Positions 1 to 64,000 of a stretch of 64,000 nt of DNA are shown here, piece by piece. The notes under the pieces are model-generated. The model did not search any database and had not been told where the DNA came from. It saw nothing but the letters and a program-made list of their open reading frames with translations. A program made the position numbers and the translations under genes. The stretch is from Tribonema minus (lineage: Eukaryota > Sar > Xanthophyceae > Tribonematales > Tribonemataceae), in NCBI GenBank assembly GCA_017506865.1, contig JAFCMP010000546.1:310001-374000 (forward strand). The letters run 5' to 3'. The stretch's first letter is position 1; every line of letters starts with the position of its first letter.

Positions 1-571
1 ATATTCCTTCTAGTATGTGTGGGACAGTTGCTTGCATGTGCTTTGTTGTGGGTGATGTTCGGGAGCGGGGTGTGGCGTGTAAGCTATATCCATGAGTGAA
101 CACAAAGAGAAACACCATGCACCACGGAATTTGCACAGCCATAAGTGGTATTTAATGAAAGAACAACATGGAGATTATGCTGCTGGCCTTGTCCATTGAT
201 GCAGTGTAGGCTGCGGATGGGCTGTCTGTATGGCGTGTGATTGCCGCCAAGCGGGGGCTGTACGCCGTGTCTGTACGCCGTGTCTTGCATGTTGCTACAT
301 GCCAGCAGCGTTGACACTGGCCAGGATCACAGATGAAATCCAGTTTGAGAAAGCTGGAGGACGCTTAGGCGAGCTTGTGCTGATGTTACCAACGGTAACG
401 CACTCTCCACCGCTGCCTCCCGGACTGATCATTTGAGTTGGAAATTGCTGCTGCAAGAGCATCGTGACTGAAGAGCTCGGTGCAGAAAACTATTCGGTGA
501 CGCGCAGTTCACTGCAACGTGTTGATGGTGTGCTGACGCATGACTCGCGACTGCTGCTGCCTCCTTTGCAG
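1..571. other. Region upstream of the first recognisable exon
   Basis: No exon, RNA gene or repeat could be supported here. Because the first visible exon (572-602) begins in the middle of a codon, at least one more upstream exon of the coiled-coil gene must lie here or left of the window. An open stretch near 320-370 was considered, but it has no convincing donor. Confidence 0.4.
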
Positions 572-3500
572 GTTTGACGACTTTGTGGCACTCCTGGAAC
601 AGGTGAGCACTGCTGAGCACTGAGTCCCTAGCCCCCTAGACTAGGGTTGCACCAAAACGTATTGGGCCACACAAATATGGCGTATTTGGGGCATATTTGG
701 CGACCAGGAATACGTCTTGAACAAATCTAACATGATACCATGCTGCGCGGAGGGCGTATTTGTGGGGCATGTGGTAAGTCTGCTCAAATCCGAGCATACA
801 GTCTGCCACAAAAGGGGCACTTGAACTTCAATTCATGCAGTCCACCGCAAACGGGGCACTTGAACTAAACCATAAAAAAACTAGTTGCACCCCTTACCCT
901 TAACCCTACACCCCAGCGCCGCTTAGCTCAGGAATTCTCCGTGTCCCCCCCAGCCTCGCTGGCCCTGCTGCTTAAGCCAGGAGTTGGTTGTGGTACCGCA
1001 AGCTTACATGAAGGCTCTATACACAATCGCGTTCGAATCGTCAAAAAGAGTGTTGAGAGACGCAAACCACCTGTGACACAAGCCGGTGACAATCGGAATG
1101 CATGATTAAAAAGCATATGTACGTTCAAACCTGTCTTGACGTACTCGTGTACCGTCAGGCTGCCTCGTTGATGTTTTAAGCAAGCACCAGAAAGACATCA
1201 GCACGTTGCACCTCGTAAATGCCTGTCGCAAGGAAACGCACAGGTCAAGTACGTTGTCTCTGTGGCAGGCACAGTGCTTGCCGAAATGAAGCGCCAAGAC
1301 GGTTGCAACTCTTGCTCCGTGCTCTGCAGGCAGGCCCCGTGAGCCCAATAGATGGCCCCGACCCAAAAGTCATGGAGTTCCTGCGCATACTTGAGGAATA
1401 CCGGTGAGCTGTCAAATTTGAATATTGTTTTTGTCTACACAATAGTGTCATGAAGGCTGCAATATGTTGCGCGCTGCTTCATACGAATAGTTGTAGTTGT
1501 GGCGACCTTGCACATGCAATGGGCAACAAGGCATTGCTCTCAACTTGGGAGGGCGGGCGGTGGCAGCAGTGAATTCAAGTCGATGAGCCCATGTCCCAGA
1601 CAAATGCGTACATGCGCTGTGAAACAACTATCCACGAACTTGATGCATGGAAGAGCCGTTGCTGGCCTGACCCTAACCCTACCCCTAATTCCAACCCTAA
1701 CCCTAACTCTCACCTGACTCATACCCGATCCTGACGGCTGGCCACTTACTCAGGACCTAAATGCACACTCAGCATGGGCCGTAGGGTTAGGGTCGGGGTT
1801 AGATGTCATCGCAAGGACAAGTGCGGGCACGAGAGCACCTACGTGGAAGCAAAACCTGGCGTCGGAATCTAAACCTGAGCGCTAATTTCAGGTCAAACCT
1901 CAATCACCAACATTTGTCATGTTGGCTGATGATCCATTTCAGGCTTAAGTGTGAGCAGGAGGGCCTCTACAATGGAGGTGGGGCGCGCATTTGAGCCCTT
2001 CTAGGGCTAAAGCTATGCTTACGATGATGTTCATAGTCAGTAGATGCCTCTCAACGCTCATCACATGGCCGTTGCTCGATGCCGCCGCAGGCTCAAGTGT
2101 GAGCACGAGGGTAACTACCTGGAGGCGGCACGCGCATTTGAGACGTTCCAGGGCTAGGGCTACATTTACAGTGATGTTTCCGTTGAGTCAATGCCTCAAC
2201 GCTCAGCACACCGATGTTGCTCGATACCGCCGCAGGCTCAAGTGCGAGCACGAGGGCAACTACCTGGAGGCGGGGCGCGCGTTCAAGCAGCTCGACGTCC
2301 TGCGCAAGCAAGAGATACAGCGCCAGCAGAAGGCCATGCGCGCGCGCCAGCTGGGAGAGCGCCAGGACGTGCAGGTATGTATGTGAATATACACATACGA
2401 TACGCACGTACGTTAATTACTATACACATGCGGTATGCACATCCATAGGTACGGCACAGAAGGCCATGCGCGCGCGCCAGCTGAGCGACAGAACGTCAGG
2501 TAGTATACATACTCAGGTTTGTATACCGACTGGTGGTGTGTAGCGCAGGGTTGATATGAGGGTCAGGGCCAGTGTCAGCCGAACTCTGACATGAACACGC
2601 TCACAGTGCACTCCTGACGCCGTTGCCCTCCTTGTGCTCCCACCAAAACATATCATGAAGCTAATGAAGCAGTGTTGAACTGCAAGTTCGACGAGAGTGA
2701 CGGGTCCAACGAGAGTGACAAGCATGCAACTGCTGCGCATTGGCGCCGTGTGTGATGCTTTCTCCCATGCAGGAGGCGCACGACATGCAGTTTCAGGACT
2801 TCACCGCGGCGTGGGACAAGTACCTGGAGGAGTACGACAGGATGGCGCAAATGTACATACAACAGGTATACACATACTTTGAAGTACATATGTGCGCCGT
2901 TTGCTCGCGGGGACAGTGGAAATTGCAAAGCGGGTGCGGCCCCTAGGGGGGCAGTGGCGAATGTAGCCCATGCACATGATCAAGTGCAGACTTCTTTCTG
3001 GTCGTGCCGCCTCACACGGAGATGCATGCGTATGGCGCAGAATCCTCTGAGGAGGTGGGTAGCAGTGGTCGTACTTGCTGTCTCGAGCTTGCATACAATG
3101 TTGTTTGCGTTCGCAGCACCTGGAGGAGTACGGCAGGGTGGCGCAAAGCACATCCAGTAGGTACATACATACCATACCTGCGCCTTGAACTTGCACAGAA
3201 AGTGCGGATTGCAAGGTGGGCTAAACGGGATGGCACAAACGTACATGCAGCAAGTACATACAGGCGATGTATACATAAAGGCTGCAGTTAGTGGGCATTG
3301 AGACTCAAGCGACAGTCGGTCTTGCTGTTGATACTTTTACAACAGGGGGTAGGCGCTGGTAGCAACGTTGATGTTAGTCAGATTTGTACACCTGCAGCGA
3401 CTGGTTGGCAGAGCGGACACGGCACACATGAGCCGACATGCTGCCTGATTTGCACAGATTGAGTTGTAGGTGTCTGTCCCTCAAGTTGAAGCACTTTTTA

Positions 3501-6500
3501 TTATTAATTCTTGCTCAGGGCGCGAAAAAGCCCAAATGATGGTCTAACTTGATGCTGCTGTACGGAATCTGCATGTCGTGTGACTTGAAGTACACCTTGT
3601 ACGTATGGAGTTGCCACATCATGCTTGCATTACCAAGTGCTCCGTGCAAGTGGTGCCCTGTAGGGCACTAGAGGTGTGACATGTAAATTGCGGTTAGAGT
3701 GGGGATCAGGATGGCGGCTGGGACCTTTGTTCACAAGGGGCTAGTACTTGAGCCAGGTCATAAACAAGGGCGTAATCAGGGTTAAAAACGGCTTGAGATT
3801 CAACTGCAAGCTGGGGTCTGCATGTGAGTGAAGTTGCAAGAAGCGTCATATTCAACTCCACGCGTGATTGGTTTAGGCATAGGGCGCCGCATGGCTAGCG
3901 CTGATGGTCCAACCCTAATTCTGTACGGTGTAGCCTGCACCGCTCCGCCGCGACTCTGGCGCTAACTCTCGTCTGCTGCTCGTGTCAGATGACGGAGCGG
4001 CACGCAGTGGGCCTGCTGGAGCTACAACAGCGGTTACAGAAGTGAGTGCAGCGTGGAACGTACATGGACAGATCAAAACATCGTAGAGCTCTACATTTGA
4101 TTTGCTGTCGTCATCAGCTGCAGGCGTTCAGAGTACAAACAACGCGTGCAAAGCAGTTGCCTCAAGCGCGAAGCAGCGCAATGCTGACCGCGTCGCGGTG
4201 GCACAACTGCCCTGCTGACTGCGTGGCGGCAACGCACTGCGCGCGGCTGAAGTTGAAGTTGGGTACACAAATTGAAGCTGCGTATCATCGACATGTGCTG
4301 CTGCAGGTACAAGGCACCGCCCTGCGCGTGCGGCCTGCTGCGAACTGAGCAGCTGCCAAAGAAGAAGAAAAAACAGCAGGGTACTTGCAGAAAATTGGCT
4401 ATAGAGCATCGCAAGTAAGGAATTTAGCATATGCATGTACATGCACTGTGTAGTCACACGCTTTCATCCTAAACTCATCTGCACAGGGGTGCGCCTGAAA
4501 GCAGCCCAAGAGCTCGAGCGTGGACCCCAAGCACCAGTTGCAGTGCTCATCACGGCGCTCAGCTCTCACCTTCAAAACATTTGTTTACAGTAAGCCACAA
4601 GAGCCTCCACAGCGGCACAATAGCGCCCATCCGGCGCTTTCATGCATGCGCACTTGAAGGATAGGGTGACGTCAGAATTAGGGTTAGAGCTAGGGTTGTC
4701 GCACACTACGCGCGAGCTACTATCACTGCAGAATCATTGAGCGCTGGTGTCCGAGCTAAACATGAACATGTGCATGGCATAATGCGGAGAAGCACCAAAC
4801 ATACCAACCGCCAAACTGGTCAAGGAACACTGGCAGGGCACGAAGAAAAAGTGTCCGATTTTAAGCATGCGAAGTATACAAAGCCTACCAAGTCAAACAC
4901 AGAATCAGTGCCCCCAAACATCATGGTTATCATTGCTACCGTACATTATTGCACGTATATAATAACTTCATCAGACTTCAATGTGGGTGAATCCCTTCAA
5001 GCTCGGAACTGACCCTACAAGCCCTAGCTTTGCCCCCGACCCAACTCAACACCTAGACGGCTGCTGACTGACAGCTGAGACAGCACCAAACCGCCACTCA
5101 GGCTCAAGCCTTAATGCTGGTGATAACTGCAAATTGTCACTTGCAATCCGCACACCGTTGTCTTACATCACCTACATACGGGAGCTGCGAACCAAAAGCT
5201 TAGGTCATGCCGCGCGCCCCCTACACTTGCAACTGCAGAGAAGCGCAGGAGCGCCTCCCCAAGTGGTCCAAGGAGCTGCTGGACTGGCGGCGGAGGCAGC
5301 ATCTGCTGGCGCGGCAGCACAATTACGCAGAGGCGCAGAAGGTCAAAAAGGTACTTCTATGTACATGTGCAGCAGAGCACTGTTTTAGAAAAATGGGCGG
5401 TAATAGCGGTAATAGCGCACGTAGTATACATACCGGAGGCAGCACCTGCTGGCGTGGCAGCACAACTACGCAGAGGCGCAGAAGGTCAAAAAGGCACTAG
5501 TAGGTTGGTACGCAGAGGTGTACTGTGCCATCTGTTTGAGAGAAATACCATGCTTCAACATCAAGTATGGAAGTAATGCAGATGAACGCTAGTTGATGTT
5601 GAGTGTGGTGGTAGTGGCCCTTTGGAAAGAAGTAGTATATACAGGTGGTAGAGTATACTGCTGGCACGGCAGCACAAATATGCAGAGGCGCAGAAGGTCA
5701 AAAAGTTATGTTTGTATGCACGCAGAAGTGTACCTTTTTGGTTTTGGAAGGTAATAGCGTGCTCTCTCTCTGAGTATATATACTGTACTGGAGTCAGGGA
5801 GCCATGCACGAGTTGGCACAGACTGCGATCCGCCCTGTTCATGTATGTACGGCCAGGATGACTTGAGTTGTGCACTCGCTGCCTTGGCCCCGCTGCAGAT
5901 CGCCGACCAGCTGGAGGAGAGCGAGAGGGAGGCCATGCACGAGTCGCACGCGCTGTACGTCGGCCGCAAAGAGGCGGGCTTCCGCGCGCAGCAGCAGGCG
6001 GAGCTGCAGGCTCTGCTCATGGTGGGGACCGCTTCCAGCCATGTGATTACACAACTGTGTTGCGTCTGTCCCCCGTAACTGTTGCGCCCAGCGCATCGAC
6101 GCGCGGCGGCGCGAGCACCTCAATCAGCATACTATACGAGCGCAGAGAGGCCACATGGGAGTGTCGCCGCTTGAACTGCTGATTACTCCCTTGCTCAAGC
6201 CATTCCTTCATCCCCGTGTTGACATACCTGTGCTGCATCTACTTCCTTGCTCAAGCCATTCCGAAATCCCTGCCCTGACGTAACTGTGCTGCGTATGTCC
6301 CTCGTGACTGCTGCGCCCAGCGCATCGACGCGCGGCGGCGCGAGCACCTTAAGCAGCGCGCGCTCGACAGCAAGCGCCTCCTGCAGCGCAACCGCAACGT
6401 GCAGGCGGTGCTCGAGGCGAAGCAGTCCTCAGAGGGGCAGCGCCTGACGGCAGAGATTCGGAAGACAGTTCTGGAGGGGACGAGCGTCACTGCCGTGGCA

Positions 6501-7009
6501 GCAGCGGCGGCAGCGGCGGCGCCGGCGCATGGTGCTGCCGCCACGGATAGGAAGGGGCGGCGGTTGAAGAAGGTGAGCACTGCTGTAGTAGACTGAGCGC
6601 TGTGGCAGTGTGATGGATGCACTCCGCGGCAGGCTGAGAGCTGCGACAGTGTGAGCACTGCAGCCGCGTGTCACGCTTTTTGCAGCAGTATGAGCACTGC
6701 AGCAGTGTGTGATGTGTTCAGCGGCACGCTGAGCACTGCGACAGAGTGAACGCCGCAATGGGTTGCGCACCGCAGCAGTCTTTGCAGCTGCAGCAGTGGG
6801 AATACTGTAGTATCTGAGCGCTGCGACGGCATTAGCGCTGCGGGTGGTGCACTGGTGTGATCACCGCCAACCGCCGTCTGACCATCAAAATCGTGTGCAT
6901 GCTGTTTGCGCAGGGGGGCACGCCGCGCGCGTCCGCCGACACGCTGAGCACTGGCGTCAACGACCGCACGTTCGTAACGACTCAAAGGGGGCCCGAAGTT
7001 AGGGCATGA
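572..7009 (+). CDS. Conserved coiled-coil protein, multi-exon, 5' partial
   Basis: Nine exons: 572-602, 1330-1403, 2236-2374, 2773-2865, 3989-4041, 5239-5350, 5899-6021, 6321-6572 and 6914-7009 (TGA). They sum to 323 visible residues and the phase closes at every junction. Order of sequence: FDDFVALLEQ, then DPKVMEFLRILEEYR, then a charged helical stretch (EGNYLEAGRAFKQLDVLRKQ), a Trp-rich helix (AAWDKYLEEYDRMAQ), KWSKELLDWRRRQHLLARQ, and a Lys/Arg-rich helix ending in an alanine run. The protein is almost entirely predicted helix, rich in E, Q, R and K, with no membrane segment or enzyme motif. The pattern resembles a conserved protist and algal family that I cannot name with certainty. A cytoskeletal or ciliary role would be a guess. 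The first codon is split, so the true start lies further upstream. Several exon edges are echoed in the introns. Confidence 0.82.
642..895 (+). mobile_element. Short interspersed repeat, hAT-like MITE family, copy 1
   Basis: About 250 bp in the first visible intron of the coiled-coil gene. It begins TAGGGTTGCACC and ends near TGCACCCCTT, which is an imperfect inverted repeat of the start. The body closely matches the reverse complement of the element at 15970-16159, including stretches around GGCGTATTTGGGG and GTCTGCTCAAATCCGAG. It carries an extra duplicated segment near its right end. No clear target duplication was found for this copy, so its borders are approximate. Confidence 0.7.
1806..2160 (+). 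repeat. Acceptor-side exon echoes of exon 2236-2374
   Basis: Two clear imperfect copies (about 1941-2010 and 2088-2160) and a weaker one (about 1806-1850) of the acceptor plus the first 60-70 nt of exon 2236-2374. Spacing is about 140-150 bp. Each clear copy keeps the AG and the codons for LKCE, but the reading frame then decays. They look like pseudo-exons rather than used exons, since the third copy alone continues in frame into the rest of the gene. Confidence 0.8.
2458..2515 (+). repeat. Donor-side exon echo of exon 2236-2374
   Basis: The stretch encoding KAMRARQL and the bases up to the donor recur once, about 130 bp downstream of the real exon end (2374). The copy has a short internal deletion and ends in a GTAG-type donor-like sequence. 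Confidence 0.75.
3119..3265 (+). repeat. Donor-side exon echoes of exon 2773-2865
   Basis: Two decayed copies (about 3119-3160 and 3225-3265) of the exon end that encodes YLEEYDRMAQMYIQQ, each followed by the same GTACATAC-like start of the intron. Confidence 0.75.
3495..3545 (-). repeat. Dispersed repeat, A/T-rich 3' tail, copy
   Basis: In reverse orientation it reads CATTTGGGCTTTTTCGCGCC, then CTGAGCAAGAATTAATAA. The same tail occurs near 46750-46795, 51840-51885, 57465-57531 and 62050-62104. It lies in an intron of the coiled-coil gene. Confidence 0.75.
5432..5706 (+). repeat. Donor-side exon echoes of exon 5239-5350
   Basis: Two copies (about 5432-5497 and 5655-5706) of the last 50-65 nt of the exon, the part encoding RRQHLLARQHNYAEAQKVKK. 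They are 85-95% identical by eye. Spacing from the real exon end is about 150 and 355 bp. Confidence 0.85.
6074..6135 (+). repeat. Acceptor-side exon echo of exon 6321-6572
   Basis: The polypyrimidine stretch, the acceptor (CGCCCAG) and the first 40 nt of exon 6321-6572, encoding RIDARRREHL, recur 246 bp upstream. The copy diverges after about 45 exonic bases. Confidence 0.85.
6573..6913 (+). repeat. Intron built of short GAGCACTGC-type repeats
   Basis: The last intron of the coiled-coil gene consists largely of diverged repeats of a GTGAGCACTGC/GCAGTGTG motif, spaced about 35-50 bp. The motif resembles both the real donor at 6573 and codons of the last exon (ACGCTGAGCACTGG), so this may be a heavily eroded echo array. 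Confidence 0.6.
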
Positions 7010-7401
7010 TTCGCCGGCCAGCTGCCCGACCCTGGCGCATCCAGCGCAGTGCCGCGTCGGTCACCACAAATGTAATTTACATTTCACAAGCTTGCTGATG
7101 CACTGCCATTGTGGTGTCTGTCCCTGTTCTTGCAAGGCACACGCCGTACCATGGTCGGCCCGTCGGTCTGATAAGCAATGCCGGTTGCTAGACTGTCTGG
7201 TGTCACCTTTGCAAACGGGGCGTGTAGCGCATTGCGAAGTTCAACTAGATGGAGACATCCGCTGAAGGTGGCAGACAGCACAGCTGCAATTTAGATGGAT
7301 GCATGGCGCAATACCACGCGTGAAGCATGCCCGGGCCTGAAGCTCGCAGTCGCACGTTCACCGGAGGAGACTCCCAAGTAACCGCTGCAGTGCTGCTCGC
7401 T

Positions 7402-8007
7402 GCAGCCACGGCTGCAGCAGCTGCAGTGCGTGCACGGTAGATGTCGTTGGCAGAGCGCGGCCCATTCCGCCAGACCTGAGCCAAGGCGCTCATGTGGCCG
7501 CCGCTGGCTGCTGCTGTAGTGTGACAGTCAACAAACTCAGGCTTGGTGTGTCCTTCTGGCTTTGTGCGGCGACCTTCCTGCACTGCGCGTCACAGCGTGC
7601 AATTGTGGCAGCCGGCAGCCGTTGCACGCAGCACTGCCAGCGAAGTGCCCGGGGTGACACGGCCAGCGCGCTGCTGCAGCGTAGTTAATTATGCAGCCAC
7701 GGCTGCTGCAGCAGCTGCAGTGCGTGCACGGTAGATGTCGTTGGCAGAGCGCGGCCCATTCCGCCAGACCTGAGCCAAGGCGCTCATGTGGCCGCCGCTG
7801 GCTGCTGCTGTAGTGTGACAGTCAACAAAGTCAGGCTTGGTGTGTCCTTCTGGCTTTGTGCGGCGGCCTTCCTGCACTGCGTGTCACTGCCTTCCTGCAC
7901 TGCGTGTCACAGCGTGCAGTTGTGGCAGCCAGCAGCCGTTGCACGCAGCACTGCCAGCGAAGTGCCCGGGGTGACACGGCCAGCGCGCGATGCTGCAGCG
8001 TAGTTAA
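7402..8007. repeat. Tandem duplication, unit about 291 bp
   Basis: Two nearly identical units, about 7402-7692 and 7693-8007. The second carries an extra local duplication of about 25 nt. Both units keep the same minus-strand open frame containing SALAQVWRNGPRSANDIY, followed by alanines. The product is not recognised. The units lie between the coiled-coil gene and the SGF11-like gene. Confidence 0.85.
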
Positions 8008-8512
8008 TTATATCAGCGGCAGCAAAGATCCCTCGTGCAAGGCGGTTCTGTGTTTTCCTCTCATGTGCATCCCACAGGCGGCTCCCTTCTCTAACTTTTC
8101 AGCCGGAGCGCCATTAGGTCCCTGCCTCGGCGCTAGCGAGTGCAGGCGGTGGCTCAATCAGTTCCAAGCAACCTCCCACCGTAGTAGCGGCAGTGCCTGC
8201 AGTTTAATGTTGCCGCAGTGAGGCATAAGCTTACTGAGCCGCACCGGCCAGTGCATCTGCTCCGTCCCGATGGTCGCCTCTATGTCGTTAGCCCAAGTTG
8301 CACAGCACAATTGGAGAGGCGCACCCGGGGTGACAAACACAGTTTGCGCCTGAGAGAGCTTCGAAGCTCAGCAGCTCCTGAGGCTTCCCCATCGTTCACC
8401 ATCAACCCATCGAAGTTGAAGTAGATCCGATCCAATTCGATGCAAAAGATCCGGAGCATCCGCTCTGCAGCACGCTCACCAGAGCAGTAGCAGGGCAGCA
8501 AGAAGCTGTCGC

Positions 8513-11511
8513 ATGTCTGATGTCGGTGGCAAGAGGGCCTTGCACATCACCACCACTCCCAGCAATACTGCATCGGACAGCACTTGCACAGTGCGCGTGG
8601 TCAATGGCGAGGTAAGGATCCATGATTACGTTGCTATTGAGCCCATTAGCGGCTTTGGTGTGCAGTTGGCGCAGACTGATGCTCAATCACACAGCTTGGC
8701 AGGTTTTTCCAGAAAGCATCACCTGGTTTGTCCAATCAGATACCCAAGAAGCAGGCTGATCTTCTGAGCGCTGGTGTTGCGCTGCTGCAGGTGTGCCAGC
8801 TGGACGTGAATGCGGAGGCAGAGGGCATGTTCGAGGCATTGCTGCGCATCATGGCATCGGAGGTGGCTTTCGAGGTGCCTACTGCTTGCAAAGAAAAATT
8901 GCGAGATCTTTTACGAGCCGGCCATGCCGGAGCACTTCGGCAATTCTGATGCAGTGGAGCACTGATTTGAGAGTGCACAGCGCATAGCAGAGCATATGTT
9001 GTTGAGGGTAATGACATCAGACACTGCCCTCTGCATGTTCATGCCGGCAGAGGTCCTGCTTCCTAGCTGTGGTCACTCTGGGCGTGCCGCTGAGCTAAAA
9101 CCTCGCACACACTGAAGAGGGTAGCCTGGCACACAGTCTCCCCCTCCTGGTGTTTCATATTATGGCTGTTCTTGCCTTAGCGCCAACCTGAAAGCTTGTG
9201 CACAGCTAGCACAGTTGCCTCCCCCGGTCTCACGTGGCATGTCACCACGTGGCAGTGATGTGGGTCTAGCATGGTACGCCTGCGAGTCGTTTTTGTGTAG
9301 GCAAACTGCTTGCTTAGCTGATGGATCTGAAATCCAATCACGATTCGTCTCTTGAAAAGACGCTCGCTATTACGGGAACTTCTTGTGACGCTGGGCCCTC
9401 ACAAGTGCGCGCGAACAGAACACTGTATGGCCATTTTGACGCACATGAACACGCCCTTCAGTCGCGCGACGCGGCACCCCTCATGCAACCCCACAGCCGA
9501 CACGCACACACACACCCCGCAGTCCTGCCCGCATCAGGCGCCAGCGCCTCTGTGCCAGCTCGTCATCCATCTGGCCGTCTGCTGCGACGCGTACCTCACT
9601 GCCACGCATTGTCCGTGCCCCGCCGCCGCCGCAGGTGCACCGCGCGCTGCACACGGGGGAGATGTCGCTGGAAGACCTGTACGCGGAAAAGCGCAGCGGG
9701 GACGCCCTAGGGCTAGGGCTGGGGGAGCAGAGGGCGGGGCTGGATGTGTTCGGGCGCGCGCCGCCGCGGGAGCCCTCTGGGGGCGTCACCTGCCCCACTT
9801 GCGGTAGGCAGGTGGGCGTGCTGAGGTGGGTGCGCATGCGCGCCGGAACTGCAGGTGTACATGCATAGAGTAGCAGGGTAGACTTGATGCACCCACAACA
9901 GCGCCGCTGCACAAGCCCTCTGGGGCACCGCCTGCGCCACTTGCAATAGGCAGGTGCACGTGCTGAGGTACGAAGGCACGCGTGCCGGAAGCGCGAGACT
10001 CGATCAGCACTTTTCGCAAGTGAGCTTCATGCAATCACAGAGCTATCATCACGTTGCCAAAGGTGCAGGAGCGGGAAAACAGAGGTGTATTCATATTGTG
10101 GTTGGAATAGCGTGCACCAGGTGGTAGGGTGTGGTCACGTCTTAGTGTTAAGTTAGGGCTAGCTAACCCTAACCCTAACCCTATACGGTGCCATCGACCG
10201 AATCGCCTGCCAGCGGCTCAACGAGCATTTGGGGAGGCATGACCCGCTTTTCTTAACACTCAATACGTGCGCATGCGAATGTATCCAGGTCAGGAAGTGC
10301 ACATGGCTATGCAGCATGGTCTGCCGTCAAATACGCCACGCACTATAATTATATGTATACCCGTAACGGCTACTCTGGTATGCATATTCCTCGTAGTATA
10401 CCTAGCTGTGGTGTGATCGGCACTGCGGTGATGTCGGCAGCAGCACTTACAAGCGCATGGCAGCGTGCAGCTTTTGAAACATGAGCTACGGTACATGCGT
10501 ATGCCCGCCGCTGAAGTACCTGAGATACACGAGTGTCGTAGCAGCAGTCGGCGCAGAGCCGCGCCCGCTTACAGTTATCCTCAAAGTGCAACCAAAACTT
10601 CATGTTGAACTTTTCCTGAAACTTCATGTTGAACTTTCACTTGGCGCATGGCACTCGCGTGCGAATTCATCAGCGCTGGCGCATGTGCGCATTCGAATCA
10701 AAGCTTGTCAAGGGTTAGGTTAGGGTTAGGGTTAGGGTTGTCAAGCCTGCCAGCGGAGTTTGCGACGGCCGGCTGCGCCGGCGCCAGTGCTGACATTTAC
10801 GTCTCACTTTCTGAAGGCTGTTGTGTGGATGTATTTCGAGTAGGGTTGCCAAAACGGTATTATTGAACAAATACGGTCAACGGTATTTGTAGCGTAAACC
10901 ATGCTGATCTTGACCACAGCTTCGGGTGCCCTGAGGTTTATTTTCGGGCTTACTGTGCCGGACGCAAAAATGGTATCGAAGTTCTCCAAAACCTCAATAG
11001 GCAGGAGTTTACGGTCAAATTACGGTACGATTTACGGAGTATATTTGTAAATAAAGGTACGGTTTTGGCGACCCTGATTTTGAGTTATTGAAGTAGCGAT
11101 CACTTCATGTCACTGGGTCACATGACTGCTTGGTCGCCGCACGGCGGCGCAGCAACAAGCGAGGTCTGCCCGCAGGGTGCTGCCACCTTCTAACGTAGCG
11201 TAAGCATCGATTGCTAGACGGAAGTCACATCACCTCAACATCATCACGCACCCTGTCTCGATGTTACATAAAGTTGAAGTTGACTCAGCCCATGGTCACA
11301 GCCGTGTCTGTGGCAAAGGCATGTGCATGCCGGCGCTGCATTCCAATGCAACGCAGGTGCCCGCCGCTTGCCCCCGCGTGCACAATCCTGACCCGTGCTT
11401 CGCGCGCGAATATACCTACATGCGCCCCGCAGGTTCGCGCCACATCTGGACAAGTGCATGAAGGGGTCTGTTAGAACAACGAGCAGGCCCACCGGGGGTG
11501 GCGACACCTGA
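8513..11511 (+). CDS. SGF11-like SAGA deubiquitinase-module zinc-finger protein
   Basis: Exons 8513-8611 (tentative first exon with ATG), 8791-8874, 9635-9825 and 11433-11511 (TGA), giving 150 residues with all phases closing. Exon 2 encodes a helix ending MASEVAFE, joined to VHRALHTGEMSLEDLY in exon 3. The zinc finger is split by the last intron: CPTCGRQVGVL, then RFAPHLDKCM. The C-x2-C ... H-x3-C arrangement plus RFAPHL(D/E)KCM is the signature of SGF11/ATXN7L3-type fingers. In yeast and animals this subunit helps the SAGA deubiquitinase remove ubiquitin from histone H2B in the nucleus. The short N-terminal helix that precedes the finger also fits the family. The first exon is the weakest part; the exact C-terminus after KCM is also uncertain. 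Confidence 0.72.
9917..9966 (+). repeat. Donor-side exon echo of exon 9635-9825
   Basis: The end of the exon, including the first zinc-finger cysteine pair region and the GTGCTGAG donor context, recurs once about 140 bp downstream. A TAG replaces a codon in the copy, so it is not a usable exon. Confidence 0.8.
10841..11076. mobile_element. hAT-like MITE with 8-bp target duplication
   Basis: A 236-bp element with terminal inverted repeats: TAGGGTTGCCAAAACGGTA at the left and the imperfect complement TACGGTTTTGGCGACCCTG at the right. It is flanked by ATTTCGAG (10833-10840) and ATTTTGAG (11077-11084), an 8-bp target duplication with one mismatch. It has no coding capacity. Its TIR start and 8-bp duplication match hAT-type non-autonomous elements. 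It lies in the last intron of the SGF11-like gene. Confidence 0.8.
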
Positions 11512-13389
11512 GCGCCCTATGGGGATCGCACCCGCCAATAGCCATTCGGGATGCGTATGTCGCCGCATGCATCAAAGCCAGCTGCATCACGAGCAAAGCT
11601 TCACTTCACACTACCTGCGCAGCGCCGTCACGCGGAGCAGTTACGTGAAGCAATTACATGAAGCGGTTACATGAGAAACGGTCACAGCGGAGAGTCGCCG
11701 CAACCAGTCGCGCTCGAGCGAGCGGGGCGACCGGTGACTTCAGGGCCGGGGGCACACTGCATGCATGGTCTTCGCTAAACTGAGCGCGGCGCGCGCACAT
11801 CGGAGATGTCCTCTTGGAGCTGTGCCGCTGCGAAGAGCAGGCGGCGCAGCGTCACAGCACTACATACAGACACGGGTTCCAGGGACCTCACGTCGCGGCA
11901 GACTGCAACATGCAGCAGTGCTCAGCGCCAGTAGTGCAGCTGAAGCTGAGCGCTGCCACACAATCAAGGACGGGGCGCGTCAGGGAAACGCTGTCACGTT
12001 TGCTCGCCTGTCGCAGCTGATTCCGCATCGTCATTGCCGCAGTCGTCGGCAGTGGCACTGCTGGCATGCGCGGCCCTCAGTACATATTGCAGCCTGTATG
12101 GGGGTCTGCAGTCTACTGAGTAATGCAACGATGTAGCCTGCGTGGTGCTGCAAGCGGCGCGCGAGACTGGCAGCTGGTGTGTGCCGTCACGCGAACATGG
12201 GTGACAGTTGTGAAGCGACAGTGTCAATGCACTTGCGAGGCCGGTGTGGCGCGCATCAACAGCTGCGAAAGCCTTGCATTCACAGAGTACGCGGTTGTGA
12301 TGTGCTTGTCTGCCTGGGCCACCAGATGTACATGCAGGGTATGAACATTGGCATGCGTGCAGTTGCAGCAGTGGCGGTGTTCGGCGCATGCAGGGCTCTA
12401 CAACATTGTGTGCTGTACTCTGCATGACACTAACAAGTAGACACTTGTGTGCGTCGCATCCCGGGGCTGACCCTCCTCCAAGGCATGGACGTTCAAATAA
12501 ATTGCGCTTGTAAATTGTGCGTGTCTGCCCCGTACCGCATATATGCCTGCCCCCGCCACCCCCACCACCGCCCCTAGCGGCGGCCGTATACAGAACATAT
12601 TTTACTGCGTTCTGGAGTGACAAGGGGGTCTGCAATGACTGTATGTAGCGACCAATAACGTACAGGCCCAAGTGGATACAATGCCTTGTGCACAAAGTAC
12701 GGGTGCACAGCGATCGCGGCCAGTGCACATGGCCCCCCGTGCGAAACACGACGATGCTGTTGTGGGCAGGGAGCGAGCAAGCGAAACACTGGACAAGAGT
12801 CGCAGTGGTTATGGCAGCGCCACAAAATCGTGAGCATACCCCCTCCCCTGATTCAGGTCATGCTGAGCAAGGCCATCAAGTACCCTTGGCTTTCTGCACC
12901 TTGGGGAGAGGCAAGTTGAAGCGCGGTTTTCACCGCAGGCCGACACGTGCATGTTGAACGCGGCCGGTGCCTCAGAGCAGCTTGTGCATTGTGCGCTGGG
13001 CTATCACGCAGCACCGCAAACTGCAAGTGAGTAGCACAACCGTTGATTGCTTGCATGCTCAATCAGGGTTCGTGTGAGGCCCTTCTTCAGCCCTGCCTAG
13101 AAGCACAATCATCCACGAACAGTTGCGGGACGAGACAACGCGGTACTCACTTTTCTCGCTTAAATAAAGATTTAAATAAGCAGCTAATTCAATAAATGCA
13201 GTTGCTTCATGTAAAAGGTCTAAGAGTTCGACCTCAAAAAACTGTTTATCCGTTTTTGACGTTCAGACCGATCCCCCATGCGTGAACACCACACGAAGCG
13301 ATGCACAACACCGCGCGCTGGGGCAGTGCCATCGACGCACACGCACACACAGATGCAACGCCCCGCACTTTTGTACATTTACACGTCAC
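11512..13389. other. Intergenic region between convergent genes, no supported gene
   Basis: Open frames here (the longest about 250 codons on the minus strand, 11994-12749) show no domain, no splice logic and ordinary GC-rich random composition. I see no RNA gene. A short stretch at 12857-12919 has an acceptor and a short open end, but nothing ties it to a gene. Confidence 0.5.
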
Positions 13390-13580
13390 CTTGTTAAGCA
13401 CAGCTGTCACCACCATGTGCATCCACTTTGACGGCGCAGGCTCTTGTGTACTGATGTATTGGCTTCTTTAAGCACAGCTATCACTACTATGTTCATCCGC
13501 TGCCATTGCCAGGCACAGCCATCACTATATGAGCATCCGCTGCCTCAGCGCAGGCTCTTGGGTACTGATGCGTCGCCTTA
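13390..13580 (-). repeat. Echoes of the JMJD4 stop-codon end
   Basis: Three imperfect copies of the last 50-60 coding bases of JMJD4, with its stop region, lie directly downstream of the stop (minus-strand sense). They repeat every 50-70 bp. The motif includes the complement of GATGCGCCG and GCACAGCTGTCACCACTATG-like sequence. Confidence 0.7.
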
Positions 13581-16500
13581 TCAAGCACCGCTGTCACCAC
13601 TATGTGCATCGGCTTCCACGGCTTCCATCTCTGCAAGCAGCGTCTCGACCTGTGTGCGCCCGCAGCGCGCGCAGCCGTTCGCAAACGCATGCTCCATGAC
13701 CGGCGGGTCCTGAGCGCTGAGCATGTCGCGCAACACTGCTGCCACCGCGCGCGCGGCGTGCCTGTGCGCACGCTCGCCGCCTGTGCCGCAGACGACGCAG
13801 TAGTGCGATGTTAAGTGTGTTTCGGAATCATGATTTGCGGAAGGGATGATCGAACTCGGAGTGCGATCTGATGAGAGATGCATGGCCTTGAGAAGTGCGC
13901 ATCGGAGTCATGATTCACGCAAGGTGCGCACAAACTCCTCACGAGTCTCTGTCCCCCCGCTTGCAGGAATGTGTCACACGTGCGCGTGCACAGGGATTCA
14001 TGAGACGCGGGCTGTGCACCATGCACACCCAGTACCACTGTGCGTACTCATACGGAAATGGAAGTATCCTATAGACTACTTTCATTGCAGCCTGGCATTC
14101 GCTTGGTGACTGACCAGGAGCGCAGATATCACCTCCTGGGCCACGCGCCGCAACACGTGGGCTTCCAATCACTACCGCCGGACCTGCACCGCAGTTGGCG
14201 CGCACGACCCTTGACGGGTGGGGTGGGGAATAGATACTTTGCAAGTTATAATGTATCCTAAAGGTATACAAAAAAAGTACACATTCAATGCGAAGGTCGC
14301 CACCTGGGCCGCGCGCCGCGACGCCGGCGCCGCAGCGCAGCAGCCGCACCGCCGCCGCGGGGTCCGTGCCGCAGTTGGCGCGCATCACTATGGGGAGGGG
14401 AGGGGGGCGTGTACAGTACATTTATTATGTTGGTATGCAAACTAGTGCAAACATCACACCTGGGCCGCGCGCCGCGACGCCGGGGCCGCGGCGCAGCAGC
14501 CGCACCGCCGCCGCGGGGTCCGCGCCGCAGTTGGCGCGCATCACCAGCGCGGCGTGCCGCCGCCACGCCGGCTCGCCCATGGCGGCGCGCTCGTGGGCGA
14601 TGGCGGCGCGCGTCGCGGCGAGCTCCGCCGCCAGGAACGCCCAGACGCGCGGCAGCGCGTGCGCGTTGAGCCAGTTGTGGTTGATGCTTGCGGTGGGCCC
14701 GCCCGCGCCGTCGCCGAGGTTCATCACCTGCGAAAATTAGGAGGTGAACATGTTGAAGTTGAAGTTGTCAAAGTTGAGGTTGTAGTTTGATCAGTTGAAG
14801 TTTGGAGATGAAGTTTTAGGTTGAAGGTGAAGTTGGGTGGGAGCACCCTAGGTGGCGCAGCGGCTGCAGGCAAGGAGCATGAAAGGTCATGGGGCCTGAG
14901 GAGAGCGCACGCTGATCTGCAATTTTACAGATTCCTTCAATACTTCATGTTGCTGGTGAAGTACTTTGAACAATGTGTACATGACGTGGTACAAAGACAA
15001 ATGCGGATTCGTGTGGTCTTGCACATGAGCGGCGGCGCATGAGTAGGGTCACTTCACCTGGTGGTGCCAGAAGGAGGGCACAAACAGCGCCTCGCCAGGC
15101 CCCTGGACCAGCTCCACGCGCGCCGCAGACTTCAAGTCCGGAAAGTCAACTTCATCATACGCGCCATCTCGCGCATCCACTACCAGCTCGCCACGCGTAT
15201 CTTGAAGTTTTGGCGTCTCGTCGGGAGGGAACAGAATCTGGCGTTCAGCAGCACCAAGCAGCATGCATGCGGGCATCGATCGCGATTGGTTTCAGCGCTG
15301 TGTTGTCGTGTGGCATCTGCTGAGGCCGTTTCCATATCTGACATTCAGCGTCAATGCTCAAGACATATTCAGAGACGGCGCCACATCATGGGCGGCTGGG
15401 GTTTTCACCCGCATCCGGGGGGTGATATGGAGCGGCCACGTCTGTGGTAATTTAGGACGATGTACAAAACGTCTGCCATGTCCATCGATGCATCACTGAG
15501 AAGCTGCGTTGAAGCACGTACATATGAGGTTCTTGTGACGTGTGCATCAGCGCGCATACGAACCAGCGTCGAACCCCCCCGGCAGTACGGTGGTTCGGAC
15601 TTTCAGAGAAATTGAAGGCGAGAGGGTGTCAAGCTGTCGCTCATGCCGCACGCGTTTGGAGCCTGCTTGAGCCGTGTTGTGTCACAACTCGGCGCTCATC
15701 GCATTGACTGAGCAGCGCTGCACATTTGTCCGACTTGGCACGATGGCTTAAGCTCTTTTCCAGCCGGTAAGTCGGCAGCAGTTCTCTCTGTTCCTTTCTG
15801 CAACGTCGCCACGCCTGCAGAGTGCGCCGCGGGTGGCAGCGCTCCGCTCACACAAGTACTTGAAGTATGCATCTGGTCCGGCACGCATCCATCACACTTG
15901 TGCACACGTCCCGGAGCGGCCGGCCTCGCATTCTGCCAGGGCTGAGTTCATGAAGACGACATTCATGAGTAGGGTTCAAGTGCCCTTTTTGTGGCAGACT
16001 GTACTCTCGGATTTGAGCAGACTCACTGCAAGTCCCACAAATACGCCCTGCGCACAGCATACCATCATGTTGAAGTTTGCTCAAAACGTATTCCTGATTG
16101 CCAGATACGCCCCAAATACGCCGTATTTGTGTGGCCAAATACGTTTTCTTGCAACCCTTTTCATGAGTTAAGTGTAACCGCAGCAGCAGGCTCACCCAGC
16201 GCTTGCTGCCCGTCACGTTCGCGGACCAGCTGTAGCTGCACAGCACGTCGTGGTGCACCGGCGTGAACGTGTGCGGCCCGCCGATGTACACGAAGCGGTA
16301 GTCGCTGCCGCCGCCGCCGCCACCGCCGCCGCTGCCGCCGCTGCCGTCACCACCATTGCCGCCGCCACCGCCGCCGCTGCTGCCGCTGCCGCCACCGTCG
16401 TCGTCGTCGTCGTCACCAGCACAGCAGTGGCACTCGCGTTTGCTGCTTGTGCCGCCGCCGCCGCTGCCGCAGCCGCCATCACTGCCGGAGATGATGGCTG

Positions 16501-17708
16501 CACGTCGATCGACAAGATCCGTGTCGCTGCTGCTCCCCCCGCCACGGCCGTCGCCGCCATCGCCGCCGCTGTTGCCGCCGCGGCTGCTGCCGCCGCTGTC
16601 GCCACTGCACCCGGCGGCATCCGCGTCGCACCACGCATTCAGCCAGTCGTCCGCAAAAAAAGGCGGCGTAGCGTACAAAGATGGATCCGTGAGCACGCCT
16701 GCGTCCTTCTGGAAGTGCCAGTCCTTCAGGTAAAGAGCATTCGCTGCGCTGCTGCCGCTGCCGCTGTCGCCGCCGCCACCACCGGCACTGCCGCTGCCGC
16801 CGCCAGTGCTGCTCTTGCTGGTGCTGCTGCCGGTGCCACCGCCACTGCTGCCGCCGCTGCTGCTGCTGCTTATGGGGTCGCTGCCGCCGCTTCCGACGCA
16901 CAATTTGCTCAGAAAAGTGCTCAGATCCGTGACGCTCCGTGGCTGTGCATCATAGCTCCCTTGTGATGCGCAGTCTGCGTGTGGGCGAGGTGCAGCGGCG
17001 GTGGTTCTGGCGTCAGCTCTGTAGTTCGGGTTTGCCGTCAGCGAAGGCTGTGCAGGGTCCTTGTAAGCAGACTGCGAGGAATCCTGTACTGATGATCACC
17101 ACTAAGACTCACTGATGATGAAGTACGCTTTTGATGAGCTTATCGTTCTTGCGACGTGATGCGGTCACAAACTACCGCGGTACTTTCATAAGCTTTGAAA
17201 AACTTTGGTGTAATGCACTTTTGCCCTGCGGCTTTGCAGGCAGAAACCTTGGGGTTGACCTGGCCTGTCATGGGCAACGTGTCAGACAACAATGTTTGCT
17301 TGCAAAAAAAGGATTTGCTGCTCACACAAAACGTGTTGCATTCAAACATATTTGCCAACTGTGTCAGACAACAAGGTTTGCTTGCAAGAAAAGCTGCTGC
17401 TGAACCAAAACCTCCTTGCATTCAAACACATGTGCCAAAACTGCTAGCTAGCCCACTCAAAGCCACTGTGTGAGTGCAAAGTCGTGGGATGAATTACCTA
17501 CCAGCGGCACTTGCATATGCCCAAAGCGCTCCCGCAGAAGGTTCAAGTCCAGTGAGCCATCGCTGCGTCGCCACTCCTTGAAGCACGGCATGCTGTCCAG
17601 AACGTCCGATATGATCACTGGTCTGTTCTTTGCCAAAAACTCGTCAGTGAAGGCATCGTAGCTGAGGTCCGCTGCGTGAAACCGTGGAACCTGCGGAACA
17701 CCAGACAT
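13581..17708 (-). CDS. JMJD4: JmjC-domain 2-oxoglutarate oxygenase, JMJD4-like
   Basis: Five exons: 17498-17708 (ATG), 16196-16959, 15058-15237, 14460-14727 and 13581-13780 (TGA), giving 540 residues with all phases closing. Exon 1 carries the N-terminal part (RFHAADLSYDAFTDEFLAKN, then PVIISDVLDS). Exon 2 has LYLKDWHFQKD, then DYRFVYIGGPHTFTPVHHD and SYSWSANVTGSKRW. The HHD is the expected H-x-D iron-binding pair. Exon 3 ends FVPSFWHHQ with the distal histidine. Exon 4 reads VMNLGD...SINHNWLNAHAL. Human JMJD4 hydroxylates a lysine of translation release factor eRF1; the same role is inferred here. Exon 2 also holds two long Gly/Ser/Asp runs, about 150 residues in total, that ordinary family members lack. 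An in-frame ATG 27 nt upstream (17735) could also serve as start. Confidence 0.92.
14130..14400 (-). repeat. Donor-side exon echoes of JMJD4 exon 4
   Basis: Two copies (about 14300-14395 and 14130-14215) of the last 75-95 nt of exon 4, encoding VMRANCGADPAAAVRLLRR, then GPGVAARGP, plus the donor. Spacing is about 165 bp. The nearer copy is still open in the same frame. The farther one is shortened in the middle. Confidence 0.88.
15970..16159 (-). mobile_element. hAT-like MITE, copy 2, with perfect 8-bp target duplication
   Basis: A 190-bp element in JMJD4 intron 2, flanked on both sides by TTCATGAG (15962-15969 and 16160-16167). Ends are TAGGGTTCAAG and CTTGCAACCCTT, imperfect inverted repeats. 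It matches the element at 642-895 in inverted orientation along most of its length. It has no coding capacity. Confidence 0.85.
17279..17440. repeat. Tandem repeat, two units of about 81 bp, JMJD4 intron 1
   Basis: GTGTCAGACAACAA starts both units (17279 and 17360). Each continues with TTTGCTTGCAA, a GCTGCT stretch and GCATTCAAACA. It is not an echo of a flanking exon, unlike most local repeats here. Confidence 0.8.
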
Positions 17709-19355
17709 GGCAGCCTCGTCAACTGAAAAAGGCATGCACACACACACCAAACAACGCCCCCCACTAAGTGCAGAGAGAGACTCGCCTCGTATTCGTGTTT
17801 GTTTGACCAACCGTTGATCACAACGCAAAACGACACACCTCGTGTGACATGCGCGTGTCCTTGCGTCGCATCACGACGCTGATGGCTGCAGCTCTCCCCA
17901 ACTCAAGCTGGAAGATTATATTGGTATCTTCCTCCGCGGTGCTCGCGGGCTCAGCGACGGTTCGCTGCGTTCGCGTCGTCGTAGATGATGGAGACGTATG
18001 AGGTTTTCAATGGATCTCCGCCTTGGTGCTGTAGTCCATTTTGTAGCACAGCATGCGCGTCCGGGCCGCTCAAGATCGCCTCGACGTCACAGTCAGACCC
18101 CTATAGTAGCTACAGATGCCAGCCACGCTTCGTTTTGCACAGTTGTCAACCATACATGCGCAACTGCGGGTATGCTGCATGAAGGACGGGAAAACGCGCC
18201 ACTCGCAAAACGAGCCAAGCAAGCATGAAGTGTGACACTGAAATCCAGTGCCGCAGACAACATGTGACGAAACTCAAGCCTGGGCAATGCAAGTCCACAA
18301 CTACAGCTCCACAAACCAAAATAAGCCAGCACACAGCACAAAGCAAGCATACAATCCTGCAGACCCAAGGGAAAACCAAAAGCGAACACACAACATGAGA
18401 GAGTACAAACCAGATATGCATTGTCTAGCGAACGTCCACTACTGTCAGTCTGCCGCAGACCAGTCACGCCTCCAGGGTGTGTGTTGCATAGGGGTACCCC
18501 CTAGGGGGGGGAGGGGTGCGTGCGGCGGGGGAGGTGACGATAAGGGGGAAGGTTTAGTCTACTGCAGCGCACAACAAGCGCATCATGCGCCTTCGATGTG
18601 GGCGTTGCCGTGCTGCGTCGGGTGCGCGCGCACGCATTGTCGGTATGATGCCTCGACGTTAACTAGTAGCCGACGAAATGAGAGCTGTGGACAGACAGGT
18701 CTGCAGGCAGAACGTGGGGACACCCGGGGGTGGAGGGGGGGGGGGGTTGAGGGGGTTGGGGGGTGGGGGGGGCGTGCCCCCTCCTTCCAGTTGCACATCT
18801 CCGCTAGCTGCTAGCTGCGCCAATGAAGGTCCAAATATGTAGGCCACAGCAGTGCAGGCCAGCAGAACGGCACCGGTTTTCGGCGCCCATGCAGGTCTCT
18901 CTAGCTTACTCGTATCAGCGCACGTGCGCCGGTGCCGCAGGGGTGCCATGTGCGCCACGACGCTAACGCAGCGCAGTGGTGCCAGGCAGAGCAGCAGCAG
19001 CTGTTGCTGGCGATCATACCGTGTTCCACAGCTTGTGGCCGTGTGATCGCTGGTGCCGCTGCTGCTGCTGCTGCTGCTGCTGCCAGCCTGCCGTAGCAGT
19101 GATGTGCCGAACCTCAGCGCGCATGTGGCGGCGGCAGCACCGCCGCTGCCGCCGCCGCTGCCGCCGCTGCTGCTGCCGCTGCCGCGCCCACCACCATGCG
19201 GGGAGCCAAGCGGCAGCATCGCGCATGCGCGCGCGCGTTGGAAGCGCCGCTTCAGCATCGCCGCATACCGTGCAGCGCCGGCGGCGGCAGTGGCGGGGGC
19301 GCCGCGCTCTGAACCTAGAGCCCGAACAGCGCCCGCACCCAGAGTCGTGCAGCGG
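17709..19355. other. Region between JMJD4 and the next gene, no supported gene
   Basis: Contains upstream sequence of JMJD4 and the downstream flank of the 19356-21983 gene. Notable are a G-rich stretch with CCCCCTAGGGGG (near 18495) and a long G tract (18734-18770). The open frames on both strands are compositional. Confidence 0.5.
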
Positions 19356-21983
19356 CTACCGCGGCAGCGCGGCGGCGGCGGCCGGCGGCGCCGCGGCCGC
19401 GCGGCGGCACACCGCGCAGCGCTCGCACGCCGCCGCGTAGTGCGCCTCGAACGCCTCGACGCGGTACAGCTTGGCGAGCGCTGCGCGCGCGTCCACTGTG
19501 CACGCGTGCCCGCTGTCGGCGTGGAAGCGGTCCAGCAGGTGCGCGACCTGGTCGCGCCGCGGCACCATGACCATGGCGCCGCCGCTGCCGCCGCCGCCGC
19601 TGCCGCCGCCGCCCGCCTCCGCCGCGAACAGCGCGCTGCTGGCAAAGAGCACGCCGTGGAACACGGTGCACGCGTCGGCGAGCGCACGGAACTCGGACAG
19701 CGCGGAGGGCGTGACGACGCCGCCGCTGCCGCCGCCGCCGCCCGCCGCCGCGCGCTGCCTCAGCCGCGCCGGCAGCCAGCCGCGGTCGAGGTAGTCGAAG
19801 ATCTCGTCGTACAGGTACGTGACGCGGCCGCCGCACAGGCGCGTCTGCTCGAAGCGCGACGGCGCGCCGGCGTCGTACACGGGCCCCAGCGGCACCAGCG
19901 GCTGCGGCGCTGCGGCGGCGGCCGCGGTCGCCAGCGCGCGCTGCTGCAGCTGCTCGAGCGGCGACGGCGGCTGCTGCGGCGGCGCGCGCTGCAGCGGCAG
20001 CGGCGTGGACGGCCACGCCGCTCTAGTCGCATCGCCGCCGCCGCCGCTGCTGCTGCCAACAGCGCCATCCGCCCTGCTGCTTGCGGCGTAACCGCTGCCG
20101 TCGCTGCTGGCGCTGCTGCTGCAGCTGTGCTGCGAGCTGCGCCGCGGCAGCGGCGCAAAGAACGCGCCCTGCCCCACGCTCATCGCCATCGGCGGGCTCC
20201 CGCCGTGCAGCGAGTGCGGGCTGCCGCTGCCGCTGCTGCCGCCGCCGCCGCCGCCGCTGCCGCCGCCGTTGCGCATTCGCTTGCGCGACGCGGCGTCGCC
20301 CAGCGACCCCCCTGCGGCATTCAGCGGCGCGTAGGGGGCCATCATTGCCGCAGGCATGTATGGCAGCCCCGTGGGCCACAGGAATGGGCCTGCGGCGGCG
20401 GGGAAGGCGTACGGCGGCGGAAAGAAGCCCATCGCGGAGGGCATGGCGAACTGCCCGAGGCCCCCCTGGTGTTGTGATGAATGCGACAGCGACAAGAAGC
20501 AAAATTGTGTGACGGTGAGTGAGACGCGACGTGAAGCAGCGCTCATGTGAGTGAGTGAGTGAGTGAGGCGCGAAGTGAAGCAGCGCTCAACAAGAAGTGT
20601 TTTCTCATTGGAACTTGGGCATGGCCGACGATGTCAGACTGGGCTACTGCAGTCAGCACACAACAGCAAGCAGGTTGCGAGGCAGCCTGAAACTGCAAGT
20701 TTGGAATCACGTCCCGAAAAGACCGGACCGGCGCCAATGCCAGCATTGGGGCATGACCGCGTGTTACGAACGCCAAGGGCGACTGATGCGTGGAGGCTCC
20801 AGTGCCGCAGTGACGATGCATGTGCGATACATGGCACAGCACAGGGGGGAGGGGGGGGGGGGCGGGGGAAGGGGGGAAGGGGGGGGGGGGGGGGGGGGCT
20901 GGAAAGGCGTTCCAATCGCGACTGATGTCTGCCACCAATGGTACCATATGGTAACGTGAGTTGCATCATTCGCACGCTGTGAACAGCCACTGTAGATAAC
21001 GATGATGATGTTCCGAGGGCACGCGCATGCTGTTGAAGGACCAGTTGACACAACCGTATGTCGTCATTCCAATTACGAGCGGTAGCTGAAGTCGCAGTCA
21101 CGGAGTGAATCACAAGATGCAACGTCGTCAATCGCACCTGCAACGGCATTGGGAGCGCCTGCTGTGCATGCACCTGCGATGGAAACACAGGCTGCTGCTG
21201 ATGCTGCTGCCGAAGCGGCCTCGCCGCCACACCTTCATTGTGCTCCAGTCCTGCCAGCACCTCGTCCGGGAGAGACTCCGAAAGCAAGCTCGCACAGCTC
21301 TCCATGATGCAGCTGTTGTCGGCTAGTCCTACCGCTGCCCACAACTCGTCCTCCATGGCGATGGCATCGTTCCGTGACACCTGCTGAGGCTCAATCGCTG
21401 ACATTGGGGGGTGGACGTCCCACGCAGAGTCTGCCGACCTGCAGTGGGGCCTGTCGATGCGCGCCTGCTTCTGCTGTGGGCTGAGCGAGCTGTCCGATCT
21501 GCTCCGCGGAGGTAGGTGCTCTTGCTGGCGGTGTAAAGGCTGATGTTGTGACTGCTCCATGAACAAGTCGGGACTGCGACGCCCCACATCCGATCGCGCC
21601 TTGAAACTGAAGGACTGCGCCCGCTGGCATACAGAGGGCGGCGTGGTCGTCGCCGGCGCAGGTCTGGGCGACTCTTGTGCGCCTAACCAGCGTCGAAGTT
21701 GTCTCTGCTGTAGCTCGGGATGAGTAGGACTGTCCGAAGCAGCAGCTGGGGGAGACGAGACCCATACCTGTATCGGGGTCTGCGATGGTAGCTCCAGCGT
21801 CATCTCTGCTGCAGGCTGCCTGAACGCTGCATCATGCCGTTGCTGTTCCTCGCCAGCTGGCGGAGGAGCATCAATAAATGAGGTCTTTGTCGTATTGCTT
21901 GCATTGCTGCTCGTGCGCGAGAGGCGCGCTCTGCCCTCCTGCTGCCAGGGAGGGGAGGCCGCTCCGCCGACCGCCTGCTGCAT
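19356..21983 (-). CDS. Low-complexity protein with integrase-type HHCC zinc-binding motif
   Basis: Two exons: 21138-21983 (ATG) and 19356-20465 (TAG), giving 651 residues with phase 0 at the junction. Exon 1 is rich in Gln, Ser and Pro with no recognised domain. Exon 2 begins with a Pro/Gly/Ala-rich part holding a basic RKRMR motif. It continues with VTYLYDEIFDYLDRGWLPARL and a C-terminal module VAHLLDRFHADSGHACTVDA...AHYAAACERCAVCRR. That module has the H-x4-H ... C-x2-C spacing of integrase-type zinc-binding (HHCC) domains. There is no integrase catalytic core, reverse transcriptase or other transposon part near it, so I treat it as a host gene. A DNA-binding or chromatin role is an inference. 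The 5' region is duplicated in inverted orientation at 24905-25790. Confidence 0.7.
20838..20900. repeat. Long poly-G tract (poly-C on the coding strand)
   Basis: About 60 nt almost entirely G, broken by single A or C, in the intron of the 19356-21983 gene. On the coding strand it is a C tract about 370 nt upstream of the acceptor. Confidence 0.9.
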
Positions 21984-22330
21984 CGCTCTCTCCTTGCTAA
22001 GCCTTCAGTGAAACAAACCCACCTCTCTCAAATTATGGATCAACTTTTGGGCTGTGTGCCCCCTAACAGGCAAGCTGCTTTTCTATTTGCCGAGGTCGGA
22101 AAAAAAGGTCGGAGTTTTTTGCATTGATTTGATTTGCCGCGGTCTACAGTGCAGCAGAGCAGCTGGCAGCAGCTGGTGCAGAGCGTGCTTCTCTGTCCAT
22201 CTTGGAATTTGCAACATCATGCGGACGTGGGCAGGATGAGACATAACACACATACACTTCTGGTCAAAACACCGCTTAGTTTGTCCTCAAGAAATACCGC
22301 CTCCGACAAGAACTTCTGCGCGCTATCGCC
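21700..22330 (-). promoter_or_regulatory. 5' region of the HHCC gene; partner of an inverted duplication
   Basis: Covers the first coding bases of the 19356-21983 gene and about 340 bp upstream of its ATG. Its reverse complement is present, diverged, at 24905-25790. Conserved blocks include the GAGAGCGATGCAGCAGGCGG start context, an upstream AAAACTCCGA block, and CATCCTGCCCACG further out. Since an intact promoter was probably copied, this stretch likely holds the gene's control region. No TATA box is obvious. Confidence 0.6.
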
Positions 22331-23523
22331 GCGGATCTACGCTCATTCCACCCCGTTGTGTTATTGTTGCATACAAAACAGCACACACCTTTGCCTGCAT
22401 ATTCCGCTTGTGTCCACATCCAGAACGACTGTGTGATATCCAGAACGACTGTGTGATATTGTAGCACATCACATTAGACCGCCCCCCCCGGGGCCCCCTA
22501 GGGAGTAGCAAGGAGGAAACAAGGCATGCAGAGAAACAGGAGCACACAACCAACCTCCAAGCCTGATGGGTTACATCACAGTAGGATTAGCCACGGATCG
22601 CTGCGTACTATACAAGCGGCCGCGCGCGCGCCGCTGCCGGCGCCGCCGCGCTGCTGCCGCGCCAAACATGTGACCTGCATAGCGCGGCAACAACGCCTCT
22701 GTTGCTACATCTGTTTGCTACTACACTACTGCCAACACAGCCTACAAGCTGCGGCGTCAGCGGCGGGCCAGGTAGACGAGCTGTGCTCAAATGAGGAAAG
22801 CGGTCCCCCAAACCCCCCCATGGCCCCACTGCCCCCCCGCCCCGCCCCTGCTGCCTGCAAAATCGACGCGAGCGTAGTACCTTACCTACACCCCCCCCTG
22901 TCACCGGCTTCAGGCGGCATCGCTCGCCCAGAGTGACTGACGGCGCTGCCGGCGCGGGTCAGCCCCCCAACCCCACCCCCCCGACAGCCGCAGCCCCGCT
23001 CAACAAAACCATCAGGTGCCACAGAAATGGTCGGCTGTGGAGCGAAAGAGTCGCACAAGTGTCTCTTGCGCCGACCGCACAAAGGGCGCAGCCACCCACT
23101 TTTTACACAGCCGCAGGCACTGGGAGACTACGAGAGCTGAGGGGGTGGTGGTGTGCGGGGGGGGGGCTGGGGGATAAACGAGCTAGGAGTCGGCAGCCGC
23201 GAGGCGCCGCAACGAGTGCGTGCACTCGCAAGAGCGGGGGCCATCCTGACTGTGGGGGTCTGGCCTGCAACCGCTGGCCCGCTCACCGAGGGCTACGTAG
23301 GTTTGTCCGAAGCCCTAGTGATCAACGAGCTTGAAACTTGGCGTCGTGAGACAGCCAGTTCGCAAACACGTGCACGCTCAACCGTAGCCGCTGCCTGAGG
23401 GGACCGGCTTGCTGCGGGCGGGAGGTGGGGGTTGAAAGGGCCTAACCCTAACCCTAACCCTACCCCTAACCCTAACCCTAAGGGGTGTTTGGGGGGGGCT
23501 GCAAGCTGCGGCGCGTGCGCTCT
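22331..23523. other. Intergenic region, no supported gene
   Basis: GC-rich, with C-runs near 22480 and 22810-22900 and a GGGG run near 23155. A TTAGGG-type tract lies at 23441-23482. Open frames on either strand show no domain or splice structure. Confidence 0.5.
23441..23482. repeat. Interstitial telomere-like tract (CCCTAA)n
   Basis: About seven CCTAAC-type units just downstream of the kinase stop codon. Shorter tracts occur near 1672, 10165, 10716, 28186, 32752, 45505, 45905, 51376 and 55350, mostly in introns, in either orientation. Confidence 0.85.
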
Positions 23524-26500
23524 CTAGAGGTCGAACGCGGCGGGATCTTCCGCCATGCGGTCGACGCGCGCCGTGATCCACGGGTGCACGAGCGCCTCCT
23601 TGGCGGACGTGCGGCGCTTGATGTCCTGCAAAGGGGGGAAGCGGGGGGCGGAGCAAAGGGTGATGAGCACATGAATTTGTCTTGGATGTGATTCTAAAAT
23701 AACAAGAGGGAATGCGGGGCCCTGATGCACGGAAGGGTCACCCTCAAAACGCCAACACGTAAAATCTACAAGCAGACCATGTGCGTTGGGGTCACCCGCT
23801 ATGTACAGGCGATTTCTGCGTCAATGGCGTCGCGGGACATATGAATGCCGTGCCCGAGCCATGGCTAACAATCCTAATCTACCTTCTATTAAACTACCCG
23901 CCGTGAGAGCTCAAACCGCTCGCCTCGTTCCGCAGGCCAAGCGTGAGGTGGCGAGTGTCCCCGCTCAGCGCCCGCCGCTTGGAATCCTCAACGTTGATTA
24001 TGCATTGGGTAGAACCACTAAGAGATGGCGACGCACACGCCTCAGAGCCTGTCAAGCCTACCTCACGCCTGATAACCCCCGCTCATGTCCCTGCCAACTG
24101 AACCTCAGAGATCACTTACTCGCCCTGGTAGGTAACTGAATCCTAGTCTAACTCCCTTTATTTCGCTCGCATCCCCCCCCACTGAACCTCAAATATGAGC
24201 TACTCGCCCTGGTAACCAAACCCTGAACTATCTCCCTAGCTGCGCCCTCGTGCAACAGAACCTCGAATGTGAACTACTTGCCTTGTTGAGGAGGCCCAGC
24301 ATGAGGTGGCGCGCATCCTCGCTGAGCGCCTGCCATGTGCCATCCTTGACACAGTTACGCTTTAACTTGCATTAGAACTTCAAACTTGAACTACTCGCCT
24401 TGTTGAGGAGGCCCAGCATGAGGTGGCGCGCGTCCTCGCTGAGCGCCTGCCACGTGGCGTCCTCCGTGTCGATGGTGCCGTGGATGGTGCGCTCGATGAT
24501 CTTGCCGCGCGAGTCGCCGTCCGCGTCAAACGGCAGGCGCCCCCGCAGCAGCAGGTACATGATGGTGCCCACGCTCCACATGTCCGCCTCGCGCCCGTAG
24601 CCGTTGAGCGTCAGCACCTACAATGTTGGAGTTGAATTAGGATACGTTCAGAGGAGATGTTCAGCAATGCATAAGGTCATGGAAGTCAGCTGGCGCAGAG
24701 TGGCTTGGTGTGTCCACGCTCCACGTGTCAGCCTCGCGCCCGTAGCCGTTGAGTGTCAGCACCTGCAGTTCAAAGTTGAAATAAGTGATTCAGCAAGATA
24801 TGTTCAGCAAAGCATGAGGTCATTAGAGGCAGCTGGCGCAGTGAGGAGACTGCAGGAGTTTTGGCGTGTCCATGCTCCACATGTCTGCCTCGCGTCCGTA
24901 GACGTTGAGCGTGATCAGCGCAAAGTTTTTCACCGCCATCGAAGGCGGTATCGCGGCATTTTTTGACAGAAAAGCACGCGGTCTTTCACCATGATTGTCG
25001 TGTTTTGTCAATCCTGCCCACGCCCACATGATGCTGCAAATTCCAACATGGGCAGAGAAGCACGCTCTGCTCTGGCTGCCGCCTGCTGCAGTACTAGACG
25101 CGCAGTCATGCGGCAAAAATGTTGGAAAAAACTCCGATTTTGATTTTCTGATCGGTGAAAGCAGCTTGCTCTGGGACAGGCACAGCCAAAAGTTAATCCA
25201 TAATGTTGAGAAGGTGTGTTTGTTTGTTTCACTCAAGGCCTAGCAAGGAGAGAGCGATGCAGCAGGCGGTCAGCGGAGCCCCCTCCCCTCCCTGGCAGCA
25301 GGGGGGCGGAGCGCGCCCCTCGCGCGCGCGCAGCGACGCACGCGCTACGACAAGGACCTCATTTGTTGATGCTCCTCCGCCAGCTGGCCAGGAACAGCAA
25401 CGGCATGACGCCTCCAACGCTATAAAGCTTGCACACACCATTTTTTTTAGAAGCGTGGATCTGGCGTGGCACTGTTTGACTCGCGGCCAACTGCCGCAGC
25501 AGCGGCGACCACGGTCATTGGTTGAAGGCATTCAATTTGAACGCTGACCACACCTTGTCACCTAGAGCTCTGCGATCTTTTGATTCGTTTCCATGCAGCA
25601 TTCAAGCAGCCTGCAGCAGAGGTGGCGCTGTGTGGCCTGCACCCCGTCGATGTGGCTCGCTACTGCGTTACGAGCCGCACGCATTAAGGGGTACATGCCA
25701 CATATGGAGCTACCATCGCAGACCCCGATTAAGGTCTCCGGGTCCCGCTGCTGCTGTTTCAACTCAGACACTTGACAACGCTGGTGTGGTTGCCTCAATA
25801 CTGGCTCTGTGCCCTTGGCATTTGACGAAACTTGCCATCTGTAAAACTAGTCTCCATATTAGACACTGATGTGCAGTTCATTTTCTCCAACGTTCTGGAA
25901 TTGATGTTGAGACCTGTTACTCTGCTTTTAAGTTCTTGAGTTGATCAAGTCACTCTTGAACACAACGTACCTGAGAGAGCTGCATGACATTTTCGTGATG
26001 TCGTCGGGCCGTGTTCTAGAGCCTGATATCCTGATATTGAAGTTCATGATCAGTTTTACTTCAACCTCAACGTCAAGCCCCTCACCTCCGGCGCCACGTA
26101 GCTGAGAGTGCCGCACGGCATCTTCATGATCTCGTCCGGCAGGACCAGCTTGCTCAGGCCAAAGTCGGCGATCTTGATATCGCCCATCTTCTGACCGCAG
26201 AGGATGTTCTCCGGCTGAAGGTGGGGGAAGGGCGCGTTTAAAACGAGGGGCGCATGCAGCGGGGGGGGGGGGGGCGGGGGGGGGGGCGCAGGGGGTCAGC
26301 GGACGTGGCCATGCGCGACATGTTGAACGTCTTGGGTACCACTCGGTCAGCGTTTGTCGATAGGGCTGCAAGCTGCTGGCGGTTGAAGTAGCTGCTGACC
26401 TCGTGGCTGCAAACTTCAAGTTCTGCACAGGCGCCGCATGCACCCAGGGACGCGTCGTGCTCCACCATGGGTTTATCATGCCGACTTTGCTAATGTACCC

Positions 26501-29500
26501 TGATGCACACATACACACCTTGAGGTCGCGATGGACGATGCCTTTGTCGTGCAGGTACGCGACCGACTCTATGATCACGCAGAACGCCGCGTCCTCCGCA
26601 ACTGGGGCATCATACTTCAAGTACACATCTATATCTCAAAGTGGAACTGCAAGAAATATCCTGATGTAAACATACCTTGAGATCGCGATGGACGATGCCC
26701 ATCTCGTGCAGGTACGCGACCGACTCTATGAGCGGGTAAATCACGCAGAACGCCTCGTCTTCCGTGAGACGCGGTCGGCCGTTGATGCGGTCGAACAGCT
26801 CGCCGCCGCTGTGCAGCTCCATGACAATGAAGATGTGCTGGCGCGACTCGTACACCGCCTCCATCGCAATGATGTTGGGGTGCTCCACCAGCTTCATGAT
26901 GGCGATCTCCGCGCGCAGCAGCTGCGGCGGCAGCACGTTCAGACAGCGGCATTCGTGTGCAGAATCAGCGAGGCAACTGAGGTCTGGCTTTCACGTGTAG
27001 AGTCCTGCTTGAAATATTTTCCATGCGCCGCTGCTGCGAATCGTACACAGCATTCGTGGCAGTAACGTTGGAGTGCTTCCTCAGCTTCATGATGGCGATC
27101 TCGGCGCGCAGCAGCTGCGGTAGGTGGCATCATTGCACGGGAGTTCCCCCCCCCCCCCCCCCAGCATGTTGTGCTGTTTGAATTTTGTTTTTTATCATGC
27201 CATCAAAAGTCAAATTATGTTCACCCACCTCTCTCTCTTCCGCGTCCATCGTGTCCTTCTCGATGATCTTGACCGCCTTGCGCTCCAGCGTCCGCTTGTT
27301 GACGCAGAGGCACACGCGGCTGAACTGCCCCTTGCCGAGCTCCTCCCCTATCTCAAAGTCCTCTTCGATGGGGATCACCTGGGGCACGCAAGGTTATTGA
27401 GGGGGAGGGGGAGGGGGGGGGGGGGGGGGCATGAATCTGGGGCTGTGCAGGATCTACTCACATGTCAGGTGGGTGAGACCAGCAGGCTAGTCAAACGAAA
27501 GTTCTGCGTATACACACACTTTGGCAACATTTCGCACGGAAAACGGACAGCAGCATTGAGTCGCAGGGGCATGAGCAAGCTCCCTTCCTCCAGCTTTACA
27601 CCAAGGATGAGATTGGAACTATACTGCAGCCACCATGCTGTCGCCCACAGCGCAATAGGCTGAGTCAGCAAGGGTGCCGAAATGGTTCAAGTTGAAGTTT
27701 GTGGCCCTGGCCATGCATGTCGTGACGGAAAGCGCGCCTCCGCCATCCCCAAGCGCTGAAGCGCAACTCGCGGGACGCAACGCTGGCCCACCGTGCGCGT
27801 GAAACGGTGATGGCAGCATGTCCCCGGCCCCCCCACCCTAAACCTAACCCCGTTACACTTACCTAACCCTCTCATAATCAACCTCAACTCTTATGCTAAC
27901 CCTAACCTAACCACAATCCTCACTGTAGCAGCTCACCTCGCTCGTGCGGCGCAGGTCCAGCACCCATGCGTCGCGCTCCCTCTTGCTCGATGCATACCGT
28001 GACGCACGCTTGGTATGCCGCTGCTGCTGCCGATTCTATCCCCTACTGCCCTCCAACCTGTACTTTTGCCTCATCCCTAACCCTAGCCCTCGCAGACAGC
28101 TCACCTTGCTTGCACGGCGCAGATGTCGCAGGCACGCGTCGCGCTTGCTCTTGCTCGACGCCATTTCCTCACCCTAACTCTAATCCCAACTCTTATGCTA
28201 ACCTTAACCCTAACCCGCCTAACCCTACCCACAATCCTCTGTAGCGCACCTCGCTGGCGCGGCGCAGTTCCCGCACCCATGCGTCGCGCTCGCTCTTGCT
28301 CGAAGCGTACAGGCAGCGCCAAATCCACACTTACTTAGGGTTAGAGTTAGCAGCTGCTGATGCTGCTGCTGCAAACTCTCTGCCCTTTTCATAACTGACC
28401 CTCGAACCTGTCATTTCGGGTCGTAGCCCTCACAGAGAGCTCACCTCGCTCGCGGCGCGCAGATTTCGCGGTCCCTCTTGTTCGACGCAATGTCATTACC
28501 CATACCCTAACCCCAACTCTTCTGCTAACCTAACCCTGATATAATCTCAACCCCAACTCGTATGCTGACCCTAACATAATCCCCTCGGTGTAGCTCACCT
28601 CGCTCGCGCGGCGCAGATCTCGAACCCATGCATCGCGCTCGCTCTTGCTTGACGCGTACAGGCAGCGCCGCACGCCCTGCTCCTGCGACCGCACAATGTC
28701 CAGACCCCAGTGGCCCGTCTTCTCACTCTCCTGAGCGGCGCAAGCGGAAAACGGTCCACAAGGTTACATGGAGCGAGCAGTCAAGCTCATCCTGCAAATG
28801 AGTCATGGAAAATCCTTAAAGTTGAAGTAGGTGAAATTGAAGTTGAGGAAGTGACCCCCCATGTCCGCTCCTGCGCTGTGTGCCGACAAGAGGCTGCCGT
28901 TGCCTAACAGCACGCGCCAGGATCAAGCGGAACTGCAGAACATGACCCGCTAGTGTGCGCGGTGATGCGACTGCTGAGCTTGTGACACGTTATGCACATG
29001 CAGCGCTCAGCATAGGGCAGTGCTTCGACACGCAGAACGGCGACCGCGCCAACTGCGCCATGCAGAAAAGTAAGCCACACCACGCTGCCGACACGCTTGC
29101 GCCGCAAGTGATCGCTGAGGTCATGCTCTCTTCGCTGCGCCCAGTGTGCTTGCGGCAGCCACGCCCTGACACTGCACTTGGTGGTACACCAAGCAGCGAC
29201 CGCGCACCTGCTGCGCAGCCTGCCACTGCGTTCACGACAGACGACCATTCCTGCACTGCTTTCTTTTGTGCGTCTTCAGTATGGACAGGCTCAACCGCTC
29301 ATCGCATAGAAAGCTACAACATTTATCTGGCGCTCCTGCACGCGCTGCAATGAGCGCAGCGGCCGCTCACCTCCTCTCTCAAGGGCTCGATGAAACTTCC
29401 AATGAGGAAGATGACGCCCCGCGGCGTCCGGTCCTGCTCGTTGCGGTAGTAGTAGATGCAGTTGCCGACCAGCATGTACCAGCGCCGCTGCCACTGCTTC

Positions 29501-31448
29501 GTGCGCTGCCCGCGCTTGCTCAGGAAGCCCTTCCTCGCCACCTAGCAGCCAGAGCGAACATTACAGTTAGTCTGTGCACATAGACTTGTGACAGAGTTGA
29601 AGTCTGCTGCAAAAAGTTGGTTTATGCGCAGTGTGTGTATACCGTGCTGCCACTGCCTGGTGCGCTTCCTGCGCTTGCTCAGGAGGCCCTTCCGCGCCAC
29701 CTGATGAGACGCGCAGCGCGCACTTGCAGTTCAGTTGAGATGAGGTGCACATACTGGAAGGTTGACAGGCAGGAGAATTGTACGGCTGCCGCTGCTGGGT
29801 GCGCTGCCCGCGCTTGCTGAGGAAGCCCTTGCGCGCCACCTGCGAGTGCGTACTTCACAGTTTAGTCTGAGTGTGCACACAGTTGACGTTTGCTGCACAT
29901 AAAGTTTTGGTGCGCATCATGCATGTGTACTGCTGCTGCCACTGCTTGGTACGCTGGCCGCGCTTGCTCAAGAAGCCCTTGCACGCCACCTGCCGGAGCG
30001 CAAGACGAGCAGCGCGTTGGCAGTGTGCAGGTTTTGAGCGACGTGCCTACAGCTGAAGTTTGGCACAACGCACGTGCTGTACCCCTGCCGCTGCTGAGTG
30101 CCGCGCCCCCACCACGCTTCAGGTACGGTGCCCGCAGGCCACCTGGCACGGCGTGCAGCGCGCACTTGCAGTTTAGCATGAAGTTGCAGCAGCATGACTC
30201 TGGGCATGCACCATCGACATTGTGCGCCGCCGCTGTCGTGGCAGCCTCAGTGAATGCCCCCTGCTGCGTCAAAACTCCCCTCCCCCCTTGCAACCGCTTA
30301 TCGGCGTTGTTGCAGTTGGCGACACAGTACTCGGATAACTTCACCGGCTGCCACACCTATTATTACATGCGCGCAGCACAGCGCAGCGCCTGCCGGGCTG
30401 CAAACGCCACTGCTCCGCCAGCTCCCATACCTCTCTCCGCCACGAACCACGCCGCTGCCGCACTCAGCCCTCGCGGTCTCCAGCAACATAAACCCTAAAC
30501 CTAGGTTTACAATTGCAAGTGCGTAGGTACGCGGCCCACGCCTCACCGACGTCTGTATCTTCATGCTGTGCCGGTGCTTGCTCATCGAAGGCAGGTCATC
30601 GTAGCTTGGCGCCGCAGGGGGTTGCTCCGGGGGGGCCTGCTTGTCCCCCTGCCCCCCATTCTCGCCCCCCTCTGCCGCCCCCGCCGCCGCCGCCGCTGCT
30701 GATGCCGCCGCCGCGCCTTGCAGCGTTGTGAGGACCTTAGCGATGGCGGCGCGCTCTTCTCCCTCCGTCAGCAGGCCCTGGGGGAAGGGGGTAGCACGTG
30801 GGGGGGGGGTGGGGGGGGGGGGGGGTCAGCGTGCGTGTGTAACTGCTCCTGCGCGCCATTGGTTAGCGGGCGGTAGCGCGCTGAGGTGTTGAGGTCCGTC
30901 CACCTTCGCGACGCAGGTCAGCACTTGTGCTGCCGCCGAAGCTGGCATGAAATGCTGCCGCTTCTGACGCTGACCGCAACCTGGTCTAACATTAACACTA
31001 ATCCTAACCCGAACCCTTACCCTAAAAACTCGCCAGATTGGCGGTGCGCTAGTAGGCTGCGCCTACGCGCGATGGGTGAGCGAGCAGGCGGAAGCGCGCT
31101 GAGGCGGCGACGTCCAGCGATCTTCGAAGGGCAGGTGAACACCTTGCTGCCGTTGGTTATAAGGTGCGGCGCTGTGCCGCTGCCGCTGACCCGAGCCTTA
31201 ACCTAAGCAAGCCCCAATCATAATTCGATCTCTTGTCATAATCCCAGCAAGATTGGTGTGGCGCTCGCGCGAGCCCACCACCCCTCGCACCCCGCAGCCG
31301 CGGCCGCCGCCTCCACCTCCGTCACCGCCGCCGCCGCAGCTGCGGCCGCTGCCGCACAGCGATTCAACACAACCGCATTTGAAGCAGATGTTACAATACC
31401 CGTGCGGCAGCAGCGACAATGCCTCCTCGCATGCACGCCGCCCCCGCG

Positions 31449-31480
<32 letters not shown>

Positions 31481-34400
31481 CTGCTGCCGCCACTGCCACT
31501 GCTGCCGCCACTGCCACAGCCGCTGCCGCCATCACCGCCGCCGCCGCCGCCGCCGCCGCCAACGACACCTCCGCCACCGCCACCGCCGCTGCCACACCCG
31601 CGGCGCCCCCCCGCACATTGACTACACATGCGGTGGCATTCGAAGCAGGCATCACGCCACACGCAGAGCGCTGCCACGCACCTGCGCGCGCTGCAGCAGC
31701 GACAGCGCCTCCTCGCGCGACCCCGCCGCTGGCGCCCCCCCCCGCTCGCCGCTGCCGCGCCGGCCGCCGCCGCCGGGGCTACCTTGTGGCGTCGCATCGT
31801 CCGCGTGGTTGTGTATGAACGGCAGCTCCTTGGTGTCGCCGCGGTAGTCGCGGTGCTCGTCGTACGGGAAGACGCTCTGCAGGAAGCGCTTCACGGCGGG
31901 CGTGCGCTTGATCCACATGCGGAACTCGGAGAGCGACAGCTTGCCGTCCTTGTCAATGTCGCACTCGTCGAAGGCCTGCGCGCACGCGGCGCGGAGGCGG
32001 CGGCGGGGCGAGGAGAGAGAACGGTGACATCGAGGGTGAAAACAGGGAGTCACTGCACTTGAGTCCAAAGTTGAAGTTGTGGACAACCAAGGTAATTTCC
32101 CGTGCGAATGCTAAGAGCGAGAGCTTGCCGTCCTTGTCGATGACGCACTCGTCAAAGGCCTGCGCGCGCGCGGCGCGGCGCAGCGGCGGCGGCGGCGGCG
32201 GCGGTGGCGGCAGAGGCGGCGACGGCGGCGGCGGCGGCGGCGAGGCGCAAAGAGAGCGGTCACGTAGAAAGTGAAAACAGGGAGCTGGTAGATGTGTATC
32301 TGAAGTTGAAGTCGTGGGCACGCAAGGTAGGGTTCCCTGCGCTTCATAGCACTTCAGAGTATACACCTCAAAAAGGCATCACCGCGACACGCGTACATCA
32401 CTCGCGCGGCGCGCTGCCCTCAGGCCCCCGCTTATGACTGACGGAAACCGTTCCTGCTCTCCGGCAGGCATCGCCATAGGCTGTCATTCCATGGGATTCT
32501 GCAAGCAACCACTCCGCGCCTGGCAGTCACCCCGCGAAGCCGACACGTAACCGGACGGCGCGCACCCGATCGACAACGTCAACGTCGCTGTCATCGGGTA
32601 CACCCGGCGCCAGGCAAATGCTTTTGCACACGCATACGTGTGTGAAATGTCATGTGATGTAGATGCGCTTCACAGCACATTGTAGTATACTGCTCAACAA
32701 GTAACATGCAATGTGTACACGGCTGCACTCAGGTCCCCGCAAAGTCGATGAGGGTTAGGGTTAGGGTTAGGATTAGGGTTAAATTAGCTGACCCGCGCAC
32801 CTGATCGACAATGTCGCTGTTGGTGAACTCCGCGTAGTGGTGGTGGTACCGCGCGCGCCGCCCGTGCATAGACCCCACCCCCAGCTCCTCGTCCGACCGC
32901 ACGCACGGCTCGCTCACGCCCCGCATCAGCCCGTTGCGCCCGCTGCCGCCGCCGCCGCCGCCGCCGCTCACGCTGCGCACAATGCCATTGGCCCCGCCGC
33001 CGCCTTCGCCGCTGCCGCCGATCCCGTTGCTCTCCGGGCCGGCCGCGTGCCGCTGCGCCGGCGGCTGCAGCGGCGGCGGCGAGCCGGCGCTGGCGGCGCG
33101 CGACATGGGGGTGCCGCCGATCGCACGCGCGCCGCCGTATGGCTGCAGCGCGCGCCCCACGTTCATGACGCTCTTTGGGACGTGGTTCAGCTGCGCGGTC
33201 GCGGGGGGGCGGGGGGGGGGGGGGGGGGGGCAGGAACAAGGTCAAGTTGAAGTTCTCACAAACTTCAGCTCCACCTCACACTCAGTCAAGAGACACGAGG
33301 GGCACAGCTGGCATGCATCTGTGAGAGTCCTCGGCAAAACAGCTCGCTTGGTATCATACAGCATCTACCAGTTAAGAGTGCTCGCCAGCGCCGTGAGCTG
33401 TGGTAATAATATGAGGTAGTGGTTGCGAAGTTTTGCAGCACAGGTGGGCATCATGATGCTCACTACCATGTGGAGAATGCCGATCTTTTTTTCAAAGAAC
33501 TTCTATATGTATTGCACAGATGCTCCACCGGCAACTCTGGCGAGAAACACGAGAACAGCTGAGACTGCCACACTTCTGAGAGACATCGGGAAGACAGCTC
33601 GTTTCTTCTTGATGCATCAAAGAGTATCAAGTGACTCTAATTCTGGGCGCTCACCCACCGGCAACTCTGGCGAGAAACACGAGAACAGCTGCGACTGTCA
33701 CACTTCTGAGAGAGACATCGGGAAGACAGCTCGTTTCTTCATGATGCATCAAAGAGTATCAAGTGACTCTGATTCTGGGCGCTCGCCAGCGCCGTGAGCT
33801 CCTCGCGCAGCACCGCGCCCAATCGAACCACACCGATGATGGACGCATCTCGAAACATGAGAGTGCAGCCGAAAAACGTCCTCTGAGAGCCCTAGGCGAG
33901 GCAAGACAGCTCCTTTTCTACCAAACAATATCTACTGATTAAGGGCGCTCACCAGCGCCGTGAGCTCCTCGCGCGACACCGCGCCCGTCCCATGCACGTC
34001 GTACAGCGAGAAGATGAAGTCCACCTTCTGGTCCCAGTCGCCGCGGCACGTCACCGCCAGGCCGCACACAAACTCCTCAAAGTCCACCTTGCCGCTGCGC
34101 TTCGTGTCAAACACCGCAAACAGGCGCTCGCCCAGCAGCCCCGGGAGAGGGAAGTACTGGAGAAACGTCTGGACGAGAGGGGGGGGGGTGCTGCGTCAGA
34201 GGAGTGGAATTACGTGCTTGCGAGCAGCTTTGGCCTCGAGCGATCACATGAGAGGAGGAGCACGCGGAACAGGCATGCATAATATTGATTCTGAACAGGT
34301 GCTGCTGGGCAGAATGTGGTTGTCACTGCAGCCGGGCGTCCAACGCTGTGCTGCTGTGGCTAGGAGATGAGGCCAGGGTAAGCGGCAGGCCAGAGACCAC

Positions 34401-36302
34401 CGTCTGACCCTCCCCGTCGGTTTCACACGCGCAGGTAGGTGCCTGTCGTTTTCAACTGGGGTGTGCGATGTGCTTATGCAGCACATGCGCATGGGCTTGT
34501 TGATGCAAGAGGACTGTGGAGGCGAGGATTAGGGCGCTTCTTCTTTGGGGGTACTGCAGTTGAACTTGAAGTTGAAGTACATGATGCTTGCCTTCTCATG
34601 CCTCGGTGTTTACATGAGAGCCACCATGATCCTGACCATACAGTAACCTGCTTCATCTAGAGTATGGTTCGCCGTAGTTGCTGACAATTTTGATTGTAGC
34701 GTGCACAGTAGGAGCCTCATGAAATGCCTCCACAGCCGACTATTCCTGCGTATGCTCTGGCGAGAGCACTTGGGGCCAGAGTGCAAGTGGCGCATCGCAT
34801 CTGTCACCAGCTCGTCCATGTGCGCTGAAAGCGGTACGACGATGCGACTCATGCATCCAGGCAGGGCGTCCCTTATACGCTAAAAGCTTGCACACAGAAG
34901 TTTTTCCGACTGATGTGGATCTGGTGGTGCTGTTTGACTCGTGGCCAATTGCTGCAGCAGCGGCGACCACGGTTATTGGTGGAACGCACGTGCGCCTAAA
35001 CATCCCTTGTCACCTACAGTAGAGCTCTACGATCTTTTGATTCGTTTTCATACAACGGTCCACTGGCCTCAGGTACAGTGAACAGCAACATAGCAGATGC
35101 TGCACACATGATCACGCGACGTCGTGCCACCAGCTGAGGCATGTTACGCGCGGACGCGTCGCGGAGGGTCCTCTCGTGATGTGCAATCGCGCACAGGGTG
35201 TCATAGTCATGACTTGATGCAGGTCATGGTGACTACTCAGACATTGCGTTATTTGGAAAAACAGGTTTGTCCATCCAACCAAATGGCGTCTGCCATGCGA
35301 AATGCGGACGTACACACATGCAGTGAGTAGTAAGTCACCGGATGCTGCAGTGCACACTGCAAGTGCAGTACACCAAGACCGCGTTCATAATGAAGCGCGC
35401 TGAAAGTGCTCTGCAGCCAACATTCGCAAAAGCCAGTCGACAGGGTTGCACCCATCAGCGACTCTGGCTAACAGCTCCCATGCGAAGCGATGCTGTAGCA
35501 CAAAGTGGCCGGACAGTGGTTAACCACGCCTGGCGCTGTGTGGTCTCTGAGTCCTTTTTGCCAACTTCTACAGTTGAACTTCTTGTGTACTTTGTACTAT
35601 TCAGAATCCTCAAGCGGCGCATCAGGTGATCCAGAGCTAATTTGGGATAACATGGATGTCAGCTTTAGTTTAAAATGATGAGCTGCTGTGCCTAAAACTA
35701 CTGGATGCTGGCAAATCTGGGAGCAGAGCCATGGCGCATTAGGTAGGCTCTTGGCTTAAAGCAAAACTTCAAGCTGGAGTTGAACTCGTCTCGTGAATTC
35801 CGGTGTCCCCACTCAGTGCACTGTCGTGCGTGGCAACAATTTTATGCGCAGATTGACTTGCTTTGAGCAACACATTCATTCACGCATTCGGAATGCGAGA
35901 CTCCAACAAATGTGCACACGCCTTGATGCCATATAAAGCGAGCTTCCCTATCAGAAGAACGGCGCCAGAAGCCAATGACTAGCTTGCACGTTCCAAAGTG
36001 CAGCATTACCTGCAAATAATACCCCTGTACCACAGTACACACTGCAGCCAAAGGGGCCGCTCAATGCATTTATTTTCAAACTCTCGCCGAACACGCTTCA
36101 CCGTACTAGAATGCAAATTGGTGGCGTCTCCAAGGTGACGTGAACCGCTCACCTCTTTGTCTACGCTGGTGCCCTTGCCGCTGATGGCGCAGAGGTCCTT
36201 GAAAGTTTGCCTCAGGACAGTGATCTCGCAGTGATCAAAGCAAGTCATTGCTTTCTTCATGCCCGGGGGGAGAGTGCGAGGGCTGCTGGCCGTGTTCCCC
36301 AT
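23524..36302 (-). CDS. EF-hand, PH and protein kinase fusion, CDPK7-like
   Basis: Twelve exons: 36153-36302 (ATG), 33953-34168, 32801-33190, 31682-31975, 30547-30777, 29371-29541, 28599-28730, 27229-27378, 26676-26921, 26086-26214, 24399-24617 and 23524-23625 (TAG). They give 809 residues and every intron is phase 0. The N-terminus MGNTASS is a likely N-myristoylation signal. EF-hand loops: DTKRSGKVDFEE, DVHGTGAVSREE and DIDKDGKLSLSE. The PH domain follows (ARKGFLSKRGQRTKQWQRRW to CLYASSKSERDAWVRDLRR). The kinase has GKGQFSRV, AVKIIEK, HRDLKPEN, DFG and APE, so it looks active, in the CaMK style. The order EF-hands, PH, kinase matches apicomplexan CDPK7. The likely job is Ca2+ and phosphoinositide-responsive phosphorylation at membranes. 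The intron after exon 11 has a GC donor. Confidence 0.94.
23920..24350 (-). repeat. Donor-side exon echoes of kinase exon 11
   Basis: Copies of the exon end (LLNK plus upstream coding) at about 24275-24350 and 23930-23990, and a shorter one near 24105-24140 with another near 24190. The nearest keeps a GC-type donor context (AAGGCAAGT), like the real exon. Confidence 0.8.
24695..24915 (-). repeat. Acceptor-side exon echoes of kinase exon 11
   Basis: Two copies (about 24695-24775 and 24865-24915) of the first 55-60 nt of exon 11, the part encoding LTLNGYGREADMWS, one with the acceptor. Spacing is about 150 bp. Confidence 0.87.
24905..25790 (+). repeat. Inverted copy of the 5' region of the neighbouring HHCC gene
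   Basis: In intron 10 of the kinase gene, in antisense, lies a diverged copy of the promoter region, start codon (ATG at 25257) and about 85 codons of the 19356-21983 gene. The copy is interrupted by unrelated DNA at about 25420-25590 and again near 25635-25695. Beyond the first insert it still reads GAGCTACCATCGCAGACCCC as in the gene. Some or all of the upstream block could still act as an antisense promoter; this is inference. Confidence 0.85.
25420..25590 (+). repeat. Dispersed repeat with coding-like remnant, copy A
   Basis: Matches 34865-35060 over about 170 bp (AAAGCTTGCACACA near the start; TAGAGCTCTGCGATCTTTTG near the end), and its end also resembles 57205-57260. It interrupts the inverted gene copy at 24905-25790, so it arrived later. 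Unknown class. Confidence 0.75.
25968..26020 (-). repeat. Donor-side exon echo of kinase exon 10
   Basis: A decayed copy of the exon end that encodes PDEIMKMPCGTLSYV (activation segment), about 110 bp downstream of the real donor. Confidence 0.8.
26519..26620 (-). repeat. Donor-side exon echo of kinase exon 9, with intact HRDLK
   Basis: A copy of the last 90 nt of exon 9, still open in frame: AEDAAFCVIIESVAYLHDKG, then IVHRDLK, followed by a donor-like GTGTGT. It lacks the upstream part of the exon, so it could not replace the real one. Confidence 0.88.
27070..27125 (-). repeat. Acceptor-side exon echo of kinase exon 9
   Basis: Acceptor (CTACCGCAG) and the first 50 nt of exon 9 (LLRAEIAIMKL, then a diverged RKHSNVTA), about 200 bp upstream of the real exon. 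Open in the correct frame. Confidence 0.87.
27931..28490 (-). repeat. Donor-side exon echoes of kinase exon 7 (PH domain end)
   Basis: Four copies (about 28437-28490, 28246-28320, 28100-28165 and 27932-28010) of the end of exon 7, which encodes LYASSKSERDAWVRDLRRASE plus the donor. Spacing is about 145-190 bp. TTAGGG-type tracts lie between copies. Confidence 0.9.
29632..30145 (-). repeat. Acceptor-side exon echoes of kinase exon 6 (PH domain start)
   Basis: Four copies (about 29645-29702, 29788-29840, 29930-29992 and 30085-30145) of the acceptor plus the first 55-60 nt of exon 6, encoding VARKGFLSKRGQRTKQWQ. Spacing is about 145-150 bp, very regular. Decay increases with distance from the real exon. 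Confidence 0.92.
31290..31610. repeat. GCC/GGC trinucleotide-rich intron segment
   Basis: Long imperfect runs of CCGCCG inside the intron after exon 4. A copy of the exon 4 donor end (encoding EEALSLL) sits at about 31390-31445 with the same downstream motif, about 290 bp from the real one. Confidence 0.75.
32103..32170 (-). repeat. Acceptor-side exon echo of kinase exon 4 (EF-hand)
   Basis: Copy of the acceptor and first 45 nt of exon 4 (AFDEC(V)IDKDGKLSL), about 170 bp upstream of the real exon. Confidence 0.88.
33370..33815 (-). repeat. Donor-side exon echoes of kinase exon 2 and their intron unit
   Basis: The end of exon 2 plus donor and about 100 nt of intron recur in three or four units downstream (echo cores near 33776-33815, 33645-33665 and 33378-33405). 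Two units, 33525-33652 and 33653-33782, are about 95% identical over about 128 bp. This shows that the duplicated unit includes intron sequence as well as the exon edge. Confidence 0.87.
34865..35060 (+). repeat. Dispersed repeat with coding-like remnant, copy B
   Basis: In kinase intron 1. It matches 25420-25590 with about 75-80% identity. One frame reads DVDLVVLFDSWPIAAAAATT, suggesting decay from a coding repeat. Class unknown. Confidence 0.72.
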
Positions 36303-37345
36303 GGTCCAAGTGCTCCTTTCCTCCCCTGCCTCCGCTAGTGGCTGCAGTCCTGCCCGCCTTGGCTCCTCGCCTCGCCTGCCAGCTGCTCCTGCTCCCCCAA
36401 CGAGCCGAGTGTTCAATGCTCCACTTCACTAGCGACAACACTCCATGCCCCAAGGCAAACTGCACTGCTCGTCGCTATCCTCGCTCGGCCGCCTGATCGT
36501 GCGCCGCTGCCGCTGAGCGTGGTCCGCGCCAAGGTGTCAATATTGTCTCGCCAAATCCTGTGTTGCCGGTGGCACGCGCCCAGAGACCCCTGCGTTCTGC
36601 CCAACGAGAGCTGGGTAGAGGTGGCAGCTTCAAGCTCTGCTGATGGTCCCTGCCGTCTGCTTGCCTCCCCTACCACACTTCGCACCTCGTCTTTCTGCCG
36701 CAAACTGCGCGAACACAAGTGTTGACGTCGCCAGCAACCAAGGGTCTGCCAGTGGAATGGAACTTGCCTCGACCTACCCCCCCCCTGACTCTCTCCCTAC
36801 ACGAAAACTTTTCCAAGGCGCAGAGACCCCCCACCCCACCAGTTACTTGGGCGGCCACCCCCCTTTTGTAAACACACATTAGTACACGAACATACACACC
36901 AGCTCTGAATGTGTGCACTCCACTTCTGCTGCACCAGCACCTAATTGGCATCGCTGTGTTGCGTCAAGCATGTGAAATATTTGATGCGCAAACGCACATA
37001 CCATCCCATGCGCTGAAAATTTCCGACCAACACATACCATCTGCAACAGTGCTCAGAAAGCATGAAAGTGTGTGACGTGCAAGTGCCACAGTACCAACAG
37101 CATGCGGTGGCACAGAAACTGGGAGCACAACATATCAAAATAAGCTTTGAATGCATCATGCAAACTGAGATGCACAGCCACTAGCATTCAGTCTTGTCCG
37201 CCACCTTCGTCAACACTCAGCACAACAAGGCAAGTGACAGACAAGAGCATCAAAGCTTCTGATGTCAAAGCTGTAGAGAGAGAATGAGAATTCCACATAA
37301 CGTCCACTCACGCTGTTTGCCTTGCTTGAACCCACAAGGCGTTCC
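36303..37345. other. Upstream flank of the kinase gene, no supported gene
   Basis: The sequence around the kinase ATG (GGACCATGG on the minus strand) is a good initiation context. No other gene or repeat array could be supported in this stretch. Confidence 0.5.
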
Positions 37346-40300
37346 TCACACTGACGGACGTGGGCAGCTGCAGGGGCAGCCGAGGTCATGCAGCGCGAGC
37401 TTGACCGCAGCGGCCCGCGCTGAGTGCTGCGCGAGCACCTCACACACCTCACTGGTCCACCGGCCAAACGGGCAGCCCTGCTGCACGGCCCACAGCAAGT
37501 TGCAGGTTTTGATTCGCTTGACGTTGGTCTTGACGACCTCCGTCAGATCCGCTGGCCACCGCGCGCCTTCCACGCGCAGCCAGCGCGCGAGCGCTGGAGT
37601 GCCGTGCGCCAACGCCGCCACCAGCATGTCCGTCATCCCCCGCGCGCTCCAGTCGCATCCGCCGCAGCTCCTGACCCACGCCAGTTTCGGCGGCGTCGCG
37701 GCGCCGTGACGGCTCTTCAGCAGGACGCGCGCGATGTCGTTCATGTCGTGCGGGCAGCCTTGTGAGCGCAGCCACTTTAATGTGGGCAGCCCCCCCCCCC
37801 GCGCCGCCAGCTGCATGGTGATGTCGGTGAACTCGAGAGGCTGCCGCGCATGCAGCCAGCGGAGCACTGATGCGTCGTCGAACGCGGCGGCTGCGTCCAC
37901 GAGCGTCACGACGTGTCTGGCGCCTTTGATATCTTCGTATAGCATGTCAGGTACGCTCTGTTCAAGGCTGTCAATGTCGATGCCATTGTCTGCAAAAAAG
38001 TCAAGGGACAGAGGGCGCTGTTCGCCAAAGAGCAGGGCACCGCGTCCGAAAAGGAACTCCAGTGTGTTGAAGCGGCCATGACGGAACTATAACACCGTGG
38101 CAGAGTAGGACACCCAAGGTGGACTCAATGCAAAGTGCAGAACAGCACTAGACCAGGGCAGGCTGGTATTGCAAAGAAGTGATTATTATGTAGATGCTTG
38201 TGCAAGTGGAGAAACAATCCTGACGCAGGGTCGGAATGGTGCTGAACTGGTGCTGGACCAGTACATGGTGGACTAACAAGAGTAACTCCACTGTGGTGAG
38301 AACCTGTGCAGGTATGTAGGCACATGCAAGTAGGGTATGTAAGTTTCATACTCCGTCACCCTCCCTCAGTACAAAGCCGTGTGCTGTAGTACTGGAAAGC
38401 AAACATGTGCAGGTATGAGCCGGGTGTGCTCCTTGTTGAAGTGCAATGGTGTGTGTGCTAACTGGTGTGGACCACTGTATGTGCAAGTGTGCTTCCTCCC
38501 ACGGTGAATGCTCTCAGGTGTGAGCCGGGTGCACTTCCTGATACTATGCTGTGGTGTTTCATGCAAGCTGATATGGATCCCCAGCGTACTCTGTAACTGG
38601 ATTAGGCACCAGTGTATACAGGTGTAGACAGCTGTGGGAAGGCTCGATTGGCTGATGTTGGCCGTTGATGTGAGCCGTGATGCGGGCCCCTCAGGCGGTG
38701 GTCTCGATGCTGCTGAAGAAGGCGTTGATGCTCCAAGGCATTTGATGCCTGCTTCTGCTGTAAGCTGGCGTTGCCGCTGTTGATGCAGTTGTAGCTCCTG
38801 CTGTGTATGTGGAGCTAAATGGAGGTGTGCTCCATTGTGGTGAAGTCATCACCCTGGCTGAGTCTGCCATGTCACTGATGGCAATGATGTTGACGAAGAT
38901 GACATGTCGCTGATGGCAATGATGTTGACGAAGATGACATGTCGCTGATGGCAATGATGTGGACGAAGATGCCAATGATGCTGGCATGATGCTGGTGATG
39001 TCGAATCCCAGTTGTGGTTGTGTGCAGACGACCTCGTTTAGGCGTTCACCTGTATAGGTAGAGCCCTGTATGAAACCTCTCTGGATTCGCTAGGCCGCTC
39101 TCCTGTGTAGGCCGAACCCTGTATAGAGCCTCTGCCGGTCCTGTATAGGCCACTCCTGTCGTAGGAGCCCTGTGTAGGACCTGGTCTGCTGATGCCGTGT
39201 TGTGACGCTCGCAGGTGGATCCCTCCCTATTCCCGCTGTTCCTGTACTAGGACGTGCGCGGTATTGTGCCTGCCGCTCACGTATACGTGCTCTCAGCTCC
39301 CTTGCGCCCGGCGCACGCGATCACTGTTTTTAGACAGGTCGCACGATCACTGAAAAGTGCATCGGATTTGGTGTCGCACTGATGCTGTGCGGATTTTCCT
39401 CGGCTGCGGCCTGCAGGCCGGACGCGCACTTGACTGTGCGGATTTGATGTCGCACTGATGCTGTGCGGATTTGGTGACGCACTGCTCTGTGCGGACTCCC
39501 TTGGGGGTGTGTGCCAGGTCCCTTGAAGTTGCAGAATTGAACCGAACCGGAGCGAATGCCTGCTCCTGCGCCATGACCATGATGGCTTGATGGTAGCGGT
39601 GAAAGAACTGACGGAAGCTCTCATGCTGTACTTCGTGGACCCTTACGCCATGACCGTGATGGCTGAGTAGCGATGGAAGAACTGACTGCGAGTTCTCGTG
39701 CCCATCGAACTCTGGCGACACACCTTGGTGTGCCCCGCATCTAGGCCGTCATAACCTGACGGAACTATAACACCGTGGCAGAGTAGGACACCCAAGGTGG
39801 ACTCAATGCAAAGTGCAGAACAGCACTAGACCAGGGCAGGCTGGTATTGCAAAGAAGTGATTATTATGTAGATGCTTGTGCAAGTGGAGAAACAATCCTG
39901 ACGCAGGGTCGGAATGGTGCTGAACTGGTGCTGGACCAGTACATGGTGGACTAACAAGAGTAACTCCACTGTGGTGAGAACCTGTGCAGGTATGTAGGCA
40001 CATGCAAGTAGGGTATGTAAGTTTCATACTCCGTCAGGCCATACATGGCAGCCCTATTGCGGAGCGAGTGGAGGCTGTATTCTGACCACAGCGCGGGCCT
40101 GGGCAGCTGTGGTGTAAGCCACGAGAGTACTGCGCCATCGTCACCGCACTCTGCAGCATGAAAACCAATAGCATAGCAGATGGTGTTGGACAGCTCGCGC
40201 ATGCCGAGGGGACCTGCCCAGAGCGAATGCACCTAACCTACATTGCCTCTGCTCGCGGCTCCTTCTAGTATGGTGACTTCAAGCGCCAACCCTGCATGCT

Positions 40301-40898
40301 GCATGGTCTCTACCGCCTGCGCAGACCCTAGCGCTCCGAGAGAATGGGAGACGCGCTGCATCGCCTGCGCGCTGGCCAGGCGAACAAAGTCGATGAACCC
40401 GCTCTCCTGCGCAAGCGCCAGCCTCGAAGTCGACAGCAGCGCGGGGACGATTCCCGTCGTGCATACTGAGTCCGCGCCATATACGGAGGCCACGTGCATG
40501 ATGGCTGTAGCCCCCACTCTCCTGCTGATGGTGGCGAGGAACAGGTACTCGCCAGGACCTGTAAATGACAGAATGCTGCCCAGCAGATGCGTGCTGCTGA
40601 ACGCCTCCGATGTCGCGTTTGGCTCCGTGCGAGATCGTTGGCTAGCATGCTCGCAGCACTCGATGGCGCCTCTCAGAGCAGCAAGCCGCCGCTGAAGCGT
40701 CGCAACGGCAGCATGCAGACTGGCCACACCTGAGACAGGCGCCGGGTTCGAAGCATCCGGCGCCAGCTGCCGCAGCATGGCTTGAATGCTCTCCAGCTCA
40801 ACCTCCACAAGTGGCAGCTCGGCCGCAGCATCAGCCCGATCTGCAGGCAGCGGGCATGAGCATCGTTGACTACCTAAAGCTGGCTTCGGATGCAGCAT
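37346..40898 (-). pseudogene. Ankyrin-like family protein, interrupted
   Basis: Three blocks on the minus strand share one frame. Block 1 (40236-40898) starts with ATG, has a helical N-terminus, then ILSFTGPGEYLFLATISRR, typical of large protist ankyrin families. Block 2 (40042-40232) reads LWAGPLGMRELSNTICYAIG and then AVLSWL. Block 3 (37346-38078) has repeats of the type LRWLHARQPLEF, LKWLRSQGCPHD, WVRSCGGCDW and ARWLRVEGARWP. An in-frame TAG at 40233-40235 separates blocks 1 and 2. An LTR element (38079-40036) separates blocks 2 and 3 and duplicated 5 bp. Outside the element the frame runs straight on, so the host gene was whole before the insertion apart from the TAG. Function unknown; such proteins usually bind other proteins. 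It is probably now non-functional, unless the stop is read through and the element removed. Confidence 0.8.
38079..40036 (-). mobile_element. LTR element (non-autonomous, TRIM/LARD-like), young
   Basis: A 1,958-bp element with 280-bp terminal direct repeats, 38079-38358 and 39757-40036, that look identical over their whole length. Each begins TGACGG and ends CCGTCA. The element is flanked by GGCCA on both sides (38074-38078 and 40037-40041). A purine-rich stretch next to the repeat at 38359-38369 (minus sense) suggests minus-strand orientation. The interior carries short repeats around 38866-38980 and no recognisable gag or pol. The identical repeats point to a recent insertion. Confidence 0.9.
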
Positions 40899-43099
40899 GT
40901 GCGCGCAAAGCGATCAAATGAAGGAATGACACGCATTTAGGACACGCCAAGTACGCTAAAGCACAATTCATACCTTGTGGCGAGGCACAGGAGTTCGACC
41001 GCAACCATCGCTTGCTTATAAGGGTATCAAAGCGTCTCTGTGCCGAAGCCAGCACATGCTGGCGGCGCTCCTTCACCATGCGTAATGCCATCAGGCCATC
41101 AAGGCTGCGTCCCCACAATCACCAACTCCGCGAACTTCATGTGTGATCGGCAACTTCAACGCTTTCGGCGCCAACTTTTTGAAAAAAAAAAAAAAGACGT
41201 TAGGCGGGCATACTTCAATCCTCAAGTGAGACAAATACCGCTTGTATTGACCATTATTGGGCGCGTGCTGCGCCAGTCACCTTCAACCCAGAGCTTTCGA
41301 AACATTCACCATTCATACTGCCATGTGGACAGGAGCCAGCCTCGCCCAGTTGCACTGTCCCCTGCGTGCAGCAAGCATAAACGGCGCACGCACAGCGGCA
41401 CAGGCCGCATCAGCAAGCGCCAGCTGGCCCAGAGGGCAAGTGTCCCCCGCGTGATGCATCAACTGCTGCACAGCGCTCAAACACAACCTCTTTGAAGATA
41501 CCACAGTGCTCTTCAGCGCGCAACATTTAGGTCGTGCCACCATTCATAGGAGGAGACCGGTGGCCAGCTCGTTTGAGCGGCTTGCTGTTACGCAGCACGT
41601 GCTCGCGTCGTCGCAGCCATCGCCCGCACGTGTCGAACGCCAGCGCGCAGCGCAGCGCTTAACTTAAAAATCTCATATGCACAGCACAAGTGCGTGGCCG
41701 TGCTCAATACTGACATTATTTGTAGGCGAGGGACCCTTCAGGGCGCGAGCCTTCTTAGGTATTTCGGCGCGCGCGCGATTCTCCACACTACCGATGCATC
41801 TGGGCGTGCTGATTTTTGCGAGCGGGTATGCGTACGTGCGTACCGGCACAACCGTTCACCAATCAGCGCGCTGGGTCGAGTTGCCCCTCCCAGCGGGAAC
41901 ACCTGGAAGCCTCTCGAGCTTCTGGCGCTCAGACCAATGCTGCGCTTGTGCCTTGACAGAAATAAACACGTGCTTGTGCAGAGGACAGGAATGACATGTG
42001 CATTTAGTGTTATACCAAAGAACGTGCTTGTGCGTAGGACAGGAAGTTGTACAACCAAAGCATGGCAAGCGTGGGCATGCCAGCTAGCTCAGGATCTCTG
42101 AGTCATCTAAGCAACAGATGTCGAACTGATCGCGAACAAATCACGAACAAAAACTGCAACTACAAATGCACGACTTCAAGCGCAATCTGACACAATCTGA
42201 CAGCTGCACCAGTCACCTTCAATCAAGTACTTTCAGAAACAGTTGCCATTCATACTGCCATGTATGAATTAGAGCCAACCCGCCCAGTTGTACCGTCCCG
42301 TGCCAGCCAGCATAAATAAACGGCGCACGCACAAGCCGCATCAGCCTGAGCCCCTGAATCTATCTTGCCAAGCGCTGCTTGCCAGGAAGGAGTGCGCTCC
42401 GACACGTGATGCTTCTACTGCTGCACAACACATAGACACAAACTGCTGGCACTCGACGGCTCTCAACGGAGGCTACAGAGGCTATGCTTTGCTCGCTTCA
42501 GGCGTACAACCTTGAACTGTCATATTGACAGGGTGGGGGTGGCCAGCCCGCTCAAGCGGCTTGCTGCCGCAAAAGCCGTGCGCGCATCACGGCCGTCGAC
42601 CGCACGCGCCGCATGTTAGCGCAGTGCAGCGCAGCGCCGACACACAGCAGCCGGTGCATGTACACGCCGCCGCACAGCGCCGAGTGGCTTGCATGACGTG
42701 CAGCACTGTCGCACAGCGCGACCGTTTTGCAGAGCAGAGAGTGCGCGACGTGTGCAGTGGACGCGCGCCAGCCTGAGCCTCGCGGTTGCGATATAGACAT
42801 GATGCAGTTACCGTGCAGAGCACCCTGAGCTTGATCATGCCAGAAATAAACGCGCGCTTGTGCATAGGATGGGAAGTGACATGTGTGTATATGTATATGT
42901 ACCAGAACCCTTGTTTGTGCGTAGGACAGGAAGTGGTGCGGCCAAAGCACGCAAGCGTTGGGCATGCCAGCTAGCTCAGGATTGCCGAGTCACCAAAGCA
43001 ACAGATCTCGAATTTGAGCGCGAACAAAACCGCAAAGACAAGTACACAACATTACGCGCAACCTGGCAGCTAACGAAACAACATTAACCCTACACATGC
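40899..43099. repeat. Tandem duplication, two units of about 0.9 kb, no supported gene
   Basis: About 41270-42120 and 42205-43050 share blocks in the same order: TCATACTGCCATGT, AAACGGCGCACGCACA, GAAATAAACRCGYGCTTGTG, GCGTAGGACAGGAAGT and GGCATGCCAGCTAGCTCAGG. Identity is about 75-80% by eye. The rest of the region has no supported gene. An A-run lies at 41180-41195. Confidence 0.8.
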
Positions 43100-43735
43100 C
43101 GGCATCACCCCGCGTAGAGTTGCCGGTGCCCCCCCCCCCCCCCCAGTCCACCCTGCTCGCCGGCGCGCCGCCGGCGCGCAGCCCGCGCAGCACTTGGTGG
43201 GCGCATATGCCGTTGCGCAGAGAGCGCGCACAGTGTGCCATGCGCGACAGCGCCCGCTAGCCCCCATCCTATCGTCACCATGCATAGAGGAGCAGGTGGC
43301 CCGCCAGTCGCCCCACTTGCCGTCGCGCACCACACGCAGCACGCGCAGCAGGTGTGCGTCACAGCGGCCCGATGGCTCGCGCGGCGCGCAGCACCGCGGC
43401 TCATCACAACGCTCAGCGCAGGGAGCGCTCAAGGCGCATGCGGCGAGCAGCGCTGCCGCGCCGGCAATCACCACGCGTAGAAGAGCCAGTGGCCCGTCCA
43501 GTAGTCGCGCGGTCTGCCGGTTTACCTATAGGCAGCACGCGCAGCAGGTGTGCGCGCTCTCACAGCGACCAGACGACTCGAGCGGCGCGCAGTACCGCAG
43601 CCTCACCACAGCCGCTGCAGCACGGAGAGCGCGCTCGACTGAACATTGCTGCGACGTCGGCCATCACCACGCGTAGAGGAGCCGGTGCCCCGCCCAGTCG
43701 CGCAGCCTGCCGGCGCGCAGCACGCTCAGCAGGTG
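43100..43735 (-). repeat. Echoes of the cyclase stop-codon end
   Basis: Four copies (about 43660-43735, 43465-43550, 43270-43365 and 43100-43200) of the last 75-90 coding nt of the cyclase, including the stop codon, lie downstream of the real stop. Spacing is about 185-200 bp. A C-run (43132-43144) sits in the farthest one. Confidence 0.9.
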
Positions 43736-43843
43736 CGCGTCACAGCGGCCAGAACGCTCGCGTGCCGCACAGCACCGCGGCCTCACCACAGCCGCTGCAG
43801 CATGGAGAGCGCGCTTGACTGAGCAGCGCTGCCACGCCGGCCG

Positions 43844-46800
43844 TCACCACGCGTAGAGGAGCCGGTGCCCCGCCCAGTCGCGCGGCCTGCCGGCGCGCAG
43901 CACGCGCAGCAGGTGCGTGCACGGCCCGTCGCGGCCGCCGAAGCGCGCGTCGAACGCGTGCGCGAGCGGCAGCGCCGCGGCCCAGTCGCCGCGCACGTAC
44001 GCGGCCATGACGGCGGCCCACTGCGCGCGCGTCTCGGGGGTGTGCTCGCCCCGGATCCAGCGCAGGTCGGGGTCGGAGAGCCACGATGAGGGCTGGCACG
44101 GGGGGGTGCGGATCTGTACAGTTGACGGGGGGGGGGGGGGGGGGGGGGTAACGTTTAGTGGCAGGTAGCAGAGTATTCAGAGAGTGTTTCAGGGCTTAGG
44201 AATGGCGGTTAGCATAGTGGGTGCGTGCAGAAGGGCCGTGCGCCGTATTGTCAGTGTCATCCGGCGACGCCACGAGCAAGCGGTGACAACTTGAAGTACT
44301 TCATGAACTTCTGTCCACCTGCGGCGCTGTGGCCGTGAAGGCCCACAGAAGCTCCCCAGGAGAGCTGGTCTCAAGTGAATGGAATGTCTGGGAGCCAAGG
44401 CCACCCAGGCACGCGTGTTGCACACTAGCAGAAACAGGCTGTGCTACACTGCTGGCCCTGCGGTAATAAGTCGCCTTGACACGCTGCCTGTGGCTGAGCT
44501 TCCAAGCAGCGGATGCATACAAAGAAATGAGGCTTCAATGCACGAGGGGCTAAGTGTTGATTCCGCGTGATGAGGAGGGGGGGGGGGGACAAGGGGCGTG
44601 TTGCTCTTTTGAAGCTGCCGAGGCAGGTGACACGTACTGCAGGACCTCGGGCAGCGCCAACCACAGGTTCAACGAGTTAATTTCATCGTCCTGCACAGTA
44701 GCTGCCGCTTTACTGTCGCATATAGAAGTACATGCGAGAATGCAGGGTACAACGCGACGGTAATTTCCACCAAGCCCCCGGCCAGATATCGACATCACCA
44801 TTGCTGCAGCCGCGACATGAGAGCGAGTTTCAGGCTGCTAAAGAGTGTGTTCGAACTGTATGCTGCAAATCCTTGCTTGTACAGGCCTCGTGCTGCATAT
44901 GCCTTAGAGTTGAAGTTATCGTCACAAGATGCCAGGGTTGAGTTAGGGCCAGCGGGCTCCACCTCCGGCGGCAGAAGCGAGAACACGAAGCTCATCTGCG
45001 GCGGCGCGCCCGGGTCCACTGGCAGCCATGCGATCTACACGCTCAGAACTGTGCTGGCTCAGCGCATTGTGCTGGCATAGTGCATCGACCTGACTGTAGG
45101 CGCATTAAAGTAGGCCTTAGGTTAGGGTCAGAAAAGTCAGGGTTTAGGGCTGAGGCTAGGGCTAGCCTGCCGCACCTCGGGCGGCGGCAGCGAGAACACA
45201 AAGCTCCTCTGCGGTGGCGACCCCAGGTTCACCGGCAGCCATGCGATCCACACGCCCAAATCTGCACTGGCTCAGCGCATTGACCGTACTACGGAGACCA
45301 GCGTAGGCCTTAGGTTTAGAGTTGAGGTTCAGGGCTAGGGCTAGGGTGAACGGGTCGCACCTCGGGCAGCGGAAGTGAGAACAATAAGCTCCTCTGCGGC
45401 AGCAGCCCCAGATCCACCGGCAGCCAATGGCATGTGATCTACACGCTCAAACCTGTGCTGGCTCAGCGCACTGACCATAGGGGCATTAGCGGAGGCCTTA
45501 GGGTTAGGGTCTAGGGCTGGGGCGAGGGTTACCGGGCCGCACCTCGGGCGGCGGAAGCGAGAACACAAAGCTCCGCCTCAGCGGCCCCAGCTCCACCGGC
45601 AGCCATGCGATCCACACGCTCAAAACTGTGCTGGCTCAGCACATTGACTGTAGATAAATTCGCGCAGGCATTACGGCCAGAATTATACTCAGGGCTGAGG
45701 GCTGGGGCTAGGGTTAGAGGGCCGCACCTCGGGCGGCGGCAGCGAGAGGACGGAGCTCCTCTGCGGCGGCGCGCCCATGTTAACCGGCAGTCATGCAATC
45801 TACCCGCTCAAAACTGTGCTGGCTCAGCGCATCGACCTTAACGGCGTGGGCGAATTAACGTAGGCCTTTTGGTTAGGGTTAGAAAAGTCAGAATGATGAT
45901 AGGGCTGGGGTTAGGGTTAGCAGGCCGCACCTCGGGCGGCGGCAGCGAGAACACGAAGCTCCTCTGCGGCGGCGGCCCCAGGTCCACCGACGGCTGCCGT
46001 CTGAACTCGATGGCGGGCGGCACGGTCATCGCCTCCGACATGACGCGCCCCGCCGTATCGGCGCTGATGGAGGGGTTGCAAACCGCGGGGCCGTAGTTGT
46101 CGGCGTCGCGCGGTGTCGGCGTGCGCGGGCGCTGCACGTCGAGGTCGAACGGCGCCACCTCGCCAACCTGCGACACGCGGCGCAGGCAGCGAATGCCATC
46201 AGTGAGCGACTTCCCGGGGGGGGGGGGGGGGGGGGTATTTGGCAGCAGAAATTGAGAGAGTCTTGGGACGCCTCGCACATTGTCGGCGTGCGTGGGCGCT
46301 ACAAATCGAGGTCGAAGGGCGCCACCTCTCCAACCTGCGGCGCGAGGCGCAAATAGGGAATGAGCGACTCCCCGGAGGAGGTAAGGGGGTGTACTTCAAA
46401 GTATATGCGGCAGAATGAGCGACGGGGGGGATAAGGGGGGTATCGGGGGCAGAGATTGAGAGATCATGCGACGTATCGCGCGGCGACGGCGTGCGCGTGC
46501 GCTGCACGCCGAGGTCGAAGGGCGCCACCTCTCCGACCTGCGGCGCGCTGCGCAAATTGCGAATGAGCGACTCCCCGGGGGGGGAATGGGGGTATCCAGC
46601 GGCAGACATCAGAGATAACCAATCACACACCCTTCAAGTACATGGACGGCTGCATGTGTAGTCACTGGCAGCAAGCTTGATTGGTGCCCAAGCGAGAACG
46701 CATGACAAGCGCACTCCGCTACATTCTGATAGCAAGCACGACGGGTGCATCAGCCTGGGCTTTTTTGCGCTTTCAGCAAGAGTTGTCAATTCTAAACAGT

Positions 46801-49800
46801 CAGTAGTTCATACATACCATGCTGCTCCGCAAGTGGTTTGTCACGCTCGACAATCGCCAAAGTTTGGCAAATGTCAATTACGAGCAAACTTCGTTGAACG
46901 TCATAGCGCACTCAAGCAATTTGGGATGGGGCATCAGCTCATTGGCAAGCTCTGCGCTGACCATGTGGTTTCCTTCACGCTGCGGGCGATAAACATTTGT
47001 ATGCATACATACAGTACCACGCTGCTCCATAGGTGGTGGGTGACACTCGCGCCATAAGTGAGAATTATTTTGAAAATACTTCCATTGAAAGTACCTCTTT
47101 TTAAATTTTAGTACTTCATACATACGCACCACGCTGTTCCGCAGGTGGTGCGTCACGCTTGGCCGGTTCAGCGCGCCGCTCATCACTGTCTCCGACCACG
47201 CCAGGCTCGGGTTGACGACCTGCAGCGCTCAGCAAATGCGCGCAAACAATAACGCCCCTATCAGCATCTCGCCGGACGCCGACAGCGAGCCGCCAGAAGA
47301 ACGCAAAAAAGCGAATGCGTCTGCCACGTGGCATATCTGGGAGCAGAAAGAAATAAACGACTTTCTGCAACGACAGCGTCGCCGCCGGGCAGCCTACGCC
47401 CTACGACTGATGCCTCGCAATCGACCTGCCGCAGCCCACCGCGCCGCACCCGCCGCGCCAGGACGTCGACCGCGACCGGCAAAAGGCCGAGAAGAAATCG
47501 ACGATTACGTCCTTCACGGGCTCTGAAAAACCGTTGCACCGCATTTCGCCATGTGACACCGGACGACGACCAAGGCGTCAGCAGGCAAAGGGCATGGGCG
47601 GCAGCGCAGCGTCGCAGGCATGCAGCAGGCAGCAACAGCAAATGCACAAGCAGCGCTCAGCAAATGCACAAGCAGCGCTCAGCAAATGGCACATAGCTGC
47701 AACGGTCATCAATCTTCAATCTCGCTCCGGTGTGGCGGGAATCTGATACAGACACTAGACAACCAGTCTTTGATGATAGGGTTGTGAAAGCTTGAAGTTC
47801 ACAACAAGTTTGCATGCCGCACGCAATGATCCGGGCAAAACTTCCAGAGATTGCAGCTTTTTAGATTCTGGGCAACAAATTCACATTTTCTGTTTGTTTT
47901 GGCTTGTGGCTCACGTCACCAACCTGCAGCACTCAGGCAACGGGCACGATGACGCAATGCTCACTTCAAGTGCGTCCAAGACTTCACTGCTCATTTCGCG
48001 CAGCGCAGGCGCAGAAACTGCCCGCGCTCCCCTTCAGCGCTTACCAAAGGACATGCTTTGGAGCCCATACTGAAAGGTATACACGTAGGCAGTCATTTTG
48101 GCCTGTAGCGAGCCAGTCGGTAAGTGTCGCATTGTTGCGTGTCCCAGGTATGAGCGTAAGGTTGCACTCACGTTCATGCTGCTGGCGCGGCGCAGGCGCA
48201 GGTACTGCCCGACGCACCCCTGCATTAACACGATGTCACGTACCTCAAGCAGGTAGCACGCTCAAGTGAACTCACATTCATGCTGCTGGCGCGGCGCAGG
48301 CGCAGGTACTGCCCGACGCGCTCCTTCTGCGCCCCCAAGTCCATCGCCCCGCCGCCGCCGCCGAAGTTCACCAGCACGGTGAGCCGCGGCAGCGTGATGT
48401 TCAGCGGCGCTGATGCCGGCGGCTGCTGCTGCTGCCGCTGGGAGGAGCCGCCGCTGTCAAAGGGTTGAAGTTCGGAGGTGTCCGAGGCGGGCGTCACCCT
48501 CTTGAAGAAGTCGCAGGCGTATGCGTAGATGTGCAGCGGGGGGTCGTGAGGGGCGCGCTGCACGACGTCGACCTGCGCGTTTTGCGCGGGGAGAAGCGTG
48601 CTATTAAGTAGTGAGGAGCGTTGTGGATGAGCGGTGAGGGAGCTGAGCCGGTTGTGTCGCTGTCGTTGCGCTAGTAGCGGGTGTTCCGGGGCGAGAACGC
48701 GCGCTGGCGACGTGCACACAGCATAATGCACATCAACGCTTCAGCACTCAGATGAGGCTTTAATGCTCCCGGACAGTTGAGCGGGTTTTGACAAGTGGCG
48801 CACAAAGCGGCCAAGACCGATACTGGCAGCTACGCCACGCCACACTCCAACAACAGACAGAAACTTCATAGGCTGTTTTACCAGCAGCCGGGCTTGCGCA
48901 TACGCGCCATACGGTGGTCCGTCACTCTCAAATACTGGCTTGAACAGGCGTGAGTCTGACAACGTGTCGCCACAGTGGTCTCACTGGCATCAGCAAGATG
49001 CCAGTTTAGGAAGGGCAAGGACAGCAGTGGGGTATGTTGCTAAGCCTAGAACCCTTGATCTTACCCTAACCTAACCTGCACCCCCCGTACGTGCTTACCA
49101 GCCTGCACTGCGCCTGTGCATTCGCCGACAGCTGCTGGTAGAAGGCCTTCGACATCAGCAGCGGGACGCCTGCAAGCGCCACACGCATTGCAGATAGGGC
49201 AGTGGTGAGCGACTGGTGGCAACATTTACACATCTTAAAATGCAACAACAGCATTCGCGCCTGCACACTTGAAGCATGCCTGTGAATGCGTCATGCAGGG
49301 AAGGGCCAAGAAGGACCCAGAAGGACATGGGCGAAGGTACTATGATGATTGCGTGCATACATTCACATTGATGCTCTTGAAGTGTACGCCACATGCATAT
49401 TTAAGACCAGCATCATTTTGCACAAGGGCAATAGGCCCACTGGCAGGGGTGTGTGTGCCATTCATCCTTGAGGCTGGAGTCAGGTTCAAGGCGACGCTCT
49501 GGCGTGTGCCCTAACCCTAAACTCAAGGCTCAAACAAGTAAATTCGGGCATACAATTGCGGTTTCAGAGCGCAATGTAGCTGATAGGGACCTGCCCGCCA
49601 CCATCTAACCCTAGACTTAACCCTTGCACAGCGCACAGACTCGGCAGCGGATCCTAGCTGGCATTGTGGGCACGCCAGTTCTCATTGTCTTTCAAGGCAC
49701 GCGCACTCGAGGGCGGCACCGACGGGCAGCAGCGCATGTAAACAATTGTGAAGTGCAAATACTGGACCAAAATTGGTAAATCAGGGCAACAGGCCAAGCC

Positions 49801-52800
49801 CAAAACAATCTTTAAGTTGGTTGCTACATTATTGTTTTTTACTCTCGCAAAGAGCACGCGCTCGGCCTCGGCTTCGGGCCAGGCATACAGCTGCAGCGAC
49901 CTGAGGGGTAGTACATTAGCTGGTATCGTGGGCACGTCTATCGTCATTGAGGCCTTGCAAGGCGCGCGTGCTCGAGTGCGGCACCGGCAGGCAGCAGTAC
50001 TTGCACCGCTTCTTGCTCGGCACAGGCCCGCAAGCCCAGATGCGCAGCTGCGGCAAGGCGCTGAGTAGCTGGCAGGTCTGCTTGCAATCACGATACTAGC
50101 GTCGCGCGGGGCGCACGCACGCAAGTGCGGCAGCCCATTCTACAAATAAATTGCAACTTTTTCAATACTTCAAAGTACATAAATCAAGTCAACACGTTTC
50201 ACAACAACATCATGATTGATCAAAATGATGGTGGTGATCACATAGATTCAGAAACTCAGACCGCAGAAGCTGATGGGCTCGTTGGTAATTATGGTAGCGG
50301 AGACGACAGGGCGAGGGTGAACGGCGCTCACCATATGTCTTGGTGCACGCCTCCAGAAACTCCACAAGCCCCACGTGCGGCGACATGAAGCTTGTGTCGA
50401 TCCTGCAGAGGGGGTTAGGCGTAGGGGGCATGGTGACGCAGTGTCGGTGGTGTTGATCTGCAACTGCGGGAGGTCGAGCGACTTTATGTACACTTCTTGT
50501 TGAAGTACCGCACAACAACAACAACCAACAACGGGTGAACGGAAGTTCGTGGTGATCCTGCGTGGGGGGGGGCATAGGGGGCATCGCAACTCAGCCTCGG
50601 TGGCGGGAGCCTGATGGAAAGGCTGCGTCGCCCCTGTGCACACACGATTTCTCCAGATGCACTCGCGATGATGCGACTGCAGGGGGGTCGGGCGACTGAG
50701 TGCATACTGTGTGCATACTGCTTCTTGAAGTATCGCACATCCACAGCGACCCTTGGCAGCAGCAAGTAAGGCAAAGGGGGGAACACTGGGGGTTTAGTGC
50801 AATGTTCGCACAGGCATTGTGTAAATTCCCCACTGGTATGACCACAAGTTATGCATGTTTCAGTAGTGTGTGCACATCACCCGTGCCATTGTCCGCTTCT
50901 GGCCCTAGACCTAGCTGCTGAGGCCGCCGTATTGCCATTGTGTTCGACTGCAACCGTCTGGTCAATCGCCCCAGTTATCGTTCTTTGCGGGAGGCAAGAT
51001 CATCACGCAGTTCTTGCCGCACTGCGGCCGTCTTGTCTCCCCCCCCCCCTCGACCTTCCATTGCAAAAGCCAACACCCTTCACCGAATTCTTGCCCTGAA
51101 ATCAACACTACTCACTCCTTGTCGGACCCGATCGCCCTCCAAAAGTCAACACCGTTGCCCTTTGTAGTTCTTGCCCGCGAAACCAAAACTACTCACTTCT
51201 TGTCGGAGCCGATCGCCCCCTGCACGGCCCAGCCGACGTGCAGCCCAAATCCCATGCGCGCCTTGTAGTCTGGCATGCGTTGACACACGCGCGACATGGC
51301 GCTCACGGAGAACTGACAGATGTAGTCCTGCAGCATCGATCAGCACGGTGGAGGCGCGGGGCGGTTGAGGAAGTAGGGTTAGGTTAGGGTTAGGCACTCA
51401 CGTTCTTGAAGCGGTTCAAGTTATTCAAGTACATGCTGCAATGACATGGCGCTCACGGAGAACTGACAGCTGTAGTCCTGCAGCATCGATCAGCGTGGTT
51501 GAGGCGCGGGGTGGTTGAGGAAGTACACGCTCACGTCCTTGAAGTGGTTGTTGCAGTACAAGCTGGTAATATGGCGCTCACGGAGAACTGACAGATGTAG
51601 TCCCGAGCATCAATCAGCACGGTGCAGGCGCAGGGTAGTTGAGAAAGATACACGCACGTGAAGTAGTAATTTGAAGTACATCTGCAAGGGGGCGCAGATG
51701 GACGAGGACTTCGAGGGGGGGGAGATGCCATGCGGCGATGTCTTTCAGAAGTGTTCGGCAATGCACACTAAGATACTTTCAAGGTGTTCACAACGACACG
51801 TGTGGGTCCTGGCTGCAAGTCCATGGACATCCACCATCTGGGCTTTTTCGCACCCTGAGCAAGAAGTAATAAAAAGTACATGCTGAAACCAGGACGAGCC
51901 TGAGGGTAAGGGCAAGGGTTAGGACTGGGAGTACAGGCGTATGGAATAGAGTGTGAAACTTTTGCGGAGAGATTAGGGAGGCAGTGGCGTAGAGCCATCA
52001 CTTGATGGTTGTTGTCCGACACAGGCCGGCAACTGTCACACCAGGCACGTAACTCAAGCAGAGCCCTAGCTGGTGAGCAGCACAGAAATTATGCACATGC
52101 CAGATTCAGGATGGTGGAGACACTATCAAGTACCTGTCGGCCAGTCTTATACTTCTACTCCCCTTACTCTAGCCCTAATTACAGCTGCCCCTGTGCACGC
52201 TCTACTGGCGCAGCGTCCGCCACTGGGGCCGCCAAGCGCACCGACAGCAACGGTCTCGCAGCGGCGACGGCGAGCAGTGCAACGCGATGCGCACAAGCGC
52301 GGGCAGCGACGCCAACATCAAGTCAGGGTCGTCACCTGCTGCCGCTCCATCTCCACGATGACGCGCAGAAACGACAGCAGCGCGTGGTCCGCCGCCGTGG
52401 CGACGCTCTCTGCGCCCCTGCCGCTGCCGCCGCCGCCGCCACCGCCGCCGCTGGAACTGGCACCAGCGCTGAGACTGGCGCTGCTGCTGCCACTGCTGCC
52501 ACCAGCGCCGCCAGTGCCGCCGGCGCCGCCACCGCCTCTGCCGGCGCCGCCGCTGCTGTTGCTGCCGCCGATGCTGCCGCCGCTGCCGCCGCCGTTGCGG
52601 CCGCGGTCGCCGCAGATGGTGGCGGGCCACGTGAGCAGGAAGGCGTCACCCGCGCTGCCGCCGGCGCTGCCGCCGTAGCGGCGCGCGACGGCGTGCAGGA
52701 GGCGCGCGACGCGGTTGACGAAGGGCATGACCTCCTCGCGCAGGCACTCGGTCGTGTCGGTGAAGGCGCGGATGTCGCAGAAGCCGAAGACGGCGCGCGC

Positions 52801-55800
52801 CATCGTCCCGGACGTCAGCAGGTTGAGCCTGCGCGGCGCGGCGCGGCGGCAGCGGTATGTCAGGGGGCATGTACAGATTTGACCTGAGCTTTGAGGCAGC
52901 AGCAGTAAGGGGGGTGCCCATTGCTCAGCAAACACTGATACTCAAAACTATAGGCACTGCTGATGCGCAGAGCTTCAACTCACCAGTTGTCCCCAGAGCT
53001 CACGGGTAGCTGGCATCCATTGCTCCCCAAACACTGAAACCCTCAAAACTACAGGCACTGCTGATGCGCGGAGCTTAAACTCACCGGTTGTTGGACGACT
53101 TGCGCAGGTTGCGCGCGATGATGTCGGCGTCGGCGTCGCCAAAGTCCTCACGTGCATCTACTGCTCAACAAAGACTCTTTGACTATGGCTATTTATGTTA
53201 CTTCGAAGCATTTGGAACACTCTGACTGGACGACTGCTGGGGATACTCTCAAAACTGTAGGCACTGCTGATGCGCGGAGCTTAAACTCACCGATTGTTGG
53301 ACGACTCGCGCAGGTTGCGCGCGATGATGTCGGCGCCAGCGTCGCCAAAGCCCACGCGCAGGAGGCATGCATCCACTGCTCAAGGAAAACCATTTGATTA
53401 CGAACTCTCCGTTACTTTATCACTCTGACCGGACAACTGCTGCGGGATTCCTACATTCAACATAGGCACCTGAGCCACTAACCCCTACACGCAGCTGATA
53501 CTCATTGCTCAGCAAACTTTGCTAGTGTAAGCACAGGAGAACGCTGCCGTACGGCAAAACTCACCGGTTTTGCATCCATTGCTCAGCGAACACTTATCTT
53601 CTCAAAACTATACAAATTACTGATGAGCGGCGCTGCAACTCGCCGATTATTGGACGACTCGCGAAGGTTGCGCGCGATAATGTCGGCGCCGGCATCACCG
53701 CACCCCGCACGCAGCAGGCATCTGTTGCTCAGCAAAACTCACAGGTTGTTGGATGACTCGCGCAGGTTGCGCGCGATGATGTCGGCGCCGGCGTCGCCAC
53801 GCAGCAGGTATGCTACTGCTTGGATCACTCTGACCGGACAACTGCTGGGGGGATACTCTCAAAACTGTAGGCACTGCTGATGCGCGGAGCTCAAACTCAC
53901 CGGTTGTTGGACGACTCGCGCAGGTTGCGCGCGATGATGTCGGCGCTTGCGTCGCCGAAGCCGACGCGCAGCAGGCATCTGTCGCTCAGCAAAACTCACC
54001 GGTTATTGCATCCATTGCTCAGCAAACACTGGTCATCTCAAAACTGTAGGAATTACCGATGCGCGGAGCTGCAACTCACCGATTGTTGAACGACTCGCGC
54101 AGGTTCCACACTCACCGATTATTGGACGACTCGCGCAGGTTGCGCGCGATGATGTCTGCGCCGGCATCGCCGAAGCCGACGCGCAGCAGCCCCGCCATGG
54201 CGTCCATGGCCTTGAGCAGCGCGGTCGTCTCCAGGTCCTCCGTGTCGTCGTGCTTGCTCAGCACGGCGGCGGTGGTCAGCAGCTGCGCCTGCGAGCGCTC
54301 AGATAGTGACAGGAGTATCAATTGAATTACTGCATCAGAGGTAGAAATCGACATCTGGTCGCTTTTTGATTTCGGTTTCGTCCTCCGTGTCGTCGTGGTC
54401 GCTCAGCACGGCGGCGGTGGCCAGCAGCTGTGCCTGCCTCGATCAGATGACGAAAAGAGTGTCGCAATGCGCATCGAGTTGAGTAGTGAGGGTGTTCGAT
54501 GTCTGATGTGCCCGGTCCTCCCCGTGGTGCTTGCTCAGGACGGCGGCGGTGGTCAGCAGCTGTGCCTGCGGCGTACAGATTGGTGAACGGAGCGTCACAA
54601 TTTAGAGCAGAATCAAAATTAGGGTATGCTCAACGTCTGGTGCCCGAGTCGGTTTCAGTAGGTGTCCGCCTGCTCCGCGTCGTTGTGATTGCTAGGTGCG
54701 GCGGCGGTGGTCAGCCGCTGCGCCTGCAAGTGCTCAGGCATCGAGTTGAGCGTCACCCTCCGCATTACTGTCCGCCTTGAATCCAGAGAATGGGGTAAGA
54801 GCCAGTTCCAATTGTGTTGTCGGTAGGTATTTGTTTTTTGGAAGGTATTGGTAGCTCCATGCTGGCATGCTTGCTCAGCACGGCGGCGGTGTTGAGCAGC
54901 TGCAACTGCAGTGCTCAGAACACATAGACTGAATAACCAATTAACAGGGGCCAGCGTTTTGAGTCTGGCGCCATTTCAAGGCAGGCATGTTGCCCGCAGG
55001 CGTGGTTGCGTAAGCGAGGACTCTGGAGCGTCACACCTGGAGCGTCACCGTTCGAAAGTCTGCTTGAACTTTGGAACCATCCATGGCATGCATCATTTTG
55101 TGCAGCGTCGGTGCATGCTTCATGGTCATCCAGGTGCTGCCCATGTGACTGCAGGGATTGCAGCACTTTAGTATCGTGCCCGAATGCAATGACATGCCTG
55201 CACCTGCGTGCATAATGCCAGTGACGCGCATCGCTGAGCACTGCAGCTCTTTGAGCTCTGTACGGCTCATTGAGCCTGGCGTCAGCGACGCTTGTGCGGC
55301 GCAAGGGCAGCAGTTCGTTTAAAAGCTTATCATGACCTAATCCTCACCCCGACCCTGACCCTAACCCTAAACCTCAACCTACCCCAACCTGACGCCTAAC
55401 CCTAGTAGAATTGAAGTGGCAAATTGAAGTTTGCCCAGCGCTCCGTGCACGTGTCCAGGATCTATTGTGCGCATGTTGGCTGAGCACCGCAGCTCAATGC
55501 GCAGGCTAGTTCAAATGCTGGTGCGGCTGGAATGCAAACTTGAGGTTGCACAGATAATTACAATATTTCAAATTGTAGACACTTTAAAAAAAGCAACAGC
55601 ACTCAAATTATGATAAGCTATGGACTTTTGGCTTGTTGATGTAAAAAAGTAAAAAATCAAAATGTTTGAGTATTACGTCTTCGTTTGACTTGGACTTTCA
55701 GCTGGCGTACCTTCGCGTCCAGGGGGTTGGCGGCAACGCACTGCACCATCTGGTGGACCTGCTCGAGGGGGGTCAGCACGAGCCTCTTGACGTCGAGGCC

Positions 55801-58800
55801 GAAAATGTGAACGCCCGTAATCAGCAGCCCGAAAACCACCTGCGGAAAGGCGCGCAGCGGCGTGTGTGACGGCTGGCAGAGTCAGCACGCACCGCTGTTG
55901 GCCTTCAAATAGATACTTCAAGCGTATGCCGTTTATTGAAAGCGCTCTTGGAAAAGCTCGGACGCGGGCGGTGCCGCACACCGACAAATTGAAGTTTGCA
56001 ACGGTATGTATTGTGTTGAGGTACGTTGACGCCCGCAAACACCACCTGCAGAGGGGCGCAAAGCACGTCTGACAGACGGCAGAGTCAGCACGCACCGCTG
56101 TTGGCATTCAAAAAGATACTTTGCACTACATGCCTGCAAGTAGATACTTCAAGTGTATACCGCCAGTTGAGCAGAGCCATGTCTTTTGTAGATACTTTGG
56201 AGTACATGCCGCCATTGGAGCAGAGCCATGTCTTTGAATAGCTCAGACGCCGGCGGTGCCGCACACCAATAAATTGAAGCTGTTTTACGTGCAAACACCA
56301 CCTGCAATGGGGCGCAAAGCACGTCTGACGGTTGGCAGAGTTAGCACATACCGCTGCTGGCCTTGAAATACATACATGCCGTCGTTTGAGCAGCGCCACG
56401 CTTTCCAACGGCTGCCAATCGAGCACCATAGTATACCGAGCGACTCCTGTGCAAAATCACTGGTACGTGGAAATTTGCCTTGCTGCACCACTGCGGCCAC
56501 GCTGACCCTACCTGAACCCTAGCCATGAACTGAGCCCTGACACGCGAGATGGCCCTTCTCCCCTGTATGTCATGCATGGCGTCCCGACCACCAGCGCTTC
56601 AGTGTGCGCCGAGGTGCTGCCGATACATGGCATCTGAGTACCTTTCGACAGGTACTTACATGTGTTGCATCCACAACATGTGCCTGGATGTGTTGTGGCT
56701 ACAACAGGTACCTGGATGCGTTGTATCGGCAGCACCTGGGCACACTCAAGTATTAGTGGTGCCAGTTTTGGCGGATGGTGGGAACCAGACGACAAATAGC
56801 TACTCAATGAGCAGTGTTGTGTTGTCAGTGCACTGCATGTAGGTACCCTGCAACAGGCATCTAGATGCGTTGTATTGGACAACAGGTACCTGGATGCGTT
56901 GTATCGGCAACAGGTTACCTGGTACCGTACTACCTGGGTGCATTGTATCGACAGCAGGGCCACAGGTACCTAGATGCATCGCAATGACAACACCTGAGCG
57001 CACAGTATTATATGAGTGGTGCCTGTTTTGGTGAATGGTGGGAAAGCTAAGCAATTACGTAGCTGCTCAATGAGCAGCGACGCCATGTACTTTATTCACT
57101 TCCGCTGGAGGGGCAGAAACCCTATTCTGCACATTTTTCATACGTTTGTTGGTGTGTTATTGTCGTATTCAACTACTGATAAAAGGCATTGGCAGCTATC
57201 CGCATCTTGTCACCTAGCGCTCTACGATCTGATAAATTGGTTCCATACAAAACGTATTGATTCCAATGAGCTCGTGCACGCCTTCCCCGCTGTGCACTCC
57301 CCTTTGCTGCTGCTGCGATGGCACACTTGCTGGTGAGGGAGATGCCATATGGCAATGTGGATTAGAAGTGATCGGCGATGCGCATTGAGACACTTTCAAG
57401 GTGTTAACAAAGACACATGTAGATTCTGATTGCAAGCTGGACATCCACAATACTTTTGAGCCCTGAGTGACAATTTTAATAAACAGTACACTTACTCGCC
57501 CTGAGCAAGAACTAATAAAAAGTACACTTACCGCTGCTAGGACGAGCTGGTTCCTTGCCGTGTGCTGCACCGCATCCTTGACAGACACCATGACGACTGC
57601 GCCGGCGATGCTGAGAGCGTCCGGCAGCTGCGAGTCGTTGTGAATCGAGTCATTGCGAGTCGTTGAGGCAGGCATGTGGGCAGAATTGGGCAGCAGGCAG
57701 CAGTGTCAGGAGGGTGGGAAGGACTACTTACGAGCTCCCTTTCCTGAAATACAACACCATACAGCACCCCCGTACCGTACATAGAGTCCTGAAATACAAA
57801 CCATTCAGCGTGTCCATACTATGTATACATACAGTGCCCCACGCCGTGTACGTACCCGTTCCACACGCATGCCACCGTGCACCGGTATTGACACGCAGTC
57901 TAATCATCCCTGTAGGTGGCTTTTTCATGTATTGAAATGCTGGCGTTCAAGCCGTCCCCTGGCTCTGGTGACACATTAGCGCCAACTGTAAAGACGGAAG
58001 TTCGTGGCCTACGCATGAGATCCTCATATGCTTCTCAATTCGAGCTTACACAAGCGCCAACAACCAAAAACAACAATCTCATCCTGGGCATGTTGCGTTG
58101 TCCTCTCAATCTGAGCACCGACGCCTCGGTGGTGATGCATCACGTGACACCATGAGATTCATCATGCGCTGCACTATTTTTCAACTTCATTCACAAGTTT
58201 AACATACATACGTACCCGTATCATAACGAGCTCCTCCGCGCGCAGCGACGCGAGCACGCGGTCGGCGGCGCGGAAGCGCTCCGCGCCCCCCAGGGACAGG
58301 TACAAGAGGCCCTGAGTGGTGGCTATGTAGTATGAGATGGCGCCGTCTAGTGTGGCAGCGCTGATGTCTTCGCCTGCTTGCTGAGCAACTGCCATAGCCT
58401 GTAACAGATGACAGGTTGACGCAGGGTCATGAACAATGGGGCAGGGTCAGGTGTGGTCGCAGACTGCTGCGCCATTGGCTGTTGTATGACTGCAAGGGCG
58501 GACACTTCGTGTGACGTCAAGTAAGCATGCAGAAGTTAGGCGTTGACGGTGGCGCAGGTTGCAGAGCAGCGGCTATGGCCTGTAGCAGGCGCCAGGTCAT
58601 GATAGGTCAAGGCAGGGGGTGGATGTGGTTGCATTTGTTGCCTTACCACACCTCGCGTATGTGCAAGACACTGCCGTATGGGTCCTTGTCTGCAGATTGA
58701 GCAGCCATGGTCTGCAGCAAACAATGCACATCCGAAGTATGTGGATCAAGGTGATGTTAGGTGTCACAGTGGTCACATTCTGCTGTGCCATTCCGCCAAT

Positions 58801-61443
58801 GTATTGCTGCATCAGTGGTCGCGGAGGGTGACGGTGATTAGCATGCAACAAAACAAGAGGCAGTGGAAGTGGTGCCGCCTCAGAAGGCTGAGCAGCTGCC
58901 ATGGCCTGCAACAGACAGCAATTGGGGTGAGGGTCACGTGTACCTGCGTGCGTTCAACAAGTTGCCTGACCATCGCCAAAGTCCTTGTGCACGCGCTGTT
59001 GTGCGCGTACCAAGACGCATGAGCGTTGCACTTGTGTGCGCGGCTGTTCAGCGTGCACATGTGCGTTCGTGTCTACTTTTACATGGCACTCCTGTAATGC
59101 GTGCACATGTGCGTTGGTCCCTACTTTTCACATGGCAATCCTGCAATACCACCTATTACTTGGATTGTGGTGACCCCACCCCCATTTGTGGGCACGCACA
59201 ACATTGGCCTTTGCTGCCTTTGCGGCCTTTTGTAAATAAGAATAATGTGCTTCCTCTCTGAAGCATGCATCTGACAGTGCCTGATGTGAAAATTTGCACC
59301 CTTCACTGAACATTCCAAGTACGTCGAAGTATCGTGTTGCTGCCAATCTGGTGGACTTGTCTGCAACACATGTGTGCCAACAATGGCGCTGCTGCTGCGC
59401 TAAGATTTTTGCAAGACGACAGCTATACTCACTATCGACCACAGCGCCATTTGGGTAGGCATGCATGATTTAGGTGTGGAGTTGAGGTTGACGTTCCTGC
59501 AAGACGATGGCGCTGCTGTCGCGCTCTGAATTTCGCAAGTACTACAGCCATGCTCACTACCGACTGCAGCGCTAATTTGAGTAGGTATGCATGATTTTGT
59601 TACGCAGTTGAGGTTGACATTCCTGCAGGACGCGTGCGCCGACGATGGCGCTGCTGTCGCGCTCGGAGTACACCATCGCGGCAGCCCCGATGAGCAGCAC
59701 CACGACTCCGATCACGACGCGCTGCAGTGTCAGGTCCAGCAGGCTGCGACGCGGGAAAGGGGGCGGGAGGGGGTTGTGAACTGGCTTATTAAGGTATACA
59801 TTGGGATGATGATGTACGCCAAGCGCGCAATTGCTGATGTCAATGTAAGCCTGGACATGCAGTGAGCAGGTAGACTGATGTTTACGTCGCATACACCGAC
59901 CACCACAACCAAAATACAACACACTGCTGCTCCATCCTCAGGTTCAAAGCTTCATTGCAGTGTGCTGCCAGCAGTCACCAGTGAGATGGCTGCGATCACG
60001 ATTGTAACGGCGCTAAAGCAATGGCCAGAGTTGGGCACAAGCGGTGTTCAAAGCATCATACCTGCCGCCTAGCAGCACACCTATCCTAGTCTCAGAGAAA
60101 CACACTTGCGGTAGTACATGGTCAATGGGTGTGCGGCACTTCACTATTAAGTGTTGTCAGTTTCGGACAGAGAGATGAAGCAGGGCTGCCAGTACATGTC
60201 AAACGAGTGTCCAGGTGTGCAAAGATAGTGCACTGCATCACCAAGCGCCTAGCCTTAACTGTGCCCTGATAAACGAAAGTAGGGTTTTTACCCGCAACAA
60301 GAGCATGCAACCTCAGCTGCAGAATGTTACCTCGACCAGACCTCAGTGAACAGTCATGCCGCATAACGCAGTTGCTAACTCTGGGTCCTTGGGTTAAGCG
60401 CCAACCAGTACTGCCTCTCGCAGCACACCACACTGTGCAGCTGAGTTCAGGGTACTACACATTTCTAGGGTTGATGTGGGGCTTGGGTCAGGCTCAAGTA
60501 ATGCGAGTACTCACTTGCGACCCACAGTGCTTTTGGGGATCCCCTCCCGCGCGGCTGGTTTAGCCTGCTTCAGCAGGGTTACAACACTCAGCATATTATC
60601 AGCAATTGCACTGGACCATTGTGCTCCTTTTACTCAGTGTTGTCAGTATGGTACGATCAAGCTTTGTCAAAGTCTTCATCGATGAAGTGATTGTGAATGC
60701 GCACTCAGACATTTTGTTGTCATAAGGTTTGTGTTGATGATGGCAGCACCCTTGACACCAATCCTCTGGGCTTTTCGCGTGCTGTAGCCAAGGATCATTA
60801 AAGTATTTCAATACTCTTGAGTACCAGTCGACACTGTGCTGTGCAGGCGCCGAATATGCCTGGTGGACAGTCTGTGCTGCACGCATGAAGCAGACACTGG
60901 CCCTTCATGGCACCTGGACATCAAGAAGCATTGTGAAGCCTAAATTTGCAAGTCTTTCAAGCGTGGATTTCCTACTTCAAGTTGTTGGCGCCGTATTCAG
61001 TGCTGCAGCATGCAGCACCAGGGGACGCATGGCGACCACTTCCTGACCTGCTGAGGTCTGGTGCGTGACATCACTCATATCAATGCCGTACCTGCATACC
61101 CTTGTCAAAAAACGCAAGCTACTCAGAAAGGCCACTAGAGATACAGGCGAACACTGGCAGTCTGGTGCACAACCGCAGCGACAATGCACGCAATCAATAC
61201 GACAGTGAGCAGCTTATACACCCCAGTACACGGAGTACATCATGATGATCGTGTGGTGAACAGGCGTCTTGAGGGGCGACGTTGCTGGTAGAAGTTCACT
61301 CTGTACCTGCCAGTGCGGTGACGCGCCCGTGCGGACAGATCCCGTCGGTGCAATGGTGGGGGACCTGCTGCGCGCGCCGTCCTTTCTCGCACGGTAGTAC
61401 CGCCTGGAGGTGTCCGTCGCGACGATGCGGCGTCCGCGATCAT
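43844..61443 (-). CDS. Membrane-bound class III nucleotide cyclase
   Basis: Exons: 61307-61443 (ATG), 59623-59743, 58216-58398, 57532-57627, 55711-55839, 54116-54288, 52336-52828, 51197-51327, 50332-50402, 49099-49169, 48276-48572, 47130-47219, 45931-46167, 44634-44690 and 43844-44092 (TGA), about 844 residues. A first membrane helix (RVVIGVVVLLIGAAAMVY), a loop of about 100 residues and a second helix (LVLAAVVFGLLITGVHIFGL) lead into a HAMP-like linker. The catalytic domain has FGFCDIRAFTDTTE and GDAFLLTW, each with a metal-binding Asp, then RMGFGLHVGWAVQGAIGS and KIDTSFMSPHV. A Gly/Ser insert of about 60 residues follows GDAFLLTW. It should make cAMP or cGMP at a membrane. Uncertain: the exon 2 donor (GA, see findings), a possible micro-exon near 51404-51437, and exon 44634-44690. 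Confidence 0.88.
44958..45775 (-). repeat. Donor-side exon echoes of cyclase exon 45931-46167
   Basis: Five copies, starting near 45726, 45541, 45360, 45176 and 44958, of the last 65-70 nt of the exon, which encodes LGPPPQRSFVFSLPPPE plus the donor. Spacing is about 180-220 bp. Each copy is followed by TTAGGG-like and GGGCTAGGG-like sequence. Confidence 0.92.
46285..46545 (-). repeat. Acceptor-side exon echoes of cyclase exon 45931-46167
   Basis: Two copies (about 46295-46345 and 46485-46545) of the acceptor and first 40 nt (VGEVAPFDLDVQR). Spacing is about 180-190 bp. A GC-rich stretch with a C-run (46207-46236) lies between the first copy and the real exon. Confidence 0.9.
46748..46795 (+). 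repeat. Dispersed repeat, A/T-rich tail, copy
   Basis: Shorter and diverged copy of the same tail as at 62050-62104 (GGGCTTTTTTGCGCTTTCAG, then CAAGAG). Confidence 0.55.
46812..47060 (-). repeat. Donor-side exon echoes of cyclase exon 47130-47219
   Basis: Two copies (about 46820-46858 and 47018-47055) of the exon end (VTHHLRNSV) with donor-like GTATGTATG or GTACTGTATG. Confidence 0.82.
47975..48220 (-). repeat. Donor-side exon echoes of cyclase exon 48276-48572
   Basis: Copies at about 48163-48220 and 47980-48035 of the exon end (VGQYLRLRRASSMN). The nearer one keeps the donor. Confidence 0.85.
51105..51140 (-). repeat. Donor-side exon echo of cyclase exon 51197-51327
   Basis: Copy of the AIGSDKK end with its donor, about 80 bp past the real one. 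Confidence 0.75.
51443..51680 (-). repeat. Echo units of cyclase exon 51197-51327 and a neighbouring micro-exon
   Basis: Two units (about 51443-51555 and 51568-51680) repeat the first 30-35 nt of the exon (DYICQFSVSA), the acceptor, the intron, and the 30-nt stretch that resembles a micro-exon (51404-51437). Spacing is about 125 bp. Confidence 0.8.
51720..51890 (+). repeat. Dispersed repeat, A/T-rich 3' tail, copy
   Basis: Shares GATACTTTCAAGGTGTTCAC, CCATCTGGGCTTTTTCGC and a tail ending AATAAAAAGTAC with the copies near 57395-57531 and 62000-62104. Confidence 0.75.
52975..54110 (-). repeat. Donor-side exon echoes of cyclase exon 54116-54288
   Basis: About seven copies of the exon end (DAGADIIARNLRESSNN plus donor): near 54076-54110, 53895-53975, 53744-53815, 53635-53725, 53288-53370, 53082-53152 and a remnant near 52978. 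Several share the same start of the intron, including CTCCGCGCATCAGCAGTGCC. This is the largest echo array in the window. Confidence 0.92.
54375..54910 (-). repeat. Acceptor-side exon echoes of cyclase exon 54116-54288
   Basis: Four copies (about 54380-54440, 54525-54570, 54680-54730 and 54865-54910) of the acceptor and first 40-60 nt (AQLLTTAAVLSKHDDTE). Spacing is about 145-185 bp. With the downstream array, both edges of the same exon are echoed. Confidence 0.9.
56027..56312 (-). repeat. Acceptor-side exon echoes of cyclase exon 55711-55839
   Basis: Copies near 56030-56065 and 56283-56312 of the acceptor and first 12-15 nt of the exon. The surrounding 200 bp is also duplicated, with GAGCAGAGCCATGTCTTT-like and TACTTCAAGTGTAT blocks. 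Confidence 0.75.
56630..57060. repeat. Minisatellite-like array plus a direct repeat
   Basis: Copies of a motif close to CAACAGGTACCTGGATGCGT, spaced about 30-70 bp, in the cyclase intron. A separate direct repeat begins GTTTTGGCGGATGGTGGGAA near 56763 and recurs near 57024. Confidence 0.75.
57205..57531. repeat. Dispersed repeats in the intron after cyclase exon 57532-57627
   Basis: Contains a copy related to 25420-25590 (57205-57260) and a tail copy (57395-57531). The tail's last bases abut the cyclase donor at 57531, so the intron begins with the reverse complement of the tail. Confidence 0.7.
58545..58917 (-). repeat. Acceptor-side exon echoes of cyclase exon 58216-58398
   Basis: Three copies (near 58560-58590, 58688-58715 and 58888-58917) of the acceptor and first 20-25 nt (AMAVAQQ). 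They are short but each keeps CAG before GCCATGGC-like sequence. Confidence 0.78.
59385..59540 (-). repeat. Donor-side exon echoes of cyclase exon 59623-59743
   Basis: Two copies (near 59388-59425 and 59500-59540) of the exon end around RDSSAIV, followed by the same CAGGAACGTCAACCTCAAC-like start of intron. Spacing is about 115-135 bp. Confidence 0.8.
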
Positions 61444-63136
61444 GTGGCAATGTGCAAATTGTTAGAATAGTGATACTTTCTACTTGCACGTCAATGCTGT
61501 TAAGGTAGGTACTGTGCAAACTGTCTAGAATAGCGGCACCTTCTACTTACAGTTCAGTGCTGAGAAACACGCGACATCTTCTACTTCATCTGGTGTGCGG
61601 GTGTCATACTATGTACTTACTGAAGTAGTACCCAGCAGTTTCATAGCACGGGCGCATCAGGCGTGTTTCCGCGAGATGTGCATTACATGGCGGTTACTTT
61701 CACCATATGAAATATTTACTGCCGCATGACAACTCTGTGTATTTACTAATATTCACTCTTGCAGCCCAGCACCCATGGACCACGGTTTGGCGACGCCTTC
61801 AGCCTCCTGGGCCAGCTGTCTTTGCTAGAGTGCACCACCGCATGTTCAACCATACGAGTGTCACAAGAAATAGGTTTAAAAATGGATTAATAATCAAGAT
61901 TGTGTCTACAATGGCATCAATGTCGACGTCAACGGCATGTGCTTTGCGGTGGAGCGCGCCATCCATGTACACTTGGCGGCGGCGGCGTTTGAGTGGTTGT
62001 CGTTGCGACACTTTCAGACTGTCATACGACATGTAGATTCCTTACAGCTAGATGCCAATCATCTGGGCTTTTTCGCGCCCTGAGCGAGAATTAATAAAAA
62101 GTACACAGGTGTGTCGGGATTTGGCTACAAGGGCATCTTTGACACCTTGTATGCGTATGGCGCCATTGTCATCTACGATTGTTACATGTTGTCTACAATT
62201 GGCGCATGGCGCATCCTTGCTCTACAGTAGCTAATGCACGTGGCGGTGCAGTCAGCTATGTAGCATGCTTCAAATTTGTTTTCAAGGGTGATTGTGTGGA
62301 GGTTTGCGGACCCCAGCGGGTATGGCCAAACCCTTAAGGCCTAAAAACTATCAGGTCCGGCTGCTCCAGGAACAAACCTCCAGCTTGCGAGTGTGTGCTC
62401 CAGGCAGCTGCTTCTGCTCTCGTTGGCAAATGACCCTAATCGCAAAGAGCGAAGCTGGTTTGTAGCAACGATCGAAAGATACCAATTGATGCATGACCCG
62501 AGCAAGTTGATGGCGGTTCTTCACGCCGGTGACATGCGCGCTGCAGCGGCAGCAGCAGCAGCAGCGGCTTCCAGCAGCTGCGGCTGCCATGGCAGCTGCA
62601 GTCGGAATAGCGGAGGAGGCTGTGCTGGAGATGACGGCACCGGCGCAGGAGGCCACTGCAGCAGAGCTCGCGGAGACATGCACTGCAGCGCAGGGCAGCG
62701 ACTTGAGCTGCAGCAGCAGCGGCGGCGAATTTGGAGGGCAATCCTGCACGGGAGCGGATAGCGCTGCCGCAGCAGCAGCAGCGATCTGGCAGGCGCGAGG
62801 GGCGCGATGGTTTTACACGCCCGTTGACCCAACTTGAAGGTGAACTTCAAAGGTAACATGATCCTTTTTCACAGGTTCACCAGGATGGACAAGGAACAGG
62901 TGCTTCTGGGTGATGGCGCAATGCAATCTGTGCCCCAAATCGGCCTGGTCCCTCAGCAAGTCACTGCACCAAAACTGCAGGCATCGGTAAGACAATCCCT
63001 CTATGCCTTCATGGGTTTGCAATGAAGACGAACACTTGATTGACATCTGAGGCTGTTCGGCTGTTCGCTTTTGTCTCTGCTGCTGCCTGCTATTGATAAG
63101 CAGCTCGCTGCCCTTCTCCCTGCCCCCGTGCTACAG
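61444..63136. other. Region between the cyclase and the FNIP-like gene
   Basis: Contains a dispersed repeat copy (61760-62104) whose plus-strand frames hold pieces such as SLRHFQTV, ending in the CATCTGGGCTTTTTCGCG tail, like the other copies. An open plus-strand stretch (62393-62520; LANDPNRKERSWFVATIERY) and a short ATG stretch with donor (62885-62990) could be upstream exons of the next gene. I cannot join them in phase, so they are not called. Confidence 0.5.
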
Positions 63137-64000
63137 CTGTCACGTGCGCGTGACCGAATGGAGCTGGGACGACATGCCGGGCATTGCCGCCAGCAAAACC
63201 CTGGTCCGAGTAGATTGCGATGATCTCGAGTGGCTGCCGCCAGTTCTTCCCGACTGGAGGTTTTACACCGAGGAGCTCATCTGTCTGTCGACATCATGGG
63301 AGGGCGCTGCCAGCATCCTTGGCGTCTTCGCCGTCAGCCGGCGCCTGCAGCTCGATGCGGGGGGGAACCTGCGGAAATTCCGCCATCATTCGTGTTCCCG
63401 ACGGGCCTCGAGGAGATTTGCGTGGACCATGTGATGGGCTTAGCAGATCTCAGCACAGCGCTGCAGGCGCCATCACTCGTGGTGCCCGAGTGCAATTGCG
63501 TCCCTCAGATAACACCCATCGTGGAGAGTCTTCGCCTCAAGGAGTGTAACTTGGATCGGCCGATTATCATGCCCGTGGGATCGCAGCTGCGCACGGTGAC
63601 AGTGACGGTGTGCCGGGTGATTGACGGCGAGCACTTGAACCACCTATTTGCACGCCTGCCGGCGACCCTTCGCGAGCTGGTAGTCGTAGACGTCGTGGAT
63701 CCCAGCGACTACGGGCGATACGATTTACAAACACAAGACATGCATGTCACCACCTTCAGCATGCCGATAGCAGACGCGCCGCTGCCGGCAGGTCTGCGCA
63801 CGCTCATCATAGGCCTGCCTGAGTTCAACCAGCCTCTGGGCCCCCTTCCGGTGACGCGCTGGAGGTACTGGACTTGAGCAGATCGCCGGTGTTCAATCAG
63901 CCGCTCGGCCCCCTGCCCCCGTCTCTTCTCGAGCTGCGCCTTGGCACCGGCTACCAGCAGGAGTTGGGTCCCCTACCTGCACCCCTAGAGACACTGCACG
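63137..64000 (+). CDS. FNIP/leucine-rich-like repeat protein, 3' partial
   Basis: Begins near an acceptor-like CTACAG (63131-63136). It reads VRVTEWSWDDMPGIAASKTL in one frame, then after a G-run (63358-63365) continues in another (TGLEEICVDHVMGLADLST), and near 63850 shifts again to ALEVLDLSRSPVFNQPLGPL. Repeats of the type FNQPLGPLP followed by LxxLxLG mark FNIP-type repeats, common in protist surface or regulatory proteins. The two frame changes may be assembly errors (one is in a homopolymer) or mark a decaying copy. The gene runs off the right edge. Confidence 0.6.

Follow-up and report, generated by a model that had tools for sequence, protein, structure and literature searches.

Introduction

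Introner elements are repeats tied to introns that copy themselves into many genes, and tandem copies undergoing concerted evolution by gene conversion stay more alike than their age implies. In humans, small tandem duplications are reported to be the most frequent class of short insertion (<100 bp) and are ascribed to break repair in which CST and polymerase alpha-primase fill in 3'-overhangs (PMC8355091). New introns have also been described to arise when an exonic piece with an AGGT-like site undergoes tandem genomic duplication (PMC3443670, PMC2891723). Here a 64-kb stretch of DNA, referred to as the window, was analyzed in which the edges of exons recur within the adjoining introns. The analysis of these exon-edge copies, termed echoes below, confirmed that their layout is real and that they are decaying tandem copies.

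Results

Genes and exons in the window

The window is eukaryotic, with GT-AG introns, a GC content of 51–68% per 2-kb step and coding exons that are GC-strong at third positions. Exons were predicted using a small HMM and the map was edited by judgment, which resulted in 35 exons, 11 on the forward strand (572–9803) and 24 on the reverse strand. Out of 8 HMM exons on the forward strand one was removed (11688–11734), and four exons were inserted by eye (572–602, 1331–1404, 3990–4041 and 5239–5350). On the reverse strand 12 of 36 HMM exons were removed ahead of counting, six of which (at 14304, 26519, 27937, 44963, 48172 and 53901) were echoes that the HMM had miscalled as exons. As the HMM chained all exons of the reverse strand, gene borders on that strand are provisional.

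At least four gene stretches bear echoes, one on the forward strand at 2–10 kb and three on the reverse strand at 14.5 kb, 23.5–34 kb and 43–60 kb, in agreement with the four or more affected genes claimed in an earlier, sequence-only reading of this DNA. The 23.5–34 kb stretch encodes EF-hand, PH and kinase domains. Five kinase exons joined without their echoes aligned unbroken to CaM kinase 1 over query residues 6–267, two joined echo-bearing exons carried a nearly complete PH domain (profile positions 3–104 of 105) and further exons of the stretch encode EF-hands, as judged by domain homology. A Pfam search of read-through stretches gave kinase matches in one out of four. The gene at 14–18 kb was provisionally labelled JmjC/cupin on the basis of a match of a patched query that fell below the cutoff. 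Scans of viral contigs and bacterial genomes turned up no relative; one 38% kinase match in a bacterial bin, from a second genome scan, was set aside. The donor of one kinase exon, at 24390–24400, may be GC (AACAAG/GCGAGT) rather than the GT chosen by the HMM; several echo donors are GC as well.

Repeats of other kinds are also present. A young LTR-type element at 38079–40036 has 280-bp direct repeats that are 100% identical (TGACGGA...TCCGTCA) at an offset of 1678 bp, is bordered by a 5-bp target duplication (GGCCA) and touches the upstream end of an open frame on the reverse strand (37346–38086). A short repeat whose core resembles CTGAGCAAGAA.TAATAAAAAGTAC is dispersed over four places, in both orientations (3498–3584, 51831–51899, 57492–57547 and 62021–62106). 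Two inverted dispersed pairs, 643–826/15974–16158 (86%, 185 bp) and 21829–22300/24953–25411 (79%, 480 bp), are perhaps remnants of mobile elements. Interstitial TTAGGG/CCCTAA tracts lie outside the mapped exons at 1664–1710, 23439–23481 and 32747–32781.

Placement of exon-edge copies

The first and last 70 nt of each of the 35 exons were searched against the exon's flanks over up to 2 kb or up to the next exon. Acceptor edges yielded 18 upstream matches at 9 exons, and donor edges 38 downstream matches at 17 exons. With the same queries no wrong-side match was found for either the acceptor or the donor edges of the 35 exons, and reversed flanks gave 3 matches at 2 exons; these two controls rule out a chance origin of the echoes. 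Included in the 56 matches are 4 weak ones (scores 21–25), all from the donor edges of two exons of low complexity, 31656–31975 and 19360–20465. The central claim of the sequence-only reading, that exon starts recur upstream and exon ends downstream, was thus upheld.

From 1 to 6 echoes were found per exon side, slightly fewer at the upper end than the 1–7 that had been proposed. The proposed distance of about 130–210 bp was close to that measured, as the spacing of successive edge-touching copies had a median of 168 bp and quartiles of 146.5–199.5 bp over 51 spacings obtained using longer queries. These were within 102–229 bp in 43 cases, one was 36 bp and seven were 291–981 bp; the longer queries, used for spacing and gradient alike, also admit weak matches at 0.61–0.75 identity, and some far array members are weak. 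Whole exons were never found to be copied, as had been claimed, the largest share of an exon in one flank copy at ≥74% identity being 0.62. Internal windows of the nine exons longer than 240 nt matched in 8 of 39 cases, all in two low-complexity exons, in which reversed flanks gave 6 matches (7 over all nine exons). Local repeats were predominantly direct, with an offset below 1 kb in 112 of 140 direct HSPs vs 4 of 22 inverted HSPs. An assembly artefact is unlikely because echo identities are graded between 68% and 97% (one 20-nt match is at 100%).

The duplicated units contain adjoining intron, as the sequence-only reading held. Homology of the intron flank was detected in 32 of the 49 units that reach the junction (p<0.05, 200 shuffles), was undetectable in the remaining 17 and was present in 13 of 16 units with an exon identity of ≥0.9. 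Several arrays run head-to-tail over the entire unit of exon edge and intron. Erosion was observed to grow away from the exon, again as claimed: the nearest copy exceeded the mean of the farther copies in 10 out of 13 arrays (Wilcoxon p 0.005), and echo identity decreased with distance (pooled Spearman −0.47, p 0.002).

Individual arrays

On the forward strand, the HMM exon 2236–2374 has echoes on both sides. Three acceptor echoes upstream of it (1818–1850, 1943–1996 and 2091–2138) form a full-unit tandem array, and the edge search, by which the arrays that follow were also located, placed a donor echo at 2452–2499. Exon 2773–2865 is followed by a donor echo at 3115–3156, exon 5239–5350 by two at 5434–5493 and 5652–5705 in which the donors are altered to GC and TT, and exon 9635–9803 by one at 9901–9944, while an acceptor echo at 6092–6128 precedes exon 6321–6572.

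On the reverse strand, three of the kinase exons bear echoes. Exon 24395–24617 has acceptor echoes at 24695–24762 and 24866–24917 and donor echoes at 24280–24346 and 23920–23989, and the kinase reads through without them; exon 26086–26214 has a donor-side echo at 25965–26009; and exon 26676–26921 has an acceptor echo at 27045–27114 and a donor echo at 26519–26574. The two exons of the PH domain are flanked by four donor-side echoes extending to 27915 (exon 28576–28730) and by acceptor echoes at 29646–29700, 29785–29839 and 29921–29989 (exon 29371–29541). Out of the EF-hand exons, 31656–31975 has an acceptor echo at 32098–32159, its donor-side matches being of low complexity and discounted, and 33953–34168 has a donor echo at 33787–33820.

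In the 43–60 kb stretch of the same strand, exon 43848–44113 is followed by donor echoes at 43668–43737, 43472–43550, 43279–43346 and 43111–43178. Exon 45931–46167 has acceptor echoes at 46270–46334 and 46476–46537 and five donor echoes from 45786 to 44963; the five donor echoes start 64–77 nt into the exon, after a partly common stretch. Donor echoes of exon 48276–48600 are located at 48173–48221 and 47983–48054, acceptor echoes of exon 51197–51312 at 51443–51462 and near 51587, and donor-side echoes of exon 59632–59743 at 59503–59529 and 59372–59401. The richest array is that of exon 54116–54288, with four acceptor echoes (54380–54903) and six donor echoes (54105 to 53085), the latter including multi-unit block duplications such as 53212–53368/53820–53978 (92%). 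By eye, one of these echoes, 53644–53713, carries exon-private synonymous changes that are wholly or partly absent from nearer echoes. It has intron bases in common with the exon's flank as well, which suggests a later duplication rather than conversion as its source.

Exon 14460–14727 on the reverse strand has a donor echo at 14304–14388 (region 14301–14727) that is identical to the exon at 67 of 70 positions. A weak whole-unit alignment of the intron parts (55/84, p 0.005) indicates that this echo retains some intron homology. Its global intron identity of 0.43 is nevertheless at the level of noise, random pairs averaging 0.48. The echoes of 14460 and 5350 combine exon parts at 96% and 95% identity with intron parts that are globally identical at 0.43 and 0.55, at local homology p values of 0.005 and 0.045, respectively. 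For the echoes of exons 2236 and 24617 the exon parts are at 90% and 86% and the intron parts both at 0.71.

Comparison with neutral simulations

A purely neutral account holds that random tandem duplications occur everywhere and that purifying selection acts on exons and splicing, so that edges are visible since the exon copy does not drift. It was simulated as random tandem duplication with a splicing filter, employing three parameter sets and 120 runs in which all parameters were set by hand, with no formal fit. The three sets matched the number of edges with echoes (means of 25.7–27.0 vs 26 observed) and approached the number of echoes (43–50 vs 56). Divergence between echoes was compatible with neutrality as well (difference 0.214, n = 19, reached in 9–29% of runs), and the intron identity near the junction for echoes of all identities, 0.44, was reached by 5–22.5% of neutral runs.

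Other properties of the arrays were not reproduced. Intron-only local repeats occurred at a ratio of 0.96 to exon-touching ones, vs neutral means of 3.9–4.0, and no ratio this low arose in the 120 runs; exons missed by the map would push the true ratio below 0.96. Relative to intron-only repeats, exon edges are roughly fourfold over-represented. Lower duplication rates fit the intron-only count yet yielded only 5–17 edges. Wrong-side matches arose in every neutral run (means of about 9), as opposed to none in the real data. Between an exon and its nearest echo, exon parts were more alike than the linked intron flanks of the same units. The correlation of exon-part and intron-part identity over nearest echoes (rho −0.07, n = 22) was lower than in any of the 120 runs (neutral means 0.45–0.49), and at an exon identity of ≥0.9 the intron identity was 0.57, vs 0.73–0.76 under neutrality. 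On a second measure, again at an exon identity of ≥0.9, the observed intron identity was 0.45; one parameter set attained it in 2.6% of its runs and the other two never did. On balance we consider the purely neutral account unlikely.

Effect of conversion, edge bias and slow decay

Additional processes were evaluated by extending the model. Strong exon-to-echo conversion at two settings brought every measure nearer to the observed values, with 28 and 30 edges bearing 42 and 45 echoes, ratios of 1.89 and 1.72, intron identities of 0.62 and 0.60 and mean rho values of 0.16 and 0.14. The observed rho was reached in 4/24 and 3/24 runs and an intron identity as low as that observed in 2/24 and 3/24, with too many intron-only repeats (72 and 71 vs 55 observed) and too few echoes (56 observed). 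Four weaker conversion settings produced just 17–27 echoes; in one of these the mean rho was 0.31 and 10% of 40 runs were at or below the observed value. By comparison, neutral, edge-biased and slow-decay runs of this series never attained either the observed rho or the observed intron identity. Slower decay of exon-derived sequence, a stand-in for constraint or a low mutation rate, resulted in ratios of 1.67–2.32, with rho reached in 0/24 runs and intron identity in 0 of 23–24. Duplication combined with exon-to-copy conversion is the closest of the models, without a full fit.

The fourfold enrichment of edges could also result from a mutational process aimed at splice junctions, through paused polymerase, R-loops or positioned nucleosomes, with the exonic breakpoint usually 30–90 nt inside the exon. 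A simulated fourfold edge bias did repair the ratio (0.87), and 43 of the 51 spacings fall within the narrow range given above. Using a 90-nt query, the exon part of nearest echoes was found to span 32–90 nt and reached ≥88 nt in 2 of 22 cases, vs 39–43% in neutral simulations. This narrow range may in part arise because duplications that would leave an intron too short to be spliced are eliminated, and with 250-nt queries the exon part extended to 124–250 nt in 10 of 51 copies, though at 0.61–0.75 identity. Edge bias alone moreover shifted neither rho nor intron identity from its neutral value, the observed ones being reached in 0/24 runs. When conversion and edge bias were combined, 56 echoes and a ratio of 0.68 resulted, yet the observed rho was reached in 1/24 and the intron identity in 0/24 runs. 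A junction-directed process as the whole explanation therefore appears doubtful.

Coding and splicing potential of the echoes

Changes private to the echoes were spread evenly over codon positions 1, 2 and 3 (76/65/82), as opposed to exon-private changes (1/3/8), and 32 out of 38 gaps in echoes were not multiples of three. Taken together, all differences between exons and echoes were third-position heavy (145/136/215), and amino-acid changes numbered 84, vs 113 predicted by random placement; both would be accounted for by synonymous drift in the exon itself. In 12 arrays the changes private to the nearest echo (14/9/10) were not below the third-position changes of the exon (5). Translated echoes and mutually exclusive or alternative exons are disfavoured by the frame-shifting gaps and the even codon-position changes, and the echoes are probably unused as coding exons. 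Splice dinucleotides were kept rather well, with AG in 16/18 echoes (15/15 only if a matching first base was required), GT in 20/27 and GT or GC in 24/27, and echoes may for this reason see occasional use as splice sites.

A reading in which selection maintains the echoes as alternative exons, splice decoys or recursive splice sites could draw on these dinucleotides, on the six echoes taken for exons by the HMM and on the presence of a stop in just 1 of 29 ungapped echoes. The stop count does not differ significantly from expectation, however (1 vs 2.7, p 0.19), the codon-position and gap patterns are those of non-coding sequence and the slow-decay simulations, which serve as a proxy for constraint, missed rho and intron identity. 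Selection for function is consequently held to be highly improbable.

Discussion

The echoes were very probably produced by tandem duplication across exon-intron junctions. Repeated short tandem duplication had been suggested on first reading, and the head-to-tail units with intron, the whole-unit arrays and the freshest copy lying usually beside the exon all support it. Short tandem duplications, mostly of about 100–230 bp, would be frequent in this genome, and one that crosses an exon-intron junction would persist only where splicing stays on the inner junction. Upon duplication of an intron end and exon start, splicing from the inner acceptor alone would give the old mRNA and the outer copy would become intron, with donors as the mirror case. 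Since splicing would skip the outer copy, echoes would be laid out only outward from the exon. Duplications within exons or of whole exons would change the protein and be lost. Later duplications would place fresh copies beside the exon and shift older ones outward, and the stranded echoes would evolve as non-coding DNA.

An extra process seems to act at the edges, as these are roughly fourfold enriched and the exon parts are too well kept. The constrained exon probably serves as a template from which the exon part of the echoes is repeatedly overwritten, by a double template switch or by gene conversion over a short range, as their intron parts decay. We consider this full statement, junction-spanning duplication plus exon-templated conversion, likely, with moderate confidence. 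Anchoring at exon borders, another of the causes first suggested, would in part be an effect of filtering, given that neutral runs reproduce the number of edges with echoes; the enrichment and over-preservation of the edges suggest that something further acts there. Gene conversion from spliced RNA, a third suggestion, fared worse. Intronic splice-site bases, namely the acceptor AG and donor positions +1 to +5, are retained alongside the exon part (AG in 16/18, GT or GC in 24/27), which makes a spliced-RNA template less likely than the genomic exon.

At the DNA level, the duplications may arise when staggered breaks are filled in before end-joining, as outlined in PMC8355091, or through slippage or template switching on the lagging strand, where a double template switch would yield conversion as well. 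The scale of about 100–230 bp would be compatible with the length of a nucleosome or an Okazaki fragment, as far as one window can suggest. A bolder reading casts exons as master copies, with template switches of nucleosome or Okazaki size at the junctions both creating and overwriting copies, so that introns grow as strata of edge copies. This is a tentative idea that is rather improbable as it stands; if true, introns would be a visible record of junction-focused mutation.

In each array the exon, as a fixed internal reference, allows a series of local duplications to be oriented and roughly dated. A single genome could in this way show how the sizes of short tandem duplications are distributed, which direction they take and at what rate they undergo conversion, all of which is hard to observe elsewhere. 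The arrays would also reveal how introns lengthen and how splicing copes with numerous decoy sites. A genuine preference for edges would indicate that mutation is linked to splice junctions.

Comparison with known systems

Titles and abstract openings of the literature, with few subscription journals covered, contained no arrays of exon-edge copies among the matches listed. Like introners, the echoes are repeated sequence linked to introns. No credible echo unit was found in another gene of the 64-kb window among 40 HSPs at least 3 kb apart, the only distant HSPs overlapping echo matches being the discounted low-complexity ones at 31401–31578 and 19115–19179. Introners are unfit as an explanation for this reason, and a transposon or introner origin is ruled out within the window.

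Like the tandem genomic duplications that give rise to introns (PMC3443670, PMC2891723), the echoes would be duplications rescued by splicing. The duplicated segment is however not wholly exonic with a proto-splice site, as in those reports; echo units straddle existing junctions and no intron is made. As in concerted evolution, copies retain more similarity than their age implies, with the differences that a constrained exon is among the members and that mainly the exon-derived part is preserved.

The likeness to small tandem duplications lies in local head-to-tail copies that arise without a transposon, with no exon required. Echoes share their direct orientation and close spacing, with exon edge and intron repeated over the offset in 32/49 units. 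Compared to the insertions described in PMC8355091, echo units are mostly 100–230 bp, recurrent at the same junctions and seemingly refreshed. Among the matches listed, exon-edge arrays are without a described counterpart, and the known kinds of process beside which they stand are small tandem duplication, intron gain by tandem genomic duplication and concerted evolution.
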